Source of the DNA: Stackebrandtia endophytica
GTDB lineage: Bacteria; Actinomycetota; Actinomycetes; Mycobacteriales; Micromonosporaceae
Direction: 5' to 3'
Assembly (NCBI RefSeq): GCF_006716355.1
Contig: NZ_VFOW01000001.1
Location: 3,782,001 to 3,846,000, forward strand
DNA length: 64,000 nt
Under the pieces are notes generated by a model. The model did not search any database and had not been told where the DNA came from. It saw nothing but the letters and a program-made list of their open reading frames with translations. A program made the position numbers and the translations under genes. Each line of letters begins with the position of its first letter. Position 1 is the stretch's first letter. Positions 1-64,000 of this stretch are shown piece by piece.

Positions 1-50
1 GCGAGGATCACTGCAACCGTGGGGCGTTCGGCGCGCTCAAGACTCATCAT
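1..50 (-). CDS. 5' end of a possible nucleotidyltransferase-like gene (cut by window edge)
   Basis: Reading leftwards from tandem ATG codons at 50 and 47, the frame is open to the window edge and gives MMSLERAERPTVAVILA. A short polar lead followed by a V-A-V-I-L-A strand is how IspD/TarI/GlmU-type nucleotidyltransferases usually begin, just before the G-x-G-T-R loop, but that loop would lie outside the window. The ribosome binding site is weak. The direction fits the neighbouring minus-strand acyltransferase. Only 16-17 residues are visible, so family assignment is a guess; a GT2 enzyme could start similarly. Confidence 0.35.
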   Translation of the reverse strand, partial: MMSLERAERPTVAVIL

Positions 51-75
51 CAAATGTGGGGGCACCACCGAAACG

Positions 76-87
76 ACCACCGGTGGT
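76..87. promoter_or_regulatory. 12-bp perfect palindrome in the 51-324 intergenic stretch
   Basis: The sequence ACCACCGGTGGT is its own reverse complement and lies about 26 bases upstream of the partial minus-strand gene at the left edge, inside a run of CCACC-like motifs. This is a suitable place for a repressor site. Nothing else was recognised in the rest of the 51-324 stretch, which separates that gene from the 3' end of the acyltransferase at 325. Confidence 0.3.
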
Positions 88-324
88 GGGGGGTCCCATG
101 CTCCTGTTCTCACCTGAATACTGGCACGCGTTCATCCTTGACGCGAGCCCATAACTATTGGGGTGACCTGATTCCGTGCTGTGGCTCACCGGGGCGAGGA
201 GCCCTGGGGCATTGACATACACGATAACGGACCGCGTCAGGTTGCAAAAAACACCACATTGGGCCGTCGGAGTTCGACAACCCCGCAATCCGGACACCGG
301 TCACAGTGGTGTGCCCGTGTCGCA

Positions 325-2454
325 TCACGCGGGGTCCCGATCGTCGGTGATCTGCAGCGCCTTGCTCAGCAGCGGACTGATGAACTCGGAGTATGTGCTG
401 GTCATGTGGTGACTGTCTCGATACATGAGGACGTTGCCCAAGACCACCGGGCAGGTGTCGGCGGCGCAGAACCAGGGCAGCGGATCGACGACGGTGACAT
501 CCTCCGCGTCCAACGCCTCCGTCACCATGTCGCGTCGATCGGGTTGGAGGACCACGTCCGCCTGATCGGCGGTGCACCGTGAGACGCCGTCGAGGTTGGC
601 GGCGACGCAGTCGGGTACCTTCTCCTCGAAGTTGGGCGTGTCGGCCAGGTAGAACAGTTCGGTGTCGTCGTCGGCGACCGTACGGAACGAGTCGACGAAC
701 CCGTCCACCCAGACTTGATCGGCGTTCTCCTCCTCGGCGGGGCTACTGGCATCGCTGGTCGCCATCACCACCATGTCGGGTTCGATGTCCTGCATCAGCT
801 CCAATGACTCGTCCCGCCACTGCTCGCACTCGTCGTAGTCGCGTTTGAACAGTGAGCTGTAGGTGACGACGTCGGACGCGGGACAGGCGCTCTTGGTGAG
901 ATTGACGAGTTCCCAACCTTGATCGGTCGCAATGGACTCCAAGGCCGGAAACCAATGGGCCGCATGTGAATCCCCGAACAACACCATGGTCTGGTCGGCA
1001 TCGGGGTCGCCGTAACGGCAGGAGGCCTCAGTGGACACCTCGTCGAAGTCCAGGTGGCAGCGATCGGGGTAGGTCCGCGGCAGATCCGCGCCGACCTCGT
1101 CCAACGACGGGGTGAGGTTGACGGGGACGTTTCGGACCCCGGCGGCGGCGGTCAGCGCGTCGGTCAGATCCTCCTGCGTCAATTCGTCCACGGCGATCTC
1201 GGTTTCCTCACCGGTACCGGTGGTGCTGGGCGCCACCAATCCCGCCAGCAGGCTGACGACGACCACCATACTGGACAGAGCGAACCCAAGGCCTATGCCC
1301 CGCCACGGCTTCGATGTCAAAGAACGTCGATGACGAACCGGGTTCTCGATGAGACGATACGAGGCCAGCGAGATCGCCAACCCCAGCAACACCAGCCCCA
1401 GATTCACCGGAACGGAGGCCTCGACTCCCAACGCGTAGGGCCCGATCATCAAGACCGGCCAATGCCACAGATACCAGCCGTACGACAGCTTGCCGATCCA
1501 CTGCATCGGCTTGACACCCAGCAGCGAATGAACCACCGAACCCCGATCGGCGCAACCGGCGGCGATGACCAGGACGGTCCCCGACACCGGCAGCAGCGCC
1601 AGGTAACCGGGAAAGACGGTGGCCCCGTCGAAGAGGACCGCCGCACCGAAGATCAACGCGACACCTACGCCACCCAACGGACCGGCCAGGACCCGCGGAA
1701 TCCGGGTCGCCTGCGCGGCGAACACCGCCAGCAGCGCGCCCAGCGCCAGTTCCCAAGCACGCGTATGGATCCCGAAGTACGCCCATGGAGCCGACGCGCT
1801 GGTTTGAACGACACTCAGATAGAAGGACGACCCGGCCACTGCAACCAGGGCGACCGTGACCGGACCGGTCATCGAACCCCGACGGTGGCGCCACATCACC
1901 GCGATCGACAACAGCAACAACGGCCACACGATGTAGTACTGCTCCTCGACCGCCAAGGACCAGAAATGTTGAAGTGGCGACGGTTCGTCGTCAGAGGCCA
2001 GATAGTCGGTACCCAGCACGGCCAACCGGTAATTGATGGCATAGAAACCGCTGGCCACCGCGTCGGTGAGGATCGAGGTGAACCTGGTTGGCGGCAACCA
2101 GAACCACGCCGCCGCCACGGTGGCCACGATGACCACCGCCGAGGCGGGCAACAGCCGGACGGCGCGGCGAGCGTAGAAGCGCCGAATCGAGATCGAACCG
2201 GTGTCGGCCAACTCCCGCAGCAGCAGTGAGGTGATGAGGAAACCCGAGATGACGAAGAAGACGTCGACCCCGACATAGCCGCCGGTGAGGAACGGGACTC
2301 CCGCATGCCCCAACACCACCAACAGCACCGCGATCGCGCGCAGTCCCTCGATGTCGGGGCGAAACGACGTCCGGCGGGTGCGTTCGTGTGCGGTCGGCTC
2401 CCGGTGGGGTTTCTTCTCGGCTGGCGGGGTCGTGGAGGTAGACAAAGTCAACAC
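325..2454 (-). CDS. acyltransferase-3 / SGNH-hydrolase fusion, putative glycan O-acyltransferase (copy 1)
   Basis: Integral-membrane O-acyltransferase of the OafA/YrhL type, about 709 residues. The N-terminal half is an acyltransferase-3 domain with some ten hydrophobic spans and the family signatures FRPDIEGLRAIAVLLVVLGH, GVDVFFVISGFLI, RFYARRAVRLLP and FWSLAVEEQYYIVWP. The C-terminal 270 residues are an extracytoplasmic SGNH domain with the block I serine in FGDSHAAHWF and the block V Asp/His in YRDSHHMT. In this family the membrane half moves an acyl group across the membrane and the SGNH half places it on a surface glycan. The GTG at 2454 was chosen; an upstream GTG at 2505 adds 17 residues without a better ribosome site. 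It is a paralogue of the gene at 4848-6917. The acceptor is unknown. Confidence 0.9.
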   Translation of the reverse strand: MLTLSTSTTPPAEKKPHREPTAHERTRRTSFRPDIEGLRAIAVLLVVLGHAGVPFLTGGYVGVDVFFVISGFLITSLLLRELADTGSISIRRFYARRAVRLLPASAVVIVATVAAAWFWLPPTRFTSILTDAVASGFYAINYRLAVLGTDYLASDDEPSPLQHFWSLAVEEQYYIVWPLLLLSIAVMWRHRRGSMTGPVTVALVAVAGSSFYLSVVQTSASAPWAYFGIHTRAWELALGALLAVFAAQATRIPRVLAGPLGGVGVALIFGAAVLFDGATVFPGYLALLPVSGTVLVIAAGCADRGSVVHSLLGVKPMQWIGKLSYGWYLWHWPVLMIGPYALGVEASVPVNLGLVLLGLAISLASYRLIENPVRHRRSLTSKPWRGIGLGFALSSMVVVVSLLAGLVAPSTTGTGEETEIAVDELTQEDLTDALTAAAGVRNVPVNLTPSLDEVGADLPRTYPDRCHLDFDEVSTEASCRYGDPDADQTMVLFGDSHAAHWFPALESIATDQGWELVNLTKSACPASDVVTYSSLFKRDYDECEQWRDESLELMQDIEPDMVVMATSDASSPAEEENADQVWVDGFVDSFRTVADDDTELFYLADTPNFEEKVPDCVAANLDGVSRCTADQADVVLQPDRRDMVTEALDAEDVTVVDPLPWFCAADTCPVVLGNVLMYRDSHHMTSTYSEFISPLLSKALQITDDRDPA

Positions 2455-2795
2455 GTCGCTGTGGGTCGGCGGTCGGTGAACGGTGATGCCCTGGAGGCAC
2501 AACACGCACAGGATGACATATGCCCCATTTGGCTTCCTGGCATGCTCGAATCCGTTGCCCGAAGCGACAACCGTGCACGCTCACCCGGGCCGGTGATCCG
2601 CTTCGCGGCCTGTCGATCGAGGGGAAGCCGTTCGTCCGGATGATCGCGTAAGTTTGGTGACTCACCACCACCGAACACCCTCTCGTGACCGGTGACACGA
2701 CTTTTCCGCTCGACGCACGTGAGTGTGACCTCACGGTGCCAACCGACCTCGCGATGGAAGACGATGATGAGCCCGACTCCACCGGTGCAAGCCTC
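2455..2795. other. divergent intergenic region with a small palindrome
   Basis: This stretch separates the minus-strand acyltransferase from the plus-strand glycosyltransferase and should hold both promoters. The only structure seen is a perfect inverted repeat, TGGTGA-C-TCACCA, at 2655-2667, a possible operator. An in-frame ATG at 2754 (and an open frame back to 2685) could lengthen the glycosyltransferase, but the added residues are acidic and unlike a GT4 N-terminus. Confidence 0.4.
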
Positions 2796-4826
2796 ATGAA
2801 GATCACGTTTCTGGTGCACGCGATGTACGGCCTCGGGGGCACGATCCGCACCACCCTCAACACGGCGTCGGCGCTGGCCGACCGAGGGCACGAGGTCGAG
2901 ATCGTCTCGGTCGTCAGAGCCGGGACCCAACCGCGTCTGGAGTTCGACCCGAGGGTCCGGGTCATGTCGCTGCTGGACAAGCGCCCGGATTCACACCGGG
3001 ACCCGGCTGACGGGGGCCACATCCGCACCGGACGCGACCGGGCGCTTCTGGAGCAGCCGTCGGCAGCCTTCCCCAAAGCGGAGACGATCTACCACAAGTA
3101 CAGCGCGTTGACCGACCGCCGGATCGCGCGGTTTCTGCGGCATCACCGCACCGATGTCTACGTGGGTACTCGGCCGGGGCTGAACGTGTACCTGTCCCAG
3201 TTCGCCGCGGGGCGGGCGGTCCTGGTGGGGCAGGAGCACATGTTCCACGACTATCACTCGGCGGCGTTGCGGCGCCGGATGGCGCAGGCATACCGGCGAC
3301 TGGACGCGTTCGTCACCGTCACCGCGGCCGACGCCGACAAGTACCGCGAGACCATGCCGCATCTGGCCGACCGGATCCACTTCATCCCGAACACGGTTCC
3401 ACAATGCCGGGTCGAACCGGCCGACGGCACGTCACGGACGATCATCGCGGCCGGCCGCATCGAGAAGGTCAAACGTTACGATCTGCTGATCCGTGCCTTC
3501 GAGGAGGTCGTCGCCGGTCACCCCGATTGGAAACTGCGTATCTACGGCGTCGGCTCCGAAGTGGAGAACCTACGCGACCTCATCGGACAACTGGGGCTGA
3601 ACAACTCGGTTCTGTTGATGGGCGCGCATTCCCCCATCGACGTCGAATGGGTCAAGGGCTCGATCGCCGCGGTCACCTCGGAGTACGAGTCATTCGGGTT
3701 GACCATCATCGAAGCCATGAGCGCCGGACTCCCGGTGGTCTCCACGGCCTGCCGCATGGGGCCGCTGGAACTCATCGACGACGAGGTCGACGGTCTCCTG
3801 GTCACCCCCGGTGATACCGGAGCCATCGCCAGCGGCCTGCGCAAACTGATCGAGAACCCCGACCTGCGCCACCGCATGTCCCAAGCCGCCCAGGCCAAGG
3901 CCCGCAAGTTCGCCCCCGACATGGTGGTCGGCCAACACGAGGCCCTCTTCCAGTCCCTTCACGACACTCACCACCCCCGCCCGCGTCCCAAGTTGCGCCT
4001 GCGAGACACCCTGACGAAGGGTGCTTACCGAAAGCTCGACCGCCGGGACGTGGTGCCGTCAGCGGGGCTGGCGACCACGGTCGCCTGCCGGGCTCGGGCA
4101 TTCGATGAACTGAGGATTGACGTATCGGGTCCCGTGCAATCGGCTCGGCTCGTCAGTGAACGTCATTCGCCTGTCGAGCTGACGCTCGAACCGTGTCCCG
4201 GCGGGGCGTCGATCGATCTGCCGCCACGCGTGTGGCGGAGCATGTCCGCCGGAACATGGCAACTGGAGGTGGACGGCTCAATGCCAAAGGTGATCTACGT
4301 GGACAGTCGCGCTCTGGCGGGAGGTCGGACCGACGATGGGGTGCCGTTGTCGGCGGTGCCATACGCCGACGGCGGTTGCCTGGCGATCCGGCTGTGGAAA
4401 CGGAAGTTGTACGCCGAGATGGATCACGTGCGTTGGGTCGGTGCGTCGCTGCAGATCGAGGGAGACGTATTCGGCGGCGTGCCGGTACCGGCGGACGCCC
4501 GAATGTGCTTGAAGTCCGCCAACGGGTCGACGGAACCGATCGACGTTCCATTGTCGCTGCGAGGTTCCCGGTTCAGCGCGTTGATCGACACCGATGAACT
4601 GAGGACCCACCACACCGGCGAGCACGACGTCTGGCATCCGTATCTGCTGAGCTCCGCCTTCCCGGGCGGCAGGCTGCGACCCGGGCGGTTCTTCGACGAC
4701 ATCGCCAACAAACGACGGATCGTCCGGTTTCCGGCTAACACTATCGGGAAGGTCCGGGTGGAGCCTTACTGCATGTCAGATAACCAACTCGCGATAAGGG
4801 TCACCGGCGAGCTTGACGTGTCTTAG
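2796..4826 (+). CDS. GT4-family glycosyltransferase with C-terminal beta-rich accessory domain
   Basis: Retaining GT-B glycosyltransferase of group 1 (GT4), 676 residues from the ATG at 2796. The start was chosen because MKITFLVHAMYGLGG is the typical first strand and glycine loop. Residues about 1-395 hold the catalytic unit: IIAAGRIEKVKRYDLLIRAF opens the second Rossmann domain, and YESFGLTIIEAMSAGLPVV carries the E-x7-E motif near residues 295-305. The remaining ~270 residues are beta-rich and unlike GT4. Part of that tail resembles a segment in the GT2 enzyme at 9847-13173. Similar enzymes decorate teichoic-acid-like polymers in Gram-positive bacteria, so cytosolic or membrane-face glycan assembly is likely; donor and acceptor are unknown. 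It ends 21 bases from the convergent acyltransferase. Confidence 0.85.
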   Translation: MKITFLVHAMYGLGGTIRTTLNTASALADRGHEVEIVSVVRAGTQPRLEFDPRVRVMSLLDKRPDSHRDPADGGHIRTGRDRALLEQPSAAFPKAETIYHKYSALTDRRIARFLRHHRTDVYVGTRPGLNVYLSQFAAGRAVLVGQEHMFHDYHSAALRRRMAQAYRRLDAFVTVTAADADKYRETMPHLADRIHFIPNTVPQCRVEPADGTSRTIIAAGRIEKVKRYDLLIRAFEEVVAGHPDWKLRIYGVGSEVENLRDLIGQLGLNNSVLLMGAHSPIDVEWVKGSIAAVTSEYESFGLTIIEAMSAGLPVVSTACRMGPLELIDDEVDGLLVTPGDTGAIASGLRKLIENPDLRHRMSQAAQAKARKFAPDMVVGQHEALFQSLHDTHHPRPRPKLRLRDTLTKGAYRKLDRRDVVPSAGLATTVACRARAFDELRIDVSGPVQSARLVSERHSPVELTLEPCPGGASIDLPPRVWRSMSAGTWQLEVDGSMPKVIYVDSRALAGGRTDDGVPLSAVPYADGGCLAIRLWKRKLYAEMDHVRWVGASLQIEGDVFGGVPVPADARMCLKSANGSTEPIDVPLSLRGSRFSALIDTDELRTHHTGEHDVWHPYLLSSAFPGGRLRPGRFFDDIANKRRIVRFPANTIGKVRVEPYCMSDNQLAIRVTGELDVS

Positions 4827-4847
4827 TAGCCGCTCGCCAGATCGTTC

Positions 4848-6917
4848 TCACAGACCCAACTGGCCGGCCAATAGCGGTGCCAGTGTTTCCGCATAGGTTG
4901 CACTGATGTGGTGTCGATCGCGATACATCAACACGTTTTCAATGATGACCGGGCAGGCGGTGTCAGTGCAAAACCAGGCGAGCGGGTCGATGACGGTGAC
5001 CCCGTTGGCTCGCAGCGCGTCGTTGGTTGCCGAACGCCGCTCCGGCTGTACGAGGGCGTCCTCCAGTGGTTGTACGCACGCCGTGGCAGTGGATAGATTG
5101 ACGGCGAGACAATCAGCGACATTCTCTTCCAGCCAGGGCGTATCGGCGATGTGAACCAGCTTGGTGTTCGGTCCCGCGACGGCCTCGAATGAATTGATGA
5201 ATCCAGATACCCAATCACTGTCGGGCGTGTCGGTGTCCACGGGTTCGCCACCGTCACTGACCGGCATGATAACGATCTCCGGTTCCTGTTTTTTAATGTA
5301 GCTCAGGGTATTTTTGCGCCACTGCACACATTCGTCGTAGTTTCGTTCCAAAGCAGACACATAAGTGGTGACCATCGGGGCAACGCAGGCGCTTTTGGTC
5401 AGGCTGAGCAACCTCCAGCCGTACTTGAAGGCCAGCTTCTCCAAGGCCGGAAACCAGTGGGCGGCATGTGAGTCTCCGAACAGGACCATAGTACGGTCAG
5501 CGCTTGAATCACCGTAAACACAGTCAGAATTTGGTTCCACCGCGTCGAAATCGGCATGGCAACCATCGGCATATACCGGTGGAATGTCCTGTTTGATGTT
5601 TTCGAGTGACGGCGTGAGGTTGGCTGGGACGTCATTGATCTTGATGCCGCTGGCCAACAGGTCGGCCAATTCGGACTCGTTGATCTCTTCACCGTCTATT
5701 CCAGCAGCGTCCCCCGTACCCGTCGTGGGTGGAATGAAGACGAATCCCAGCGAAATCACCACTGCCATTCCGCTGGACAGTGCGATCCCCAAACCCAACC
5801 CACGGCGTGACTTCCGAGTAAGCCATCGTTGGCGCCGGATTGGGTTCTCTAGGAAGCGGTATGACAGGGCTGCAATGCACAAAGAACCTGCTACCAACAT
5901 CATGTTGACCCCCAGGCTCGGTTCAACACCGAATGCCACTGGGCCAATGAGCAGGACCGGCCAGTGCCACAGATACCAGCCATAGGAAACCGCACCAACA
6001 GCGGTCAACGGTGGAAGACTCAACAGCCAAGTTACTCCGTGTCTTTGGCCGGTACCGCCATATATGACGAACGCGGTGCTCAACACCGGGAGGGCTGCCA
6101 CCCAGCCGGGGAAGGCGGTGTGGCCGGAGAAAACAACCGAGGACACCACGATTCCCGCGAGACCTACCCACGCGATGACTGCAGCAAGGACACGCGGCAA
6201 GTACCGCTCTCGGTAGACGGCCAGAGCCACGATCGCACCGATGGCCAGTTCCCAGGCACGCGTGTGGGTACCAAAGTAGGCCCACGGCGCCATCGACTGA
6301 GTTTGCACGATGCTGATGATGAGCGAGATCGCGGTCATCGCGAACAGGAGTGCGAAGATCGGCCCCAGGTTGAGACGACGTCGATGGCGCTGTGACACGA
6401 ATGCCGTGATCAACAACAAGAGCGGCCAAACAAGATAGAACTGTTCCTCAACGGACAGTGACCAGAGGTGCTGAAATGGGGATGGTGGCTCGTCGGCAGC
6501 GAGGTAGTCGGTGCCTTGAAAGGCGAGCCGATAGTTGACCAGATAGAAGACGCTGGATATGGCGTCTATCAAAATGGATCCATACCGTGTACCGGGCAGC
6601 CACCACCAAGCTGCCACCAGCGTCGTCACCAGTACCGCGGCGGCGGCAGGCAATAGACGCACCATTCGGCGCGCATAGAATCGGCGGATGGAGATGGTGC
6701 CGGTATTGCGGAGTTCGGTAAGCAACAGGAGGGTAATGAGGAAACCTGAGATGACGAAGAAAACGTCAACGCCGATGTAGCCGCCGGAAAGAAAGGGAAC
6801 CCCCGCGTGACCGAGCACGACGAGAAGGACCGCGATTGCTCGCAGTCCTTCAATATCGGTTCTGAACGTTAGATGACGTGTAGGGGCGGCCTTTTCGGAC
6901 TTAAGATCCCCGTTCAA
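4848..6917 (-). CDS. acyltransferase-3 / SGNH-hydrolase fusion, putative glycan O-acyltransferase (copy 2)
   Basis: Second O-acyltransferase, 689 residues, collinear with the gene at 325-2454. It carries the same acyltransferase-3 signatures (RTDIEGLRAIAVLLVVLGH, GVDVFFVISGFLI, LWSLSVEEQFYLVWP), followed by an SGNH domain with FGDSHAAHWFPALE and a closing YRDRHHIS block. It overlaps the upstream small membrane gene by four bases (ATGA), so the two are probably translationally coupled in an operon running from 13173 down to 4848. Base composition is visibly less GC-rich than copy 1, suggesting a different history despite strong protein similarity. The role is probably acetylation or similar acylation of the glycan built by the upstream glycosyltransferases. 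Confidence 0.9.
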   Translation of the reverse strand: MNGDLKSEKAAPTRHLTFRTDIEGLRAIAVLLVVLGHAGVPFLSGGYIGVDVFFVISGFLITLLLLTELRNTGTISIRRFYARRMVRLLPAAAAVLVTTLVAAWWWLPGTRYGSILIDAISSVFYLVNYRLAFQGTDYLAADEPPSPFQHLWSLSVEEQFYLVWPLLLLITAFVSQRHRRRLNLGPIFALLFAMTAISLIISIVQTQSMAPWAYFGTHTRAWELAIGAIVALAVYRERYLPRVLAAVIAWVGLAGIVVSSVVFSGHTAFPGWVAALPVLSTAFVIYGGTGQRHGVTWLLSLPPLTAVGAVSYGWYLWHWPVLLIGPVAFGVEPSLGVNMMLVAGSLCIAALSYRFLENPIRRQRWLTRKSRRGLGLGIALSSGMAVVISLGFVFIPPTTGTGDAAGIDGEEINESELADLLASGIKINDVPANLTPSLENIKQDIPPVYADGCHADFDAVEPNSDCVYGDSSADRTMVLFGDSHAAHWFPALEKLAFKYGWRLLSLTKSACVAPMVTTYVSALERNYDECVQWRKNTLSYIKKQEPEIVIMPVSDGGEPVDTDTPDSDWVSGFINSFEAVAGPNTKLVHIADTPWLEENVADCLAVNLSTATACVQPLEDALVQPERRSATNDALRANGVTVIDPLAWFCTDTACPVIIENVLMYRDRHHISATYAETLAPLLAGQLGL

Positions 6918-7276
6918 TTTGCATCACGAGAGTTCTTCAAGGCCGCCAACATTTCCCGGTGACGCACCGCCGCCTCATGGCGTTCGGATTCGATGGTGCC
7001 CAACAGGCGACGATGAGTGGTGTCGATGCGGGCTTCGACTCGGTCGAGCCGCGTCTCAAGGCCAGTGCTTTTCGGCTGGTTGAGTTTCGTCACCCTTCGG
7101 GACAGCTGGACGATCACCAGAAGCAGCAGCATATTCAACATCGCCAGCGACAGCATGCCCCACTCCGGTGCACCAATCGCGGTGAAGCCGCCTGCGGCTA
7201 CAACCAATAGTCCGGAGCATGTGACGGCGGCCAGTTGGGGCCTGGACATTTGCTTCACGATTTTCAACAAACGCAT
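6914..7276 (-). CDS. small membrane protein: two-helix hairpin plus coiled coil
   Basis: A 120-residue protein with two close hydrophobic segments (about residues 14-35 and 39-60) and a charged, heptad-like tail with many E, R and A (RLDRVEARIDTTHRR). I recognise no named family. The plan, a membrane hairpin followed by a coiled coil, is the same as the first ~130 residues of the methyltransferase-like protein at 13352-14461. Both lie at the borders of the same glycosyltransferase operon. It sits 27 bases after the GT2/GT4 gene and overlaps the acyltransferase by four bases, which points to a scaffold or length-control role in the same membrane complex; that role is inference. Confidence 0.75.
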   Translation of the reverse strand: MRLLKIVKQMSRPQLAAVTCSGLLVVAAGGFTAIGAPEWGMLSLAMLNMLLLLVIVQLSRRVTKLNQPKSTGLETRLDRVEARIDTTHRRLLGTIESERHEAAVRHREMLAALKNSRDAN

Positions 7277-7303
7277 GGTTGCGTGCTAGCTCCTTTTAGC
7301 GAC

Positions 7304-9754
7304 TCAGCGCTTGAGAATGGTGGTGATGAGGTCGTAATAGGACTGGTGGCTGTACCGGCGTTCTACTTGCTCCCGAGCAGTATGACTCTGCCTCAAGAAT
7401 GCGGCTTCGTCGCTGTAATACTTGTCGATGAGACTGGGAACTTCGTCCGGTGTGCAATAGATCGCCCCTTCCCCGAAGGTGTTGGCGAAGTGGTGTGGCA
7501 AGAGTGTCACGCAGCCGGCAGCGAGTGCTTCCAGAATGGTGCGACCAAATGCCTCGATCTGTTTTGGATGTGGAAAGTACACATAGAAGTCCAGTTGATG
7601 CAGGAAACTGGGAACACTGACTTCATCGTAGTCATAGGCAACCCAGTTCAGCGGGAGGTCTTCACCGTCCAGCAATGCCCGAGCGGTTGTTGCCCCGCCC
7701 ATGAAACGTACATCCACATTGGGTGAATCGGGGTAGACGGTTAGCAGGCTTCCTCGGCCGGCGGGCCACTTGGTCCAGTGATCCCGCGAATGTCGGCCGA
7801 TGATCGGCCTAGGACCTCGAAATCCTGTCCGTGGTACCGACCACGACGATGCATCGATGATCCCCGGCATGTCGAAGGAAGCAACTTTCGACGGTTCCAG
7901 TGCAGGTGGGCTAAGAGCGGTACGGACCGTTGGTCCCTGCGGACACCATATCGCTTCCGTCCCGAACCATTCTGCTGCGGCCTCATCGCAGGTCCGTGGT
8001 ACGTAGCGCTGGTCAGTGCCGTCGTCCTCTGCAGGTGCCTGGTTGCCGAGAATGATCAACTTGTTGGGTCGGAGTCGGTGCGTCTGGCCACCCGCAAACT
8101 GGAGAATGGGTGGATACCGCAGTATCAGTAGGTCTATGTCCACATCGTCGGTGGGAAGAACCTGGTCGACTACCCCGCTGTTGATCAGTCGCTGGACCGG
8201 AGTACACAGTGGCTTGCGGTGAATGGTCATGAACCGGAAGGCTTCGAAGTGGGTCACAGCCACTCGAAGCCCTCGGTCGGTCAACGCGGTGATCTCTTCG
8301 ATCATGGATTTCTGGGGGCCGCCATAAGCCCGCCAGTCAGCAGCGAAGACAACGTCATACGACCGTTTGTCGATCGCTCCGAGGAAGTGAGGCGGTGCGA
8401 AGAATCGGCGGTTGATCTGGTGCTTGGGCAGGTATGAATCAGCTCCACCGCGAATGTCCTCATGCCACAATCCGTATGCCGATCGGTATGCGGCACGCGC
8501 TGGATGCATCCACCCGGCTTGAAACTCCGCGCGCGACAACGACACCGGCGACAACCGGATAACGGTGTGCACCTGATCTTTCAAGTGCTTTACCGCCTTT
8601 GAACCGAACGCGGCCTTGATACGGTGACAGAATTCGGTGTCAGCCGCTTTCCGGACCTCGTCGAGATATCCAATGCGATCCATGACAACACGACGACGGA
8701 ACATGAGTGAAGCGGTGCAGATCTCGATTGCGGCCCGTCCCACTCTCACCGCCATCAAATTCTCGGTGACTTTCAAGCCGTCAGACGTGGTCGCCATCAG
8801 CTGTTCATCCCTCAAAAGCGGAGCTACTTGCTGCTCCAGCCGCCTGGGATGGGACCAGTCATCAGAATCCTGGATGGTGACAAACTCACCGGTTGCAGCG
8901 TCAAATGCTGCATTGCGGGCACGGTAGGTGCCACCGTTTTGATCCAGTCGGATCAACCGGACGCGTTCATCGATGGCCTGGGCCTGTTCGAGGATCGGTA
9001 TGTAGTCATCGCCGGAGCCGTCGTCGACTATCAATACCTCCAGGTTCTGCCATGTTTGGTGGCATATCGACTTTACGGCGGTTACCAACGTGTGGTCGGG
9101 GCAGTAGGAGGTGACTACCACGGTTATAACCGGACCAACGTCGACCGGCTTGACCGGTTCTGTCGCCAGGCGGTCGAACGGGGTTGCATCCCCATCAGCG
9201 ACGATTGGCACGGGATCGGTGAACAGACGTTGAAACGTTGACGTCCACGCGTCTGGATCGCCGTCGCCGGTGAATGGATTGGTCCGATCCATTTCAAGGG
9301 AAGTGCGTGCCTTCACAGAGAGCTTCTGATAGCGCTCCAACAGCCCGGTTATGGGAATCCCGGCTTGCAATGCAAGCTGCGTATGAATTTCCTGGTCCCT
9401 GGCGGGCAGCTGAGAGGGACCGTCGATCCCCGCGGCCAACTCGTACAACTTCATCGCGTTGACACGGTCATCATCAACTTGGTCTTGTAGTGCTAGGAGA
9501 CGAGCGAGCTCAGCCACGGCCACGGGGTCGATATCAGAAGGCTTTTCGCCGCCGGTTGCTGCCGCCAACAAGGCATCCATTGAGTTCACTGACGGTGCGG
9601 CGGCCCGAACGAGCAATGCCCGTGCGCTCAGCGAACGGGTACGTAGCGCGGTACTCGACAGAGCTCCTGGTGCCCGCCGTGCTCGGATCGACAGATAGTC
9701 GTCCAGAAGTTGAGGAGGGTGTGTGTGGGATGTGGCCGCGCGATCAGGACTCAT
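7304..9754 (-). CDS. two-domain glycosyltransferase (GT2 followed by a GT4-like domain)
   Basis: About 816 residues from the ATG at 9754, chosen because GGAAAGG lies five bases upstream; a GTG at 9838 would add 28 residues without a ribosome site. After a helical lead of ~200 residues comes a GT2 domain: VITVVVTSYCPDHTLVTAVK, LIVDDGSGDD and FVTIQDSDDWSHPRR, which has the DxD metal site. The last ~350 residues form a second unit with ADWRAYGGPQKSMIEEI near its start and IEAFGRTILEALAAG near its end, the E-x7-E region of GT4 enzymes. Joining an inverting GT-A and a retaining GT-B module in one chain is common in capsule and teichoic-acid synthesis, where two sugars are added in alternation. It is the second gene of the minus-strand operon. 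Confidence 0.85.
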   Translation of the reverse strand: MSPDRAATSHTHPPQLLDDYLSIRARRAPGALSSTALRTRSLSARALLVRAAAPSVNSMDALLAAATGGEKPSDIDPVAVAELARLLALQDQVDDDRVNAMKLYELAAGIDGPSQLPARDQEIHTQLALQAGIPITGLLERYQKLSVKARTSLEMDRTNPFTGDGDPDAWTSTFQRLFTDPVPIVADGDATPFDRLATEPVKPVDVGPVITVVVTSYCPDHTLVTAVKSICHQTWQNLEVLIVDDGSGDDYIPILEQAQAIDERVRLIRLDQNGGTYRARNAAFDAATGEFVTIQDSDDWSHPRRLEQQVAPLLRDEQLMATTSDGLKVTENLMAVRVGRAAIEICTASLMFRRRVVMDRIGYLDEVRKAADTEFCHRIKAAFGSKAVKHLKDQVHTVIRLSPVSLSRAEFQAGWMHPARAAYRSAYGLWHEDIRGGADSYLPKHQINRRFFAPPHFLGAIDKRSYDVVFAADWRAYGGPQKSMIEEITALTDRGLRVAVTHFEAFRFMTIHRKPLCTPVQRLINSGVVDQVLPTDDVDIDLLILRYPPILQFAGGQTHRLRPNKLIILGNQAPAEDDGTDQRYVPRTCDEAAAEWFGTEAIWCPQGPTVRTALSPPALEPSKVASFDMPGIIDASSWSVPRTGFRGPRPIIGRHSRDHWTKWPAGRGSLLTVYPDSPNVDVRFMGGATTARALLDGEDLPLNWVAYDYDEVSVPSFLHQLDFYVYFPHPKQIEAFGRTILEALAAGCVTLLPHHFANTFGEGAIYCTPDEVPSLIDKYYSDEAAFLRQSHTAREQVERRYSHQSYYDLITTILKR

Positions 9755-9846
9755 TGCGCCTTTCCATGCCGGGCCCGAGGTATCGAGCGTTCGACCAGCT
9801 ACGAGTCGCGGTGTTCCCGATTCGAAGCTGGCCACCACCGTGGTTG

Positions 9847-12800
9847 TTACAGCAGATGTAGGTTCGGGTTCTTGTCAGTGTCGTTGAGTGCACGTGCCGT
9901 TCCACGTGTGTCCAGTAGCAAACTTGGCGCGAGCAGCAACGCCTCGGTCTGATACTGCAGGTGATTGGTCAAGAGGATCGTTACGTCTGCTTGTGCGGCC
10001 GCGGCCTCCCAGTCGGTGACTTTGTCGACCGTTTGCCCCCTGACAGTCCAATCACTTATGTGGGGATCGTGGTACTGAAGCGAAGCCCCGCCTACCAACA
10101 ACTTCGCCGCAATAGGTTCGGCCGGGCTCTCTCGTTGATCTGCTATGTCAGCCTTGTATGTGATGCCCAGTAGGAGGATACGTGATCGTGACAGCGCCAA
10201 ACCCTTGGTGTTCAGCAGTTCTACTGCTCGATGCACCACGTAATCAGGCATTCGGTTGTTGATCTCTTCTGCGAGTTCAACGAAACGGAACGGGTATCCG
10301 AGCGCTCCTTTAACCCGGTGGGAGAGATAGTTCGGGTCGATGGGGATACAGTGTCCACCGACTCCGGGGCCCGGGTAGAAGGCTTGGAATCCGAACGGTT
10401 TTGTGGCCGCAGCCCCGATGACGTTCCACAGATCGATACCAAGCTCGTGACAGAAGACCGCCATCTCATTCACCAGAGCGATGTTGACATGTCGGTAGGT
10501 GTTCTCCAGCAGCTTTGCCATCTCTGCTTCCCGAGTGCCCTTGGTGCGGACCACGGTGTCGACGAACTTTCCGTAGAAGGCGGCGGCGGCATCGCTGCAC
10601 CGGGCAGTCAACCCACCGACGACCTTTGGGGTGTTTCGGATTCCGAACGTCTGATTGCCCGGGTCCACTCGCTCAGGTGAGAACGCCAGCGAGAAGTCAA
10701 TGCCGGCGGCCAGGCCGGTGGATTCAAGGATTGGGCGCACCACCTCGTCGGTGGTACCCGGATACGTCGTCGACTCCAGGATGACCAGTGCCCCCGGTTG
10801 CAATTGAGCAGCGATGGTTTCGCTGGCACTGACGACGGCGCGAAGGTCCGGTCCACCATCGTTCGACAGTGGAGTGGGGACGCAGATCACGATGGTTGCC
10901 GCATGCTTGTGGACCTGTGGGTCACAGGTGGCCGTGAAACCACTGGCCAACATCTGTTGCACATCCGCATCGGAGATGTCATCGATGTGGGACCTGCCGG
11001 AGTTGAGTGCGGCGACGGTCTCGGGGTTCACGTCGAACCCGACGACCTTCAGCCCGGCTCGGCTGGCCTCCCGGGCCAACGGCAGCCCGACATAGCCCAT
11101 TCCGACAACGGCGAGGTCGGTCGTGGTGGGGGTGATGTTCATCGTCCGGGGTCCTTGCGTCGCGACTGCGTTCCGTGGTCGGAGGGACCGACGTCCTCTC
11201 CAGAGGGTTGTTCCCGTCAGGTGCGGCCACACCTGGCTGAATAAGCTAAGCCGTCGTTGCAACATTCGCATGATCCCTGCCGGTGTGGGCACAACCGTTT
11301 CGATGATAAGCCGGGCTGAACCGACCTTGAGTTTGACCCTGCGAGGTATCACATCGATAACGCTTGTGGACGTCCATTGGCCACCGGTGAGTGAGAGGGA
11401 GAAACGGGCCTGCGGATTGAGTCGAGGAACCTTCACGGTGACCTCACAGCGGCCACGGGGAAAGCTGACGGGTGCGGTTTCGAATGTGCCGGTCGGTGTT
11501 GTCACGCAGGGCAGCTGCTGCGGCGACCTGCCAGAACGGTGAAGTTCGACGCGAACCGCCTCCTTCGGAAGCGAGACCGCAGGAATCTGTCCGCTCAATA
11601 CGAACTTGCGTCTACGCCGGACAATCCTTGACGGGATTGTGATTATGGACTGGGATCGTTGTGACCCGATATCGAAACTGAGGTTGCCGAACGGCTTTGT
11701 GAAGTAGGTGGTTATGGTCCTGATATCACCGGAATGGGAGGAATGCGCCATCCTCGGGCTATCGGAAATGGTGACTCGGGGAGAACGCCGTGCACCCACT
11801 CGGACTCGACGCCTGACTCCGTTGTTCTCGACATCGAGGAACAGATCCCAGATCCCCGGGGCCCGAAGAAGCTCGTCGATGACGTCAGGAGTCAGGCCGA
11901 CGCTGAAGGCGTGGCCGTCGGCTTGCCACGTCGTTGTTGTTGGAAGGACGAGTTCAGACAACCCGTCACGGCTCACCAACATGCCGGTCACCACTCCGGC
12001 ACGACCCGACAGTCTGTCAACGCTCACCGTCCCGGTCGCCCGAAAGCCCTCGGAGATCCATTCGGCCGAGTCGACTTGATGTGTGACCGCGAGGTGATCG
12101 GTCACGTCGAAGAAACGATCGGGGACGTCACCCTGCCGAAATCCCGGGTAGGTCGCGTACACACGACCGGCGTCGACGACCACCTCATAGGGCTGTGACT
12201 CCAATTGAAAACGCATGATCGCAACGGCTGCGTCGAGATCGCCGCGTCGAATCAGTTCCAGCCGCAGTCGGTCGGCGGCGGGAAGCGATTCATACACGGA
12301 CTCATCACACCACCTGACGACGAATCCTCGGAACTCGTCGAATGCCGCCTGCCGAAGTTGGGGATCGGTTTCTCGCGCGAGGTGTTCCAGGAATTCTCGC
12401 TGCTCGCTCTGAAAGTGCCGACGCAACAACAGGTCGCGGCGCGCGCCCGCAGGCACCAGGTCGGGGATCAGCGCGAACATCCGCCGAAGCATCGGCAGGC
12501 GTCTGGTCGCGCCCGACGAACGTTGGGTGTTGTTCCCACCGTCATCACGCAGCCGGGCGTAATAACAGTCATACGACGCCAACACCGAGATGACCTGTGC
12601 CTTCAGGTAGGCGGTCGCGACGAACGGTTGGTCTTGGCCGACCGGCAGGTCCGTGGGGAAACGAAGGCCGAGCTCTTCGATCAGGCTTCTTCGGAACAAC
12701 TTCAGCGGGTTCAGCGCCCAGTAGACCCTCGAATCGAATACCGAGGCTCTCGCCTGGTCACGGCTGAACATCGTTTGGGGGACCACGCGGCCACCAACAC

Positions 12801-13173
12801 CGACCATCTTTCCCAGGACGATGTCCGAGTCATGCCGCCTGGCGGTTGCCAACATGCGTTCCAGTGCCTCGTCACCGAGGTAGTCATCGGCATCGAGGAA
12901 GAACACGTACTCACCCCGAGCCAGTTCCAACCCCCGGTTGCGGGGCCCGGCAGGACCACCCGAGTTGGGTTGGTGTTCCACACGCAGTCGGGGAAACCGG
13001 GGGGCGGCCTCGTCGAGATACTCGGCGGTGCCGTCGGTCGAGCCGTCGTCGACGACGATCAGTTCGCACTTGTCATCGGGCAGAGACTGCCGCGCCACGG
13101 AGTCCAGACACTCGCGCAGGTAGGGCATAGCGTTGTATGCCGCCACGATGACGCTGATGTCGGGTTGGTCCAT
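9847..13173 (-). CDS. GT2 glycosyltransferase fused in frame to a nucleotide-sugar dehydrogenase
   Basis: One uninterrupted frame of 1108 residues. Residues 1 to about 230 are a GT2 domain (ISVIVAAYNAMPYLRECLDS, LIVVDDGSTDGT, YVFFLDADDYLG). Residues about 230-670 are helical and then beta-rich. From residue 678 a complete UDP-sugar 6-dehydrogenase follows: VVGMGYVGLPLA Rossmann loop, ICVPTPLS, FSPERVDPG, and the catalytic cysteine in GVGGHCIPIDPNY near residue 942. This class oxidises C6 of UDP-GlcNAc/ManNAc-type sugars to uronates using NAD. The dehydrogenase part alone would be 431 residues, the normal full length, and has its own ATG with AAGGA nine bases upstream. The frame may therefore make a fusion, two proteins, or both. 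Start ATG at 13173 was preferred to GTG 13179. First gene of the minus-strand operon. Confidence 0.85.
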   Translation of the reverse strand: MDQPDISVIVAAYNAMPYLRECLDSVARQSLPDDKCELIVVDDGSTDGTAEYLDEAAPRFPRLRVEHQPNSGGPAGPRNRGLELARGEYVFFLDADDYLGDEALERMLATARRHDSDIVLGKMVGVGGRVVPQTMFSRDQARASVFDSRVYWALNPLKLFRRSLIEELGLRFPTDLPVGQDQPFVATAYLKAQVISVLASYDCYYARLRDDGGNNTQRSSGATRRLPMLRRMFALIPDLVPAGARRDLLLRRHFQSEQREFLEHLARETDPQLRQAAFDEFRGFVVRWCDESVYESLPAADRLRLELIRRGDLDAAVAIMRFQLESQPYEVVVDAGRVYATYPGFRQGDVPDRFFDVTDHLAVTHQVDSAEWISEGFRATGTVSVDRLSGRAGVVTGMLVSRDGLSELVLPTTTTWQADGHAFSVGLTPDVIDELLRAPGIWDLFLDVENNGVRRRVRVGARRSPRVTISDSPRMAHSSHSGDIRTITTYFTKPFGNLSFDIGSQRSQSIITIPSRIVRRRRKFVLSGQIPAVSLPKEAVRVELHRSGRSPQQLPCVTTPTGTFETAPVSFPRGRCEVTVKVPRLNPQARFSLSLTGGQWTSTSVIDVIPRRVKLKVGSARLIIETVVPTPAGIMRMLQRRLSLFSQVWPHLTGTTLWRGRRSLRPRNAVATQGPRTMNITPTTTDLAVVGMGYVGLPLAREASRAGLKVVGFDVNPETVAALNSGRSHIDDISDADVQQMLASGFTATCDPQVHKHAATIVICVPTPLSNDGGPDLRAVVSASETIAAQLQPGALVILESTTYPGTTDEVVRPILESTGLAAGIDFSLAFSPERVDPGNQTFGIRNTPKVVGGLTARCSDAAAAFYGKFVDTVVRTKGTREAEMAKLLENTYRHVNIALVNEMAVFCHELGIDLWNVIGAAATKPFGFQAFYPGPGVGGHCIPIDPNYLSHRVKGALGYPFRFVELAEEINNRMPDYVVHRAVELLNTKGLALSRSRILLLGITYKADIADQRESPAEPIAAKLLVGGASLQYHDPHISDWTVRGQTVDKVTDWEAAAAQADVTILLTNHLQYQTEALLLAPSLLLDTRGTARALNDTDKNPNLHLL
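11142..11156 (-). promoter_or_regulatory. internal ribosome binding site and ATG for the dehydrogenase half
   Basis: On the minus strand AAGGA (11152-11156) stands nine bases before an in-frame ATG whose first base is 11142. Translation from here gives MNITPTTTDLAVVGMGYVGL, a canonical dehydrogenase N-terminus. This argues that the dehydrogenase was once, or still is, a separate cistron joined by loss of the upstream stop. Confidence 0.5.
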
Positions 13174-13351
13174 GACCACTCTTTCACGTGATGACGCAGA
13201 AGCGCCAGGGTTATCTCTTGGGGCGAAATGCTGACTGCGCTAAGTTGAGACACCTTGACTCAGTGAGCGGGAACTCTCATGTTCCTAGCATTAACGCGCT
13301 CCGCCCCGGCACGGTTGAGCCCTGATCGCGACTTTATAGAAGGGCCTACCA

Positions 13352-14461
13352 ATGTTCGAACGATTCCTTCGACTGAAGGTGATCGTCCCCGTGCTTGCTG
13401 CGATGACGGCGATATCAATCGCGGCTTATGTCGGATTCGGGCTGACCGGCCTTGTCGTGATGATCACATGCTGGCAGTTGATGTTGTTCGGGGTCGTGGC
13501 AATGGTCGCGCGTGGCCAGCGTCTCCTTTTGCGGGACAACCGGGAACAGCTGAAACGGGCCAATCGTCAGCTGGCGGACCGGGCGACCGCCGAGGCTGCG
13601 CGACACGATGAGCTTCTGCAGCGGTTGATCGGCCTGTCGCGTGAGGTCGCAGCCGAGCGGCGGCAACGCACTGAGGAACATCGGGAAACCCAGGCATGGC
13701 GGAAGGGCGCCGGAGCTCAGCTTAAAGCGCTGGAGGACAAGTACGCGACCTCAAGCGAGCTGCGCGAGTTGGTCGAGAAGCACTCCGAGAAGATGACTTC
13801 TCAGGTGGCGGTCACCGGGCGAAAGCAATACGCGAAGGTCGACGCGCTGTCGGCGCTCTATTATGGATTGCGTCCTCCGAAGCCGTTTCCCACCCTGGCG
13901 GGCTGGGCAGCCTCGCCCGACCTGCTCCGTTACCTTTTCAACCTCGTCCATGACGAGCGTCGGAGTTCCGTCATCGAGTGCGGTAGCGGAGTGACCACAT
14001 TGGTCATGGCGTACGCGATGCGGGAACTGGGCGGCGGCAAGGTGATCGCATTGGAGCATCTCGCCGAGTTCGCGGAGCAGACACGCGGCTTGCTGGAGGA
14101 GCACGGTGTCTCCGAATGGGCCGAGGTCTACCATGCCCCGTTGACGGATGTGAAGATCGACGGTCAGTCCTGGCAGTGGTACGACCTCACCCGCATCCCC
14201 GAGTCCGAGTATGACCTTCTGGTGGTCGACGGCCCCCCTGCCACGGTGGGGGAGAACGCCAGGTTCCCGGCGGTGCCCATGCTCCAGGACAGATTGAACG
14301 TGGATGCGGTCGTGGTGTTGGACGATCACGAAAGACGAGAGGAACGCGCGATCGGAAAACGGTGGCGCGAACAGCTGTCCGGTTGGCGTCCACGGTACCC
14401 CAAGCACGACAAGGGAACCCTGGAGCTGCGTAGTCCGGAAGCCGAAGCTCGGCGGCTATGA
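13352..14461 (+). CDS. membrane-anchored coiled-coil protein with class I methyltransferase-like domain
   Basis: 369 residues; ATG with GAAGGG six bases upstream. Residues 1-55 hold two membrane spans. Residues about 60-150 are a long charged coiled coil (QLKRANRQLADRATAEAAR and following). Residues about 160-369 resemble an SAM-dependent methyltransferase: VIECGSGVTTLVMAYAM fits motif I, GKVIALEHLAEF the strand-2 acidic end, and DLLVVDGPPA motif IV. The same fold occurs in capsule-locus proteins of unknown substrate, so O-methylation of a glycan is plausible but unproved. The N-terminal plan matches the small protein at 6914-7276. It is divergent from the GT operon and its last six bases overlap the convergent sulfotransferase-like gene. 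Confidence 0.8.
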   Translation: MFERFLRLKVIVPVLAAMTAISIAAYVGFGLTGLVVMITCWQLMLFGVVAMVARGQRLLLRDNREQLKRANRQLADRATAEAARHDELLQRLIGLSREVAAERRQRTEEHRETQAWRKGAGAQLKALEDKYATSSELRELVEKHSEKMTSQVAVTGRKQYAKVDALSALYYGLRPPKPFPTLAGWAASPDLLRYLFNLVHDERRSSVIECGSGVTTLVMAYAMRELGGGKVIALEHLAEFAEQTRGLLEEHGVSEWAEVYHAPLTDVKIDGQSWQWYDLTRIPESEYDLLVVDGPPATVGENARFPAVPMLQDRLNVDAVVVLDDHERREERAIGKRWREQLSGWRPRYPKHDKGTLELRSPEAEARRL

Positions 14462-15004
14462 CCGGTTGTGCTTCGTCGCCCATTCCTCCCGGGCGGCGAC
14501 GAGGTCACCACCCGCCCCGATCCGGTCCAGGAATGTGGTGAAGCCCGGCTCGATGTCTTCCAGCTGGAGTGTCATGTGGGGACGGTGGCGAAGAAACTCG
14601 GTGATGTTCGCGGTCACGGTGTCGACGTAGTCCAGGCAAACGGCCCTGCGCTGGTGCTCGGGCCATTCTGATCCGCGGACGATGATTCCCTGGCGGTACG
14701 CACGGATGATTCCGGCGCGTTGGGTTCCGTCCCAACGTTTTAGGAAGCTGTCGGCCGTGGCAGCGCGGTCACGGAGCAAGTGGACATAAAGGACAGATCG
14801 GTCGTCGTAGTGCGTGCCCAGACGTCCAAGGAACCAGCTGAGCCGATTGTCGGCCTCGATATGGTTGACCGGATAGTCGAATCGTGCCTCGCCGTGTTTC
14901 GAGGCACGGGTTTCGTGGCCGGCCGAGTAGTTGGTGATGTATTGGCAGGCGCGGGTGAAGGTGACGGTGCCGCACCGTCCCGTGCCCAGAACGAAGACGT
15001 TCAT
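14456..15004 (-). CDS. sulfotransferase-like P-loop protein
   Basis: 182 residues from ATG 15004. The frame stays open upstream to 15280, but MNVFVLGTGRCGTVTF is the natural start of a sulfotransferase-family fold: a first strand followed by a G-x-G-R-x-G-T loop that binds the 5'-phosphosulfate of PAPS. Further features are a buried strand SVLYVHLLRDRAATADSF, corresponding to the 3'-phosphate binding R/S region, and a C-terminal helix. At this length it is shorter than most carbohydrate sulfotransferases (about 250-300), so it may be a minimal or divergent member, and a sulfur-transfer role is unproved. Neighbouring glycan genes make a surface polysaccharide a reasonable acceptor. Confidence 0.65.
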   Translation of the reverse strand: MNVFVLGTGRCGTVTFTRACQYITNYSAGHETRASKHGEARFDYPVNHIEADNRLSWFLGRLGTHYDDRSVLYVHLLRDRAATADSFLKRWDGTQRAGIIRAYRQGIIVRGSEWPEHQRRAVCLDYVDTVTANITEFLRHRPHMTLQLEDIEPGFTTFLDRIGAGGDLVAAREEWATKHNRS

Positions 15005-15421
15005 GCGAAGTATCGGTTCCCGATCCGCTCGTGAAAGTGTCGTGGCCGGTGACTCTACCTCGGGACCATGCTTGATCCGTGCGGCGATTCCCTCTGCGGG
15101 CTGCAACGAACTTGAACGGACTGGATCAAGACTTCCACCTGAGCCCAGGCAACGTCGGCGTTGGCGTTCGATGCCATCGATCAGCTTTTGTGCTATATGG
15201 ATCTCTCGTCCATGGGCCAATGGGAACGATATTGGACAGATGTGACCAGAATGCACTGACCATTTGGGAAGTATGCGCAAAAGTATTGAATCCCAGTCAA
15301 TCGAGCAATGTCGAGATAACGGGCAAGGTGTTCCAAATCGGGCTTGAATCTTGACTATGGCTTGATTATGGACCCCTGAGTTGGCGATCCGTGATCTTGT
15401 GGTCTAGATTCGTGACCCACA
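15005..15421. other. intergenic stretch without a recognised gene
   Basis: The minus-strand frame of the sulfotransferase-like gene runs open to 15280, but nothing protein-like was recognised there. From about 15240 the composition becomes more AT-rich, with several TTGA-type hexamers (for example TTGAAT near 15346 and TTGACT near 15352), a likely promoter area for the LamG gene. No well-spaced -35/-10 pair stood out. Confidence 0.4.
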
Positions 15422-15527
15422 CGGAATCCCCGGCACGGGTTCACACACGGTGATCGTTCGCCCCAGTCGATCGCTATGCCCCTGCCCGAATGTGCTCTGT
15501 GGAGCACTGCTGCCCTTGGATGTGCCC
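15422..15527 (+). promoter_or_regulatory. conserved two-part leader element, copy A (upstream of the LamG/DNRLRE gene)
   Basis: Three blocks here recur in the same order upstream of the lipoprotein gene at 25163. Block 1 (15422-15442, 21 bases, identical in both copies) can fold as GAA-t-CCC/GGGTTC. Block 2 (15483-15497) begins TGCCCGAATGTGCTC. Block 3 is GGATGTG (15518-15524), just before the start codon. Distances between first bases are 61 and 35 here against 59 and 35 in copy B. Block 2 forms the hairpin GTGCTC-tgtg-GAGCAC; in copy B the loop differs and the stem is kept through a G-U pair. GGA of block 3 can act as the ribosome site. This suggests a structured 5' leader or, alternatively, an ECF-type promoter (GGAAT) plus leader. 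Confidence 0.6.
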
Positions 15528-18500
15528 GTGACCCCTGTCGCCGCGCGCCGACGACTGTCAGTAAAGAACCTTGTCCTGGCTCTGGCCGGTGGTGCGATGT
15601 TGGCTCCGCTGCTGGTGGTGACCACACCTGATGGTGCTCATGCTGATCCGGCTTCATCGTGTCCCGACGACGACCAGCCGATGGTCAGTGGCGAGGCGAT
15701 GGCAACGCGGCTGGCCATCGAATGCGCTGTTGAGGTCGAGGTGGTCGAGGAGAGCACCGAGTTTGGCGGGGTCTTCGCCCAACCAGATGGTGAGATGATC
15801 CTTCGCATCGGTGCCGAGCCGTACCGGGCGCGTGATGAATCCGGTCGGTGGGCGGAGATAGACACCGATCTCGTGGTCAACGCCGACGGTTCGTTGTCGC
15901 CGGAGAACACGCTGACTGATGTGGTCTTCTCCGGTGGTGGAGACGATCCTTTTGCGACCTTGAACCAGGACGGTAAGACACTCGGATTGCGGTGGGTCGA
16001 TGCTCTCCCGCAACCTGTGGTGTCGGGCAACGAGGCGACCTACCCCGGGGTTCTTCCCGACGTAGACCTGGTGGTCAGGGCCCTTCCCGATGGCTTCTCG
16101 CACGACTTTGTCGTGCACACCGCTGCGGCCGCCGCGAATCCCCAACTGGCCCGAATCGACATGGTGGTCGAGCACAACGGCCTAGACCTCTCCGTCGCCG
16201 CCAACGGCGCCATCGAAGTGACCGACGCCGACACCGGAGAGCAGTTCAGCGTCGCTCCGACCCCGATGATGTGGGACACGCCCACGACGGGGGTCCAGAC
16301 GTTCGCGAGTAGTACCGCTGCGGAACAACAGGTTGCCGAACTCGGAGTCGAGTTCGTCGGAGACGTCCTCACCCTCACCCCCGACACCGAGATCCTCACC
16401 GGTGACGACACGCAGTACCCGGTCATCATCGACCCGATCTGGTCGGGCAAGAAGCGGGATGGCGAGTGGGGGATGGTGTGGTCGAACTTCCCCGGTCAGA
16501 TCAGTTGGAAGGGTTCAAGCCCAGCACTCGGAAACGGAAGCAACAACGGTGATGCGGGCGCGGGCCAAACCTGCGACTCCTACACCCAGCTGAACTGCGA
16601 TTCGATTCCATACCGCATCCGGTCGTTCTTCCGGATGAACACCGAACCGGTGACCCGCAACGCCAACCGGCAGGTGCTATCCGCGAACTTCAAGATCCTG
16701 CAGAAGCACTCGGCCAGCTGCAGCGCGGGCAAGGCCCGTCTGTGGCGGACCGCGCAGATCACCGCCTCGCATTCGTGGAATAACCAACCGTCCTGGCTGA
16801 GTGACACGGCAGATTCGGCGGCCAACGCGAACAATGGTGGTTCCTGCGGCGGAAACAAGTACGCGAAGTTCGACGTGACGTCAATCGTCAAGAAGGTCGC
16901 CACGTCGCAGAACTACTCGGTCACCTTCGGGCTTCGGGCGGTGAACGAATCGCCGTCCCCGGCCTTGGCACAGTGGCGGCGGTACGACTCGTCCACGGCC
17001 GTTCTGGAGATCTCGTACAACTCCTATGCCCAAGTCCCAACCAATGTGGATACACATGGCAAGGGATGTTCGACGGACCCCGCCAACCCGTTGACCTTCA
17101 CGACGGGCTCGGTCAAGTTCACCGGTATTCCCCGTGACCCGGATGGCAAGGTGTACCCGCAGTTCCGAGTGCGAGAGGCTACTGGTGACGTCAACATTCG
17201 CAGCTATCAGCCGCCGGCCACGGCGACCAGCGGTAAGGCCTTTACCTGGACTGCAAACCCACCATTGGCAGATGGTGACTATCGGTGGCGCATGAGGTCG
17301 GGCGACAACTACGCCAAGAGCGACCAGCCCTACAGCTCCTACACCGCCTACTGCTATTTCACAGTGGACACCGAGCCCCCGGCGCAGCCCGAGGCCATCT
17401 TGTTGGACGATGATCCTGTTCTCGGGGAGAGCGTGAGCTTCGAACTGACGGGTCCTATTGACACGCAGGAGTTCCACTACAGCCTGACCCATGGACCGAG
17501 CCAACGGGTCACCGCCACCAACGGCAAGGCGACTATCAGTGTCACGCCGCCGACCACAACCATCGATCACATCCTCCAAGTATGGGTACGGGACGAGTCG
17601 GGTAATGAATCCCGTCGCTTTGACCTGTTGTTCACCACCAGACTTCCCGGTGAAATCAGCTGGTGGCCGTTGGCCGGTGACGGCGCCGACCTCGGCCCCG
17701 GCGGCAATGACCTGGAGATTCCCGAAACCGCCGAGTGGGTTGACGATTCGTTCGGACAGTGGCAATCCGCGATGCAACTGGATGGGGAACGTTGTGCCTC
17801 CAGCCTCGGTTCCGTTGTCGACACCGCGAGGTCGTTCACGGTCTCCGCATGGGTGAAGCTGGACAACAAGGACTCGGACAAAGTGGTGGTCTCTCAGGCC
17901 GGAATTAACCAGTCCGCCTTCTACCTGCAGTACCGGCAGGAAACCGATGCATGGCACTTCGGCGTGCCGGGCGCCGATGAACCTGAGGTGGTGAGTTGGG
18001 CGGTCGCCAAGTCGTCGGTGCCGGCGCAGCTGGGCACTTGGACTCACGTGACAGGCACTATGGACGCTACGAACCGAATGGTTCAAATCTATGTGGACGG
18101 CATACTCCGTGGAGAGGCCGCCATGTCGTTTCAACCATGGGCTTCCGACGGCGAAACCTGGGTCGGCTGCTCCGCGTCCAGCAGCGGTACCTGGTTTCCT
18201 TTCACCGGCGCGGTCCATGATGTGCGGTTGTTCGATGGAGTGGTGACAGTGGAGCAGGCCGGCGCGATTGCCGCGACTCCAGCGGCGTATTGGTCGCTTG
18301 ATGCCACCGGTGTTGACTCGATTGGTGGAAACAACCTCACATTCCACGGAGACCACGAGTGGGTTCCGAATCGTGATGATCGACCTGAGACGGCATACGG
18401 GCTTGAATTGGGCAACGGTGGGCACGCTGTTGCCGAAAACGTGTCGGTTCGCTCAGACGAATCCTTCACCGTGATGGCCTGGGTGAATCTGAATAGCAAA

Positions 18501-18938
18501 TATGACACTCAATCCATCGTGAGTCAATCTGGTGAAATGCGTTCAGCGTTCAAGCTTGAATATGGCGGTAATTCTGATCGGTTTATCTTCTCTATGGCGC
18601 AGAATGATTCTGATCTTCCTAAATGGAATCATGCGTACTCCGAGACTAGTCCACAGATCGGCCAGTGGTATCACATAACGGGGGTATACGATGCGGCAGC
18701 GAATCGAATGCATCTATATGTGAACGGCATGCTTGAATCTACGACAATTAGTTCGACCGAGCCATGGCACGGGGATGGATTCACTTTCATTGGTGCGGCT
18801 GGAAACAGTACTGATGGTGCGGTCAATAATTTCGCAGATGCGGTTATCGACGACGTCGCGATATACACCGGAATCCTTGACGAACGCCGGATTCGAATGG
18901 CTGGCTGCGATCCAATAGCGACCGGTTGCGTTCCGTAG
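15528..18938 (+). CDS. secreted DNRLRE/LamG-domain wall protein
   Basis: 1136 residues from GTG 15528, a start supported by alignment of its leader with the one before 25163. A signal peptide is visible (RRRLSVKNLVLALAGGAMLA, then AHADPASS). Residues about 50-300 are beta-rich, as in the lead region of actinobacterial RHS partner proteins. Residues about 310-500 resemble a DNRLRE domain (SFFRMNTEPV, RLWRTAQITASHSWNNQPSW). Residues about 708-904 and 918-1117 are two LamG/concanavalin-like jelly-roll modules (SFTVSAWVKL, GTWTHVTGTMD, YVDGILRGEA and equivalents). LamG modules usually bind carbohydrate or host ligands. It lies 51 bases upstream of the RHS gene, the usual actinobacterial pairing, so the two are probably co-expressed and displayed on the wall. 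Confidence 0.85.
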   Translation: MTPVAARRRLSVKNLVLALAGGAMLAPLLVVTTPDGAHADPASSCPDDDQPMVSGEAMATRLAIECAVEVEVVEESTEFGGVFAQPDGEMILRIGAEPYRARDESGRWAEIDTDLVVNADGSLSPENTLTDVVFSGGGDDPFATLNQDGKTLGLRWVDALPQPVVSGNEATYPGVLPDVDLVVRALPDGFSHDFVVHTAAAAANPQLARIDMVVEHNGLDLSVAANGAIEVTDADTGEQFSVAPTPMMWDTPTTGVQTFASSTAAEQQVAELGVEFVGDVLTLTPDTEILTGDDTQYPVIIDPIWSGKKRDGEWGMVWSNFPGQISWKGSSPALGNGSNNGDAGAGQTCDSYTQLNCDSIPYRIRSFFRMNTEPVTRNANRQVLSANFKILQKHSASCSAGKARLWRTAQITASHSWNNQPSWLSDTADSAANANNGGSCGGNKYAKFDVTSIVKKVATSQNYSVTFGLRAVNESPSPALAQWRRYDSSTAVLEISYNSYAQVPTNVDTHGKGCSTDPANPLTFTTGSVKFTGIPRDPDGKVYPQFRVREATGDVNIRSYQPPATATSGKAFTWTANPPLADGDYRWRMRSGDNYAKSDQPYSSYTAYCYFTVDTEPPAQPEAILLDDDPVLGESVSFELTGPIDTQEFHYSLTHGPSQRVTATNGKATISVTPPTTTIDHILQVWVRDESGNESRRFDLLFTTRLPGEISWWPLAGDGADLGPGGNDLEIPETAEWVDDSFGQWQSAMQLDGERCASSLGSVVDTARSFTVSAWVKLDNKDSDKVVVSQAGINQSAFYLQYRQETDAWHFGVPGADEPEVVSWAVAKSSVPAQLGTWTHVTGTMDATNRMVQIYVDGILRGEAAMSFQPWASDGETWVGCSASSSGTWFPFTGAVHDVRLFDGVVTVEQAGAIAATPAAYWSLDATGVDSIGGNNLTFHGDHEWVPNRDDRPETAYGLELGNGGHAVAENVSVRSDESFTVMAWVNLNSKYDTQSIVSQSGEMRSAFKLEYGGNSDRFIFSMAQNDSDLPKWNHAYSETSPQIGQWYHITGVYDAAANRMHLYVNGMLESTTISSTEPWHGDGFTFIGAAGNSTDGAVNNFADAVIDDVAIYTGILDERRIRMAGCDPIATGCVP

Positions 18939-18989
18939 CGGACTGCCTCACTCCTTTACTTTAGATTTCGCAGACACGGATGGTGCCCT

Positions 18990-21900
18990 ATGCCCAGGAC
19001 GACCCGTTCATCCCGATCTTCAAATCACTGGAATCGTGGTGCCCTACCTGCATTTCGATGGTTTGCCGTACTCGCGCTGCTCGTCGGTTCGGCCGTGTTC
19101 ATCGGAGGAGGTTCGGCGCCCGTCGAGGACCCGGAAGCCATACCGGAAGCACAATTGAGCGACCCGGTTCCGGTGGATGAGGTCCGGGTCGAGGAGCTAG
19201 ATCTGGAAGCCTTGGGCTGGGCCGACGACAACCGCACTTGGGATGCTGGGGTGCCGCACTGGCCGTCCGCCGCGATGGCCAAGCTGAAGCCCACTGCGAC
19301 TGCGCAACAAGTGGGCGCTATGCCGATCACTCTGTCGGCATCCAGCGATGTCGGTGAAGTTGTGGTGGATCTACATGATCAGGTGGCCTCGGAGGCATCC
19401 GGCGTCAACGGTGTGATCATCGAGCTCGAAGCCGAACGCGATGGTGATGTCGAACTGACGATTGACTATTCGGCGTTCGCGAATGCATACGGTGGTGGTT
19501 GGGCATCCCGGCTGCGGATCATCGAATTGGTGGACTGCACACCGGGAGATGGTTGTGGTCAGGTCATTTCCGTGGACAGTGTGAACGGCTTCGCGACCCG
19601 GACTGTATCCGCCACTGTGGATGGAACCGGCGTATATGCGTTGAGCGCGGCATCAGGAGGTGAGTCGGGTGATTACTCAGCCACCGACCTACAAGCGGCG
19701 GGTTCCTGGAGCGCAGGGGGCAGCGCTGGCGGCTTCTCTTATAACTACCCGCTTCGGACTCCGCCTGCGGCGGGACCAGTTCCGGCCCTTGGCCTTGGAT
19801 ACTCATCTCAATCTCATGACGGTCGCACCTCCGGCAGTAACAACCAGGCATCGTGGATTGGTGACGGTTGGAGCTACGAACCGGGATACATCGAACGAAC
19901 CTACAAGTCCTGTGCGATGGACCAGGAAGGCAGCAACAACAACCCCGACAAGACCGGTGACAAATGCTGGGACGGCGACTCCGACGCGATAACCCTGTCG
20001 CTCAACGGCACCAACACCGCCCTGGTGAAGGACGACTCCACGGGCCAGTGGCGTGCCGCCGCCGATACCAACTGGAAGATTCAGAAGCTCGGCTCCAAAG
20101 CGACCACCTCCACCGCGACCACCGAGTACTGGAAAGTCACGACCACCGACGGCACCCAGTACTTCTTCGCAGGTGAGGCGGCATCCTCCAAGTCGCGCTG
20201 GACGGTACCCGTCTTCGGTAACCACTCCGGGGAAGCCTGTCGTGCCAGCGCCTTCAAGGACTCGATGTGTCAGCAGGCGTGGCGCTGGATGGTCGACAAG
20301 GTCGTTGACGTACACGGCAACCAGGCCGTCTACACCTATGCGACCGAGACCGGACACTACGGTGCCGCAGGGGATGAGAACAAGCGCACCTCCTACATTC
20401 GTGGCGGCGACCTGACCCGCATCGATTACGGTCTGCGTTCCGACGATGCATCGGTGACGCCGACCGGCCGAGTCCTGTTCAACCTGGCCGATCGGTGTCT
20501 GACCGATTGCGGCACCACCGGCTCGCCCAAGACCGCCAACTGGCCGGATACCCCCTGGGACCTCACCTGCGAGTCCGCTCCCTGCACCGATCAGCGATCG
20601 CCGTCGTTCTTCTCCTCCAAACGACTGGACTCCATTCGCACTCAGGTCGCCGACGGCAGCACCTTCCGTGACGTGGACTCCTGGAAACTGGAGCACGAGT
20701 TCAAGGACTACGGCGACGACTCCCAGGTGGTTCTGTGGCTGAAATCCATTCAGCACACCGGGCATGTCGGCGGATCGATCACCCTGCCGAAGACCTCGTT
20801 CGCCGGACAGGCCATGCCCAACCGGGTGGAGACCCAAAGTGGTATCCCGGAGATCTGGCGGTGGCGAATCACCGCCGTCACCACTGAGACCGGCGGAGTG
20901 ATCGGGGTCAACTACTCGGAACCGGATTGCGGTAACGGAGACCTTCCCTCCACGGAGCAGACCAACAGCCGACTGTGTTACCCGGTGTATTGGACCCCGG
21001 ACCAGTATATGGAAGCAGAGAAGGACTGGTTCCACAAGTACGTCGTGACGTCGATTGTGGAACAGGACGCTACTGCGGGAATGGTTCCGATCACCACCTA
21101 CTACGAATACTCGACCGCCGGCGGCGGTGTGTCGGCGCTGTGGGCTTGGGATGACGGCGAGTTCACCGATGACGATCATCGGACCTACTCGCAATGGCGT
21201 GGCTACTCCCGGGTCACCACCAAGACCGGTGACCCGTCGGAAGGGCCGCAGCTGACCAGCCGGACCCAGTACTACCGGGGTATGAACGATCAGCCGCTTC
21301 CCAACGGCTCCAAACGCAGCGTCCAGTTGACCGACTCACAGGGCAACACCGTGACCGACCATCGCGCACTCGCCGGAATGGTTTTCGAGGCCGTCACCTT
21401 CGACGGTGCGGTGATCGACAGCGCCTCGGTTTCCAAGTACTGGACCAAACGAACCGCCAGCCGTAGCCACGACGGCGGGCGGTTGGAAGCTTGGATGAGC
21501 GGCGAGTCGGAGAAGACCGCCCGGAAACGCCTGACGAGTACAGCCTGGCACACGACACGCACCAAGACCGGCTACGACGACTACGGTCGTGTGACCCAGG
21601 TCGACGACCTGGGCGACACGACCACCGCCGCCGACGATCTGTGCAGTCGCACCGAGTACGCCGACAACACATCACAGTGGATACTCAGTGCAGTGGCGCG
21701 AAGCGAGACGGTGTCGGTGGCTTGCACAGCCAGCCCGAACCGCCCTGACGACGTGGTGTCCGACACCCGCACCTACTTTGACGGATCGACAACCTTTGAG
21801 ACGGCACCGACGAAGGGTTTGCCCACCCGTACCGAGGTGATCGACTCATGGTCGAGCAGCGCCCGGTACCAGGTGGTATCAACGTCAACGTTCGATGCCT

Positions 21901-24023
21901 TGGGGCGACTGGTGTCGGCCACTGACGCACTCGGCCGTGAGACGACCACGAGCTACACGCCCGGGGGAGCGGGTCCTGTCACGAGCAACACGGTGACGAA
22001 TCCACTGGGACACACCGTCACCTCATACCTGGAACCCGCCTGGGGAACCGTTACCGCGACCATCGATGCCAACAATCGCCGGACCGACCTGACCTTCGAC
22101 GCGCTGGGACGATCGCTTGAGGTCTGGCTGCCGGGGCAGTCCAAGGCATCGAATGCGTTGCCGCACTACAAGTTCAGCTATGACGTATCGCGGGCCGCTC
22201 CGTCGACCATCACGTCGCAGCGACTGATGCCGCATTTGAACTATTCGACGTCGATTCAGGTGTTTGATTCGCTGTTGCGTCCTATTCAGACTCAGTCGGA
22301 CACCCCGGTCGGCGGCCGATTGGTCACCGAAACGGACTACAACACCCGGGGCCAGGTGGTGTACAACTCGGGCCCGAACTGGGACGAAACCTCGAAGCCG
22401 AACGGAACTTTCGTACGGGTGGAACAGGGCAGCGATCACGCGCGGACGTTCATGTCCTACGACGCCCTCGACCGGACCGTCAAGGAGGAGTTCTGGACAA
22501 GCAACGAGTACCGCTGGGAAACCGTATACGGGTACGGTGGCTCACCTGACGGATTCCTGTCTACGGTCACTCCGCCAGACGGTGCGGTTAAGACGGCCGT
22601 CCTAACCAATGCCCGCGGCCAGGAGATCGAGAAACGGCAATACCACAGTGGCGGGTATGACGCGACCACGTATGCGTATACGCCCCGGGGAGAACTCTCC
22701 AGTGTGGTCGATGCAGTCGGAAACTCCTGGTCTTATGAGTACGACCTGCGAGGAAACACTGTCCGGACCAGCGACCCCGACGTCGGCGTGGTCACCGCCA
22801 CCTACGATGTCGCCGGCCAGAAGACCTCGACGACGGATGCCCGTGGTGTGACTGTCTCTACGGTCTACGACGAGTTGGGTCGTACTGTCGAAACTTGGGA
22901 AGGTGAGGCTGAAAACGGCAGCCTGATGAGCGTCCATGGCACCGCGACCTGGGCGATAGCCATGGGATCGATGGCCGTGACGGTGCGGCGGAAGGACCCA
23001 TACGGCAATGCCCGTGGCGGTGCGGTCAACTGGGCCGCTGGACAGAAGGGCTTCGTCGGCGGCGTCGAGGACCCGACCGGACTGGTCCATATCGGAGCCC
23101 GCTCCTACGACCCGACCCTCGGCAAGTTCATCTCCGCCGACCCTATCCGCGATTTCACCGACCCCCAACAGATCAACGGCTACACCTACGCCAACGCCAA
23201 CCCCGTAACCATGAGCGACTCCACCGGCCTGATGCGATACGACCCAGTAACCGGCGAGGGCGTTGGGGTGCCGACCGGCTTGAAAGGCGGCAGTGGAAAC
23301 AACTCGGGTGGTGGCAATACGTGTGTGCCGGGTATTACTGCAGCTGCCTGTCCAGATTTTGTCGATCCGGAAAGGCCCGTTGAAATCGCACTTGAGAGCG
23401 GAGGAAATGTAATAATATTTTCAGATGGGACCATGGTGATTGATGGATATGTGATCCCGTCTGGCCACCCGGATCCGTACTCATTCATATATGCGTACGA
23501 TCAGGCTGCGAGTGAGTTCGGATACATTGGTGGCGATTCGCTTGCCGATGCGATTCGGCTTGCAATGATAGCTTGTGACCTTCTGGGGGGAAGCCTCAAT
23601 GCTTGTAGCTATGACTTCGAACTTATTCTGCAGTATGACTACGATGCCTGGGAGCTAGGTACGCTTCTTCCGTCATATTTGGATGGCGAGCCAACGTTTT
23701 ACAGTGACGGTGATGAAGAATGGAGCGCGATAGATTATGCGTTGTGGGCAAAGATGCTTAATGCAACAGGAATTGAGAAGCGGGCTTATCAGAAGGCACT
23801 GGCCGCTGGTGGACACACAAGCAAACCCGGAGGTGTGGACTTGCCTTGGAATCCAATGGACTCGGTGATGGGTTGTATACTTGGAGGGCTCGGAATCGGG
23901 GCGTTTGTGAGTGTCATGGTTGACGCAAAGATTCAAAAGGAAAAAAGTGGGAAACTGACAATCACGAAAACCGGCGTCAGAGGTGCAGGAGTGGCTGGAT
24001 GTATTTCTGGCGCGCTGTTGTAA
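18990..24023 (+). CDS. secreted RHS-repeat wall protein with variable C-terminal tip (candidate polymorphic toxin)
   Basis: 1677 residues with an N-terminal hydrophobic export segment (FRWFAVLALLVGSAVFIGGG). Residues about 220-860 form the large beta shell. About 860-1310 hold YD/RHS repeats (STFDALGRLVSATDALGRET, YEYDLRGNTVRTSDPDVG). About 1350-1390 is the RHS-associated core (GFVGGVEDPTGLVHIGARSY, then LGKFISADPI). After about 1418 comes a ~255-residue tail, lower in GC, acidic and then Gly-rich hydrophobic (GCILGGLGIGAFVSV). The repeat zone is short: YDELGRTVETW passes within ~10 residues into SVHGTAT...VTVRRKDPYGN, the motif that normally follows many more repeats, so an internal deletion seems likely. 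Such proteins export a toxic tip; the tip here matches no nuclease or deaminase motif I know. Confidence 0.85.
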   Translation: MPRTTRSSRSSNHWNRGALPAFRWFAVLALLVGSAVFIGGGSAPVEDPEAIPEAQLSDPVPVDEVRVEELDLEALGWADDNRTWDAGVPHWPSAAMAKLKPTATAQQVGAMPITLSASSDVGEVVVDLHDQVASEASGVNGVIIELEAERDGDVELTIDYSAFANAYGGGWASRLRIIELVDCTPGDGCGQVISVDSVNGFATRTVSATVDGTGVYALSAASGGESGDYSATDLQAAGSWSAGGSAGGFSYNYPLRTPPAAGPVPALGLGYSSQSHDGRTSGSNNQASWIGDGWSYEPGYIERTYKSCAMDQEGSNNNPDKTGDKCWDGDSDAITLSLNGTNTALVKDDSTGQWRAAADTNWKIQKLGSKATTSTATTEYWKVTTTDGTQYFFAGEAASSKSRWTVPVFGNHSGEACRASAFKDSMCQQAWRWMVDKVVDVHGNQAVYTYATETGHYGAAGDENKRTSYIRGGDLTRIDYGLRSDDASVTPTGRVLFNLADRCLTDCGTTGSPKTANWPDTPWDLTCESAPCTDQRSPSFFSSKRLDSIRTQVADGSTFRDVDSWKLEHEFKDYGDDSQVVLWLKSIQHTGHVGGSITLPKTSFAGQAMPNRVETQSGIPEIWRWRITAVTTETGGVIGVNYSEPDCGNGDLPSTEQTNSRLCYPVYWTPDQYMEAEKDWFHKYVVTSIVEQDATAGMVPITTYYEYSTAGGGVSALWAWDDGEFTDDDHRTYSQWRGYSRVTTKTGDPSEGPQLTSRTQYYRGMNDQPLPNGSKRSVQLTDSQGNTVTDHRALAGMVFEAVTFDGAVIDSASVSKYWTKRTASRSHDGGRLEAWMSGESEKTARKRLTSTAWHTTRTKTGYDDYGRVTQVDDLGDTTTAADDLCSRTEYADNTSQWILSAVARSETVSVACTASPNRPDDVVSDTRTYFDGSTTFETAPTKGLPTRTEVIDSWSSSARYQVVSTSTFDALGRLVSATDALGRETTTSYTPGGAGPVTSNTVTNPLGHTVTSYLEPAWGTVTATIDANNRRTDLTFDALGRSLEVWLPGQSKASNALPHYKFSYDVSRAAPSTITSQRLMPHLNYSTSIQVFDSLLRPIQTQSDTPVGGRLVTETDYNTRGQVVYNSGPNWDETSKPNGTFVRVEQGSDHARTFMSYDALDRTVKEEFWTSNEYRWETVYGYGGSPDGFLSTVTPPDGAVKTAVLTNARGQEIEKRQYHSGGYDATTYAYTPRGELSSVVDAVGNSWSYEYDLRGNTVRTSDPDVGVVTATYDVAGQKTSTTDARGVTVSTVYDELGRTVETWEGEAENGSLMSVHGTATWAIAMGSMAVTVRRKDPYGNARGGAVNWAAGQKGFVGGVEDPTGLVHIGARSYDPTLGKFISADPIRDFTDPQQINGYTYANANPVTMSDSTGLMRYDPVTGEGVGVPTGLKGGSGNNSGGGNTCVPGITAAACPDFVDPERPVEIALESGGNVIIFSDGTMVIDGYVIPSGHPDPYSFIYAYDQAASEFGYIGGDSLADAIRLAMIACDLLGGSLNACSYDFELILQYDYDAWELGTLLPSYLDGEPTFYSDGDEEWSAIDYALWAKMLNATGIEKRAYQKALAAGGHTSKPGGVDLPWNPMDSVMGCILGGLGIGAFVSVMVDAKIQKEKSGKLTITKTGVRGAGVAGCISGALL

Positions 24024-24036
24024 TAGGGACGGTCAG

Positions 24037-24675
24037 ATGATTACGTCTTCGAGATTTGGAAATCTGCTTGTCGGATTCCTATGTGCAACCTTTCTTATGC
24101 TGGGGTCGGTGTACTCTATGCCGCTTTCGCTTACACTGACTCTGGGTTTCTTCTACCTTTTGATTGCGGCAACAATAATTCTGGTGCTACTAGGGCAAAG
24201 ATTGGCAAGGAGGGTAGCGTTCCTTACTGAACCGTATCCTGGTGTTCTTTTCGGGCATCCACTGGCTAAACACACGATTCCAACCATGATCGCGACAGTT
24301 GCCTTGGCTGCCTTTGCCATGTTCCTGCCCATATATCCGGAAAATTTTTCGGTGTGGGAATCGTATGTTCTTTCGCTCGGTATCCTAAGTTGGCTCCATA
24401 TCGTTGGAAGAATGATGCGGCGGCTTTGGGTTGCAGATGGCACTACGGGCCATCGCAACCCCTCTGCCTCGGAAACGGGAACAACTTCTGACGATGAATC
24501 GACACCGGAGGATTCCAAGTACGACTGGCTGTGGTTGGTTGCGTCCGTCGTGGTCAGTATCGCCGCGACGATTGCGCTCCATCGAGGTCTCGGAATTTCT
24601 GTTTGGATAGTTATTGCAGTGGTATGGGCACTGGGGTTGGTGATGCTTCAGCTATTCGGCTGTTCCCGGAGTTAG
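24037..24675 (+). CDS. polytopic membrane protein, candidate immunity partner of the RHS tip
   Basis: 212 residues from ATG 24037, with AGGGAC about ten bases upstream; the stop of the RHS gene is 13 bases earlier. Six hydrophobic spans are visible (starting near FGNLLVGFLCATFLML, TLTLGFFYLLIAATII, IPTMIATVALAAFAMF, VLSLGILSWLHIVG, WLWLVASVVVSIAAT and ISVWIVIAVVWALG), with a polar acidic loop before span five. No family recognised. Its position directly after the variable tip and its shared low GC are the classical arrangement of an immunity gene. A membrane immunity protein would fit a membrane-active tip. Function is inferred from context only. Confidence 0.75.
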   Translation: MITSSRFGNLLVGFLCATFLMLGSVYSMPLSLTLTLGFFYLLIAATIILVLLGQRLARRVAFLTEPYPGVLFGHPLAKHTIPTMIATVALAAFAMFLPIYPENFSVWESYVLSLGILSWLHIVGRMMRRLWVADGTTGHRNPSASETGTTSDDESTPEDSKYDWLWLVASVVVSIAATIALHRGLGISVWIVIAVVWALGLVMLQLFGCSRS

Positions 24676-24757
24676 AGTGTGTCTCATTGGATGTGGAACG
24701 GATTGCTGATGTAACTCTTGTGCGGACGAGTCTGTCTGAAGAGCAGAGGTTGCAGCC

Positions 24758-24916
24758 TTGATTCTGATGTTGACCGGTGTAGCCGTACTTCAGCGAGAAG
24801 CCGACTTCACCATCGGCTGTGCCGTCCTGACAGCCCTTTGTGGTCTGCTGCCGTGGGATCGAACCGATCGTGTCCGCGAGCCGAACCGAGTCAGCTGGTT
24901 CGGTTCACACCGATAG
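24758..24916 (+). CDS. possible 52-residue membrane peptide
   Basis: TTG 24758 is eight bases after AGAGG; an ATG at 24767 is also in frame. The product has one hydrophobic segment (LILMLTGVAVLQRE and CAVLTALCGLLPW) and a basic end. No family recognised. It follows the candidate immunity gene in the low-GC zone and may be a second small membrane gene or a remnant; chance is a real alternative. Confidence 0.28.
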   Translation: MILMLTGVAVLQREADFTIGCAVLTALCGLLPWDRTDRVREPNRVSWFGSHR

Positions 24917-25059
24917 CCACGACAGTTGCCTGGAGCCAGGCATTGTGGCGATGCTCCGCCCTGAAAGCCGCTGATTCGGTCACTTGTGCAAAGAGAGCGC
25001 AGCGCACCAACGGCAGGTTAACGTCGGCCGCAGGGCATGGGCTAGGTTGTTGATCAACG

Positions 25060-25162
25060 CGGAATCCCCGGCACGGGTTCGCCGATGGCGACTGGCCCTT
25101 GTGGTCGTCGAGCCCCTTTGCCCGAATGTGCTCAGCTAGAGCATGACCCTGCCGGATGTGTC
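25060..25162 (+). promoter_or_regulatory. conserved two-part leader element, copy B (upstream of the lipoprotein gene)
   Basis: Block 1 at 25060-25080 is identical over 21 bases to 15422-15442. Block 2 at 25119-25133 is identical over 15 bases to 15483-15497 and folds GTGCTC-agcta-GAGCAT. Block 3, GGATGTG, is at 25154-25160 and the ATG starts at 25163. The ~38 bases between blocks 1 and 2 are not conserved, whereas the 35-base distance from block 2 to block 3 is exact. This pattern is typical of a structured RNA leader or a shared promoter/leader unit. Confidence 0.6.
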
Positions 25163-26137
25163 ATGGTGTCGTCTCGTCTTCGCCCACCGCGATCCAATGT
25201 GGTGTTTCTCGTGGTGGTTATGTTGAGTTTGGCCCTGGTCACGGGGTGCGGCAGTACCCGCTCGCTGCATGACTATGGCTCGTCAGTGTCGTGGGCTGCA
25301 GATGGGACGTTGTATTTCACGGCGTATCCGACCGGAGACGATGCCTATGCGTACTCGTTCGAGAGCATCAACATGCCGTATCAGCTGTTGCCCGAGGGCG
25401 AAGTTACTCAGATCGATTTTGAGGCGTTGCGGGACTGCTGGGTCGCTGACACGATTCAGGCTGTTGAGCCTGGCCGGGTGATTATTGCCGGGGAGTGCCT
25501 CTTTGAGCTCAGTTATATGGCGGTTTCCTACGACCTGAGGTCAGGGACAGCCGAAGTGATAGGCGACTGGAGTGTCAAGGGTTGGGACGGCCTGGCTATG
25601 TGGTCGGCTTGGTCACCAAGTGTTCCGAATGAGGCGGGGGCGCAAGGTTGGCTGAGCTATTCCTTTGCCGGGTGTTCGTCGGTGGCGCGCGTCGACCATT
25701 TTCTGCTGGTCCCTTGGGAACCGTTTCAGGACCGCTTCATGATTGACCGCCGTGACAAGGTTGGTTCTCAGGATTTCGAGTGCTGGCGGGGTTTCCGGGC
25801 TGGTCAGATAGTGGTCTCCTCCGCTGGGGTGGTGGCGATGCTCGCGACGGTTGACCGAGTGCCGACGCTGTTTGTCTACGATCCGGCCACCGAGGAACTG
25901 TCGGAGCTGCCGCTTGCCACCGAGGCGACGGGGTTGTCGTTTTGTGGGCCTGATGGTGGAATCGCGGTAGCGACGCACGGGGATGAGCCGGCGATCGTCC
26001 TGATTGATCCGATCAGTGGCGACAGTCAGACCATTGTCGACGGCGCATTTGACCAGATCTCCTGTGCTCCCGACGGGACGACCATCGCCGTCATCGACGC
26101 TTCGACAAGGGGCGACGTGCGGCTACTTCCAATATGA
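25163..26137 (+). CDS. secreted lipoprotein, beta-propeller-like
   Basis: 324 residues from ATG 25163; an upstream in-frame ATG at 25085 would destroy the signal peptide and lies inside the conserved leader. The N-terminus is a lipoprotein signal: basic SSRLRPPRS, hydrophobic NVVFLVVVMLSLALV, lipobox LVTGC. The rest consists of repeated four-strand units with Asp/Gly turns (SVSWAADGTLYFTA, LFVYDPATEELSELPL, VLIDPISGDSQTIVDG, QISCAPDGTTIAVID), as in WD40/TolB-like propellers. I cannot name a substrate. Sharing its leader with the LamG gene suggests both answer to the same signal and both act at the envelope. Confidence 0.8.
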   Translation: MVSSRLRPPRSNVVFLVVVMLSLALVTGCGSTRSLHDYGSSVSWAADGTLYFTAYPTGDDAYAYSFESINMPYQLLPEGEVTQIDFEALRDCWVADTIQAVEPGRVIIAGECLFELSYMAVSYDLRSGTAEVIGDWSVKGWDGLAMWSAWSPSVPNEAGAQGWLSYSFAGCSSVARVDHFLLVPWEPFQDRFMIDRRDKVGSQDFECWRGFRAGQIVVSSAGVVAMLATVDRVPTLFVYDPATEELSELPLATEATGLSFCGPDGGIAVATHGDEPAIVLIDPISGDSQTIVDGAFDQISCAPDGTTIAVIDASTRGDVRLLPI

Positions 26138-26194
26138 GGCAATGATACGACGTTCTAAGGCCACCCGTAATCATCAACATTGTGGAGGTTAATG

Positions 26195-26698
26195 ATGCGA
26201 CGGAAGCGTCTCTATGACCCGGGTGCATTCGTGGTGTGGGTGGTTGCACCGTTCGTTGGATATAGAGGAAAGGAACGTCGTCGCATCGCATTTGAATATC
26301 CCAAGGACGATGAGGCGATGGCGGCGGCTCTATCAATCCGAGTGTTGATTTGGCTGATAGCGGCTTTTTGTTCGGTAGTCCCTAGTGCGATCAGCAATGT
26401 TCTGAGAAACGCCGCTTGCATCAGCACCGATGCGCTGGTCATAACGATATTGAACTACTCATCTGCGGGCCTGGTCGGATTCTCGAGTGTCGTGGCGGTG
26501 ACCACAGTGGTTCGCTGGGGGCTGGCGCACCCAATTTCCTGGCTGGGGGCGGCGACGAGGCTTAGCGACAAGGTCTTTAGGCCGCTTCGGTGGTGGTTCT
26601 GCGCGCCATCGGTTCTCGAGTTCGCATACGGCGCGCTCTTTGCCATGGGGATGGTCGAGGCCATGCTTGGGCCGACCGCAGAACTGTCGGGATGTTAG
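26195..26698 (+). CDS. small membrane protein of unknown function
   Basis: 167 residues. GGAGG (26184-26188) lies six bases before the ATG at 26195, a better spacing than for the ATG at 26192. There are three to four hydrophobic stretches (SIRVLIWLIAAFCSVVPSAI, ALVITILNYSSAGLVGFSSV, VLEFAYGALFAMGMVEAML) and a basic N-terminus (MRRKRLYDPG). No recognised family. It is 57 bases after the lipoprotein gene on the same strand, so probably co-transcribed. The following stretch (26699 to about 26930) contains only short frames without ribosome sites and I see no gene in it. Confidence 0.6.
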   Translation: MRRKRLYDPGAFVVWVVAPFVGYRGKERRRIAFEYPKDDEAMAAALSIRVLIWLIAAFCSVVPSAISNVLRNAACISTDALVITILNYSSAGLVGFSSVVAVTTVVRWGLAHPISWLGAATRLSDKVFRPLRWWFCAPSVLEFAYGALFAMGMVEAMLGPTAELSGC

Positions 26699-26934
26699 TT
26701 GTGGCTTCATGCCTTACAGAGACGATATGGATATTCGGGTAAATACAAGTCCTGCAGTGAGTTCTGGGATTGGGCTATTTCGATATCGCCATACACGGAA
26801 TCATGGCGTTGTGCATTCACATCTTCACCTTCCGTCCGAGTCTGCTGTTGCGACCCCCAACCCAGAACCCCAGAACGCGGTAGCGGAGGACTAGAAGATG
26901 ACGGTTGACGGTCGACAACGTGAGGGAGGACCGA

Positions 26935-26990
26935 CCGGCGGGTGAGTTCTCGGTGAGGGCGGCCGACACCGCCGTGAACTCACCCGGCCG
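26935..26990 (-). terminator. hairpin downstream of the hbpS-like gene
   Basis: GGTGAGTTC (26941-26949) pairs with GAACTCACC (26976-26984), with additional GC-rich outer pairs and an inner CGGTG/CACCG stem. It lies 30-80 bases after the stop of the minus-strand heme-binding gene and is probably its terminator. There is no U-run, which is usual in high-GC actinobacteria. Confidence 0.5.
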
Positions 26991-27019
26991 GGCGTATTGA
27001 CCGTGGTCCGCCGGCCACC

Positions 27020-27598
27020 TCAGCCGAGCTCCAGGGCCTCCAGGCCGGCCAAGGCGATCTCCTCGTCGATGTCGCCGCTGGGGGCGCCTCCTACTCCGAT
27101 GCCGGCGATCGGGGTGCCGTCGACGGTGATCGGGACGCCGCCGGGGAGGAACAGGGTGTTCGGAATGTCGTCGATGGACGGTCCGTCGCCGGTGGCCGCG
27201 TCGGTCAGGCCGCTGGTGGGCTGGCCCCAGGCGGCCGAGGTGTAGGCCTTCGCGATCGCCGAGTCCGCCGACTGCGGGCCTGCCCCGTCGCCCTTGATCA
27301 GTGCGATGGTGTTGCCCGCCCGGTCCACGATGGCGATGGTGACGCGCTGTTCGAGTTCGCCGGCCTTGGCCTGAGCCGCCTCGAGAACCTGCAGGGCCGA
27401 CTCGTGACTGAGCTGGTAGGCGGTGGTGGTGGCGCCCTCGTCGACGTCGGCGACGGTCACGACTTCGGTGCGCTGCTGCGTGGTGTCGTCGTCGCCGGAG
27501 GCGTAGCCGCTGACGCCCAGCGCGCCGCCCACGACGACCAGTCCGGTGATGGCGCCGACGGCGATCCGCTTCCGTACCGAGGTGTTGGTGAGGTCCAT
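27020..27598 (-). CDS. hbpS: secreted heme-binding protein, HbpS/GlcG (DUF336) family
   Basis: 192 residues with AAGGAG eight bases before the ATG. A signal/anchor sequence is visible (RKRIAVGAITGLVVVGGALG), then a DUF336/GlcG-like domain: SHESALQVLEAAQAKAGELE, VTIAIVDRAGNTIALIKGDGA, SAIAKAYTSAAWGQPTS, and the glycine-rich end GGVPITVDGTPIAGIGVGGA. In Streptomyces reticuli the extracellular HbpS binds heme and talks to the sensor SenS, and hbpS is divergent from senS-senR. The same arrangement is present here (228 bases between starts). It is therefore likely the sensory partner of the adjacent kinase. The name rests on family plus synteny, not on a measured alignment. Confidence 0.82.
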   Translation of the reverse strand: MDLTNTSVRKRIAVGAITGLVVVGGALGVSGYASGDDDTTQQRTEVVTVADVDEGATTTAYQLSHESALQVLEAAQAKAGELEQRVTIAIVDRAGNTIALIKGDGAGPQSADSAIAKAYTSAAWGQPTSGLTDAATGDGPSIDDIPNTLFLPGGVPITVDGTPIAGIGVGGAPSGDIDEEIALAGLEALELG

Positions 27599-27826
27599 GA
27601 GTGTGTCTCCTTCGCGTTTCCTCCAGCGGTTTCGCTGGTGACTCCGCCAAGTTTGGTGCGCCCGGGGGCCTGTGCCATCGCTCCGCCGGAGGGCACCGCC
27701 GCGCCGGATGATGGAGTGCCGATGTCAATCAAATGGTTGATGTGTCCCGGTGACGACCGGGTCATTCTGAATCGGAGCCTGTCGGCGATCACGGCCATAG
27801 GCTGAACGCGGTCGAAAGGGGGAACG
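27599..27826. promoter_or_regulatory. hbpS-senS divergent control region with three inverted repeats
   Basis: Seen here: CCAGCG-gttt-CGCTGG (27623-27638) in the hbpS leader; ATCAA-atgg-TTGAT (27728-27741); CCCGGT-gacg-ACCGGG (27746-27761); and a -10-like TAGGCT at 27798-27803, 23 bases before the kinase GTG. The two central repeats lie where a response regulator could control both directions. No convincing -35 element was found for TAGGCT. Confidence 0.45.
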
Positions 27827-28984
27827 GTGACCAAACGTGCCTGGTTGAACGGAGCGATGCACGCCGGGTTCTTCCTGCTGTTGGCGGCGTCGACGGCTCG
27901 CCTGTTGGCTCGGCACGAACTGACCGACCAGTTGACGCTCGCGGCGTTGATCATCACCGTGGTCCTGGCCGTGTTGTACGGCGGCGGAGTCGTACTGTGG
28001 AACCGGCTCGGAGCCGGAAACCTGCTGTGGCTGGGGTCGGTTCTCTCCGTCTACGTCGCCCTGGTGCTGGTCGCTCCGGCCTTCGCCTGGTGTGCGATCC
28101 CGCTGTACTTCCTGTGCCTGCGGTTGATGACGGCGCGGGCGACGGTCATCGCCGCCGTGGCGTTGACGGCGGCGGTCATCGCCGGTCAGCTGCGCATAAC
28201 CCAGGTGGTGGAGCCGAGTCTGGTGTTGGCGCCGCTGGGGATCGCCGCGATGATCACCGCGGTGTTCTGGGTGTTGCAGACCGAGATCCGGTGGCGGCAG
28301 CAGCTCATCAACGAGCTCACGGTGGCTCGCGACTCGTTGGCCGCCGAACAGATCCACTCCGGCGTGTTGGCGGAGCGGCAACGCCTGGCGCGGGAGATCC
28401 ATGACACCGTGGCGCAGGGGTTGTCGAGTATCAGCATGTTGTTGCAGGCGGCCGATCGTGGCTGGGAGTCACCGCGGGCCCGTGGTCTGGTGGCGCAGGC
28501 GGCCGCCGTCGCCGATGAGAACCTGGCGGAGGCCCGCAGGGTGGTTCACGATCTCAGCCCGGCCCGGCTCGACGACACCGCGCTTCCCGAGGCGCTGCGC
28601 GGGTTGTGTTCCGACGTCACCGATCGCACCGGGTTGTCGGTGGAATTTCGGACCGACGGTGCCTCGGCCACCGTCGCGGAGGAGGTGTCGACGGTTCTGT
28701 TGAGGGTTGCCCAGGCCGCGCTGGGCAACGTCGTCGAACACGCGCGGGCCGACCATGCCGTGGTGACGTTGTCCCACCTCGCATCGGGCCTGGTCCTGGA
28801 GGTCACCGACGACGGCGGCGGTTTCGACTCGGCCACGTCGACGCCTCACCGCGGCTTCGGGATACCGGGAATGCACGCGAGGGTGAGCGATGCCGGCGGG
28901 GACCTGGTCGTGCGCAGCGTGCCCGGCGAGGGCACCACGGTGACGGCGACGATTCCATCGGGTGACGGGCGGGAGCGGCGATGA
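27827..28984 (+). CDS. senS: SenS-like membrane sensor histidine kinase (NarL class)
   Basis: 385 residues from GTG with AAAGGGGG five bases upstream. The N-terminal ~165 residues hold about five membrane spans (GFFLLLAASTARLLA, ALIITVVLAVLYGGGVV, WLGSVLSVYVALVLVAP and others). The dimerisation/phosphoacceptor domain is HisKA_3, with the site histidine near residue 190 in AERQRLAREIHDTVAQG. The C-terminal HATPase domain has NVVEHARADHA as N-box and DDGGGFD and GFGIPGMHARV as G-boxes. The gene stop overlaps the regulator start by four bases. Divergent from an HbpS-type gene, as in the S. reticuli SenS-SenR system, which responds to heme/redox stress. Confidence 0.88.
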   Translation: MTKRAWLNGAMHAGFFLLLAASTARLLARHELTDQLTLAALIITVVLAVLYGGGVVLWNRLGAGNLLWLGSVLSVYVALVLVAPAFAWCAIPLYFLCLRLMTARATVIAAVALTAAVIAGQLRITQVVEPSLVLAPLGIAAMITAVFWVLQTEIRWRQQLINELTVARDSLAAEQIHSGVLAERQRLAREIHDTVAQGLSSISMLLQAADRGWESPRARGLVAQAAAVADENLAEARRVVHDLSPARLDDTALPEALRGLCSDVTDRTGLSVEFRTDGASATVAEEVSTVLLRVAQAALGNVVEHARADHAVVTLSHLASGLVLEVTDDGGGFDSATSTPHRGFGIPGMHARVSDAGGDLVVRSVPGEGTTVTATIPSGDGRERR

Positions 28985-29604
28985 GACTGTTTCTTGTGGA
29001 TGATCACCCGGTGGTGCGAGCCGGTTTGTCGGCACTCGTCGAGGGGGAGCCGGACATGGAGATCGTCGGCGAGGCCGGGGATGCGGAGACCGCGGTGGCC
29101 GGGGTCCGCGCGACGGCGCCCGAGGTCGTTCTCATGGACATCCAATTGTCCGACGGGCCCGACGGCATCGAGACGACTCGGCGGCTACTGCAACTACCGG
29201 ACCCGCCGAGGGTGCTCATCCTCACCACCTATGAGTCCGATGCGGACATACGCCGGGCCGTAGACGTCGGTGCGACCGGGTATCTGTTGAAAGCTTGTCC
29301 GCCCGAGGAGCTGTTCGCCGCGATCCGGTCGGCGGCAAAGGGGGAGAGTGCGTTGTCCCCGAAGGTCGCGGCGCGGGTGATGAGCCACGCCCGCTCCGGC
29401 CCGCCCAGCTTGACCGGACGGGAGGCCGAGATCCTGAACCTGTTGGCAAAGGGGCTCGGCAACCGGGCCATCGCCACTCGGCTCTACGTCACCGAGGCGA
29501 CGGTCAAGACCCACCTGGTGCACATCTTCGGGAAACTGGGCGTCGACAACCGGACGGCGGCAGTGGCCGTGGCCGTGGAGCGGGGGCTGATCCGATTGTC
29601 GTGA
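28981..29604 (+). CDS. senR: SenR-like response regulator (NarL/FixJ family)
   Basis: 207 residues. The receiver domain is residues 1-120: LFLVDDHPVVRAGL gives the acidic pocket, VVLMDIQLSDGPDGIE the phosphorylated Asp, and TGYLLKACPPEEL the conserved Lys. The C-terminal LuxR-type helix-turn-helix is about residues 140-205 (LTGREAEILNLLAKGLGNRA, then TVKTHLVHIFGKLGV). It is translationally coupled (ATGA) to the kinase and is probably its partner. Expected targets are its own operon and hbpS through the shared divergent region. Confidence 0.9.
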   Translation: MRLFLVDDHPVVRAGLSALVEGEPDMEIVGEAGDAETAVAGVRATAPEVVLMDIQLSDGPDGIETTRRLLQLPDPPRVLILTTYESDADIRRAVDVGATGYLLKACPPEELFAAIRSAAKGESALSPKVAARVMSHARSGPPSLTGREAEILNLLAKGLGNRAIATRLYVTEATVKTHLVHIFGKLGVDNRTAAVAVAVERGLIRLS

Positions 29605-29623
29605 ACTTGAGAACAGCTCTGTC

Positions 29624-29968
29624 GTGAATACGCTCAATTCACGCTGGTTAACGGAGAGTCGCCGGCAGTCGTTGGGTGCCGGTGTGGTCATCGATGGGCG
29701 CACTCCGCTCGAATTGGACGTTGTGGTCTTCGCTCCGGCAGAGTCCGGAAAGCGCAAACGAGTCCTGTCGATAGGTGAGACCAAAAGGGTTGAAGGCATG
29801 GAGAAGCGTCAGGCATATCGGATTCAGCGAGCTCGTGACCTACTCGATCAACGTGGATTCGATGTGGACGAATGTCGGCTGGTCCGGCACAGCGCCAAGG
29901 GTTCTGAGGAAGCACTCAAGAATGAACCGAATGGCACGACGGCGGGGCTGGCCGACCTGTATGCGTGA
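29624..29968 (+). pseudogene. truncated remnant of an archaeal-type (DUF234-like) AAA ATPase
   Basis: A 114-residue frame resembles only the C-terminal nuclease-like end of long actinobacterial ATPases: ELDVVVFAPAESGKRKR, VLSIGETKRVEG, QRARDLLDQRGFDVDECR. The P-loop and the rest of the ATPase (normally about 350 more residues) are absent, since the gene would start 20 bases after the response regulator. There is no clear ribosome site. It is probably a decayed 3' fragment left by insertion or deletion, although a stand-alone small protein cannot be excluded. Confidence 0.5.
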
Positions 29969-30108
29969 ACGCTCATCGATGTTTGCCGCATTGTTGCCGG
30001 GATGGCGTTGATCGGTTTACTACCGACTGGTAGAACGAGGACAGCCCTATCAGTCTTCGTGTGCCTCGCCGTTTCGCGACACACCCCTCACGCTTGAGAG
30101 ATTTCCGT

Positions 30109-32928
30109 ATGCCGGGTAGATCCCGTCTCGTACAAGGGGGCGCGGCGCTAGGCGCCCTCGCTCTCGGAGCCCTAGTACTCTCCGCGCCGACGACCGCCCA
30201 TGCGGAACCGTCGGCGGGAGTCGTCGTCAACGAGGTCTACGGGGGAGGTGGAAACTCAGGCGCGACACTGACCCACGACTTCATCGAGCTGGCCAACCGC
30301 GGCACCGATCCGGTCGACCTGACCGGATGGTCGGTGCAGTACCACTCCCGGTCGGCTACCGGCTCGTGGCAGGTCACGCCGCTGAGCGGTCAGATCGAGC
30401 CCGGCCAGTTCTTCCTCATCTCCCAGGCCAAAGGCAACGGCGGCACCGAGGCCCTGCCCGATCCCGATGTCACCGGCGGCATTCCCATGAGCGCCAGCGA
30501 CGGAACCGTGGCACTGGTCAACTCGGACACCGCGCTGACCTGTGGCACCGACTGCGTCGACAACGACGCCATCGTGGACCTGGTCGGATTCGGTACCGCC
30601 GCCATCCACGAGGGAGCCCCGATCCCGGGAGCCTCCGCCGCCTTCTCGGTGCAGCGCACCGACGCCCCCGACACCGACCACAATGCGACCGATTTCGTCG
30701 CGGGACGGCCGACCCCCAAGGCCGCCAACGGTTCCGGAGAACCCGCGCCGGAGTGTCCGACCGAACCCGGTGACACCCGAATCCGTGACATCCAGGGCGA
30801 CGAGTGGCTGACCCCGCTGCGGGGCCAGACCGTCACCGATGTTCCCGGCATCGTCACCGCCACCGGTCCGCAGGGCTTCTGGTTCCAGGACCCCGAACCC
30901 GACGACGACCCCGCCACCAGCGAGGGCGTTTACGTCTACCTCGGCTCCAGCACCCCGCTGACCGTCAAACCCGGTGACGCCGTCACGGTGTCCGGTGAGG
31001 TCACCGACTACTACCAGCTCTCCAGCGGCGAGGTCTTCCCCGAGACCGCGAACTTGTCGCTCACCGAGATCACCAAGCCCACCGTCGCGGTGTGCTCCAG
31101 CGGAAACCCGGTGCCCGTCGAGCACATCAGCGCCGACATGATCCCCGACGTCTACGCGCCCGAGCCGCCGACCGGCAACGTCGAAGACCTGGGACGCCTC
31201 GACCCCACCCGCTCCGCCATGGAGTTCTGGGAGTCCCGTGAGGGCATGAACGTCGCCGTCACCGACGCCCGGGTCATCGGCCCCGGCAACCGGTATGGCG
31301 AGATCTACCTGACGATCAAGCCCGACGAGTACGCCTCGGAACGCGGCGGCGCCGTCAACACCGGTTACGCCAACACCCCGACCGGCCGGATCACTGTCAG
31401 CCCGGTCAGCGGACAGGTTCCGCAGGCCAATGTGGGCGACGTGATCGCCGGCGACACCGTCGGACCGGTCGACTACATCCTCTACGGCGGCTACACGATC
31501 GCCGCGACCGCGATGGGTGAGCACCTCGACAAGGGGCTTGAGCGTCAGGTCGCGGCTCCGCACGCGGAGGAGCAGCTGGCGGTGGCCACCTACAACGTGG
31601 AGAACCTGAGCGTCAAGGACTCCGGCACCAAGTTCGCCGAACTGGCCGCTGGAATCGTCGACGGTCTGGCCTCCCCGGACATCGTGACGCTGGAGGAGAT
31701 CCAGGACGACACCGGCTCCACCGACGACGGCGTCGTCGACCCGACCGCGACCCTCGACCGGTTGGTCGAGGCCATCGAGGCCGCCGGCGGTCCCGCCTAC
31801 GACTGGCGCCAGATCAGTCCTGAGGACAAGATGGACGGTGGCCAGCCGGGTGGCAACATCCGGGTCGCCTTCCTCTACAACCCGCAGCGCGTCGAGTTCG
31901 TCGACCGTCCCGGTGGCGACGCCACCACCCCCGTCGCCGTCGAGGCCGACGCCGACGGTTCCGCCACGTTGAGCGTCTCGCCCGGCCGGATCGACCCGGC
32001 CAACGAGGCGTGGGAGTCGAGCCGTAAACCGCTCGCCGGTGAGTTCACCTTCAACGGCGAGAAGGTCATCGTGGTGGTCAACCACTTCAACTCCAAGGGC
32101 GGCGACCAGAACGCTGACGGCCGTTACCAACCGCCGAACCGGGTCAGCGAGGTCCAGCGCATCGCGCAGGCCGAGATCGTCAACCAGTTCGTCGACGACG
32201 TCCTGGCGGTCGACCCGCAGGCCAACGTGGTGATCGCCGGTGACATCAACGACTACCAGTTCAGCCCGGCGTTGGCGGCCCTGACCGGCGGCGATGAACC
32301 GGTGCTGGTCGATCTGATCAACACCCTGCCCGAAACCGAGCGGTACACCTACGTGTTCAACGGGATCTCTCAGGTCCTGGATCACATCCTGGTGAGCCCG
32401 GCACTGGCGGCTTCGGCCGAGTACGAGGTCATCCACCTCAACGCCGAATTCTCCGAGCAGGTGTCCGACCACGATCCGCAGGTGGTTCGACTCGGGTTCA
32501 CCGGCCCGACCTGCACCGAGACCATCAGTGGTCTCCATCTCGGACCGATCAACGTCACCGACGGCGTGCTGTGCCTGGATGGTGCGACCCAGATCGGCCC
32601 GATCAGCGTCTCCGAGGGTGCCGGACTGATCGTCGACGACAGCCGGGTCACCGGGCCGATCTCGGCCACCGGCGCCACCTCGGTCCAGGTCCTCGACAGC
32701 ATCGTCGTCGGCGGAATCCAGGCGACCGGGATCTTCGGCGAGGTGCGGGTCTCCGACTCCCGAGTGACCGGGGCGTTGTCGTTCACCGGAAACGTCGGTG
32801 GCGTCACCTTCGCCGGGAACACCGTGATCGGGGCGGCCCGCTGCTCCGGCAACGAGCCCGCACCGACCAACGACGGCCAGGCCAACCACTGGACCGGTAT
32901 CGCCACCGGCCAGTGCAAGGGGCTGTAA
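30109..32928 (+). CDS. large secreted nuclease, ExeM/NucH type with lamin-tail domain
   Basis: 939 residues from ATG 30109 (GAGAG eight bases upstream); a GTG at 30061 would add 16 residues. The signal peptide RLVQGGAALGALALGALVLS ends at AHA. Residues about 33-140 form a lamin-tail domain (VVVNEVYGGGGNSGA, DFIELANRG, LTGWSVQYHS). About 230-490 is the ExeM OB-like region (GIVTATGPQGFWFQDP). About 500-800 is an endonuclease/exonuclease/phosphatase domain with VATYNVENL, ITLEEI-like VTLEEIQDD, NHFNSKGGDQ, VIAGDINDYQFS and VSDHDPQVV, which supply the metal and catalytic Asn/Glu/Asp/His. The last ~110 residues are short repeats (GLHLGPINVT, GPISVSEGAG, GPISATGATSV) suggesting a beta-helix. Role: extracellular DNA/RNA degradation and phosphate scavenging. 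Confidence 0.88.
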   Translation: MPGRSRLVQGGAALGALALGALVLSAPTTAHAEPSAGVVVNEVYGGGGNSGATLTHDFIELANRGTDPVDLTGWSVQYHSRSATGSWQVTPLSGQIEPGQFFLISQAKGNGGTEALPDPDVTGGIPMSASDGTVALVNSDTALTCGTDCVDNDAIVDLVGFGTAAIHEGAPIPGASAAFSVQRTDAPDTDHNATDFVAGRPTPKAANGSGEPAPECPTEPGDTRIRDIQGDEWLTPLRGQTVTDVPGIVTATGPQGFWFQDPEPDDDPATSEGVYVYLGSSTPLTVKPGDAVTVSGEVTDYYQLSSGEVFPETANLSLTEITKPTVAVCSSGNPVPVEHISADMIPDVYAPEPPTGNVEDLGRLDPTRSAMEFWESREGMNVAVTDARVIGPGNRYGEIYLTIKPDEYASERGGAVNTGYANTPTGRITVSPVSGQVPQANVGDVIAGDTVGPVDYILYGGYTIAATAMGEHLDKGLERQVAAPHAEEQLAVATYNVENLSVKDSGTKFAELAAGIVDGLASPDIVTLEEIQDDTGSTDDGVVDPTATLDRLVEAIEAAGGPAYDWRQISPEDKMDGGQPGGNIRVAFLYNPQRVEFVDRPGGDATTPVAVEADADGSATLSVSPGRIDPANEAWESSRKPLAGEFTFNGEKVIVVVNHFNSKGGDQNADGRYQPPNRVSEVQRIAQAEIVNQFVDDVLAVDPQANVVIAGDINDYQFSPALAALTGGDEPVLVDLINTLPETERYTYVFNGISQVLDHILVSPALAASAEYEVIHLNAEFSEQVSDHDPQVVRLGFTGPTCTETISGLHLGPINVTDGVLCLDGATQIGPISVSEGAGLIVDDSRVTGPISATGATSVQVLDSIVVGGIQATGIFGEVRVSDSRVTGALSFTGNVGGVTFAGNTVIGAARCSGNEPAPTNDGQANHWTGIATGQCKGL

Positions 32929-32981
32929 CGGCGTTGCGTGGCGGGGACCGGCGTCCTCGCCACGGGAACGGTTTATGAGCG

Positions 32982-33026
32982 AAGCGGTGGTGGGATCGGG
33001 AGCTCCCCGGTCCCACCACCGCTTTT
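32982..33026 (+). terminator. strong intrinsic terminator after the secreted nuclease
   Basis: A perfect 14-bp stem, AAGCGGTGGTGGGA (32982-32995) with TCCCACCACCGCTT (33011-33024), a 15-base loop, followed by TTTT overlapping the stem end. It lies 54 bases after the nuclease stop. Confidence 0.8.
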
Positions 33027-33201
33027 CGTATGCGCCTCCAACCCATCGGCTGAACCGTGAGATGCAGTGGATGGTTGCGCTCGTCGCCACCCAGGCGGGC
33101 GCCGGCGGCGTTGTCCATAGCCGGTGCCGACACGAGCCCGCTTGCCGGACGAACGGATCTCCTCGCCACGGAGGCAACCTCGGTGACCCCTGGGGAAGTG
33201 A

Positions 33202-33242
33202 AACGACGGTGTGGCCGGATGTGCTCCGGCCACACCGTCGTT
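33202..33242 (-). terminator. strong intrinsic terminator after the minus-strand CDP-alcohol transferase
   Basis: An 18-bp perfect stem, AACGACGGTGTGGCCGGA (33202-33219) with its complement at 33225-33242, and a five-base loop. It is 54 bases beyond the stop of the minus-strand gene at 33296, and TTTC follows on that strand. The stretch between this and the terminator at 32982 holds no gene that I can support. Confidence 0.8.
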
Positions 33243-33295
33243 ACACGCCAAGTCGGTCAGCGGGATGTACCGCGAACCGGCCGACAGGTGATCGC

Positions 33296-35383
33296 TTAAG
33301 CGTTAACCGCCACCGGGCGTGCGGCGGCGGTACGGGCCGCCGCCCGGCTGCCCAGGATGGCCCCGCCCAGGAAGACCAGCAGCATGTGCGCGGTGAACAG
33401 CGCGAACACCCACACCCCGATGCCCGGGATCAGACTGATCAGCAACACCACGACTCGGCCGTCCCAGCCCAGCCCGTACTCGCGGGAGTCGAGTGGGGAC
33501 GCGGCCTTGTCGACGCGCGCGGCCAGATCGTAGTGGTACAGCGACAACGCGAACAGCAGTCCGTACAGCAACGGCATCGGCACTCCGACGGCGAGACCGC
33601 ACGCGATCGCCAAGCCGTACTCGCCGGCCCGCAACGCACCGGGCACCAGCCAGTCGAACGGTCCGGCGTGCCGATGGGACGCGGTGAACACCGCGGTGAG
33701 GAACACCAGACCCGCCCCGGCGGTGATGAGCCGGGCGATGCCGAAGCCCTGCGCCGACACGACGATGGCAGCGGTGACCGCTACCAGGCCGATCGCCAAG
33801 ACCGGCAGCGGCGGCAGTCCCGCCCGACGCAGCAGTCGAACGATCGGGCCGTCGTCGCGGTGGGTGGCCTTGTCCGGCCGTGCCAACACCGCGACCTTCG
33901 CCGCCCACGACCGCAGGCCGCGACCGGCCAAGGTGTAGCCCAAGGCGATGAGTTGCCCGACCAGCAGCGCCGCCAACGCGATGCCGCCGTCGAAGATCGC
34001 CGCGCCCAGTCCCATGACCAGCCAGCGTTCCCCGACCGGGAAGACGATGGTGCGTTTGAACCAGTAGGCCGGGGTGCGACGCTGCGACGCGAACTGCGCC
34101 GAGAGCTTGCCGAGTTTCTTACCCAACCGAACCGCCGCCGAGCCGGGCGCGCCCGAGCCGGAGCCGGTGAACCCGTCGTCGGCGTACAGCAGGGACCTGG
34201 TGGCCTTGGCCAGGCTCGCGGTGTCCTGCATGGTGCCGTACCAGGTGTCGGTCATGTGCCGCACGACCTGCACGCCGATCGCGGCGATCGCCAACGGCCA
34301 CGCCCAGGCGATGCCGGAGGCGGCCGCACCGAACGCCAAGCCTCCATATAGGAGGTATTCCTTGCCCCGGTCGGCGATCATATCCAGCCAACCACCGAAG
34401 GCGCTGAACCGGTGCGTGTAGCGGGCCAGCTGCCCGTCCACGCAGTCGAACGTGAAGCTCGCGTACATCAGGACCGCGCCGACGATCAACGCCGTGCGGT
34501 CCGCGGTGGCGAACAGACCGGCCGCCACCACCGCCAACACGATCGAGATCCAGGTGACCCCGACCGGGGTCAACCGCAACTTCTGGCACAGTTTCACCAG
34601 GTGCCGGGAGTAGGAGCTGATGCTGTAGGTGGCGAACAGGTCGTCGTCGGCCTTGACGCACAATTGAAGCCGGACGGCGTCCTCGTCGCAGTCCTTGATG
34701 GCGGTCAGCAGGGCGTCGGTCTCGGCCTGGTCCACGGCTCGGCCGTAGGGCACTCCCGGAACGGAGTAGGCGGTGAGTTTGGTGCCGCGACGGGCCAGCG
34801 CCAACAGTGTCAGGGTCCAGGCGTCGGAACCGTCGGCCAGCTCGGCGACGTCGTCGGCGATCAGTTGACGTACCGCCGCGCGCAACTCCGACAGGTACGG
34901 CGTGCTGATCTTCAGGACTCCGCACGCCGCCCCGTTGGGTTGGCTCAGGTGGTGGAAGGTGGTCCCCACCGACAGGATCAGGCCGCGATCACGGAAGACG
35001 GCGGTGGCGGCGGTTCCGGCGTGGTCGGGGGAGCCGACCAGTGCGCCGGAGCGCTCGGTGGGGTCCGACAGCACCGATGAGATCGCCGTGTCGGCCAGCA
35101 GCGCGTCGGCGGTGAGGACCAGGATCGCCTCGTCGCCGTCGGCGCACGCCTCCGACAACAGTCGCAGGTCCGAGTCGACGTCGGTGGACGTCGTCACCCG
35201 GGCACCCTCCAACGGCAACCCCGGCATCAGTTCGGGACGGCCGATCACGGTCAGGTCGGTGACGTCGAAGCGGGCGAGTTGGCGACGCAACCGACCGAAC
35301 ACGGTGTCGCCGGTGACTTCGGGGTGCGGCGACGGGAGGAGTGCTTCGGCACCGTGAGTGGTGGCCAGTAGCACCGCACGCAT
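33296..35383 (-). CDS. CDP-alcohol phosphotransferase with N-terminal nucleotidyltransferase-like and C-terminal DUF5941-type domains
   Basis: 695 residues. Residues 1 to about 230 look like a divergent nucleotidyltransferase fold (AVLLATTHGAEAL, ILVLTADALLADTAI, no intact G-x-G-T-R loop). Residues about 260-430 are a CDP-alcohol phosphotransferase with the full motif DCVDGQLAR ... GGWLDMIADR (D-x2-DG-x2-AR-x8-G-x3-D-x3-D). The last ~250 residues are hydrophobic, as in DUF5941-containing actinobacterial proteins. The layout recalls inositol-phosphate cytidylyltransferase/DIPP-synthase fusions. Reaction: transfer of a phosphoryl-alcohol from CDP-alcohol to another alcohol at the membrane; the alcohols are unknown. 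Its ATG overlaps the stop of the ABC ATPase gene (TGATG), so the two are coupled. Confidence 0.88.
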   Translation of the reverse strand: MRAVLLATTHGAEALLPSPHPEVTGDTVFGRLRRQLARFDVTDLTVIGRPELMPGLPLEGARVTTSTDVDSDLRLLSEACADGDEAILVLTADALLADTAISSVLSDPTERSGALVGSPDHAGTAATAVFRDRGLILSVGTTFHHLSQPNGAACGVLKISTPYLSELRAAVRQLIADDVAELADGSDAWTLTLLALARRGTKLTAYSVPGVPYGRAVDQAETDALLTAIKDCDEDAVRLQLCVKADDDLFATYSISSYSRHLVKLCQKLRLTPVGVTWISIVLAVVAAGLFATADRTALIVGAVLMYASFTFDCVDGQLARYTHRFSAFGGWLDMIADRGKEYLLYGGLAFGAAASGIAWAWPLAIAAIGVQVVRHMTDTWYGTMQDTASLAKATRSLLYADDGFTGSGSGAPGSAAVRLGKKLGKLSAQFASQRRTPAYWFKRTIVFPVGERWLVMGLGAAIFDGGIALAALLVGQLIALGYTLAGRGLRSWAAKVAVLARPDKATHRDDGPIVRLLRRAGLPPLPVLAIGLVAVTAAIVVSAQGFGIARLITAGAGLVFLTAVFTASHRHAGPFDWLVPGALRAGEYGLAIACGLAVGVPMPLLYGLLFALSLYHYDLAARVDKAASPLDSREYGLGWDGRVVVLLISLIPGIGVWVFALFTAHMLLVFLGGAILGSRAAARTAAARPVAVNA

Positions 35384-36138
35384 CAGACGGGCACCTTTTG
35401 ATCCTCGACCTGCTGGTAGGCGGCCAGCGCGTCCTCGACGCTGCCGTCGACTTGGAGTTCGCCGCGGTTGAGGTAGAGGCCACGGGTGCAGAACCGGGTC
35501 AGGTCGCGTTCGCTGTGCGACACCAGGACCAGGGTGCGACCTTCATCCAATAGGGAGCGAATGACCTTGTAGCACTTCTTCTTGAAGCGCTTGTCACCAA
35601 CGGCCAGCGCCTCGTCGACCAGCAGGATCGGATGCTCCAGCTGCGAGATGACCGAGAACCCCAGCCGCACCTTCATACCGGAGGAGTAGTGGCGCACCGG
35701 GGTGTCGATGTGGTCCTCGACCTCGGCGAACGCGACGATCTCGTCGAACTTCGCCTTCAGGGTCTGCCGGCTCATGCCGTGCAGCGACGCCACCAGGTGA
35801 ACGTTCTCCCGGCCGGTCAGGTCGCCGGAGAACCCGGCCGACAGAGCGATCAACGGCGCGACCTTGCCGTGCCGGATCACCCGGCCCTCGTCGGGCAGCA
35901 GAACGCCCGCGATCAACCGCAGCAACGTCGACTTACCGGTTCCGTTGGAACCGATGACGCCCACGGCCTCACCCGGTTGAATCTTGAAGCTCAGGTTGCG
36001 CAGCGGCCAGAACTCCTCACCCTCCGGCTTGCGGTTGCCCCGGTGGATGAACATTTCACGCAGTTTGGCCTTCCGCCTGCGGCCGACGGCAAAGCGGACG
36101 CCGAGATTCTGGGCTTCGATGATGGGTTCTTCGTGCAT
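35383..36138 (-). CDS. ABC transporter ATPase, polysaccharide/teichoic-acid exporter type (TagH/Wzt-like)
   Basis: 251 residues from ATG 36138; the frame extends to 36216, but MHEEPIIEAQNLGVRF is the usual start. Walker A is GSNGTGKST, the ABC signature YSSGMKVRLGFSV, Walker B HPILLVDEAL and the switch VSHSERDLTRF. The NLGVRFAVGRRRKAKLREMF lead with FWPLRNLSFKI is characteristic of the exporter subfamily that flips lipid-linked teichoic acids, O-antigens or arabinogalactan. The usual partner, a TagG/Wzm-type permease, is not adjacent and not seen in this window. It heads a two-gene minus-strand operon and is divergent from the CDP-alcohol/IspD/TagF operon, so it probably exports that polymer. 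Confidence 0.88.
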   Translation of the reverse strand: MHEEPIIEAQNLGVRFAVGRRRKAKLREMFIHRGNRKPEGEEFWPLRNLSFKIQPGEAVGVIGSNGTGKSTLLRLIAGVLLPDEGRVIRHGKVAPLIALSAGFSGDLTGRENVHLVASLHGMSRQTLKAKFDEIVAFAEVEDHIDTPVRHYSSGMKVRLGFSVISQLEHPILLVDEALAVGDKRFKKKCYKVIRSLLDEGRTLVLVSHSERDLTRFCTRGLYLNRGELQVDGSVEDALAAYQQVEDQKVPV

Positions 36139-36633
36139 CGCCTTCTCAGAACTGTCTGGGATTCGGTTGTCTGGGGGTGGTTCTGCTCGGAGCATCCGAC
36201 ACCACCTGCCAGACACTCACGTCAATGATCCCGCGTCTGGATCGACCGGACGCGATTTCAGTCGCTTCGCATCAGCAGGGGACTCACCGACTTTACGCAA
36301 TGTTTTCGCGGGCGTTGTCGCGGCGAGGTTTCATCTGACTCATAATGCCACCTTCATCGCCACACGCACTGCCGGTCGCCGGTCTGCATCCGGCCCGCAT
36401 GCCGAGAAACGCCGTAGGTGTCCGAATCGCCAGGTACGACCGATGTGACGATAGCGCGCAGCACGGCATCGGCCGGGATTGATAACCTCGGCCGTCCGTC
36501 GGATGAGTGGGCGTGCGGTTGATCCGGACACGTTTCGTCGACGTGAGAGATGGGCAGGACGGTCAGGACGCGCTCCCAGCCCCGACCCGACGCGCCCATT
36601 CGAACGACATCGTTCTGAGCTTCGAGGAGACCG
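36139..36633. other. divergent intergenic region of the teichoic-acid-like block
   Basis: No gene supported. It must hold promoters for both the ABC ATPase (minus) and the CDP-alcohol phosphotransferase (plus). The visible structure is a hairpin made from two CGGCCG copies (36470-36475 and 36489-36494) around an AT-rich loop, about 140 bases before the plus-strand start. Confidence 0.4.
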
Positions 36634-37506
36634 GTGGAACGCGTAACCCGGGCACAGGTGTTGTCCACGTACAAAGAGCGCGACTCGTGGTGGACGGTCT
36701 TCCTCGTCGATCCGCTCGCAGGTCGACTGCTGTGGTTGGTGTCGGCATGGCGATGGGTCACCCCCAACGTCCTCACCATCGGTGCGTTCATCCTGGGTCT
36801 GGGATCGGCCGCCGCGTTCTGGCAGGCCGGATCGGTCGACAGCGCTTGGCCGTGGCTGGCCGGCGGTGCGCTGTTGTTCCACCTGAGTTTCACGCTCGAC
36901 TGCATGGACGGCAAACTCGCCCGACTGCGCGGTGGCGGCTCGCTGTTCGGCGGCTGGCTGGACTACATCCTCGACCGGCTGCGGGTGCTGGTGTGCACCC
37001 TGGCCCTGTTCGGCGGCCAGTACACCGCCACGGGCAACGCGATCTTCCTCTACCTCGGCACCGGCGTCGTGTTCTGCGACATGTTCCGGTACCTGAATGC
37101 GCTGTACCTCAAGGAGACCCGGCAGGGCATGCGCGCCAAACTCGCCGCCGCCCGGGGCACCACCGTCGACAAGATGCAGCTGCAGGACGAGGCCCAACTG
37201 GTGCTGTCGGAGCAGTCCGACGAGCGAGCCGACGGCGCCACCGTCGTCGACGTCCAACAGTCCTTCAAGCGACGCTTCGGATGGTTCACCCGAATGCGTG
37301 ACTTCCTGGTGCGCCACAGGGTGCGGTCCCACCTGTTCTCGGGCGTGGAGTTCCAGATGGCGATCTTCATCGTCGCGCCGTTGACGACCCTGATCTTCGG
37401 CATCACGGTCGCCTCCGTCGTGCTGCTCCTACTGGTCGAGGGGGCCGTCACCTACAAGCTGTACCTGTCGGCGCGCGACGTCGACCGGCAGCTGGCGGCC
37501 CGGTGA
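36634..37506 (+). CDS. CDP-alcohol phosphotransferase family membrane enzyme
   Basis: 290 residues from GTG 36634, with GAGGAG five bases upstream. Membrane spans surround the catalytic motif DCMDGKLARLRGG ... GGWLDYILDR, which keeps all four Asp residues and the Gly of the family. Residues about 185-225 form a soluble charged insert between hydrophobic regions (KLAAARGTTVDKMQLQDEAQ). It is the first of a tight operon: its stop overlaps the cytidylyltransferase start by four bases. With that enzyme supplying a CDP-polyol, this one probably attaches the polyol-phosphate to a lipid or sugar carrier, starting a phosphopolyol polymer. The exact substrate is unknown. Confidence 0.88.
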   Translation: MERVTRAQVLSTYKERDSWWTVFLVDPLAGRLLWLVSAWRWVTPNVLTIGAFILGLGSAAAFWQAGSVDSAWPWLAGGALLFHLSFTLDCMDGKLARLRGGGSLFGGWLDYILDRLRVLVCTLALFGGQYTATGNAIFLYLGTGVVFCDMFRYLNALYLKETRQGMRAKLAAARGTTVDKMQLQDEAQLVLSEQSDERADGATVVDVQQSFKRRFGWFTRMRDFLVRHRVRSHLFSGVEFQMAIFIVAPLTTLIFGITVASVVLLLLVEGAVTYKLYLSARDVDRQLAAR

Positions 37507-38222
37507 CCACCTCGGCGATTGCGGTCCTGCTCGCCGGCGGGATCGGGTCACGTATGGGCGCCGACCAGCCGAAGCAGTTCTTGAGGGTTGCCGGACGCGA
37601 ACTGCTGGCACACACCGTCGACGTGTTCGAGGCCTGCGACCGGGTGGACCAGATCCGGCTCTACCTGCCCGCCACCCACCGCTCCGCCGCCACCGACCTC
37701 GTCGACCGGTACGGCTACCGCAAGGTCACCGTGATCGGAGAGGGCGGAACCGACCGGGCCGGTTCGGTCCGGTGCGCGCTGGCCGACCTCGTCGATCAGC
37801 CCGACGACCGCAAGATCCTGGTGCACGACGCCGTCCGGCCGCTGGTGGACGTCGCCACCGTCACCGAATGTGTGAACCTGCTCGACAGGGTGTCGGCCTT
37901 GACGGTGGCCGTTCCGAGCACCGACACTATTCTGGACGTCGACTCCGGTTCATCTTTGCCGACGGTGTCCGGTATCCCCGACCGTTCCCGGATGTGGCGT
38001 TGCCAGACACCGCAAGGGTTCCGGTTGGGTGTGCTGGCGCGGGCTCACCGAGCGGCCGCCGCCGACCCCGACTTCACCCCGACCGACGACGGTGGAGTGG
38101 TTCGGCGTTACCTGCCGGAGGTCCCCATCGCGGTGGTCGACGGCGGGGAGCTCAACATCAAGGTCACCCACCCGGTGGACCTGCGACTCGCCGAGTCACT
38201 GCTGCGGGACAGGACACTGTAG
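37503..38222 (+). CDS. IspD/TarI-type cytidylyltransferase
   Basis: 239 residues, the usual family length. The CTP-binding loop is LLAGGIGSRMGADQPKQF, the middle motif ILVHDAVRPLV, then RCQTPQGFRLGVL, and the closing ELNIKVTHPVDLRLAE is typical. The family includes IspD (methylerythritol phosphate) and TarI/Bcs1 (ribitol-5-phosphate). The position between a CDP-alcohol phosphotransferase and a TagF-like polymerase argues for activating a polyol phosphate for a cell-wall polymer, rather than isoprenoid synthesis. Sequence alone does not decide. GTG start overlapping the previous stop (GTGA) indicates coupling. Confidence 0.85.
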   Translation: MTTSAIAVLLAGGIGSRMGADQPKQFLRVAGRELLAHTVDVFEACDRVDQIRLYLPATHRSAATDLVDRYGYRKVTVIGEGGTDRAGSVRCALADLVDQPDDRKILVHDAVRPLVDVATVTECVNLLDRVSALTVAVPSTDTILDVDSGSSLPTVSGIPDRSRMWRCQTPQGFRLGVLARAHRAAAADPDFTPTDDGGVVRRYLPEVPIAVVDGGELNIKVTHPVDLRLAESLLRDRTL

Positions 38223-39896
38223 ATGCGTCAACTGCTCACCAAGCTGGTCGGTACGGCACTGCCGTACGGACTTCCGGTCGCCTCCGTGGCGGCCTTCCTC
38301 CTGGTGCCCAACCCGTGGCCGGGATTCCTGCTGGCCGCTGCGACGCTGCTGTGGGGATTCTGGCGGTGGCGACTGGACGGCCTGGGGGAGTTCCTGCTCG
38401 GGCGGGTTCTGGTCGTGGCGGCGTTGTTGATCGGCTTCGCCGACGGAAGCTACAGCGGCTTGACCGACCGACCGGTCGGCATCGGCGTCGCCGAAGCCAT
38501 CAGCGGAACCCTGTTGCTGGCGCTCATCGCGTTCGAACCCCGGCTGGTGGTCGCGCTGTCGACCCGGCGACTGGCCACCGAGAACCTGCCGGTGCGGCGA
38601 GGCCCCGGGGAGAAGTGGATCAACCCGCGCAGCGCCTACCTGTTGACCTCGGCGCTCACCATCGGATTCTGGTTGACCGCCGTCACCGGTGTCGACCCGT
38701 GGATCCTCACCGGGGCCTGTGCCGTCGCCACCGTCGGCTTCGCCGGCGCCACCGTCGGCGCCTGGTACCTGCGTCGCCGTCGCCCCCACGCCGGCGACGT
38801 CGGAGTCGTCGCCGCGGTCCGGCAACACCGGCCCAGGTTCGCGGTGCACTTCGCCGCGCCGCCGGGGTCGGAGTACCAACTCCTGATGTGGCTGCCCTAT
38901 TTCGACCGGATCGGCGACCCTTACGTCGTCATCCTGCGGGACCGGGCCTTCCTGCCGACGATGGCGGCGGTGACCGCTGCGCCGGTGGTGGTGGCTCCGG
39001 GGATCGCCGACGTCGAATCCGTGATGGTCGACGGTATCCGCGCGGTGTTCTACGTCAACAACAGCATGCAGAACACCCAGTGCGTGCGGTTCGCCGAGTA
39101 CACCCACGTTCAGTTGATGCACGGCGACAGCGACAAGCCCGCCAGCTACAACCCGATCAGCGCCATGTACGACCGGATCTTCGTGGCCGGACAGGCCGGC
39201 ATCGACCGGTATCACCGCCACGGCATCGACATCCCGACCGAGAAGTTCCGCATCGTCGGGCACCCGCAGGCCGCCCGGGTACTGGTGCCCGGCGGTGCCC
39301 GTCCCGCCGATCGGCCGCCGGTCCTGTTGTACGCGCCGACCTGGACCGGACTGTCGTCCGACGCCAACTTCTGTTCGTTGCCCATCGCCGAGCGCATCTG
39401 CCGGACCGCGCTGGAGCGGGGCGCCACCGTCATCGTCCGGCCGCACCCCTACACCCGGCGCAATCCGGCGGCGGCCCGGCAACTGGACGCGGTGGAGCAG
39501 CTGCTCGCCGCCGACGCCGCGCAATCGGGCCGCGATCACAAGTACGGCAAGGTCACCAGCGAACAGATGTCGCTGATCGACTGCATCAACGCCGCCGACG
39601 TGATGGTCTGTGACGTCTCCGGTGCCGCCTCCGACTGGCTGTACTCGGAGAAGCCGTTCGCGATCACCGACATGACCGGCGTGGGCGCCGGCCTGGTCGA
39701 CGAGTTCCCGTTGGCGCAGGCCGCCTATCCGGTCGACCGTGACGCCGGCAACCTGAGCCGGGTGTACGACCTGCTGTTGGACTCCGACCCGTTGGCGCAG
39801 GCACGTCACAAGATGAAGCAGTACTACATGGGTGAGTTCGCGCCCGGCGAGTACGAGGAGGGGTTCCTGGAAGCCGCCCGCGACTGCTACCGCTGA
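38223..39896 (+). CDS. TagF-like CDP-polyol phosphotransferase with N-terminal membrane domain
   Basis: 557 residues, starting directly after the cytidylyltransferase stop. The first ~190 residues contain about six hydrophobic spans (VASVAAFLLV, LLGRVLVVAALLIGFA, AYLLTSALTIGFWLTAV and others). The remainder is a GT-B fold of the CDP-glycerol glycerophosphotransferase family: VNNSMQN, HVQLMHGDSDKPASYNP (catalytic-type His), LLYAPTWTGL, IVRPHPYTRR and DVMVCDVSGAASDWLYSEKP. These enzymes polymerise glycerol- or ribitol-phosphate in teichoic acids, working at the inner membrane face. The fused membrane part is unlike Bacillus TagF, which uses amphipathic helices. It completes the three-gene operon. 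Confidence 0.88.
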   Translation: MRQLLTKLVGTALPYGLPVASVAAFLLVPNPWPGFLLAAATLLWGFWRWRLDGLGEFLLGRVLVVAALLIGFADGSYSGLTDRPVGIGVAEAISGTLLLALIAFEPRLVVALSTRRLATENLPVRRGPGEKWINPRSAYLLTSALTIGFWLTAVTGVDPWILTGACAVATVGFAGATVGAWYLRRRRPHAGDVGVVAAVRQHRPRFAVHFAAPPGSEYQLLMWLPYFDRIGDPYVVILRDRAFLPTMAAVTAAPVVVAPGIADVESVMVDGIRAVFYVNNSMQNTQCVRFAEYTHVQLMHGDSDKPASYNPISAMYDRIFVAGQAGIDRYHRHGIDIPTEKFRIVGHPQAARVLVPGGARPADRPPVLLYAPTWTGLSSDANFCSLPIAERICRTALERGATVIVRPHPYTRRNPAAARQLDAVEQLLAADAAQSGRDHKYGKVTSEQMSLIDCINAADVMVCDVSGAASDWLYSEKPFAITDMTGVGAGLVDEFPLAQAAYPVDRDAGNLSRVYDLLLDSDPLAQARHKMKQYYMGEFAPGEYEEGFLEAARDCYR

Positions 39897-40132
39897 GATG
39901 CGGGGGGCATTCCCCACGCGTGGATCGGATCGTGGGCGGTGAAGACCGCGTCGAACAGGTCTCGGTTGGTTCCGGGCACCCGTGACACCGCGATGAGTGC
40001 GGTGTCCGAGTCGGTGCCGGGAAAGCGGTCCCGGGCGATGACGAGGTCGGTCAGGTCATGGCCTAACCGGTCAATCTGTGACAAACCTGGCGGGGCTGGA
40101 TGTCTGACCAAGATCGTCAGCCGTGTGGTCAT
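39887..40132 (-). CDS. small convergent hypothetical protein
   Basis: 81 residues; GGAG lies about ten bases before ATG 40132. The product, beginning MTTRLTILVRHPAPPGLSQI, has a plausible composition and alternating strands (DLVIARDRFPGTDSDTALIA), but I recognise no family. Its last ten bases overlap the end of the TagF-like gene on the other strand. It could be the surviving N-terminal part of a larger enzyme. A GC-rich inverted repeat near 39898-39918 may end both genes. Confidence 0.4.
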   Translation of the reverse strand: MTTRLTILVRHPAPPGLSQIDRLGHDLTDLVIARDRFPGTDSDTALIAVSRVPGTNRDLFDAVFTAHDPIHAWGMPPASQR

Positions 40133-40556
40133 CCACAGGTTTCTCCGACAACGCCCGGTTGGCCCCCGATGACGCGACCGGACACCTCGGTCGTGAGCTG
40201 GGGATGCCGTCCTGGGGGCATCGAGCCATATAACTTGCTGGGTTAACAGTGGCCGGCTACCTCACCGACCGCACGCGAACAGTTGATCAACGAGAAGGGG
40301 TATTGTCGGATTCCGCGTGATAAACCCTGTCGTTGTGTTGGTCGAGTCGAGCGGCGCGGCGTGGACATGACATCCCCGCGTCGCACGGCAACGGCGCCTG
40401 ACGCGGATTCGTGACGGCCCACCGCCGTATTCAGCGTTTTCGAGCGGGATCGTCCACCACGGCCGAATGCCGGACACACTGACACGACACAGGCATCTGA
40501 AAGGTCCCGCCAATGGTGGTGGGTCAAACGAAACGTTCCAAAGCCAAGGAGAGATC
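40133..40556 (+). other. long leader region of the phosphonate operon
   Basis: No gene supported. A short hairpin, GATGCC/GGCATC, sits near 40202-40221, followed by an AT-richer patch (ATATAACTTG, GGGTTAACAG) that may hold the promoter. The operon start codon is TTG 40557 with AGGAG (40547-40551) five bases upstream. The frame stays open back to 40467, but those codons read as non-coding. Confidence 0.4.
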
Positions 40557-41867
40557 TTGTCGAGCAAGCCCACCGTTTACGTGGGGATGAGCGCCGACCT
40601 CGTCCACCCCGGCCATATCAACATTCTCCAGAAGGCGGCTGAACTGGGTGACGTCACGATCGGTCTGTTGACCGATGCGGCGATCGCCAGCTACAAGCGG
40701 CTACCCCACATGACCTACCAGCAGCGCCGGGCAGTGGTGGAGAACATCAAGGGCGTGACGGCGGTGGTGCCGCAGGAGACCCTGGACTACGTCGCGAATC
40801 TGCGCGATCTGAAGCCGAACTTCGTCGTTCACGGTGACGACTGGCGCACCGGGGTGCAGGCGCAGACCCGGCAGCGCGCCATCGACGCCTTGGCCGAGTG
40901 GGGCGGTGAACTCGTCGAGGTCGAATACACCGAAGGCATCTCCTCCACCCAGCTGAACCGGTCGGTGAAGGAGGTCGGCACCACCCCCAACGTGCGGTTG
41001 TCCCGGCTTCGTCGCCTGATCGAGAACAAGCCGCTGGTGCGGATCCTGGAGTCGCACTCCGGCCTCACCGGACTCATCATCGAGACCGCCACCGCCGAGC
41101 ACGAGGGCCGCAAGGTCGAGTTCGACGGCATGTGGTCGTCCTCGCTGACCGACTCGACGGCCCGCGGCAAGCCCGACATCGAGCTGGTCGACCTCAACTC
41201 GCGGCTGCAGACCATCAACGACCTGTTCGAGGTCACCACCAAGCCGCTCATCTACGACGGCGACACCGGCGGTAAGCCGGAGCACTTCTCCTACACCGTG
41301 CGGTCGCTGGAGCGCCTGGGCGTCTCCGCGGTCATCATCGAGGACAAGGAGGGGCTGAAGCGCAACTCGCTCTTCGGCACCGAGGTCGCGCAGACCCAGT
41401 CCTCGATCGAGGACTTCGTGCACCGCATCCAGGTGGGCAAGAAGGCGCAGATCACCAAGGACTTCATGATCATCGCCCGGATCGAGAGCCTGATCCTGGA
41501 GCAGGGCATGGAGGACGCGGTCACCCGCGCCAAGGCCTACATCGAGGGTGGCGCCGACGGCATCATGATCCACTCGCGGCAGAAGAGTCCCGACGAGGTC
41601 TTCGAGTTCTGCGAGCGCTTCTCGAACTTCGAGAAGAAGGTTCCGCTGGTGGTGGTCCCGACCAGCTACAACACCGTCACCGAGGAGGAGTTCGCCAAGC
41701 GCGGCGTCAACGTCGTCATCTACGCCAACCAGCTGATGCGCGCCTCCTACAAGGCGATGTCCAGCGTGGCCAAGTCCATTCTGGAGAACGGCCGGTCGGC
41801 GGAGGTAGACTCCCAGATCGCCAACATCAAGGAAGCCCTGGCGATCATCCCGGAGAACGAATCGTGA
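40557..41867 (+). CDS. pepM: phosphoenolpyruvate mutase with N-terminal cytidylyltransferase domain
   Basis: 436 residues from TTG 40557, decided by a strong ribosome site. Residues 1 to about 135 are a cytidylyltransferase-like domain: [18 protein letters not shown] carries the H-x-G-H nucleotide motif. Residues about 150-436 are PEP mutase of the isocitrate-lyase superfamily: [10 protein letters not shown] near residue 261 is the E-D-K-x-G-x-K-x-N-S signature that separates mutases from lyases, with [11 protein letters not shown] earlier and [15 protein letters not shown] later. Reaction: PEP to phosphonopyruvate, the entry to nearly all natural phosphonates. The fused cytidylyltransferase suggests that the final phosphonate is activated as a CMP ester for transfer to a glycan or lipid. 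Coupled (GTGA) to the next gene. Confidence 0.93.
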
Positions 41868-43000
41868 GCATCGACCCCAAACGGTTCTGCGACCACCTGA
41901 CGGCGCAGGGCGTCTCGCTGTACACCGGTGTCCCCGACAGCCTCCTCAAGCAGCTGGGCAGCCACATCATGGCGAGCCTGCCGCGTGAACAGCACGTCAT
42001 CACCGCCAACGAAGGTGCCGCCGTGGGCTTGGCCATCGGCCACTACCTGCGCACCAAGACCCCGGCCGTGGTGTACATGCAGAACTCCGGTTTCGGCAAC
42101 GTCGTCAACCCGCTGCTGAGCCTGGCCGACGCCGACGTCTACGGCATTCCGATGCTGGTCGTCGTCGGGTGGCGCGGCCAGCCCGGTGTCAAGGACGAAC
42201 CGCAGCACGTCAAGCAGGGCCGGGTTCAGCGTGAACTCGTCGAAGGCATGGACCTTCCCTGGTCGATCCTGCCGCACGACCCCGACGAAGCCGAGAAGCT
42301 CGTCGAGGAGGCTCTCGCCGAAGCGGTGGAGAAGTCCAGCCCGTACGTTCTGCTGGTGGAGAAGGGCACCTTCTCCGACGCGGCGAAACTGCCGAAGGAG
42401 GAGTCGTCGCTGCCGTCTCGGGAGGACGCGTTGATCGCGTTGACCCAGTCGGTCGGCAACGACGCCGCGATCGTGTCGACCACCGGGATGCTGAGCCGGG
42501 AACTGTTCGAGTACCGGGTCAACAACCAGCTCAACGGTGACCGCGACTTCCTGACCGTTGGCGGCATGGGCCACGCCAGCTCGATCGCGCTGGGTGTCGC
42601 CAAGGCCGACCACGACCGTGAGGTCTGGTGCTTCGACGGTGACGGCGCACTGCTGATGCACCTGGGCAGTCTCGCGGTGATCGCCGATCACGCGCCGGAC
42701 AACTACTTCCACGTCGTGTTCAACAACGGCGTCCACGACAGCGTCGGCGGCCAGCCGACGTCGATTGACAAAGTGGACATTCCGGCGATGGCCAAGGCGA
42801 TGGGGTATCGACATGCCGAGGCCACCAGTGACCTGGAATCGTTGTCACAGGCGGTCGCGCGGCTGCGCGCCGCCGGCGGCCCCTCGCTGCTGGAGTTGAA
42901 GGTCAAACCGGGTAATCGTGCCGACATCGGCCGGCCCACCCGGACTCCGGCGGAGAGCAAGGCCGCGTTCATGGCCGCTTTGGACGATCAGCGAAGCTGA
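41864..43000 (+). CDS. ppd: phosphonopyruvate decarboxylase
   Basis: 378 residues, GTG start overlapping the pepM stop by four bases. TPP-dependent decarboxylase: N-terminal pyrimidine-binding part with the glutamate in [17 protein letters not shown], and C-terminal pyrophosphate part with the GDG ... NN motif ([18 protein letters not shown] then [16 protein letters not shown]). GLSR-like [10 protein letters not shown] and [12 protein letters not shown] are family hallmarks. It removes CO2 from phosphonopyruvate to give phosphonoacetaldehyde, pulling the unfavourable mutase step forward. Length and order match known phosphonate operons. Confidence 0.93.
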
Positions 43001-43005
43001 ACCGT

Positions 43006-43050
43006 CGTCAGGCGTGGCCGCGACGGACTCCGTCGCGGCCACGCCTGACG
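43006..43050 (+). terminator. very strong hairpin inside the phosphonate operon
   Basis: A perfect 21-bp stem (43006-43026 with 43030-43050) and a three-base loop, five bases after the ppd stop and 66 bases before the reductase start. There is no U-run. It could end or attenuate transcription between ppd and the reductase, or protect the upstream mRNA. A -10-like TAGGCT at 43073-43078 downstream might give the reductase its own promoter. Confidence 0.65.
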
Positions 43051-43115
43051 GCCGACTTCCAACCGAGCCGTCTAGGCTCGCATCAACTCGAACCCCCCTG
43101 ACCGAGGAGAAGGCC

Positions 43116-44264
43116 GTGCTGCCCGCCGACCGGAACATCCGTTTCAGTGACCACGCGATCCTGGAGACCGCGCAGCTCGCCGAAGAACTCGGCGTCGCCC
43201 GGGTCCTGTTGGTGTGTGGAAAGCATGCGTTCGTCGCCTCCGGCGCTGCGGAGTGCCTGCCGGAACTGGTCAGGGTGGCGGCGGTGCGTCGGTGGAGCGA
43301 CTTTCGCGCCAACACCGATGTGGTCGACCTGATCGACGGACTTCGCCTGGTCGAGGAGTTCCAGCCGGATCTCATTCTGGGTGTCGGTGGTGGCAGCGCC
43401 ATGGACATGGCGAAACTGCTGTGCGCCTATCAGGGCATCACCGATGAGGACCGACTGCACGAGGCGATCCGTGACGGAGCACCGGTCACCGATCGTCGGT
43501 TGAAGCTCGTGTTGTCGCCGACGACCTCGGGCTCGGGCTCGGAGGCCACCCACTTCGCCGTGGTCTACATCGGCGACCAGAAGTACTCGATCGCCGGACC
43601 GGCCATGCTGCCCGACATCGTGGTCCTCGACCCGGCGTTGACGACCTCGGCCACCCCCTACCAGCGCGCCACCTCCGGGATCGACGCGGTCGCACAGGCC
43701 GTGGAGAGCCTCTGGTCGGTGGGCGGAACCGAGGCCAGTCGCGGCTTCGCGCAGCAGGCGTTGGCCGAGCTGATCCCGGCGCTGCCGGACTTCGTGAAAA
43801 CCGGTTCCGCCGAATCGGCACGGCAGATGGCGCTCGGATCGCACCTGGCGGGCCGCGCCATCGACGTCTCGAAGACGACGGCGGCGCACGCCTTGTCGTA
43901 TGGGATCACCAAAACCTACGGTCTTCCGCATGGTCACGCGGTCGCATTGACGCTGGGCGGATTCATTGCCGCCCATGCGGATGCCACGGACGACCGGTTG
44001 CAGACCGCGATTTCACCGCAGCAGCATCGGGACGCCATGGCGAAGATCCTGGCGGCCTGGGGCGCAGATAGTGCGCGTGAAGCGCGGGACGGGTTCCATA
44101 AGTTGGCCGAAGGTATCGGGCTATCGATGGATCTCGTACAAGCCGGTGTGACCACTCGTCAACAGGTTGCCGAGTTGGTGTCGAAGGTTAATCTGGAACG
44201 ACTGGGGAACAACCCGGTGCGTTTCACCCGTGAGCAGCTTGAGGATCTGGTGTTTCGATCTTAG
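43116..44264 (+). CDS. iron-containing alcohol dehydrogenase, probable phosphonoacetaldehyde reductase
   Basis: 382 residues from GTG 43116, with GAGGAGA six bases upstream. Group III Fe-ADH fold: LILGVGGGSAMDMAKLLCAY is the NAD(P) loop, SPTTSGSGSEATHFAV follows, and metal ligands lie in SGIDAVAQAVESLWS (Asp) and HALSYGITKTYGLPHGHAVA (His residues). Fe-ADHs next to pepM-ppd typically reduce phosphonoacetaldehyde to 2-hydroxyethylphosphonate (PhpC/FomC-like). No aminotransferase that would give aminoethylphosphonate is seen nearby, so hydroxyethylphosphonate is the predicted product. Function rests on family plus context. Confidence 0.85.
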   Translation: MLPADRNIRFSDHAILETAQLAEELGVARVLLVCGKHAFVASGAAECLPELVRVAAVRRWSDFRANTDVVDLIDGLRLVEEFQPDLILGVGGGSAMDMAKLLCAYQGITDEDRLHEAIRDGAPVTDRRLKLVLSPTTSGSGSEATHFAVVYIGDQKYSIAGPAMLPDIVVLDPALTTSATPYQRATSGIDAVAQAVESLWSVGGTEASRGFAQQALAELIPALPDFVKTGSAESARQMALGSHLAGRAIDVSKTTAAHALSYGITKTYGLPHGHAVALTLGGFIAAHADATDDRLQTAISPQQHRDAMAKILAAWGADSAREARDGFHKLAEGIGLSMDLVQAGVTTRQQVAELVSKVNLERLGNNPVRFTREQLEDLVFRS

Positions 44265-44483
44265 AAGTCGTCTTCATACCCGCTGTTCTGCCGCGCGACG
44301 AGGTTCAAAGACAGCTTGTCAGATCTTCTCTAGGTTGACCGCAGCCCACATTCTATAGTGGATTCGTTTCGGGGATTCGCATGGTGACCCGCTCGATCAT
44401 CATGTCGACCGACAACGCCCAAGGACGCCCTCACCAGATTGTTGGTGACCTACACCCCCTCGTCTCTCCTTGAAAGGTTCGGC

Positions 44484-46586
44484 ATGGCCGCGCAGTCATC
44501 GTTCTTTGTTCGAAAGCTCTTGAGGGGTGGCCCTCTTCGAATAGGAACCATTGCGCTTCGGCGACAGTGGTGGTCGTTGCTGGAGGTCAGCACTCGTTGG
44601 GCACAGTCGGTTGATCCCGATGCCGGGATCGTCGTCTTTCGTCGAGGACTGGTCGCGGAGAAGAAGGCGGGGGACTTCGACGCCGCAACGGCCCTCTACC
44701 TGCGTGCGGTGCAGACCGAGCCGTATCAGTTCCCGTGGTACCGGCAGTTCGCCGAAGCCGTTCGTGTGAGTGCGGGGATCGAGGCGCAGCTGACCGCGTA
44801 TGACGATGCGGTGAAGCAGGGCATGGGTCTTCCTGCCATGTGGGACGTGCTGCGGGCGAGCGCCTATGAGGCGAGCGGTCGAAACGAGGAGGCGATCGCC
44901 GAGTATCGACGGATCATCGCGATGCCCGGTCTGCGACTGGGCGTGGCCCCGTGGATGTATATCGCCGGTGCCTGCGAACGCCTTCTCGACCACCCGGCAG
45001 GTGTTCGCGCGTTGCAGATCGCGGTACGGGAGGATGGCGACGATGTGTCGGCCCGGCGGGCGCTTGCGGCGGCGCTCGGGGGGATCGGCGAATGGGAGGA
45101 GGCCGAGAAGCATTACCGTACCTTGGTCGATAATGGACAGCCGAACCTGGCGGTACGCTATTCTTGGGCGATCAACGCCGAACGGGAGTACCGGACGCCG
45201 TTTCAACTGCACACCGACCTGGAATCGTCGTCGACGGTTCCACGCGACCGCAGTGAGGGGCGTGCCAAAGAGGCGTTCAACACCGCGGTATCCCTGATGC
45301 ACCATCTGCTTGACGCGTCGCCACATCGAATTCGAACCGCGCATCGTCTCGGCCGACTATACGAAGCGGCCGGAATGCTGCAGGAAGCCGCTTCGGCTTA
45401 TACCGAGGGCCTGCGACGACTGGCTTCCATCGATGAGGCGTGGGTACATAAAGCGGTCATCGATTGGCAGTTCAGGCTCGACTATGTGAAGCATCAGATG
45501 TCGACATCTCTGAGCGATGACGTCCGCATGGCTCGCACCGTGATTCCCGGTCCCCAGCCGGAACACCCTCACAAGGTCATCGGCTTCTATGAAGGACACC
45601 TCATCAATCGTGGCCTCAGTATCAGTGGGTTCGTGCTGAACCGGGATGTCGATTCCGTCGAGCTTCAGATCGACGGTGTCCGTGTCAAGGAGGTCGTCGT
45701 TGACGCACGTAGCTGGATGCCCGGCTTCAAATTCCTGATCACCAATGACACGCTGCGGTTGTTGAATCCGCAGAGCCAGTTGACCATCGGGGTGGGTGCA
45801 GAACGGCTTCAAACCCAGGGTGGCGCGGAATACCTGCGATTGGACGTGCCCGACGGTGAGGGGGGACTGTTCGATCGATTGTCCTCCGGGGCGAGCATCA
45901 GCAAGAAGGGCGTGCTGAGCCGGTCGAGAAGCGGGGCCGACCATCGTCTCCGCTATCTCGATGTGTACGGCAGGGTGAACCGGGACTTCCGTGACCTGAC
46001 GGGACGAAACCTGGTGCTGCTTTATGGAACACTGTTGGGCTGCTACCGAGACGGCCGTTTCATTGACGGCGACGATGACTTCGACATCGGTTTCATGTCC
46101 GACGGAACCGATCCGGATAGCCTGAAGAAAGACTGCCTACGGATCATGTTGGGTCTCATAGACCGTGGATATGATGTGAGTCTTGCCCTGGATGGACGAA
46201 TGTTCAAGATCCATCTCGACGGTATGACACTCGACGTCAATCCCCTGTGGTTCTTCGAAGATCGAGTGTGGGGTTTCCAAGGTCATGCGATCACGCCCGA
46301 TGCGATCGAACCGTCGATTGAGATGGAGTTCGAGGGATCGGTGGTCCACATTCCCGCCAATAGTGAAGCCCTCCTCGCGGACAACTACGGACCGACATGG
46401 CGTAAGCCGGAGCCCGGGTTCCGTTACTACCGAAGCGACCACGACCTGAAGGTGCTTCAACGTGGTCGGCTGGTTCCCAGCGAGGTCCGCGCCCTCAGGA
46501 CCCGAGTCGCCAAGGTCCGACGTGCCAACCCGTCCGCCGGTGACTTCGTCGGGTTCAGCGACCCCGAGGACCTCGCGTTCGGATAG
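44484..46586 (+). CDS. TPR-LicD protein, candidate phosphonate/phospho-alcohol transferase (copy 1)
   Basis: 700 residues from ATG 44484 (GAAAGG six bases upstream); TTG and GTG codons further up lack a site. Residues about 45-330 are helical TPR-like repeats (GDFDAATALYLRAVQTEPY, GRNEEAIAEYRRII, EWEEAEKHYRTLV, GMLQEAASAYTEGLRRL). Residues about 370-470 are beta-rich (GLSISGFVLNRDVDSVELQI). Residues about 495-660 are a LicD nucleotidyltransferase-fold domain: LVLLYGTLLGCYRDG and FIDGDDDFDIGF supply the glycine motif and metal Asp residues near 511-535. LicD moves phosphocholine from CDP-choline onto surface glycans, and FKTN/FKRP relatives move ribitol-phosphate from CDP-ribitol. Beside a CMP-phosphonate route it is a good candidate for placing the phosphonate on the polymer. 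Confidence 0.85.
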   Translation: MAAQSSFFVRKLLRGGPLRIGTIALRRQWWSLLEVSTRWAQSVDPDAGIVVFRRGLVAEKKAGDFDAATALYLRAVQTEPYQFPWYRQFAEAVRVSAGIEAQLTAYDDAVKQGMGLPAMWDVLRASAYEASGRNEEAIAEYRRIIAMPGLRLGVAPWMYIAGACERLLDHPAGVRALQIAVREDGDDVSARRALAAALGGIGEWEEAEKHYRTLVDNGQPNLAVRYSWAINAEREYRTPFQLHTDLESSSTVPRDRSEGRAKEAFNTAVSLMHHLLDASPHRIRTAHRLGRLYEAAGMLQEAASAYTEGLRRLASIDEAWVHKAVIDWQFRLDYVKHQMSTSLSDDVRMARTVIPGPQPEHPHKVIGFYEGHLINRGLSISGFVLNRDVDSVELQIDGVRVKEVVVDARSWMPGFKFLITNDTLRLLNPQSQLTIGVGAERLQTQGGAEYLRLDVPDGEGGLFDRLSSGASISKKGVLSRSRSGADHRLRYLDVYGRVNRDFRDLTGRNLVLLYGTLLGCYRDGRFIDGDDDFDIGFMSDGTDPDSLKKDCLRIMLGLIDRGYDVSLALDGRMFKIHLDGMTLDVNPLWFFEDRVWGFQGHAITPDAIEPSIEMEFEGSVVHIPANSEALLADNYGPTWRKPEPGFRYYRSDHDLKVLQRGRLVPSEVRALRTRVAKVRRANPSAGDFVGFSDPEDLAFG

Positions 46587-46621
46587 ATCGTCGGCGTCGC
46601 GACGGGGGGACCGGGAGTCTC

Positions 46622-46657
46622 AAACCGGTGAGGGCACCATGGCCCTCACCGGTTTTC
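46622..46657. terminator. bidirectional terminator between convergent LicD genes
   Basis: A 14-bp perfect stem, AAACCGGTGAGGGC (46622-46635) with GCCCTCACCGGTTT (46642-46655) and a six-base loop. Runs of A on the left and T on the right make it suitable for both convergent transcripts. Confidence 0.85.
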
Positions 46658-46665
46658 GTCGTCGA

Positions 46666-48765
46666 TCAGCCGATGAAACGTCCAAGTGGATAGAACTCCT
46701 GCGAACCAACGGAGAAGAATCGGCCTGCATCGGGATTACCCGCGGTCTCCCGCTTCACCCGATCCGCCAGGTCTCGATACTCCGGAATCGTGATCAGCGC
46801 TTCCGACAGGTGTCGTAGCACCGACGGGTGGACGTCGGAGTCGTGGTACGTGAAACCGGGGTCGGGAACATTCCAGCTGGCCCCATATTGGTTGCGTAGG
46901 AATTTCTCGGTGGCGGCGGGGACTGCGACCTCGATGTCCCGCAGTTTCCCCGTGGTGACGGGAAGGAAGTCTTCTCTCGTCGCCGGGAACGAACAATTGT
47001 TGTGCAGCCAAACGTTGCCGTTTCGGAACCAGATGGGATGCAGGTCCAAGTGCATGTCCTGCTCATCGACCTCCTCGGCCAACTGCACCCGTAGCAGGCG
47101 GCCACGTCGGTTGAAGCTGACCACGAAGCCGGCCTTGACCAACTCCACGATGATGTCAAAGGCCTCGGCCTTGACCTGTTGGGGTTCGGAGTGGGCGCTG
47201 ATCCAGCCACCGTCGAAATCATCGTCGCCCTTGATGAAATCGCCCTCTCGGTGATAGCCCAACAACGTGCCGTAGATCAGAAACAGCGACTTGTCCAGTT
47301 CGGTTTCGAAGAACTCGCGAACCCGTGCGTAGGTCCGCAGGTACCGATCCTGGCGGTCACGGGTCTGCTCGGACGTATACGGGATGCCCCCCTTCTTGTC
47401 CAGGGTGTGCCCCGACCTGGCGAACTTCATGGCCGACCCGTCGCCGTGCGGGATGCTCAATCGCATCAGGTCGCCGCCGGCGGCAGCCTGCAGTGGCTGT
47501 CCATCGGCCGTGGTCACGGTGATGTCGGCGGTTACGGGAAAATACGGCAGTGCGTTGCGCCCGGCCGCGTAGACGAAAGTTCCCAGGATCTCCGAATTAT
47601 CGACCTTCACTCGACGAATCGGCACGCCGTCGAGTGAGATGGTCAGTTCCTGACAATCCACGGCAGACACAAGCCCTGAAAGATGCAACCCCGAGTAGGT
47701 GATCTGGGCGAAGAACAGGCCGGGGATCCTCCCCGCCGTCGGCGCGGGTACCGGTTCGGGAACTGTTACGGCGCAGTCGAAGTGTGGGTCCTCGACTCGA
47801 GCCTCACCGAGGCTGGCACGTGCGGACTCGATCTTGTATTGCCAGCGGTGTTTGACTGCGAAGGTCCAGGTGCCTTTGGCCTTCTCGGCCATCCCGAGTG
47901 CTTCCTCGTAGGCCGCTATGCATTTTTCGAGGTCTCCTACCGCAGCATGCGCGTCCGCCAAGCCGGACCGCCACCGGATGCGACGTGGTTTGAGGGTTGT
48001 GGCTTGGACGAAGGCCTTCAACGCCGCCTTCCGGCATGTGACGACGCTGAGATCGGATTCCCTGGCGGTTTCCGGAATGGGAGTGAACACCAGCGCTTCC
48101 CGGCCGCCATCCACCGGGCCGGTGAAGGTGCCGCGCCATTTGGCGATCAGCGCACAGATCCGGCCCAATCTCAGTTGTGCTTCCGCATCGTTGGGCTTGA
48201 TCCGTACGTAGCTGGTCAGGGCTTCCTTCGCCTCTGCCCAATGGCTCAAGGCGGTGTACGCCTCGGCCAGCTCCCACAACAGTGTGGCCGTGCATATGCC
48301 GGAACGACGGATCTGTTGACCGGCGAGCACGATTCCGACATTGCTTTCGACTTTCTTGGCGGTGCAGCGCAGTTGCCACGCGTGAGGTAGTGGTGTGTCA
48401 TCAGCCGCGCAGGCGTCCCGGGCGGCGCGGTATGCCGCCTCGTGTTTCTCCTGTTTGGAGAGAATAACGCTGAGCTCGTGGGACCAACTGGCTCTGGCCA
48501 GTTCAAGGCGTTTCGAGGGCGCGGGTTCCCTGCTCGACTTCAGCGCTACCCGGTAGGCGGCCTCAGCCTCGGCCCACCTTCCGATCTGTCGTAGCGCGTG
48601 ACCGAGCTTGGCCGCACCCGGCCCGGACTGCTGGTTGCGCAACAACCGAACCGAAATGTGCCAGTAGGCGTACTTGGGGGCCGATCGGAGGCGCCGAAAC
48701 ACAGAGGCGATCTTCACATTTGATCCTGAGAATGGGCGATTGGGCTGGCGCTGATCGTAGCCCAT
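46666..48765 (-). CDS. TPR-LicD protein (copy 2)
   Basis: 699 residues from ATG 48765 (AGGGA about seven bases upstream); a GTG at 48717 with AGGA six bases upstream is an equally good alternative giving VKIASVFRRLRS. The architecture equals copy 1: TPR-like repeats (IGRWAEAEAAYRVALKSS, SHWAEAKEALTSYVRIKPN, GDLEKCIAAYEEALG), a beta-rich linker (GLHLSGLVSAVDCQELTISL) and a LicD domain with LFLIYGTLLGYHREG and FIKGDDDFDGGW near residues 493-520. The two copies are convergent and well diverged, so they probably have different acceptors or positions on the chain. Predicted role: transfer of a phospho-alcohol or phosphonate from a CDP/CMP donor. Confidence 0.85.
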   Translation of the reverse strand: MGYDQRQPNRPFSGSNVKIASVFRRLRSAPKYAYWHISVRLLRNQQSGPGAAKLGHALRQIGRWAEAEAAYRVALKSSREPAPSKRLELARASWSHELSVILSKQEKHEAAYRAARDACAADDTPLPHAWQLRCTAKKVESNVGIVLAGQQIRRSGICTATLLWELAEAYTALSHWAEAKEALTSYVRIKPNDAEAQLRLGRICALIAKWRGTFTGPVDGGREALVFTPIPETARESDLSVVTCRKAALKAFVQATTLKPRRIRWRSGLADAHAAVGDLEKCIAAYEEALGMAEKAKGTWTFAVKHRWQYKIESARASLGEARVEDPHFDCAVTVPEPVPAPTAGRIPGLFFAQITYSGLHLSGLVSAVDCQELTISLDGVPIRRVKVDNSEILGTFVYAAGRNALPYFPVTADITVTTADGQPLQAAAGGDLMRLSIPHGDGSAMKFARSGHTLDKKGGIPYTSEQTRDRQDRYLRTYARVREFFETELDKSLFLIYGTLLGYHREGDFIKGDDDFDGGWISAHSEPQQVKAEAFDIIVELVKAGFVVSFNRRGRLLRVQLAEEVDEQDMHLDLHPIWFRNGNVWLHNNCSFPATREDFLPVTTGKLRDIEVAVPAATEKFLRNQYGASWNVPDPGFTYHDSDVHPSVLRHLSEALITIPEYRDLADRVKRETAGNPDAGRFFSVGSQEFYPLGRFIG

Positions 48766-49304
48766 GGTGAATCCCTGACGACCGAATGGATTCGCCGATC
48801 TTTCCGGGGGCGTCTGACCAATTCGGACGTGCCCGTGGAACGGGTGGGAGCGGCCTAACATTTCGTTGCCGTCGCCCGGCGCGATCAATCACCTGCCTGA
48901 GGTGGATATCCGAGATCGTGGTCATCGACGTCGGCCGGTACATGTCGTGCAGTTCTTGTCGGCCAGGTGATGTGCCTACCGATATGCGATGCGGTCTCGC
49001 CACGATTGGCCAACCCAGCCACCCGGTCGCGGTCGCCGCCGTGCGGTTCGGCTCACCCGGCCGAACTCACCACAGAGCGGTTTCCTACCTACGGTGGGTG
49101 ATCCCTCGTATGGGGCAATTGTGACATTTACTGCCCGGGAGGGCTGGGGTCCGCCGGATTCCGGATGCGGACGGCTAACGTTTACCTACACGCCGTCGGG
49201 TGGCTACCGGGGCTAGCGCCTGGTGTCGGGGTTGGGATTTTCGGCTACAGTTCGCCCTGGGAGGCGCAAAACTATTCATTCGTTTGAACGAGGGGTCTTC
49301 CGTC
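48766..49304. other. divergent intergenic region before the Stealth-fusion gene
   Basis: No convincing gene; the open plus-strand frames here lack ribosome sites and protein-like composition. The Stealth frame remains open back to 49200. ATTGTGACATTT at 49118-49129 recurs with one change at 53118-53129 upstream of the mce operon, a possible shared regulatory site. Confidence 0.4.
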
Positions 49305-51974
49305 GTGAGTGTTGCTTTCGTGGTCACCACCGCGTATCAACTGTTCCATTACAAGAATATTGCGGCGCATCTGTCTGATGTAACCGCGGTACTTGAAGTG
49401 CGGGAACAGGATTTCGAGCTTACCGAAGAGGTCATTGCCAAACACCTCCCCGGGGTAGCCGTCGAAACCGTTTCCCGTGAGCGGTTGAAAGACCTCGACG
49501 GCCGCTTCGACGCCGTTGTGTGTCAAACCCCGATCCTGCCGCTGGAATTCTTTGATTCCAGTTACGTGATCGCGCAACAATACAGTTTGGCCAAAGAGAA
49601 CTATCAATACGGCGTGTGGCGTGCACAGGCCGACCTCAACCTGATGTACGGGGACTACTCGGTCGGAAAGGTCGAGGGATTCAGCCGGGCGGTCGCGGTG
49701 GGCAACCCGTTGCTCGACCCCTACTTCGCGCAGCCGACGACCCGACGCGGATGGTCGGCCACCGAACGCAACCGCATCCTCTACATGCCGACCTACGGCT
49801 CGTTGTCCTCGATGCAGTCGGTGCTGCCGGTCCTGCGGGAGCTGGACGCCGACATCACGATCAAGCTTCACCACGCCGAGACCCTCGAACTGGACTCACT
49901 CCCGGCCCATATCAGTGTCGTCGGTGCCGAGGACGACCCGTGTGTGCTGTTGGCCGAGCACGACGGCGTCCTGAGCGACTTCTCCGGCGCGGCTTTCGAC
50001 GCGCTGTACGCGGGTGTTCCGACGGTGGTGTGCGGCACCGTCGACCTCAACAGCAAGGATCTGGTCCGACTGTCCGATTCGGAGCGGGAGCAGTCGACCC
50101 TGGCGTCGTTGGCCGGCACCTGGCAGCCCGACCGGGGGGCCGCGGCCCTGTTGGAGGCATTCTCGACGGCCGAGGAACTGCAGACCGGCGACGAGTACGA
50201 GATGTTCCGGAAACGGTTCTTCATCAACCCCGGTACCGCCGGGGAGGCCTGCGCCGCCCAGATCCGTGAACTCATCGACACCGGCAGGAGCGAACACTTC
50301 GGCTCGGACCAGGTCCGTTCGACGGTTCGCCGCTACGTCACCTCCAATCGGCAACTCAAGGGCAAGCAGCCCCGCCCCGCCGCCACGCCGGCAGCCCGTT
50401 CACAACCACCCTCCCGGCGCGCGATCCGCCGGGTACGGCAGATCGCGGCGCGGTCGGACCGTCTGGTGAGGTTGGCGCGAAGAGTCAGACGCCGGGTGCG
50501 GGAACGGCGTCAACCCGAGATCGTCGTCAACACCTCGGCGTCGCTGGGCGCCGCGCCCGCCAGCCGCCGGGAGGCCGTGCTGCGGCTGCTGACCCCGTTC
50601 CTGACCGACGGCGGTATCGAACTGGCCCGCGACAACGACCGGGTCGGCTCCGACGTCGCCGCCCTGGCCGGTGACAAACGCAAACTTCATCGCGTGTTGA
50701 TGGCCGCCGCCGTAGAACACCCCGAATTGATGGTGCGGGTCGGCAACCAGTGGCAATTGGTCGACACCCTGCCGTTGAGCAAACTCAGCTTCCACGACGT
50801 CACCTACGCCGACTGGCTCGAGATCGGTACCACCGCCGAACACAGCAACTACGCGATCGGTGCGATGGGGTACCTGACCGTCCTGTTCGTGGAGCACCAG
50901 AAGGAACGCAACCGGTACCTGGCTCAGAAGAAGGTCGCCAACCGGGTCGACTGGACCCCGCTGTTCACCCAGACCACCACGCAGACGACCGGGCCGATCC
51001 GGGTGTCCGGCGAGGTGATCCAGCACGCGGCCGGGCCGATCGACGTGGTCTACACCTGGGTGGACTCCGCCGATGCGAACTGGCAGCGCGATCGCGCCCG
51101 TTTCGACGCGCAGACCGCCAACGCCAGCGCCGCCAACGCGGAGCGGTTCATCGACCGGCAGGAACTGCGGTATTCGCTTCGCGCGTTGGAGCTGTTCGCG
51201 CCGTTCGTGCGTGACATCTACATCGTGACCGCCGGGCAACACCCCGAGTGGTTGGCCAAGGATCATCCCCGGGTGCGAGTGGTGTCGCACCGGGAGATCT
51301 TCCCCGACGAGTCGATGCTGCCGACGTTCAACTCACATGCCATCGAGGCGTGCCTGCACCGGATCCCGGGCCTGTCGGAGAACTTCCTGTACTTCAACGA
51401 CGACGTATTCGTCGGTCAGGAGGTCGAGGCCTCCGATTTCTTCACCATCGCGGGCCAGGCGAAGGTGCGATTGTCTCCCTCGCAGTACATCTATCAGGGG
51501 GAGCCGGAGGCCGACGCGATTCCAACCGACTGGGCTGCCTACAACTCACTGCAGTTGATCGCCAAGGACTTTGACATCACTTTCGACCGGCGGGTCAAGC
51601 ACGTTCCGCTGGTGTTGAAGAAGAGCGTGCTGGCCGAGATCGAACAGCGCTTCCCGCAGGAGATCGAGCGTACGCGGGCGGCTCGATTCCGGTCGGTGAC
51701 CGATATCGCGGTGCCCAGCATGTTCGCGCAGTACTACGGCATGGCCGGCGGCCAGGCGGTGGAGTGGCCGGGTGCTCGCAACGAGTACGTCTACCTCGAC
51801 ACCGGTCGCGCCGACTCGCTCGACCGGTTCCAGCAGATTCTTCAACGGCCGCCGAAGTTCTTCTGCCTCAACACGACTCGCCACACCGAAGTGGATCTGC
51901 CGACGCAGGCGCAGAACCTGGCGAAGTTCTTCACCTCGGCGTTCCCCGATCCGGCGAGCTGGGAGGTTCCGTAG
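49305..51974 (+). CDS. fusion of a TagF-like GT-B domain with a Stealth capsular phosphotransferase
   Basis: 889 residues from GTG 49305, where SVAFVVTTAYQLFHYKNI starts a Rossmann strand; the frame is open to 49200. Residues 1 to about 340 resemble CDP-glycerol glycerophosphotransferases (ILYMPTYGSLSSMQSV, ADITIKLHHAETL, GVLSDFSGAAFDALYAGVP). A basic linker (about 370-430, many R and P) follows. Residues about 575-886 carry the four Stealth regions: CR1 IDVVYTWVDSADANWQ, CR2 RFIDRQELRYSLRALELF with NFLYFNDDVFVG, CR3 HVPLVLKKSVLAEIEQRF, CR4 CLNTTRHTEVDLP. Stealth proteins add sugar-1-phosphate from UDP-sugars, building phosphodiester-linked capsules. The pairing suggests alternate addition of polyol-phosphate and sugar-phosphate. 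Confidence 0.87.
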   Translation: MSVAFVVTTAYQLFHYKNIAAHLSDVTAVLEVREQDFELTEEVIAKHLPGVAVETVSRERLKDLDGRFDAVVCQTPILPLEFFDSSYVIAQQYSLAKENYQYGVWRAQADLNLMYGDYSVGKVEGFSRAVAVGNPLLDPYFAQPTTRRGWSATERNRILYMPTYGSLSSMQSVLPVLRELDADITIKLHHAETLELDSLPAHISVVGAEDDPCVLLAEHDGVLSDFSGAAFDALYAGVPTVVCGTVDLNSKDLVRLSDSEREQSTLASLAGTWQPDRGAAALLEAFSTAEELQTGDEYEMFRKRFFINPGTAGEACAAQIRELIDTGRSEHFGSDQVRSTVRRYVTSNRQLKGKQPRPAATPAARSQPPSRRAIRRVRQIAARSDRLVRLARRVRRRVRERRQPEIVVNTSASLGAAPASRREAVLRLLTPFLTDGGIELARDNDRVGSDVAALAGDKRKLHRVLMAAAVEHPELMVRVGNQWQLVDTLPLSKLSFHDVTYADWLEIGTTAEHSNYAIGAMGYLTVLFVEHQKERNRYLAQKKVANRVDWTPLFTQTTTQTTGPIRVSGEVIQHAAGPIDVVYTWVDSADANWQRDRARFDAQTANASAANAERFIDRQELRYSLRALELFAPFVRDIYIVTAGQHPEWLAKDHPRVRVVSHREIFPDESMLPTFNSHAIEACLHRIPGLSENFLYFNDDVFVGQEVEASDFFTIAGQAKVRLSPSQYIYQGEPEADAIPTDWAAYNSLQLIAKDFDITFDRRVKHVPLVLKKSVLAEIEQRFPQEIERTRAARFRSVTDIAVPSMFAQYYGMAGGQAVEWPGARNEYVYLDTGRADSLDRFQQILQRPPKFFCLNTTRHTEVDLPTQAQNLAKFFTSAFPDPASWEVP

Positions 51975-52024
51975 TCGACGCCTCACCCTGTGACGGCGCT
52001 GGTCGGGTTGGTTGATAAATTAAC

Positions 52025-52064
52025 GGTGATCGGTCGCATACATCGTGTATGTCGATCGGTCACC
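52025..52064. repeat. imperfect inverted repeat between the Stealth and GT-D genes
   Basis: The core CATACA-tcg-TGTATG is flanked by GGTGA and TCACC in mirror positions, giving a 40-base symmetrical element; GATCGGTC also occurs twice as a direct repeat (52028 and 52054). It may terminate the Stealth transcript or bind a regulator of the next gene. Confidence 0.5.
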
Positions 52065-52153
52065 CCTCCACATCATTCACCACACGGGCGGTCGACATCC
52101 ACTCCGGACGACCGATTTCGCGACCGACCCAGCGAATAGGACGGAGGGGAGCA

Positions 52154-53092
52154 GTGAGTCTGCGATCCAGCTGGCGCAGCGTGATGCGGCTCCGCCACGA
52201 ACTGAGCCAAGCGGTCACCACATTGGGTGCCATTCGGACGGAGATGGCCCGGCGTAACGAGCTCGACTCGCGTTCGGATGATCTGCGCGCGATTCGGGAG
52301 GAGTTGCGGCTGCACCGCCGCTACTACGAGATCGCCCGGCACTGGATGCTCGACTCGGTGATGCGGGAGATCTCCGAGGTCACCGACCGCTGTCAACTCG
52401 ACTTCGCCGCGACCCTGCACCATCTGATCGATCGGCGCGTCAACTTCGCCCGGTTCGGCGACGGTGAGTTTCGGCTGATGCTGCGTCCCGACCACAACAC
52501 CCGGTTCCAAGTGGGCGACCCGCAACTGCGGACACAGTTGCGGCGGGTCTTCACCCTGGACGGATATGACCCCGATCGGGTGCTGGTCGGTTTCCCGCAT
52601 CCGTACCGGAAGAACCTTCACTGGTGTGGTGTGTGGATGGACGTGTGGCCCGACTTGCGAGAGCTGATGCCGGCCGAGCCCGTTCTGGGCAACAGTCACG
52701 TCACCCGGCCCATCTTCTTCCAGCAGTTGCGCGAGGAGGGCGTCAAACTGTGGCGTCAGGTGTGGGAGGGGCGGCGCGTCACCGTGGTCACCGGAGAGGG
52801 GTCCCGGTTCAATTTGCCCGATGAGCTGTTCGACAACGTCGAGTCCATCGACATGCTGTACTCGTTGCCGGAGAACGCATTCGAGGATCTGCCCCGGATG
52901 GTCGACACGATCGGTGAGTTGGACACCGACCTGGTGCTGATCGCGCTGGGCCCGGCGGGGACGGTGTTGTCGGCTCAACTGTCCTGTCACGACATCTGGG
53001 CCGTCGACGTCGGACACATCTCCAACAGTTGGCAGACGATTTATCAGGACGCACCGATGCCCGAGCGACTGGAGACGGTCCGTTCGGAGTGA
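52154..53092 (+). CDS. GT-D fold (DUF1792-like) glycosyltransferase
   Basis: 312 residues from GTG 52154, with GGAGGGGA about four bases upstream; the longer frame to 52049 reads as leader. After a charged coiled-coil-like lead (RHELSQAVTTLGAIRTEMAR, LRAIREELRLHRR) the catalytic domain begins: VNFARFGDGEF near residue 97 holds the D-G-E metal motif of GT-D enzymes, followed by LGNSHVTRPIFFQQL and ALGPAGTVLSAQLS ... AVDVGH. Characterised GT-D enzymes add glucose late in streptococcal adhesin glycosylation. Here it follows the Stealth gene and probably adds a sugar to the same surface polymer. Confidence 0.8.
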   Translation: MSLRSSWRSVMRLRHELSQAVTTLGAIRTEMARRNELDSRSDDLRAIREELRLHRRYYEIARHWMLDSVMREISEVTDRCQLDFAATLHHLIDRRVNFARFGDGEFRLMLRPDHNTRFQVGDPQLRTQLRRVFTLDGYDPDRVLVGFPHPYRKNLHWCGVWMDVWPDLRELMPAEPVLGNSHVTRPIFFQQLREEGVKLWRQVWEGRRVTVVTGEGSRFNLPDELFDNVESIDMLYSLPENAFEDLPRMVDTIGELDTDLVLIALGPAGTVLSAQLSCHDIWAVDVGHISNSWQTIYQDAPMPERLETVRSE

Positions 53093-53227
53093 CGCCGGAC
53101 CGGGAGGCCGCGACCGGATTGTTACATTTGTGGGCCTTCCCAAGTTACCTGCCGGTTTGCTAGCCTCTGGCAGATTGACGCACATCACACTTTGAATGCC
53201 TGATGTGCGCATGACTTGGAGGATTAC

Positions 53228-54283
53228 GTGGCCAAGAGGTCCACCGGTCCCGGCACACTGGGCTCAGGCGTTCGGCTGGGTGTCTTCGCGTTGGTGACGA
53301 CATTGGCGCTGGTCCTGCTGACCGATGCGTTGGGCGGCATTCGATTGACCGGTGGAAACGGATATCGTGCCCTGTTCTCCGACGCCACCGGTCTTCTGGT
53401 GGGCGACGACGTCCGGATCGCCGGCGTGAAGGTCGGCGAGGTCAGCGCGATCGAACTTCGGCAGGACGGCAAGTCCGCGCCGGTGGCCGAGGTCGAGTTC
53501 ACCCTGGACGGCGACCGGGAGATCCCCGCCGGGGTCGAGGTGGCGATTCGCTACCGCAACATGGTCGGACAGCGGTATGTCGCGCTGACTCGATCCAGCG
53601 AGACCATGACCGGCCCGAGCCTTCAACCCGGTGACACCATCGGCCTGGAACAGACCACCCCCGCGTTGGACCTCACGGTGCTGCTCAACGGATTCAAACC
53701 GTTGTTCGCGGCACTGAGCCCCGAAGAGGTCAATCAACTGTCCTTTGAGATCATCCAGGTGTTTCAGGGTGAGGGCTCCACGATCGAGGGGATCCTGTCC
53801 CACACCGCCTCACTGACCTCCACACTGGCCGCACACGACGAGACCATCGGCCAGGTCATCGACAACCTGAACGCCGTCCTGGGTACCGTCGCCGAACGCG
53901 AAGACGCCCTCGACACCTCGATCGTGAAGCTCCAGGAGTTCATCACCGGGCTCTCCGACGACCGCGACGCCCTGGGCGAGGCACTGGTGTCCATCTCCAC
54001 GTTGACCGGGCAGACCGCGTCGCTGGTCGACGAGGCCCGCGGCCCGCTGGCCGCCGACGTATCGGCGCTGGAAGTGTTGGCCGGCAACCTCAACGCCAAC
54101 GCCGAGGCGATCGAGACCACCCTGACCCGACTGCCGGTCACCTACTCCTCCTTGACACCCACCGGCTCATACGGCTCCTGGTTCAACTTCTTCCTGTGTG
54201 GAATGGACGGTCAGGTCGTCCTGGGAGAGAACGTCTCCAACCCGGTGACACTGCAGTCCCCGTTCGCGCGGTGCCAGCCATGA
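53228..54283 (+). CDS. Mce family protein, MceB type
   Basis: 351 residues from GTG 53228, with GGAGG five bases upstream (a TTG at 53216 overlaps that site). One N-terminal membrane anchor (VRLGVFALVTTLALVLLT), then the MlaD/Mce domain (YRALFSDATGLLVGDDVRIA, GVKVGEVSAIEL, VRNMVGQRY-type RNMVGQRYVALT), then LDLTVLLNGFKPLFAALSPE, which is a hallmark of MceB, and a long helical coiled region. Mce proteins form periplasm-spanning lipid-transfer needles with YrbE permeases. It is the first mce gene in the window; no yrbEA, yrbEB or mceA type gene lies upstream, where the GT-D gene ends 135 bases away. Confidence 0.88.
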   Translation: MAKRSTGPGTLGSGVRLGVFALVTTLALVLLTDALGGIRLTGGNGYRALFSDATGLLVGDDVRIAGVKVGEVSAIELRQDGKSAPVAEVEFTLDGDREIPAGVEVAIRYRNMVGQRYVALTRSSETMTGPSLQPGDTIGLEQTTPALDLTVLLNGFKPLFAALSPEEVNQLSFEIIQVFQGEGSTIEGILSHTASLTSTLAAHDETIGQVIDNLNAVLGTVAEREDALDTSIVKLQEFITGLSDDRDALGEALVSISTLTGQTASLVDEARGPLAADVSALEVLAGNLNANAEAIETTLTRLPVTYSSLTPTGSYGSWFNFFLCGMDGQVVLGENVSNPVTLQSPFARCQP

Positions 54284-55377
54284 GCGACGCGGGGGATCCG
54301 ATGGACACCGAACCGGCGAAACGTCGGCCCAGTCCGCGCCCACGGCCGGCGGCCGGAGCGGCGGTCGGCGGTTCATCGCCCGCGGCTTCACCGCCGACCC
54401 GCCCGAACCGGCCCCGCAACCTCAAACGCACCGGCGCCATCACCCTGGTGGTCGCCCTCATCGCGATACTGGGCGCCTTCCAACTGGACGACCTGCTGCT
54501 GTTGGCCGGCGGCAACTCCTACACCGCGCAGTTTCGCGACGCGGGGGGACTGACACCGGGCACCGAGGTACGGGTCGCCGGAGTCAAGGTCGGAAAGGTG
54601 ACCGCCGTCGACCTCGCGGGCCTGGGCACCGCGCAACCCCATGTGGCCGTTGACTTCCGCATCGAGGCCGACGTCGCCATGGGTGAACAGACCAGCGCCT
54701 CGGTCCGGTTGAAGACCGTCCTGGGACAGCGCTACCTGGCGGTGGAACCGGCCGGTTCGGGAACCCTGACGGACTCGGTGATCCCGATGGCGCGCACCGC
54801 GACCCCACTGGACGTCGTCGACGCGGTCAACAACCTCGCCGGGACCCTCGACGAGATCGACACCGAACAACTCGCCGAGGCCATGGGGGTGCTCTCGGAG
54901 ACCTTCGCCGACACCGGCGACGACGTCGGGGCCTCCCTGGAGGGACTGTCCGCGCTGTCGCAGACCCTGGCCTCCCGCGACGAGGAACTGGCCGACCTGT
55001 TGGACAGTGCCCGCCGGGTCACCGACGTACTGGCCGAACGCGACGACGAGTTCGTGCAACTGGTCGTCGACGGAAACCGACTGCTGCGAGAGGTCTCCGA
55101 CCGCAAGGACGCGATCCGGGAACTGCTGGCGACCACCGTGTGGTTGTCGGAGGAGTTGCAGGGACTGGTCGACGACCAGGAGGACCGGCTAGGGCCGGCG
55201 CTCGACCAACTGGAGGGGGTGGTGACCCTGTTGCGCGACAACCAGGAGAACCTGGAACACACCCTCACCACCATGGGGCCGTTCATCCAGGCGTTCTCCA
55301 ATGTGGTCGGCAACGGCCGCTGGTTCGACTCCTATATCGACGGACTCCTGCAACCGTTCGCGCCGGAGGTGAAGTGA
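54280..55377 (+). CDS. Mce family protein, MceC type
   Basis: 365 residues from ATG 54280 overlapping the previous stop (ATGA). A Pro/Arg-rich cytoplasmic tail (KRRPSPRPRPAAGA) precedes the membrane anchor (AITLVVALIAILGAFQL). The Mce domain reads YTAQFRDAGGLTPGTEVRVA, GVKVGKVTAVDL and VRLKTVLGQRYLAVEPAG. Residues about 190-340 are helical, with SALSQTLASRDEELADLL and VTLLRDNQENLEHTL. It is second in the tight mce operon, and its stop overlaps the next ATG by one base (TGATG). Confidence 0.88.
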   Translation: MSDAGDPMDTEPAKRRPSPRPRPAAGAAVGGSSPAASPPTRPNRPRNLKRTGAITLVVALIAILGAFQLDDLLLLAGGNSYTAQFRDAGGLTPGTEVRVAGVKVGKVTAVDLAGLGTAQPHVAVDFRIEADVAMGEQTSASVRLKTVLGQRYLAVEPAGSGTLTDSVIPMARTATPLDVVDAVNNLAGTLDEIDTEQLAEAMGVLSETFADTGDDVGASLEGLSALSQTLASRDEELADLLDSARRVTDVLAERDDEFVQLVVDGNRLLREVSDRKDAIRELLATTVWLSEELQGLVDDQEDRLGPALDQLEGVVTLLRDNQENLEHTLTTMGPFIQAFSNVVGNGRWFDSYIDGLLQPFAPEVK

Positions 55378-56486
55378 TGACCCTGTCGGCGATACTGCGT
55401 CACCGCTGGATCGTGACCGCCGTGGTGGTCGTCCTCGGAGTCACCGCCGTCGTGTGGTGGCAGGTCACCGCCACGGCCGGCCGCCAGATCACCGCCGAAT
55501 TCGTCCGGGCCGTCGGTGTCTACGTCGGATCGGACGTGCGGGTCCTCGGCGTCAAGGTCGGTGAAATCACCAAAGTGGAGCCCGACGGCGAGGTCGTCCG
55601 CGTCACGCTGGTCGTCGACGACGAATACGACATACCCGCCGACGCCACCGCGATCGTCATCCCGCCCTCGGTCGTCGCCGACCGGTACATCCAGCTCAGC
55701 CCCGCCTACACCGGCGGACCCACCCTGCCCGACGGCGCCAACCTCGGGCCCAGGAACACCGTCGTCCCGATGGAACTCGACGAGGTGTACGCCTCACTCG
55801 ACGAATTCGCGGCGGCGCTTGGCGAGAACGGGGACCTGGCCGAACTCATCGAGGTCGCCAGAGACAACCTCGAAGGCAACGGTGAAGCCCTCGGTCAGTC
55901 GCTCGACGACCTGGCCGAGGTCACCGAAGTCCTCAACGGCAACCGTGACGACCTGTGGACCACCGTCGACAACCTCGCCGACTTCACCAGCGCACTGGCC
56001 GAGTCCGACGCCCAGATGGAACTGTTCAACGACCAGCTCGCCGACGTGTCGACGCAGCTCGCCGACGAACGCGACACCCTCGGTCAAGCGATCACCCAGT
56101 TGACCATCGCGCTACGAGACATCAGCGGATTCATCGACGACAACGCCGACCAACTGGTGTCGAACGTGGAGGAACTGGCGCAACTGTCCGGAGTGTTCGC
56201 CAAGCAGCAGGAAGCCCTGATCACGATCCTCGACTACGCGCCGGTGGCACTGACCAACCTGGACCTCGCCTACAACGCGCGATCGGGCACTCTCGACACC
56301 CGCGACGACGTGCTCGGCCAATACGACCCGGCGTCGTTCCTATGCGCTCAACTGGCGCACGCGGTCGGGATCGAGTCGGTGCCGCAGGCCTGCATCGACC
56401 TGGCCAACGCCCTGTCCGCCAGCGACCTGCCGATGCCGCCGGAGCTACTCGACCTGGTCGGCCTCGTACCGGGGGTGAACCCGTGA
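55377..56486 (+). CDS. Mce family protein, MceD type
   Basis: 369 residues from ATG 55377. Membrane anchor WIVTAVVVVLGVTAVVWW; Mce domain ITAEFVRAVGVYVGSDVRVL, GVKVGEITKVEP and VIPPSVVADRYIQLSPAY; then PMELDEVYASLDEFAAALGE, characteristic of the MceD position, and a helical needle segment (DLWTTVDNLADFTSALAESD). The tail LLDLVGLVPGVNP is short compared with the proline-rich tails of mycobacterial MceD. Overlaps the next gene by four bases. Confidence 0.88.
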   Translation: MTLSAILRHRWIVTAVVVVLGVTAVVWWQVTATAGRQITAEFVRAVGVYVGSDVRVLGVKVGEITKVEPDGEVVRVTLVVDDEYDIPADATAIVIPPSVVADRYIQLSPAYTGGPTLPDGANLGPRNTVVPMELDEVYASLDEFAAALGENGDLAELIEVARDNLEGNGEALGQSLDDLAEVTEVLNGNRDDLWTTVDNLADFTSALAESDAQMELFNDQLADVSTQLADERDTLGQAITQLTIALRDISGFIDDNADQLVSNVEELAQLSGVFAKQQEALITILDYAPVALTNLDLAYNARSGTLDTRDDVLGQYDPASFLCAQLAHAVGIESVPQACIDLANALSASDLPMPPELLDLVGLVPGVNP

Positions 56487-57610
56487 TCCGACGACCCCTC
56501 ACCCGGTCGGCCGGTGGCATCGCCGCCGCGGTCGCCGTGCTGCTGACCGGATGCTCCGCGGTGCCGCTGCCCGGCGGTGCCGGAGGTGGCGGCTACCAGG
56601 TCACCGTCGAATTCGCCGATGTCACCGACCTGGTCACCTACGCCGCGGTCAAGGTCGACGACGTCACCGTCGGGCAGGTCGAGGCGATCACCGTGACCGA
56701 CGACTGGACCGCCGAGGTCGTCATCCGCATCGAATCCGAGGTGGACCTTCCCGACAACAGTGTCGCGGCGTTGCGCCAGACCAGCCTGTTGGGGGAGAAG
56801 TTCATCGACCTGGCGCCACCGACCTCGGCCACCCCCACCGGGCGCCTCCAGGACGGTGACCTCATCCCGCTGGAACGCACCGATCGGGGCGCCGAAGTCG
56901 AGGAGGTCCTGGGAGCGTTGGCGCTGGTCCTGCAAGGCGGTGGGCTCGACCAGTTGCGCACCATCAACGTCGAACTCGTCGACCTGATGGCGGGCCGAGA
57001 GGACGAGATCGGCGCGACCCTGGGGGAGCTGGAGACCTTCCTCGCCTCGCTGGACGAACAACGCGACAACATCGTGACGGCGCTGGAGGCGTTGGAGCGG
57101 TTGTCAGCCGACCTCGCCGATCAGACCGACACCATCGGTGATGCGCTCGACGCGTTGGCGCCCGGTGTGACCGTGCTGGCCGATCAGACCGACCTGATCA
57201 GCGACGGGATCACCGCCCTCGGCGAACTGGGAGCCGTCGGCACCGAGGTCATCCAGGCCACCAAAGCGGACACCCTCGCCAGTCTGCGTGCGCTGCAACC
57301 GATCCTGGAGCAGCTCGCCGCCGCCGGTGACCATTTTCCACAGGGACTGGAACTTGCGTTGTCCTACCCGTTCCCCTACAACGTCGCCGACACGATCCAC
57401 GACGACTTCGTGAACCTCCACATCACCCTGGACATCGACGTCGCCGAGATCCTCGGCAACGTGGCCGGTGAGAAACCGACCGAACAGGTCGACGAGGACA
57501 ACCCGGAGAGCTCCGACCCCGGTCCGGGCCTGTCCGACGCCGTCGAACCGATCATCGGGGGACTCGCCGACCTGCTGGGGCTGGGCGTCGGATCCGAGGA
57601 GGAGGAATGA
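56483..57610 (+). CDS. Mce family lipoprotein, MceE type
   Basis: 375 residues from GTG 56483. The N-terminus is a lipoprotein signal with lipobox LLTGC (RSAGGIAAAVAVLLTGCSAV); MceE is the one Mce subunit that is lipidated, which fixes the order of the locus. Mce domain VTVEFADVTDLVTYAAVKVD, DVTVGQVEAITV and ALRQTSLLGEKFIDLAPP; helical region with SLDEQRDNIVTALEALERLS. An acidic C-terminus ends SEEEE. Overlaps the mceF type start by four bases (ATGA). Confidence 0.88.
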   Translation: MIRRPLTRSAGGIAAAVAVLLTGCSAVPLPGGAGGGGYQVTVEFADVTDLVTYAAVKVDDVTVGQVEAITVTDDWTAEVVIRIESEVDLPDNSVAALRQTSLLGEKFIDLAPPTSATPTGRLQDGDLIPLERTDRGAEVEEVLGALALVLQGGGLDQLRTINVELVDLMAGREDEIGATLGELETFLASLDEQRDNIVTALEALERLSADLADQTDTIGDALDALAPGVTVLADQTDLISDGITALGELGAVGTEVIQATKADTLASLRALQPILEQLAAAGDHFPQGLELALSYPFPYNVADTIHDDFVNLHITLDIDVAEILGNVAGEKPTEQVDEDNPESSDPGPGLSDAVEPIIGGLADLLGLGVGSEEEE

Positions 57611-58878
57611 ATCTCGCCAGACTGCGCCTCCAGGTGGGGATCTTCGCGCTGATCTCGCTGTTGGGCGTCTCGTTCGTGGGCGTTCGTTACCTCGGTTGGT
57701 TCGACCGCTCCTATGTGGTCTACGTCCAGGCCGAGGACGCCGGCGGCGCCTACACCCACGCCGCCGTCGCCTACCGCGGCGTTCCCGTCGGCCGGGTCGG
57801 CGAGATCACGCTCACCGACGACGGAGTGCAACTGGAACTGCTCATCGAGGCCGATGTCTTGGTGCCGAAGGGCGCCGCCGCGGTCGTCGCGCACCGCTCG
57901 GCCGTCGGCGAACAGTATGTCGACCTGCGGCCCGTCAGTTCGGCGGGACCGTACCTGGCCGACGGCGACACCCTCACCGGTATGTCGACTCCACTGCCCA
58001 TGGAGACCCTGCTGGCCAATTTGGATGGTCTGATCGCCGAAATCGACCCCGAGGACCTGTCCGTCGTCATCGATGAACTCGGCGCGGCCTTCGACGGCAA
58101 CGAGGAGGCCCTCGGACGCCTGCTCGCCGCCGCCGAACTGCTCGTCGACGACGCGATGCAACACCTCCCCGAGACGGTCGACCTGCTGCGGGACGGCCAG
58201 ACCGTGTTGCAGACCCAATTGGATTCGGCCTCGGCGATACGAACCTGGGCCGACCAGCTGGCCGAGTTGACGACCACCATCGCCGAATCCGATGAGGACC
58301 TTCGCGACCTCGTCGCCACCGTCCCGGGAGCCACCGACACCGTCTCCACTCTGCTCGACGACCTGGACCCGAGCCTGGGAGCCCTGCTGGGCAACATGAT
58401 CACCGTCAACGGGATCGCCGTGCGACGTCTGGCCAATGTGGAGGTCATCCTGGTCTCCTATCCGATGGTGGTCGCAGGCGGCTTCACCGTCACCCCCGGC
58501 GACGGAACCGCCCATTTCGGACTGGTCCTGAACTTCGACAACCCGCCGCCGTGCATCTACGGCTCGACCGCCGACTACACCTGCACCCAGGAGGAACTCG
58601 ATCAAGGCTCGTCGGTGCGCGGTTGGCAGAACGCCCCCGGGCCCTCCGGGCCACCGATCACCCCGGTGCCGCTGCCCGGCCTCGACACCGGCGACGACGA
58701 CTCCGACGACACCGAAACCGGTGACGGCGAAGTGCCCCGACCCAGCGGGTACGACCCGATGACCGGACTCCTCGTCGACCAGTTCGGCGCCCCCATCCAG
58801 TTCGGTGGGAACGGCGGCCACTACGACCTGGCGGGCGAACAGTCCTGGAAACAGCTGCTCCTGATGGGGTTGTCGTGA
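57607..58878 (+). CDS. Mce family protein, MceF type
   Basis: 423 residues. Anchor VGIFALISLLGVSFVGVRYL; Mce domain YVQAEDAGGAYTHAAVAYRG, VPVGRVGEITL and VAHRSAVGEQYVDLRP; PLPMETLLANLDGLIAEI, then a helical needle and a conserved C-terminal part (YDPMTGLLVDQFGAPIQFGG) typical of MceF. It closes the Mce subunit series; the two Mce-associated genes follow. Confidence 0.88.
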   Translation: MNLARLRLQVGIFALISLLGVSFVGVRYLGWFDRSYVVYVQAEDAGGAYTHAAVAYRGVPVGRVGEITLTDDGVQLELLIEADVLVPKGAAAVVAHRSAVGEQYVDLRPVSSAGPYLADGDTLTGMSTPLPMETLLANLDGLIAEIDPEDLSVVIDELGAAFDGNEEALGRLLAAAELLVDDAMQHLPETVDLLRDGQTVLQTQLDSASAIRTWADQLAELTTTIAESDEDLRDLVATVPGATDTVSTLLDDLDPSLGALLGNMITVNGIAVRRLANVEVILVSYPMVVAGGFTVTPGDGTAHFGLVLNFDNPPPCIYGSTADYTCTQEELDQGSSVRGWQNAPGPSGPPITPVPLPGLDTGDDDSDDTETGDGEVPRPSGYDPMTGLLVDQFGAPIQFGGNGGHYDLAGEQSWKQLLLMGLS

Positions 58879-58915
58879 CCCGACCGTGCCCGACTCACAT
58901 GCGAAGGAAGAATCC

Positions 58916-59509
58916 GTGAAGGTAACGCGACGACAACGGTGGCTGGCCGTCAACACCGTGCTGGCCACCCTGGTGCTGTTGGCGCTGGGAGTCACCGTCG
59001 TGTTCGGATACCAGTGGTTCGCCGCCTGGCGCGACGATGCCGCCCGCGCCGAACCGGTCGACGCGGCCACCAGGGGAGTGCTCGCATTGATGTCGGTGTC
59101 ACCGGCCAGCATCGACTCCGACCTCGCCGCGGTCGAGGCGCTGGCCACCGGAGACTTCGCCGACGAACTCGCGCAACGCCGCGACTACGTCCGCGAATCC
59201 GTGATCGGCAACGTCATCACCCAGAAGGCCGAGGTCGCGCAGGCGGCCTACGCCGGCGGCGACTCCGACTCGGCGACGGTCATCCTCACCGTCGAGACCG
59301 TCACCGTGACCACCATGCCGCCGCCGACCGAGGAGGAGACGGCGGAAGGGGAGAAGGAAGACGGCGAGCCGTCCGAGGACCCGGAGGAGCCCGCCGAGGA
59401 CGACGGCGACGGTACACAACAGACACCGTTGACCAATCACTACCGGGTCAAGGCCGAGATGGCGCTGGTCGACGGCCAGTGGTTGATAGCGATGCTGGTG
59501 ATGGGCTGA
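58916..59509 (+). CDS. Mce-associated membrane protein 1
   Basis: 197 residues from GTG 58916 (AAGGAAG seven bases upstream). A single span (VNTVLATLVLLALGVTVVFG), then an NTF2-like extracytoplasmic domain (AATRGVLALMSVSPASIDSD, VESVIGNVITQKAEVAQA-like VRESVIGNVITQKAEVAQ) interrupted by a long acidic stretch (about residues 142-175, mostly E, D, P). Mas/Mam proteins stabilise Mce complexes in mycobacteria. Its stop overlaps the next ATG by one base. Confidence 0.8.
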   Translation: MKVTRRQRWLAVNTVLATLVLLALGVTVVFGYQWFAAWRDDAARAEPVDAATRGVLALMSVSPASIDSDLAAVEALATGDFADELAQRRDYVRESVIGNVITQKAEVAQAAYAGGDSDSATVILTVETVTVTTMPPPTEEETAEGEKEDGEPSEDPEEPAEDDGDGTQQTPLTNHYRVKAEMALVDGQWLIAMLVMG

Positions 59510-60228
59510 TGAGCGGATACGTACCGAAGAAGCTACGCAGGCGCGGCGCGTCGAAACCACCACAGCCACAACCGAACTCCAAGGGCAAGACCAAGGGCAA
59601 GAGCACGAAACGCCCGTCCGGCGCGACCGTGCCCCGGCAGCGTCGCGGCGACCACGACAACCGGCCCCGCCCCACCGGCCGACGTCCGTCCCCCGTCCCA
59701 CGCGGCAAACCCCGTCGCAACGCCGCCCACTTGCGACGCATCGCGACCCGGCTGGCGATTCTGCTGGTCGCCGTCGTCTTGTTGGGCGTCGGAACCTACT
59801 TCGGTTCCACCACGATCAACTCCACCACCGACGCCAAGGCGGCGGTGCAGGCCGCCAAGACCGCCGCCGCCGCGCTGTTCTCCTACGACTACCGCGACTT
59901 CGACGCCTCAGTGGCCAACGGACTGGCCCACGCCACCGGCGTCTTCGCCGAAGAGTACGAGGTCACGACACAGGGCCTACGCGAATCGGTCGAGGCGGAG
60001 AAGGCCCGCATCGTCGCCGACGTCGTCGATGTGGCGCTGCTCAACGCGACCGTCACCTACACAGACGCCGAAGGCACCGAATATCCCGGCGCCGTAGAGG
60101 TTCTCGCCTTCGTCAACCACATAGTCACCAACGACGACATCGGCACCCGAACCGACCAGACCCGGGTCATCCTCACCATGGTCAACGAAGACGGGGCATG
60201 GCTAACCATCCACACCATCTCTCTATAG
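59509..60228 (+). CDS. Mce-associated membrane protein 2
   Basis: 239 residues. The first ~85 residues are a strongly basic, Pro-rich cytoplasmic tail (KKLRRRGASKPPQPQPNSKG). Then come one span (RLAILLVAVVLLGVGTYFG) and an NTF2-like domain (AAKTAAAALFSYDYRDFDAS, VALLNATVTYTDAEGTEYPG, TRVILTMVNEDGAWLTIHTI). This is the usual Mas layout and the last gene of the mce operon. REP-like repeats start about 24 bases after its stop. Confidence 0.8.
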   Translation: MSGYVPKKLRRRGASKPPQPQPNSKGKTKGKSTKRPSGATVPRQRRGDHDNRPRPTGRRPSPVPRGKPRRNAAHLRRIATRLAILLVAVVLLGVGTYFGSTTINSTTDAKAAVQAAKTAAAALFSYDYRDFDASVANGLAHATGVFAEEYEVTTQGLRESVEAEKARIVADVVDVALLNATVTYTDAEGTEYPGAVEVLAFVNHIVTNDDIGTRTDQTRVILTMVNEDGAWLTIHTISL

Positions 60229-60251
60229 CGACTGCCCAGGCTTCGCCTCGC

Positions 60252-60418
60252 GGCGTTGCGGGTTTCCTTGCCTACCAAGACCGTAGGCGGCGGAACCCCG
60301 CGCCTTGCGACGCGAGGGCCTGGACGGCCGCTATCGCGACTGCTCGGGCACGTGTCTGGCGGCGTTGCGGTCCAGCTTGCCTACCAAACCCGTAGGCGGC
60401 GCCGACCCGCGCCTTGCG
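60252..60418. repeat. two REP-like palindromic repeats in the 60229-60704 intergenic region
   Basis: Two 58-base units (60252-60309 and 60361-60418), 109 bases apart. Each begins GGCGTTGCGG, has the perfect hairpin GCCTAC-(7)-GTAGGC in its middle and ends GCGCCTTGCG. The outer arms also pair within each unit. Where the units differ next to the loop (GTTTCC/GGAACC-like against GGTCC/GGACC-like) pairing is largely kept, so structure is under selection. A third partial match (CCTGGACGG near 60319, CCTGGACGG near 60456) follows both. No gene is supported in this stretch. Confidence 0.7.
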
Positions 60419-60704
60419 CTCTGCTTTTGGTCTGCCTCCGGCAGAACGCCCCGCACCTGGACGGGCGCTACCCGCGGCGCCTCGCGGGTTGTGTCGTTCG
60501 GTCGGGTGCTGGCCCGCCCTGTCGAGATACCTTGTGTCGCAATGGCGACAGCATGTTGTGCCACAGTGCACAATTCGAGTTTCGGTTGTCAGCCCAAGGG
60601 CCATATTTTTCGAGGCTATCGGCTCGTCTTGCTGCGGCTGCGCAACCTCTTGGTGAAGCTCACCGTCTTGTCTTCAAGAGACTTTAGAGAGGGTGGGGAA
60701 ACCG

Positions 60705-61685
60705 ATGCGTTCGAAAGCGTCGAGTTTTGTGCACGTGCTCAGCACTCGAATCGGGATCGGGGTATACGACGAGGCCTGGTTCGACTATCGATTGACGTTG
60801 TTCTCGGCGATCACGGTGCCGTCGATGATGGCACAGTCCTCACAGGACTTCATTTGGCAACTGGTGGTGGACAAGCGAATGCCGCCACGGGCCCGCGCCA
60901 GGTTCGACGAGATCATGAAGCCGGTCGAGAACGCCCGGATCATCGAGGTGGAGTTCAAGACCGATTTCCGTAAGGTCATCGTCAAGTCCGCCAAGGCATA
61001 CGCGGCCGAGCAGGACGCAGAGTACGTCCTTTCGTCGCGGTTGGACGATGATGATGCCCTGCATGTCAAGGCCTTCGAGCGGCTCCAGACCGAGACCGAG
61101 CGGTTCTTCGCCGAGAGCGAGCACGAGTACGCGGCCTTCTCGCTCAACGTGGGGTGCATGTGGTTGCCCTCCCATGCACGTGGCTACACCCGATACCACG
61201 ACAGTCATTCACTGGGGCTGTCGTTGTTGGAGCCCGTCGACGCCGCCAGGTCGGTGTACGGATATCCGCACCGGGAGTTGAAACAGCGGGTTACACCCCG
61301 CGGCGCATATGTCCGGGGCATCGACGGCAACCAGCTGTGGTGGTTGTACGCCGCGCATACCATCGCCGACTCCGACAAGGGAGACGGGAAGCGCCACGGT
61401 CACATCCTCAACCACCAGCACGGTTACTCGGTGGACGAGAAGCTGATCGAGCAGTTCGGCCTCGTCCCGGAGCAGGTCGCCCGGTTGCGCGAGGTGACCG
61501 AACCGACGCCGCGCCGCGCGACGAAGTTCCTGTCGCTGCGGGCCCGCGACACCGAGAAGGAGATCAAGGAGCTCCGGACCAAGCTGCGTAAGGGCCCCGG
61601 CCGTCTGCAACGCGTGCACCTGCGCAGAAAACTCGCCAGGTTGGAACGCGTCCGCGTGAGAGCCGGTTCCCGGATCGTGGAGTGA
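60705..61685 (+). CDS. putative rhamnosyltransferase-family glycosyltransferase
   Basis: 326 residues from ATG 60705, with GGGG about seven bases upstream; GTG 60693 is possible. It resembles the Rhamno_transf family: HVLSTRIGIGVYDEAWFDYR, then LFSAITVPSMMAQSSQDFIW with the W-x-x-x-V-D strand (LVVDKRMPP), and a D-D-D-D metal motif in VLSSRLDDDDALH. The C-terminal ~60 residues are a basic helical tail (EKEIKELRTKLRKGPGRLQR). A GT-A cytosolic transferase acting on a surface glycan is likely; the donor is not established. Confidence 0.75.
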   Translation: MRSKASSFVHVLSTRIGIGVYDEAWFDYRLTLFSAITVPSMMAQSSQDFIWQLVVDKRMPPRARARFDEIMKPVENARIIEVEFKTDFRKVIVKSAKAYAAEQDAEYVLSSRLDDDDALHVKAFERLQTETERFFAESEHEYAAFSLNVGCMWLPSHARGYTRYHDSHSLGLSLLEPVDAARSVYGYPHRELKQRVTPRGAYVRGIDGNQLWWLYAAHTIADSDKGDGKRHGHILNHQHGYSVDEKLIEQFGLVPEQVARLREVTEPTPRRATKFLSLRARDTEKEIKELRTKLRKGPGRLQRVHLRRKLARLERVRVRAGSRIVE

Positions 61686-61786
61686 TACCCGGTTCACCGG
61701 TGCCGTCGGGGAACCCGCGGCGGATACGGAAGCCACACCGCCCACCATGAGTCCCCTGTAGTCGGTTGTCGGCGTAACCTGTGCGG

Positions 61787-62575
61787 ATGTTCCGCTCGTG
61801 GCCGGCGGCGCCGACGGCCGTACTCCTCGTGCTCACCGGCTGTGGCATCACGCCGACGGGCCCCTCCGGTGCCCTGGTGCTTCCGCCGCCCGGTGCGGGG
61901 TTCGACTACCAGTTGGGTGGTGACTATCCGCTGCCCGAGGGCGCCGAGGTCGTGGTGCGTCACTGGGATGCGGAACCGGCGGAGGGCACGTATTCCATCT
62001 GTTACGTCAACGCCTTCCAGACCGAGGCCGACGGTCCGGACGGCCCCGACTCTTGGCCGGACGGTACGGTGTGGGCCGAAACCGACGATCCGGACTGGCC
62101 GGGGGAGTACCCGATCGACCTGAGCACCAACGAGAAACGCCGGGCGGCCGCGGAGTTCGTGGCCGCCCGGTTCGACACCTGCGCCACCGCCGGCTTCGCT
62201 GCCGTCGAATTGGACAACCTCGACACCTTCACCCGGTATGACGACGCACCCTTCGACCGCGACGACGCGATCGCCTACGCCACCCTGCTCGTTGAGGCCG
62301 CCACCGAGCGGGGCCTTGCCGTCGGGCAGAAAAACACCGTCGAGCTGCTGGACGTCGCCACCGAGATCGGGTTCACCTTCGCGATCGTCGAGAACTGCGG
62401 TGAGTACGGCGAGTGCCGCGACTATCCCGATGTGTATGGCAAACGGGTATATGCGATCGAATACACGCCCGAGGGATTCGCCGCCGCGTGCGACGCGGTC
62501 GACTACGCCGTGATCCTGCGCGACCTAAACCTGACCACGCCCAGCCACCCGGACTATCAACGCGAAACCTGTTGA
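61787..62575 (+). CDS. secreted lipoprotein of the GH114 (endo-alpha-1,4-polygalactosaminidase) type
   Basis: 262 residues from ATG 61787 (GTG 61781 is an in-frame alternative; no strong ribosome site). Lipoprotein signal with VLTGCG after AAPTAVLLVL. The mature part is a TIM-barrel-like GH114 domain: FDYQLGGDYPLPEGAEVVVR, YSICYVNAFQTEA, RFDTCATAGFAAVELDNLDT and GLAVGQKNTVELLDVATEIG. The Asp/Glu residues in ELDN are in the expected active-site position. The family cleaves galactosaminogalactan-type polymers. A cell-surface enzyme here could trim the strain's own GalN-rich polymer or a competitor's. Confidence 0.82.
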   Translation: MFRSWPAAPTAVLLVLTGCGITPTGPSGALVLPPPGAGFDYQLGGDYPLPEGAEVVVRHWDAEPAEGTYSICYVNAFQTEADGPDGPDSWPDGTVWAETDDPDWPGEYPIDLSTNEKRRAAAEFVAARFDTCATAGFAAVELDNLDTFTRYDDAPFDRDDAIAYATLLVEAATERGLAVGQKNTVELLDVATEIGFTFAIVENCGEYGECRDYPDVYGKRVYAIEYTPEGFAAACDAVDYAVILRDLNLTTPSHPDYQRETC

Positions 62576-62598
62576 TCGCCACATCCAGTCGCCCAGTT

Positions 62599-62616
62599 GG
62601 TATCACGTGGTATCAC
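62599..62616. promoter_or_regulatory. candidate operator of the toxin-antitoxin pair
   Basis: GGTATCAC occurs twice, at 62599-62606 and 62609-62616, exactly ten bases apart (one helical turn), 17 bases before the antitoxin ATG. Ribbon-helix-helix antitoxins bind such short repeats to repress their own operon. Confidence 0.5.
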
Positions 62617-62632
62617 CAGTCACCATAGCCGC

Positions 62633-62830
62633 ATGGCCATGACGTTGAGGCTTCCCGAAGCTGATGACCGGATGTTGACCGAGCGGGCGGCCAAGGAAAA
62701 GCGCTCCAAGCAGGAGATCGCGGTGGAAGCGATTCACCGTTACCTGGTCGCGCGGGACGAGTTGTTGGACTCAAGCGTTGACGAGGTCATAAGCCAGGAC
62801 GCAGAACTACTACGGCGGTTGGCTCAATGA
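62633..62830 (+). CDS. ribbon-helix-helix antitoxin
   Basis: 65 residues from ATG 62633. MAMTLRLPEADDRMLTERA gives the DNA-binding strand and first helix of the CopG/RHH fold, followed by KRSKQEIAVEAIHRYLVARD as the second helix. The C-terminal tail (DSSVDEVISQDAELLRRLAQ) would neutralise the toxin. Its stop overlaps the toxin start by four bases, the usual coupling in type II systems. Confidence 0.82.
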   Translation: MAMTLRLPEADDRMLTERAAKEKRSKQEIAVEAIHRYLVARDELLDSSVDEVISQDAELLRRLAQ

Positions 62831-63204
62831 CCGACTATCTCTCACTTGAAGATCTGTTGCGGATCGCGGTCAAGATCCAGGGCGTGTCACCTCCACAAGT
62901 CCGTGACTACGGCCTGTTGGATTCGGCGGCCGCGAGGCCACAGGCATCCGTCTTCGGCGACGAGGCCTACCCGAGCCTTGACGAGAAGGCGGCGGCCTTG
63001 TTGCATTCGCTGGCGCGCAATCACACACTGGTTGACGGAAACACGCGGCTCGCCTGGGTGGCTATGCGGGTCTTCTGCCAGCTGAATGGTGCCGATCTGC
63101 AAGCGCCTGACGTGGACTCGGCAGAGGAGTTTGTGCTGGCGACCGCACGAGGTGAACTGGACGTTCCCGAGATCGCCAAGACCTTGGCGACTTGGCGCTT
63201 CTGA
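62827..63204 (+). CDS. Doc/Fic-family toxin
   Basis: 125 residues, the normal Doc length. YLSLEDLLRIAVKIQGVSPP is the Doc N-terminus, RDYGLLDSAAARPQASVFGD the next conserved stretch, and HTLVDGNTRLAW (His near residue 66) the Fic-loop motif. Doc kinases usually read H-x-F-x-D-A-N-K-R; here Gly replaces Ala and Thr replaces Lys, giving a sequence between Doc and canonical Fic (H-P-F-x-D-G-N-G-R). It could therefore phosphorylate EF-Tu like Doc or AMPylate like Fic; the sequence does not settle this. Confidence 0.85.
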   Translation: MTDYLSLEDLLRIAVKIQGVSPPQVRDYGLLDSAAARPQASVFGDEAYPSLDEKAAALLHSLARNHTLVDGNTRLAWVAMRVFCQLNGADLQAPDVDSAEEFVLATARGELDVPEIAKTLATWRF

Positions 63205-63305
63205 ACCGTTAAGCCTTGGGCTGCGCGGCAACTGTCGCATCGGGTGCAAAGTCGAGCGACGTACCGAATTTCGTGGGGTGTGTCCTGGTTCGGTAGATTG
63301 TGGCG

Positions 63306-64000
63306 ATGTCGGGGAATATGCGTCTTGGTGTCGATTTTGGGACCTCGCATACGGTGGCGCTGCTGCGGGACGGCGACGCTGTTACTCCGTTGATTTTTGA
63401 CGGGACGCCGTTGTTGCCGTCGGCCGTGTATGCCACTGAGGACGGTCGGTTGCGGGTGGGGCGTGATGCGTTGCATTCGGCTCGGATTGATCCTGTGCGG
63501 TTTGAACCGAATCCGAAGCGTCGAGTGGATGACGGCAGCATTCTGTTGGGGGACAACGAATGTGACGTTGTGACGGTGTTTGCGGCGGTCCTGGGGCGGG
63601 TGCGGGACGAGTGTGTTCGGGTGGCCGGTCATGTTCCGGCGACGACGTTGACTCATCCGGCGACTTGGGGGTCGGCTCGGCGGATGGTTCTGGAGGACGC
63701 AGCGACCGCCGCCGGGTTCCCGGACGTTCGCATACGGGCGGAGCCGGTCGCGGCGGCGACGTATTTCGCACGGCAGACCGATGTGGACTTGCCGGTGGGT
63801 TCGGCGGTTGTGGTATTCGATTTCGGTGGCGGGACCTTCGACGTTTCGGTGGTGCGACGGACCACGGAGGAGTTCGAGGTATTGAGCGTCGACGGGGTCG
63901 ATGACCTGGGCGGTGTCGATATCGATCACCGGTTGATGGAACACCTCGGTCGGCAGTTCTCGGATGCTCCGGAGTGGAATCGATTGATGCAACCGGCCGC
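63306..64000 (+). CDS. Hsp70/DnaK-like ATPase, 5' part only (cut by window edge)
   Basis: About 231 codons from ATG 63306 to the window end, with no stop. LGVDFGTSHTVALLRDG is the phosphate-1 loop of the actin/Hsp70 ATPase, TLTHPATWGSARRMVLEDAA the connecting segment, RIRAEPVAAATYFARQ the adenosine-side region, and AVVVFDFGGGTFDVSVVRRT the phosphate-2 loop. It differs from DnaK in the linker regions, as do the many actinobacterial Hsp70-like proteins with unrelated C-termini; that end is outside the window. Function unknown. Confidence 0.85.
   Translation, partial: MSGNMRLGVDFGTSHTVALLRDGDAVTPLIFDGTPLLPSAVYATEDGRLRVGRDALHSARIDPVRFEPNPKRRVDDGSILLGDNECDVVTVFAAVLGRVRDECVRVAGHVPATTLTHPATWGSARRMVLEDAATAAGFPDVRIRAEPVAAATYFARQTDVDLPVGSAVVVFDFGGGTFDVSVVRRTTEEFEVLSVDGVDDLGGVDIDHRLMEHLGRQFSDAPEWNRLMQPA

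Follow-up and report, generated by a model that had tools for sequence, protein, structure and literature searches.

The locus of Stackebrandtia endophytica described here raises the question of what becomes of a phosphonate whose synthesis genes lie among genes for surface polymers. Cell surfaces are thought to receive most of the phosphonate capacity of bacteria. The tailoring of phosphonates after the formation of the C-P bond is called enigmatic in a passage of PMC6697681.

Gene identities in the window (the whole stretch of 64,000 nucleotides that was analysed) were assigned with Pfam and NCBIfam models, and 43 chosen ORFs were scanned with Pfam, small ORFs lying outside this set. The genes named in an earlier note on this DNA (a pepM fusion, ppd, an iron-containing alcohol dehydrogenase (Fe-ADH) gene, two licD genes, a Stealth fusion, a GT-D gene and the block to their left) were all found as ORFs with Pfam or NCBIfam matches. 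They are long ORFs at or near the positions first assigned to them, and the third-position GC is high across the locus. We consider it probable (about 80%) that this is a phosphonoglycan locus, in which a C-P compound would be made, charged with CTP and moved to a surface polysaccharide.

Proposed synthesis and activation of the phosphonate

The central gene (40467-41867, + strand) encodes a cytidylyltransferase-PEP mutase fusion with the architecture of Fom1, in which a PF01467 (CTP_transf_like) domain precedes the PEP mutase domain. The PEP mutase motif EDKx5NS is intact and the score to TIGR02320 was 413 bits (cut-off 319.6). The N-terminal domain carries an intact HPGH (HxGH) motif and the ISST motif, and residues 33-170 align with the solved domain 5x3d (E = 4e-68), which we take to be Fom1. 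The product of the cytidylyltransferase domain of Fom1 is given as CMP-2-hydroxyethylphosphonate (CMP-HEP) in the relevant part of PMC6697681.

The ppd gene (41864-43000, +) lies beside pepM, overlaps it by 4 bases and encodes a phosphonopyruvate decarboxylase (TIGR03297, 444 bits; cut-off 312.5). It is followed by the Fe-ADH gene (42918-44264, +; Pfam and NCBIfam matches), the product of which is only presumed to be a phosphonoacetaldehyde reductase because its score was below the NCBIfam cut-off for PsrA. Most homologues of Fe-ADH align only from about residue 63-70, leaving the first 60 or so residues of the ORF unsupported, and the true start is probably near 43100. Ppd was found in 80/80 and Fe-ADH in 74/80 PepM loci, these being the best 80 of 301 found and hence the loci nearest to the window PepM, not ones representative of PepM at large.

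The chemistry of PepM, Ppd and Fom1 is well established for these families. By analogy, PepM would rearrange phosphoenolpyruvate to phosphonopyruvate, Ppd would decarboxylate it to phosphonoacetaldehyde, Fe-ADH would reduce the aldehyde to 2-hydroxyethylphosphonate (HEP), and the cytidylyltransferase domain of the fusion would convert HEP and CTP to CMP-HEP. The earlier proposal of a HEP route with CMP-HEP as the likely donor is supported by the Fom1-like domain fused to PepM and by the Ppd and Fe-ADH genes that follow. The best reading of the locus is that CMP-HEP serves as the donor from which a LicD (or TagF-type) enzyme moves HEP onto a surface glycan.

Candidate transferases and the flanking polymer genes

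Two proteins combining TPR repeats with a LicD domain (PF04991) are encoded at 44439-46586 (+) and 46666-48888 (-). Both belong to the LicD family according to the PF04991 match and the DDDxD-type motif, which is intact in each as GDDDFD; the second copy barely exceeds the PF04991 cut-off (23.7 versus 22.6 bits). TPR-LicD proteins were matched in 7/9 pepM-positive but only 2/92 pepM-negative relatives (Fisher p = 7e-8), and within the genus Glycomyces in 2/3 pepM-positive and 0/19 pepM-negative genomes (p = 0.013), although such p-values, here and below, overstate the association between relatives that share ancestry. Both of the matches in pepM-negative genomes were weak. The two pepM-positive relatives without a TPR-LicD match were G034 and the draft genome G300 (about 200 contigs). 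In G. salinus the LicD-like neighbours are all shorter, and the DDDFD pattern is missing from the one that was checked. S. nassauensis carries TPR-LicD without linkage to pepM (0.79 versus 6.02 Mb). The surface-glycan destination foreseen in the earlier note gains support from this co-occurrence and from the presence of the same PepM, Ppd, ADH and LicD genes in the genomes of two published phosphonoglycan producers. We infer that the TPR-LicD protein at 44439-46586 is the best candidate for the HEP transferase. HEP would be transferred from CMP-HEP to hydroxyls of the surface polysaccharide, with the release of CMP, by this protein, the second TPR-LicD protein or both; the TagF-family neighbour is a less likely agent of this step.

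The TagF-family neighbour (38223-39896, +; PF04464, Glyphos_transf, 34.4 bits; cut-off 22.1) retains both catalytic histidines of TagF. TagF-like genes were present in 8/9 pepM-positive and 14/92 pepM-negative relatives (p = 1e-5). Since TagF-like genes are also enriched in pepM-positive relatives, co-occurrence by itself does not distinguish LicD from TagF as the transferase. In nine of the 14 pepM-negative genomes the surroundings of the TagF-like gene were read, and an IspD-like gene was close by in 9/9. A pepM-specific clade of TagF-like proteins was looked for and not found: in the tree, the groups of which were labelled by hand from gene surroundings, the pepM-linked copies fall into more than one clade, and the window protein clusters with the S. 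nassauensis copy that lies next to an IspD gene.

To the left of pepM lie genes for a CDP-OH_P_transf protein with a DUF5941 domain (33296-35383, -; Pfam), a TagH/Wzt-type polymer-export ABC ATPase (35383-36216, -; best NCBIfam matches to teichoic-acid export/TagH, below the curated cut-offs), a CDP-alcohol phosphotransferase (36634-37506, +; Pfam CDP-OH_P_transf) and an IspD-like cytidylyltransferase (37503-38222, +). The latter matches PF01128 (2e-50) and also PF12804, and is just under the curated IspD cut-off of TIGR00453 (176.7 versus 181.3 bits), which leaves its identity as a true IspD unconfirmed by that model; its product is possibly a CDP-polyol. A second full-length IspD paralogue at the left edge of the window is likewise just under the cut-off. 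Compared with a wall teichoic acid locus (TagH/TagG exporter, CDP-polyol synthesis, TagF-type polymerase), the window offers candidate parts in the ATPase, IspD-like and PF04464 genes, and an ABC2_membrane permease gene is located only about 8 kb upstream of the window (L181, 11005-11868). The polymer may be exported via the TagH-type transporter.

The earlier note had counted this whole block, including the TagF-like protein, as part of the phosphonate system. This was not supported: many pepM-less relatives carry the block, and the clustering of its TagF-like protein with the IspD-adjacent S. nassauensis copy, outside any pepM-specific clade, also argues against it. The DUF5941 protein was matched in 36/101 relatives, 6 with and 30 without pepM. 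A dedicated phosphonate role for the block was rejected on the latter number, and judging from this distribution the DUF5941/CDP-alcohol protein belongs to a general envelope module separate from the phosphonate genes.

On the right, the ORF at 49200-51974 (+) encodes a TagF-like domain fused to Stealth, a hexose-1-phosphate transferase family. Stealth CR1-CR4 are present and the TagF-like N-terminal part was detected by custom profiles, not by Pfam. The fusion noted before is real, but in all four Stackebrandtia copies inspected its TagF half keeps only the later of the two TagF histidines, the HG one being absent. The neighbouring gene (52049-53092, +; Pfam/NCBIfam match) encodes a GT-D fold glycosyltransferase, which was discarded as a core gene, being sporadic (matched in 2/101 relatives besides two Glycomyces). 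The backbone would be built by GT-D and Stealth, the glycosyl- and hexose-phosphate transferases of the region, and given Stealth and PF04464 a phosphodiester glycan is a plausible polymer.

Cross-phylum pairing and alternative readings

Across phyla this type of PepM lies near either a PF04464 or a LicD gene, with both present in 2/72 loci and repeated switching between them. Six matches to UDP-GlcNAc 2-epimerase-like proteins, into which the iterated TagF profile had drifted, were dropped ahead of the count, and Pfam confirmed 43/47 of the PF04464 and 31/35 of the LicD members counted. A PF04464 gene was near PepM in 19/36 loci, a set chosen by hand among those with long flanks and excluding Glycomycetaceae and Streptomyces; it omits a further 10 loci of at least 14 kb. 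Of 38 PF04464 genes in 35 genomes, 22 fall inside PepM loci compared to about 0.08 expected, a count that leaves out a match at L035 coinciding with no TagF-type ORF of the profile. In these patterns PF04464 and LicD tend to stand in for one another beside one kind of CMP-HEP-type synthase. No report of this pairing was found in the literature searched, which lacked most subscription journals. The comparison provides candidates for the enzyme that transfers HEP, namely TPR-LicD in Actinomycetes and either PF04464 or LicD in other groups, as well as cultured strains that carry the genes, and it hints at a possible origin of the CMP step in fosfomycin biosynthesis. On a speculative and rather doubtful extension, CMP-HEP would be a general surface-polymer donor across phyla, used interchangeably by LicD and by a branch of the TagF family, the TagF type might chain HEP or bridge sugars into a teichoic-acid-like polymer with C-P bonds in its backbone, and Fom1 would have been recruited from such a pathway.

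The cross-phylum numbers, together with the two histidines of the window protein and the 8/9 pepM-positive relatives with TagF-like genes, could also mean that CMP-HEP is used by the TagF-family protein beside pepM instead of by LicD, with HEP added as single groups or as chains. We regard this as possible but on the unlikely side, given the TagF-like genes of the 14 pepM-negative relatives with their IspD-like neighbours and the position of the window copy in the tree. A chance adjacency of phosphonate and glycan genes that act separately is very improbable. The left block does behave as a separate module, but LicD tracks pepM even where unlinked, and each of the six named Glycomycetaceae loci, as well as S. 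nassauensis, has a TagF-like gene beside pepM. The comparison of gene order suggested earlier gave PepM-Ppd-Fe-ADH with this TagF-like neighbour in all of them, and because the arrangement is so recurrent it is more than chance.

The Fom1 architecture, with 71% identity to the presumed S. wedmorensis Fom1 (L027), might point to a small-molecule end product, either fosfomycin-like or free HEP. Such an outcome is highly unlikely, since the neighbours are glycan enzymes, LicD tracks pepM, and radical-SAM methylase, epoxidase-type cupin and DUF402 had no Pfam match in the 43 ORFs scanned. Attachment of 2-aminoethylphosphonate (AEP) through a Pnt pathway would agree with the LicD-like genes that PMC6697681, in the portion concerned, places near AEP clusters with a CMP-phosphonate donor logic. 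It appears most improbable here: the scanned window ORFs gave no Pfam match to an aminotransferase, Fe-ADH is kept in the related loci (the 74/80 above), and the cytidylyltransferase is of the PF01467 type, as in Fom1, whereas PF12804 is the type shown to act on AEP according to that portion of PMC6697681. The lack of matches to an aminotransferase or a fosfomycin tailoring gene among these ORFs further favours the HEP route.

Comparison with known systems

The PntC (AEP) pathways resemble the preferred HEP reading in the CMP-phosphonate donor and the nearby LicD-like transferases, and differ in having a PF12804 instead of a PF01467 nucleotidyltransferase, an aminotransferase instead of an alcohol dehydrogenase, and LicD without the TPR repeats seen here. 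Clusters for fosfomycin carry genes for a C-methylase, an epoxidase and a CMP-hydrolase next to pepM, none of which was matched among the 43 scanned ORFs. The window fusion shares domain order and the HPGH and ISST motifs with Fom1, but has glycan transferases around it instead of identified fosfomycin tailoring enzymes. TagF and TagF-like capsule polymerases resemble the 38223-39896 protein in PF04464 and both histidines, whereas the TagF half of the Stealth fusion lacks the HG histidine; the Stealth half shares CR1-4 with CpsY (8j2n, E = 4e-58).

The closest counterparts are phosphonoglycan producers. The earlier note, in mentioning hydroxyethylphosphonate-bearing exopolysaccharides from Glycomyces and Stackebrandtia, named the right genera: according to the sections of PMC8931226 and PMC7858074 that cite the work, phosphonoglycans were purified from Glycomyces sp. 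NRRL B-16210 and S. nassauensis, and PMC7858074 there mentions a biosynthetic locus in NRRL B-16210. This PepM type was present in 5/5 Stackebrandtia genomes examined, including S. nassauensis. The NRRL B-16210 locus and its S. nassauensis counterpart are like the window in PepM (88-89% identity), Ppd, Fe-ADH, a TagF-like neighbour and a genomic TPR-LicD. The NRRL B-16210 proteins (L019) are 88% (PepM), 76% (Ppd) and 64% (ADH) identical to those of the window, and that strain also has a TagF-like protein, two TPR-LicD genes and GT-D, the last of which was not matched in S. nassauensis. As in other Stackebrandtia, the TagH/CDP-alcohol/IspD module adjoins pepM in the window, a placement not seen in Glycomyces. 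The window has the TagF-Stealth fusion and two TPR-LicD genes near pepM, whereas the LicD match of S. nassauensis sits elsewhere. Since phosphonoglycan production has already been published for relatives that carry these genes, the window locus is a further example of the known phosphonoglycan loci and not a new kind of system.

Core phosphonate genes and adjoining polymer enzymes

Each of the genes named in the earlier note was confirmed by open reading frames and family models. The PepM fusion (40467-41867, + strand) carries EDKx5NS, the PEP mutase motif (PMC6697681). Its N-terminal domain (residues 33-170) matches the solved domain 5x3d (E 4e-68), which is listed as a phosphoenolpyruvate phosphomutase. 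We take 5x3d to be Fom1, and HPGH and ISST, also present in the fusion, to be cytidylyltransferase motifs. Ppd (41864-43000) passed its curated cut-off; the Fe-ADH (42918-44264) gave a Pfam match, yet scored under the NCBIfam PsrA cut-off.

Both TPR-LicD proteins (44439-46586, +; 46666-48888, -) keep GDDDFD, and the LicD alignment profile found the fukutin-related protein 6kaj (E 2e-22). The Stealth half of the TagF-Stealth fusion (49200-51974) matched CpsY 8j2n (E 4e-58). The TagF-like half retains the later histidine region, yet the four Stackebrandtia copies examined (one incomplete) have no HG motif there; a paper cited by PMC5974469 names two critical TagF histidines in its title. The chemistry proposed earlier, with CMP-hydroxyethylphosphonate as the activated donor for a polymer, is well supported by genomics and precedent; the product, donor and transferase activities of the locus are inferred.

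Several other features were observed nearby. A run of MCE-family genes (53216-58878) lies directly right of the locus and is kept in S. albiflava, where a Rhamno_transf homologue stands between it and the Stealth gene. In S. albiflava a GT2-PF04464 fusion (L018:13803-17321) directly follows the pepM trio, the place taken in the window by a TPR-LicD gene. The product of a large gene at 18990-24023 matches RHS-repeat and SpvB-type models weakly; it adjoins a lectin-domain protein (15450-18938). Positions 1-15000 and the 20 kb upstream (L181) form a further glycan region with two AT3-SGNH acyltransferases, glycosyltransferases, an ABC-2 permease, a second IspD paralogue and a GT2/TarS-linker protein fused to UDP-glucose dehydrogenase.

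PepM loci across phyla

We analysed the best 80 of the 301 PepM relatives reported by the scan. In the DNA around these 80 loci, Ppd was present in all 80 and Fe-ADH in 74; PepM, Ppd and ADH were consecutive on one strand in 65 under a strict rule and in 4 more with small overlaps. Four of the six loci without ADH were under 12 kb, and two (L058 and L085) were long yet lacked it. Transferases were counted with our own profiles in 72 of the 80, Glycomycetaceae and Streptomyces being left out: 29 had a PF04464-type gene, 21 LicD and 2 both (Fisher P = 6e-4). Restricting the count to the 45 that span at least 14 kb gave 22, 13 and 2 (P = 0.007), with 12 having neither. Across well-supported branches of the PepM tree, 'PF04464 only' required at least 7 changes and 'LicD only' at least 8, with 30 unlabelled rows uncounted. 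We also picked 36 loci by hand; the 35 genomes they come from contain 38 PF04464 genes, of which 22 lie inside these loci (in 19 of the 36), whereas the density elsewhere in the genomes would predict about 0.08. Most simply, the two families would carry out the same step, transfer (singly or in chains) from the CMP-phosphonate.

Near PepM and a PF04464 gene, Bacteroidota loci encode proteins of about 1000 residues (L036:15062-18106, L028:5633-8650, L031:14767-17805) with a YidC-like (60KD_IMP) N-terminus. Of the three scanned, two have a sulfatase-superfamily C-terminus and the third a weak Phosphodiest match; proteins of this cluster occur at 6 of the best 80 of 301 loci. This unusual fusion might move or transfer polymer units.

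TPR-LicD genes and the left block in relatives

With a threshold of E ≤ 1e-15, the 101 relatives include 9 that have TPR-LicD: 7 of the 9 with pepM (all E ≤ 2e-46) and 2 of the 92 without it (E 4e-22 and 8e-16). In Glycomyces it occurred in 2 of 22 genomes, both within the 3 carrying pepM. Fisher tests gave P = 7e-8 for all relatives and P = 0.013 for Glycomyces, both values ignoring relatedness. The genes need not be adjacent: in S. nassauensis TPR-LicD lies at 0.79 Mb versus 6.02 Mb for pepM, and in G319 50 kb separate them. No TPR-LicD match was found in the pepM-carrying genomes G300 and G034 or in G. salinus; in the last (L022), shorter LicD-like genes, detected with our own profile, adjoin pepM.

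The earlier note had placed the phosphonate genes within a teichoic-acid block. The adjacency is real, and the Stackebrandtia gene order is constant (DUF5941-ATPase / CDP-alcohol transferase-IspD-TagF-like-PepM-Ppd-ADH), S. nassauensis having a tandem pair of TagF-like genes at that position. However, the embedding is positional: among the 101 relatives, 36 have the DUF5941 protein (6 of the 9 with and 30 of the 92 without pepM; Fisher P = 0.065) and 22 the TagF-like protein, of which 14 lack pepM. DUF5941-ATPase-IspD-like-TagF-like is present without pepM in two relatives (G305, G322). A 28-row tree places the window TagF-like protein (38223-39896) together with its other Stackebrandtia counterparts and with the IspD-adjacent S. 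nassauensis copy (support 100/98), and the six pepM-linked copies require four changes. The left block (33296-39896) therefore looks like an older envelope module with pepM beside it. A possible partner of its TagH-like ATPase is encoded by an ABC-2 permease gene some 8 kb beyond the window's upstream edge.

A possible fosfomycin link and known phosphonoglycans

A Nonomuraea PepM that is flanked by two TPR-LicD genes falls together (100/94) with the PepM fusions of Streptomyces wedmorensis (L027, presumed to be Fom1) and S. viridochromogenes (L025); a Propionibacteriales PepM with a LicD gene nearby joins next (95/81). This grouping, in a tree whose root is arbitrary, suggests that Fom1 may have been recruited from a surface pathway.

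The source genome is a single contig of 5,663,490 bases. PepM of the window type was present in 5/5 Stackebrandtia genomes compared, S. albiflava and S. nassauensis among them, and in the contig scan the PepM of Glycomyces sp. NRRL B-16210 was 88% identical. The phosphonate of Yu et al. 2014 is reportedly 2-HEP, and we take the strain numbers of their producers to be equivalent to those used here. Passages of PMC8931226 and PMC7858074 cite Yu et al. for purified phosphonoglycans of S. nassauensis and Glycomyces NRRL B-16210; PMC7858074 also mentions the biosynthetic locus of the latter, and a passage of PMC12723261 names S. nassauensis DSM 44728 as a phosphonoglycan producer. The reports on such polymers mentioned in the earlier note are borne out for both genera by these passages of the citing papers and, since related strains are named there as producers, the window locus represents a further example of a known system.
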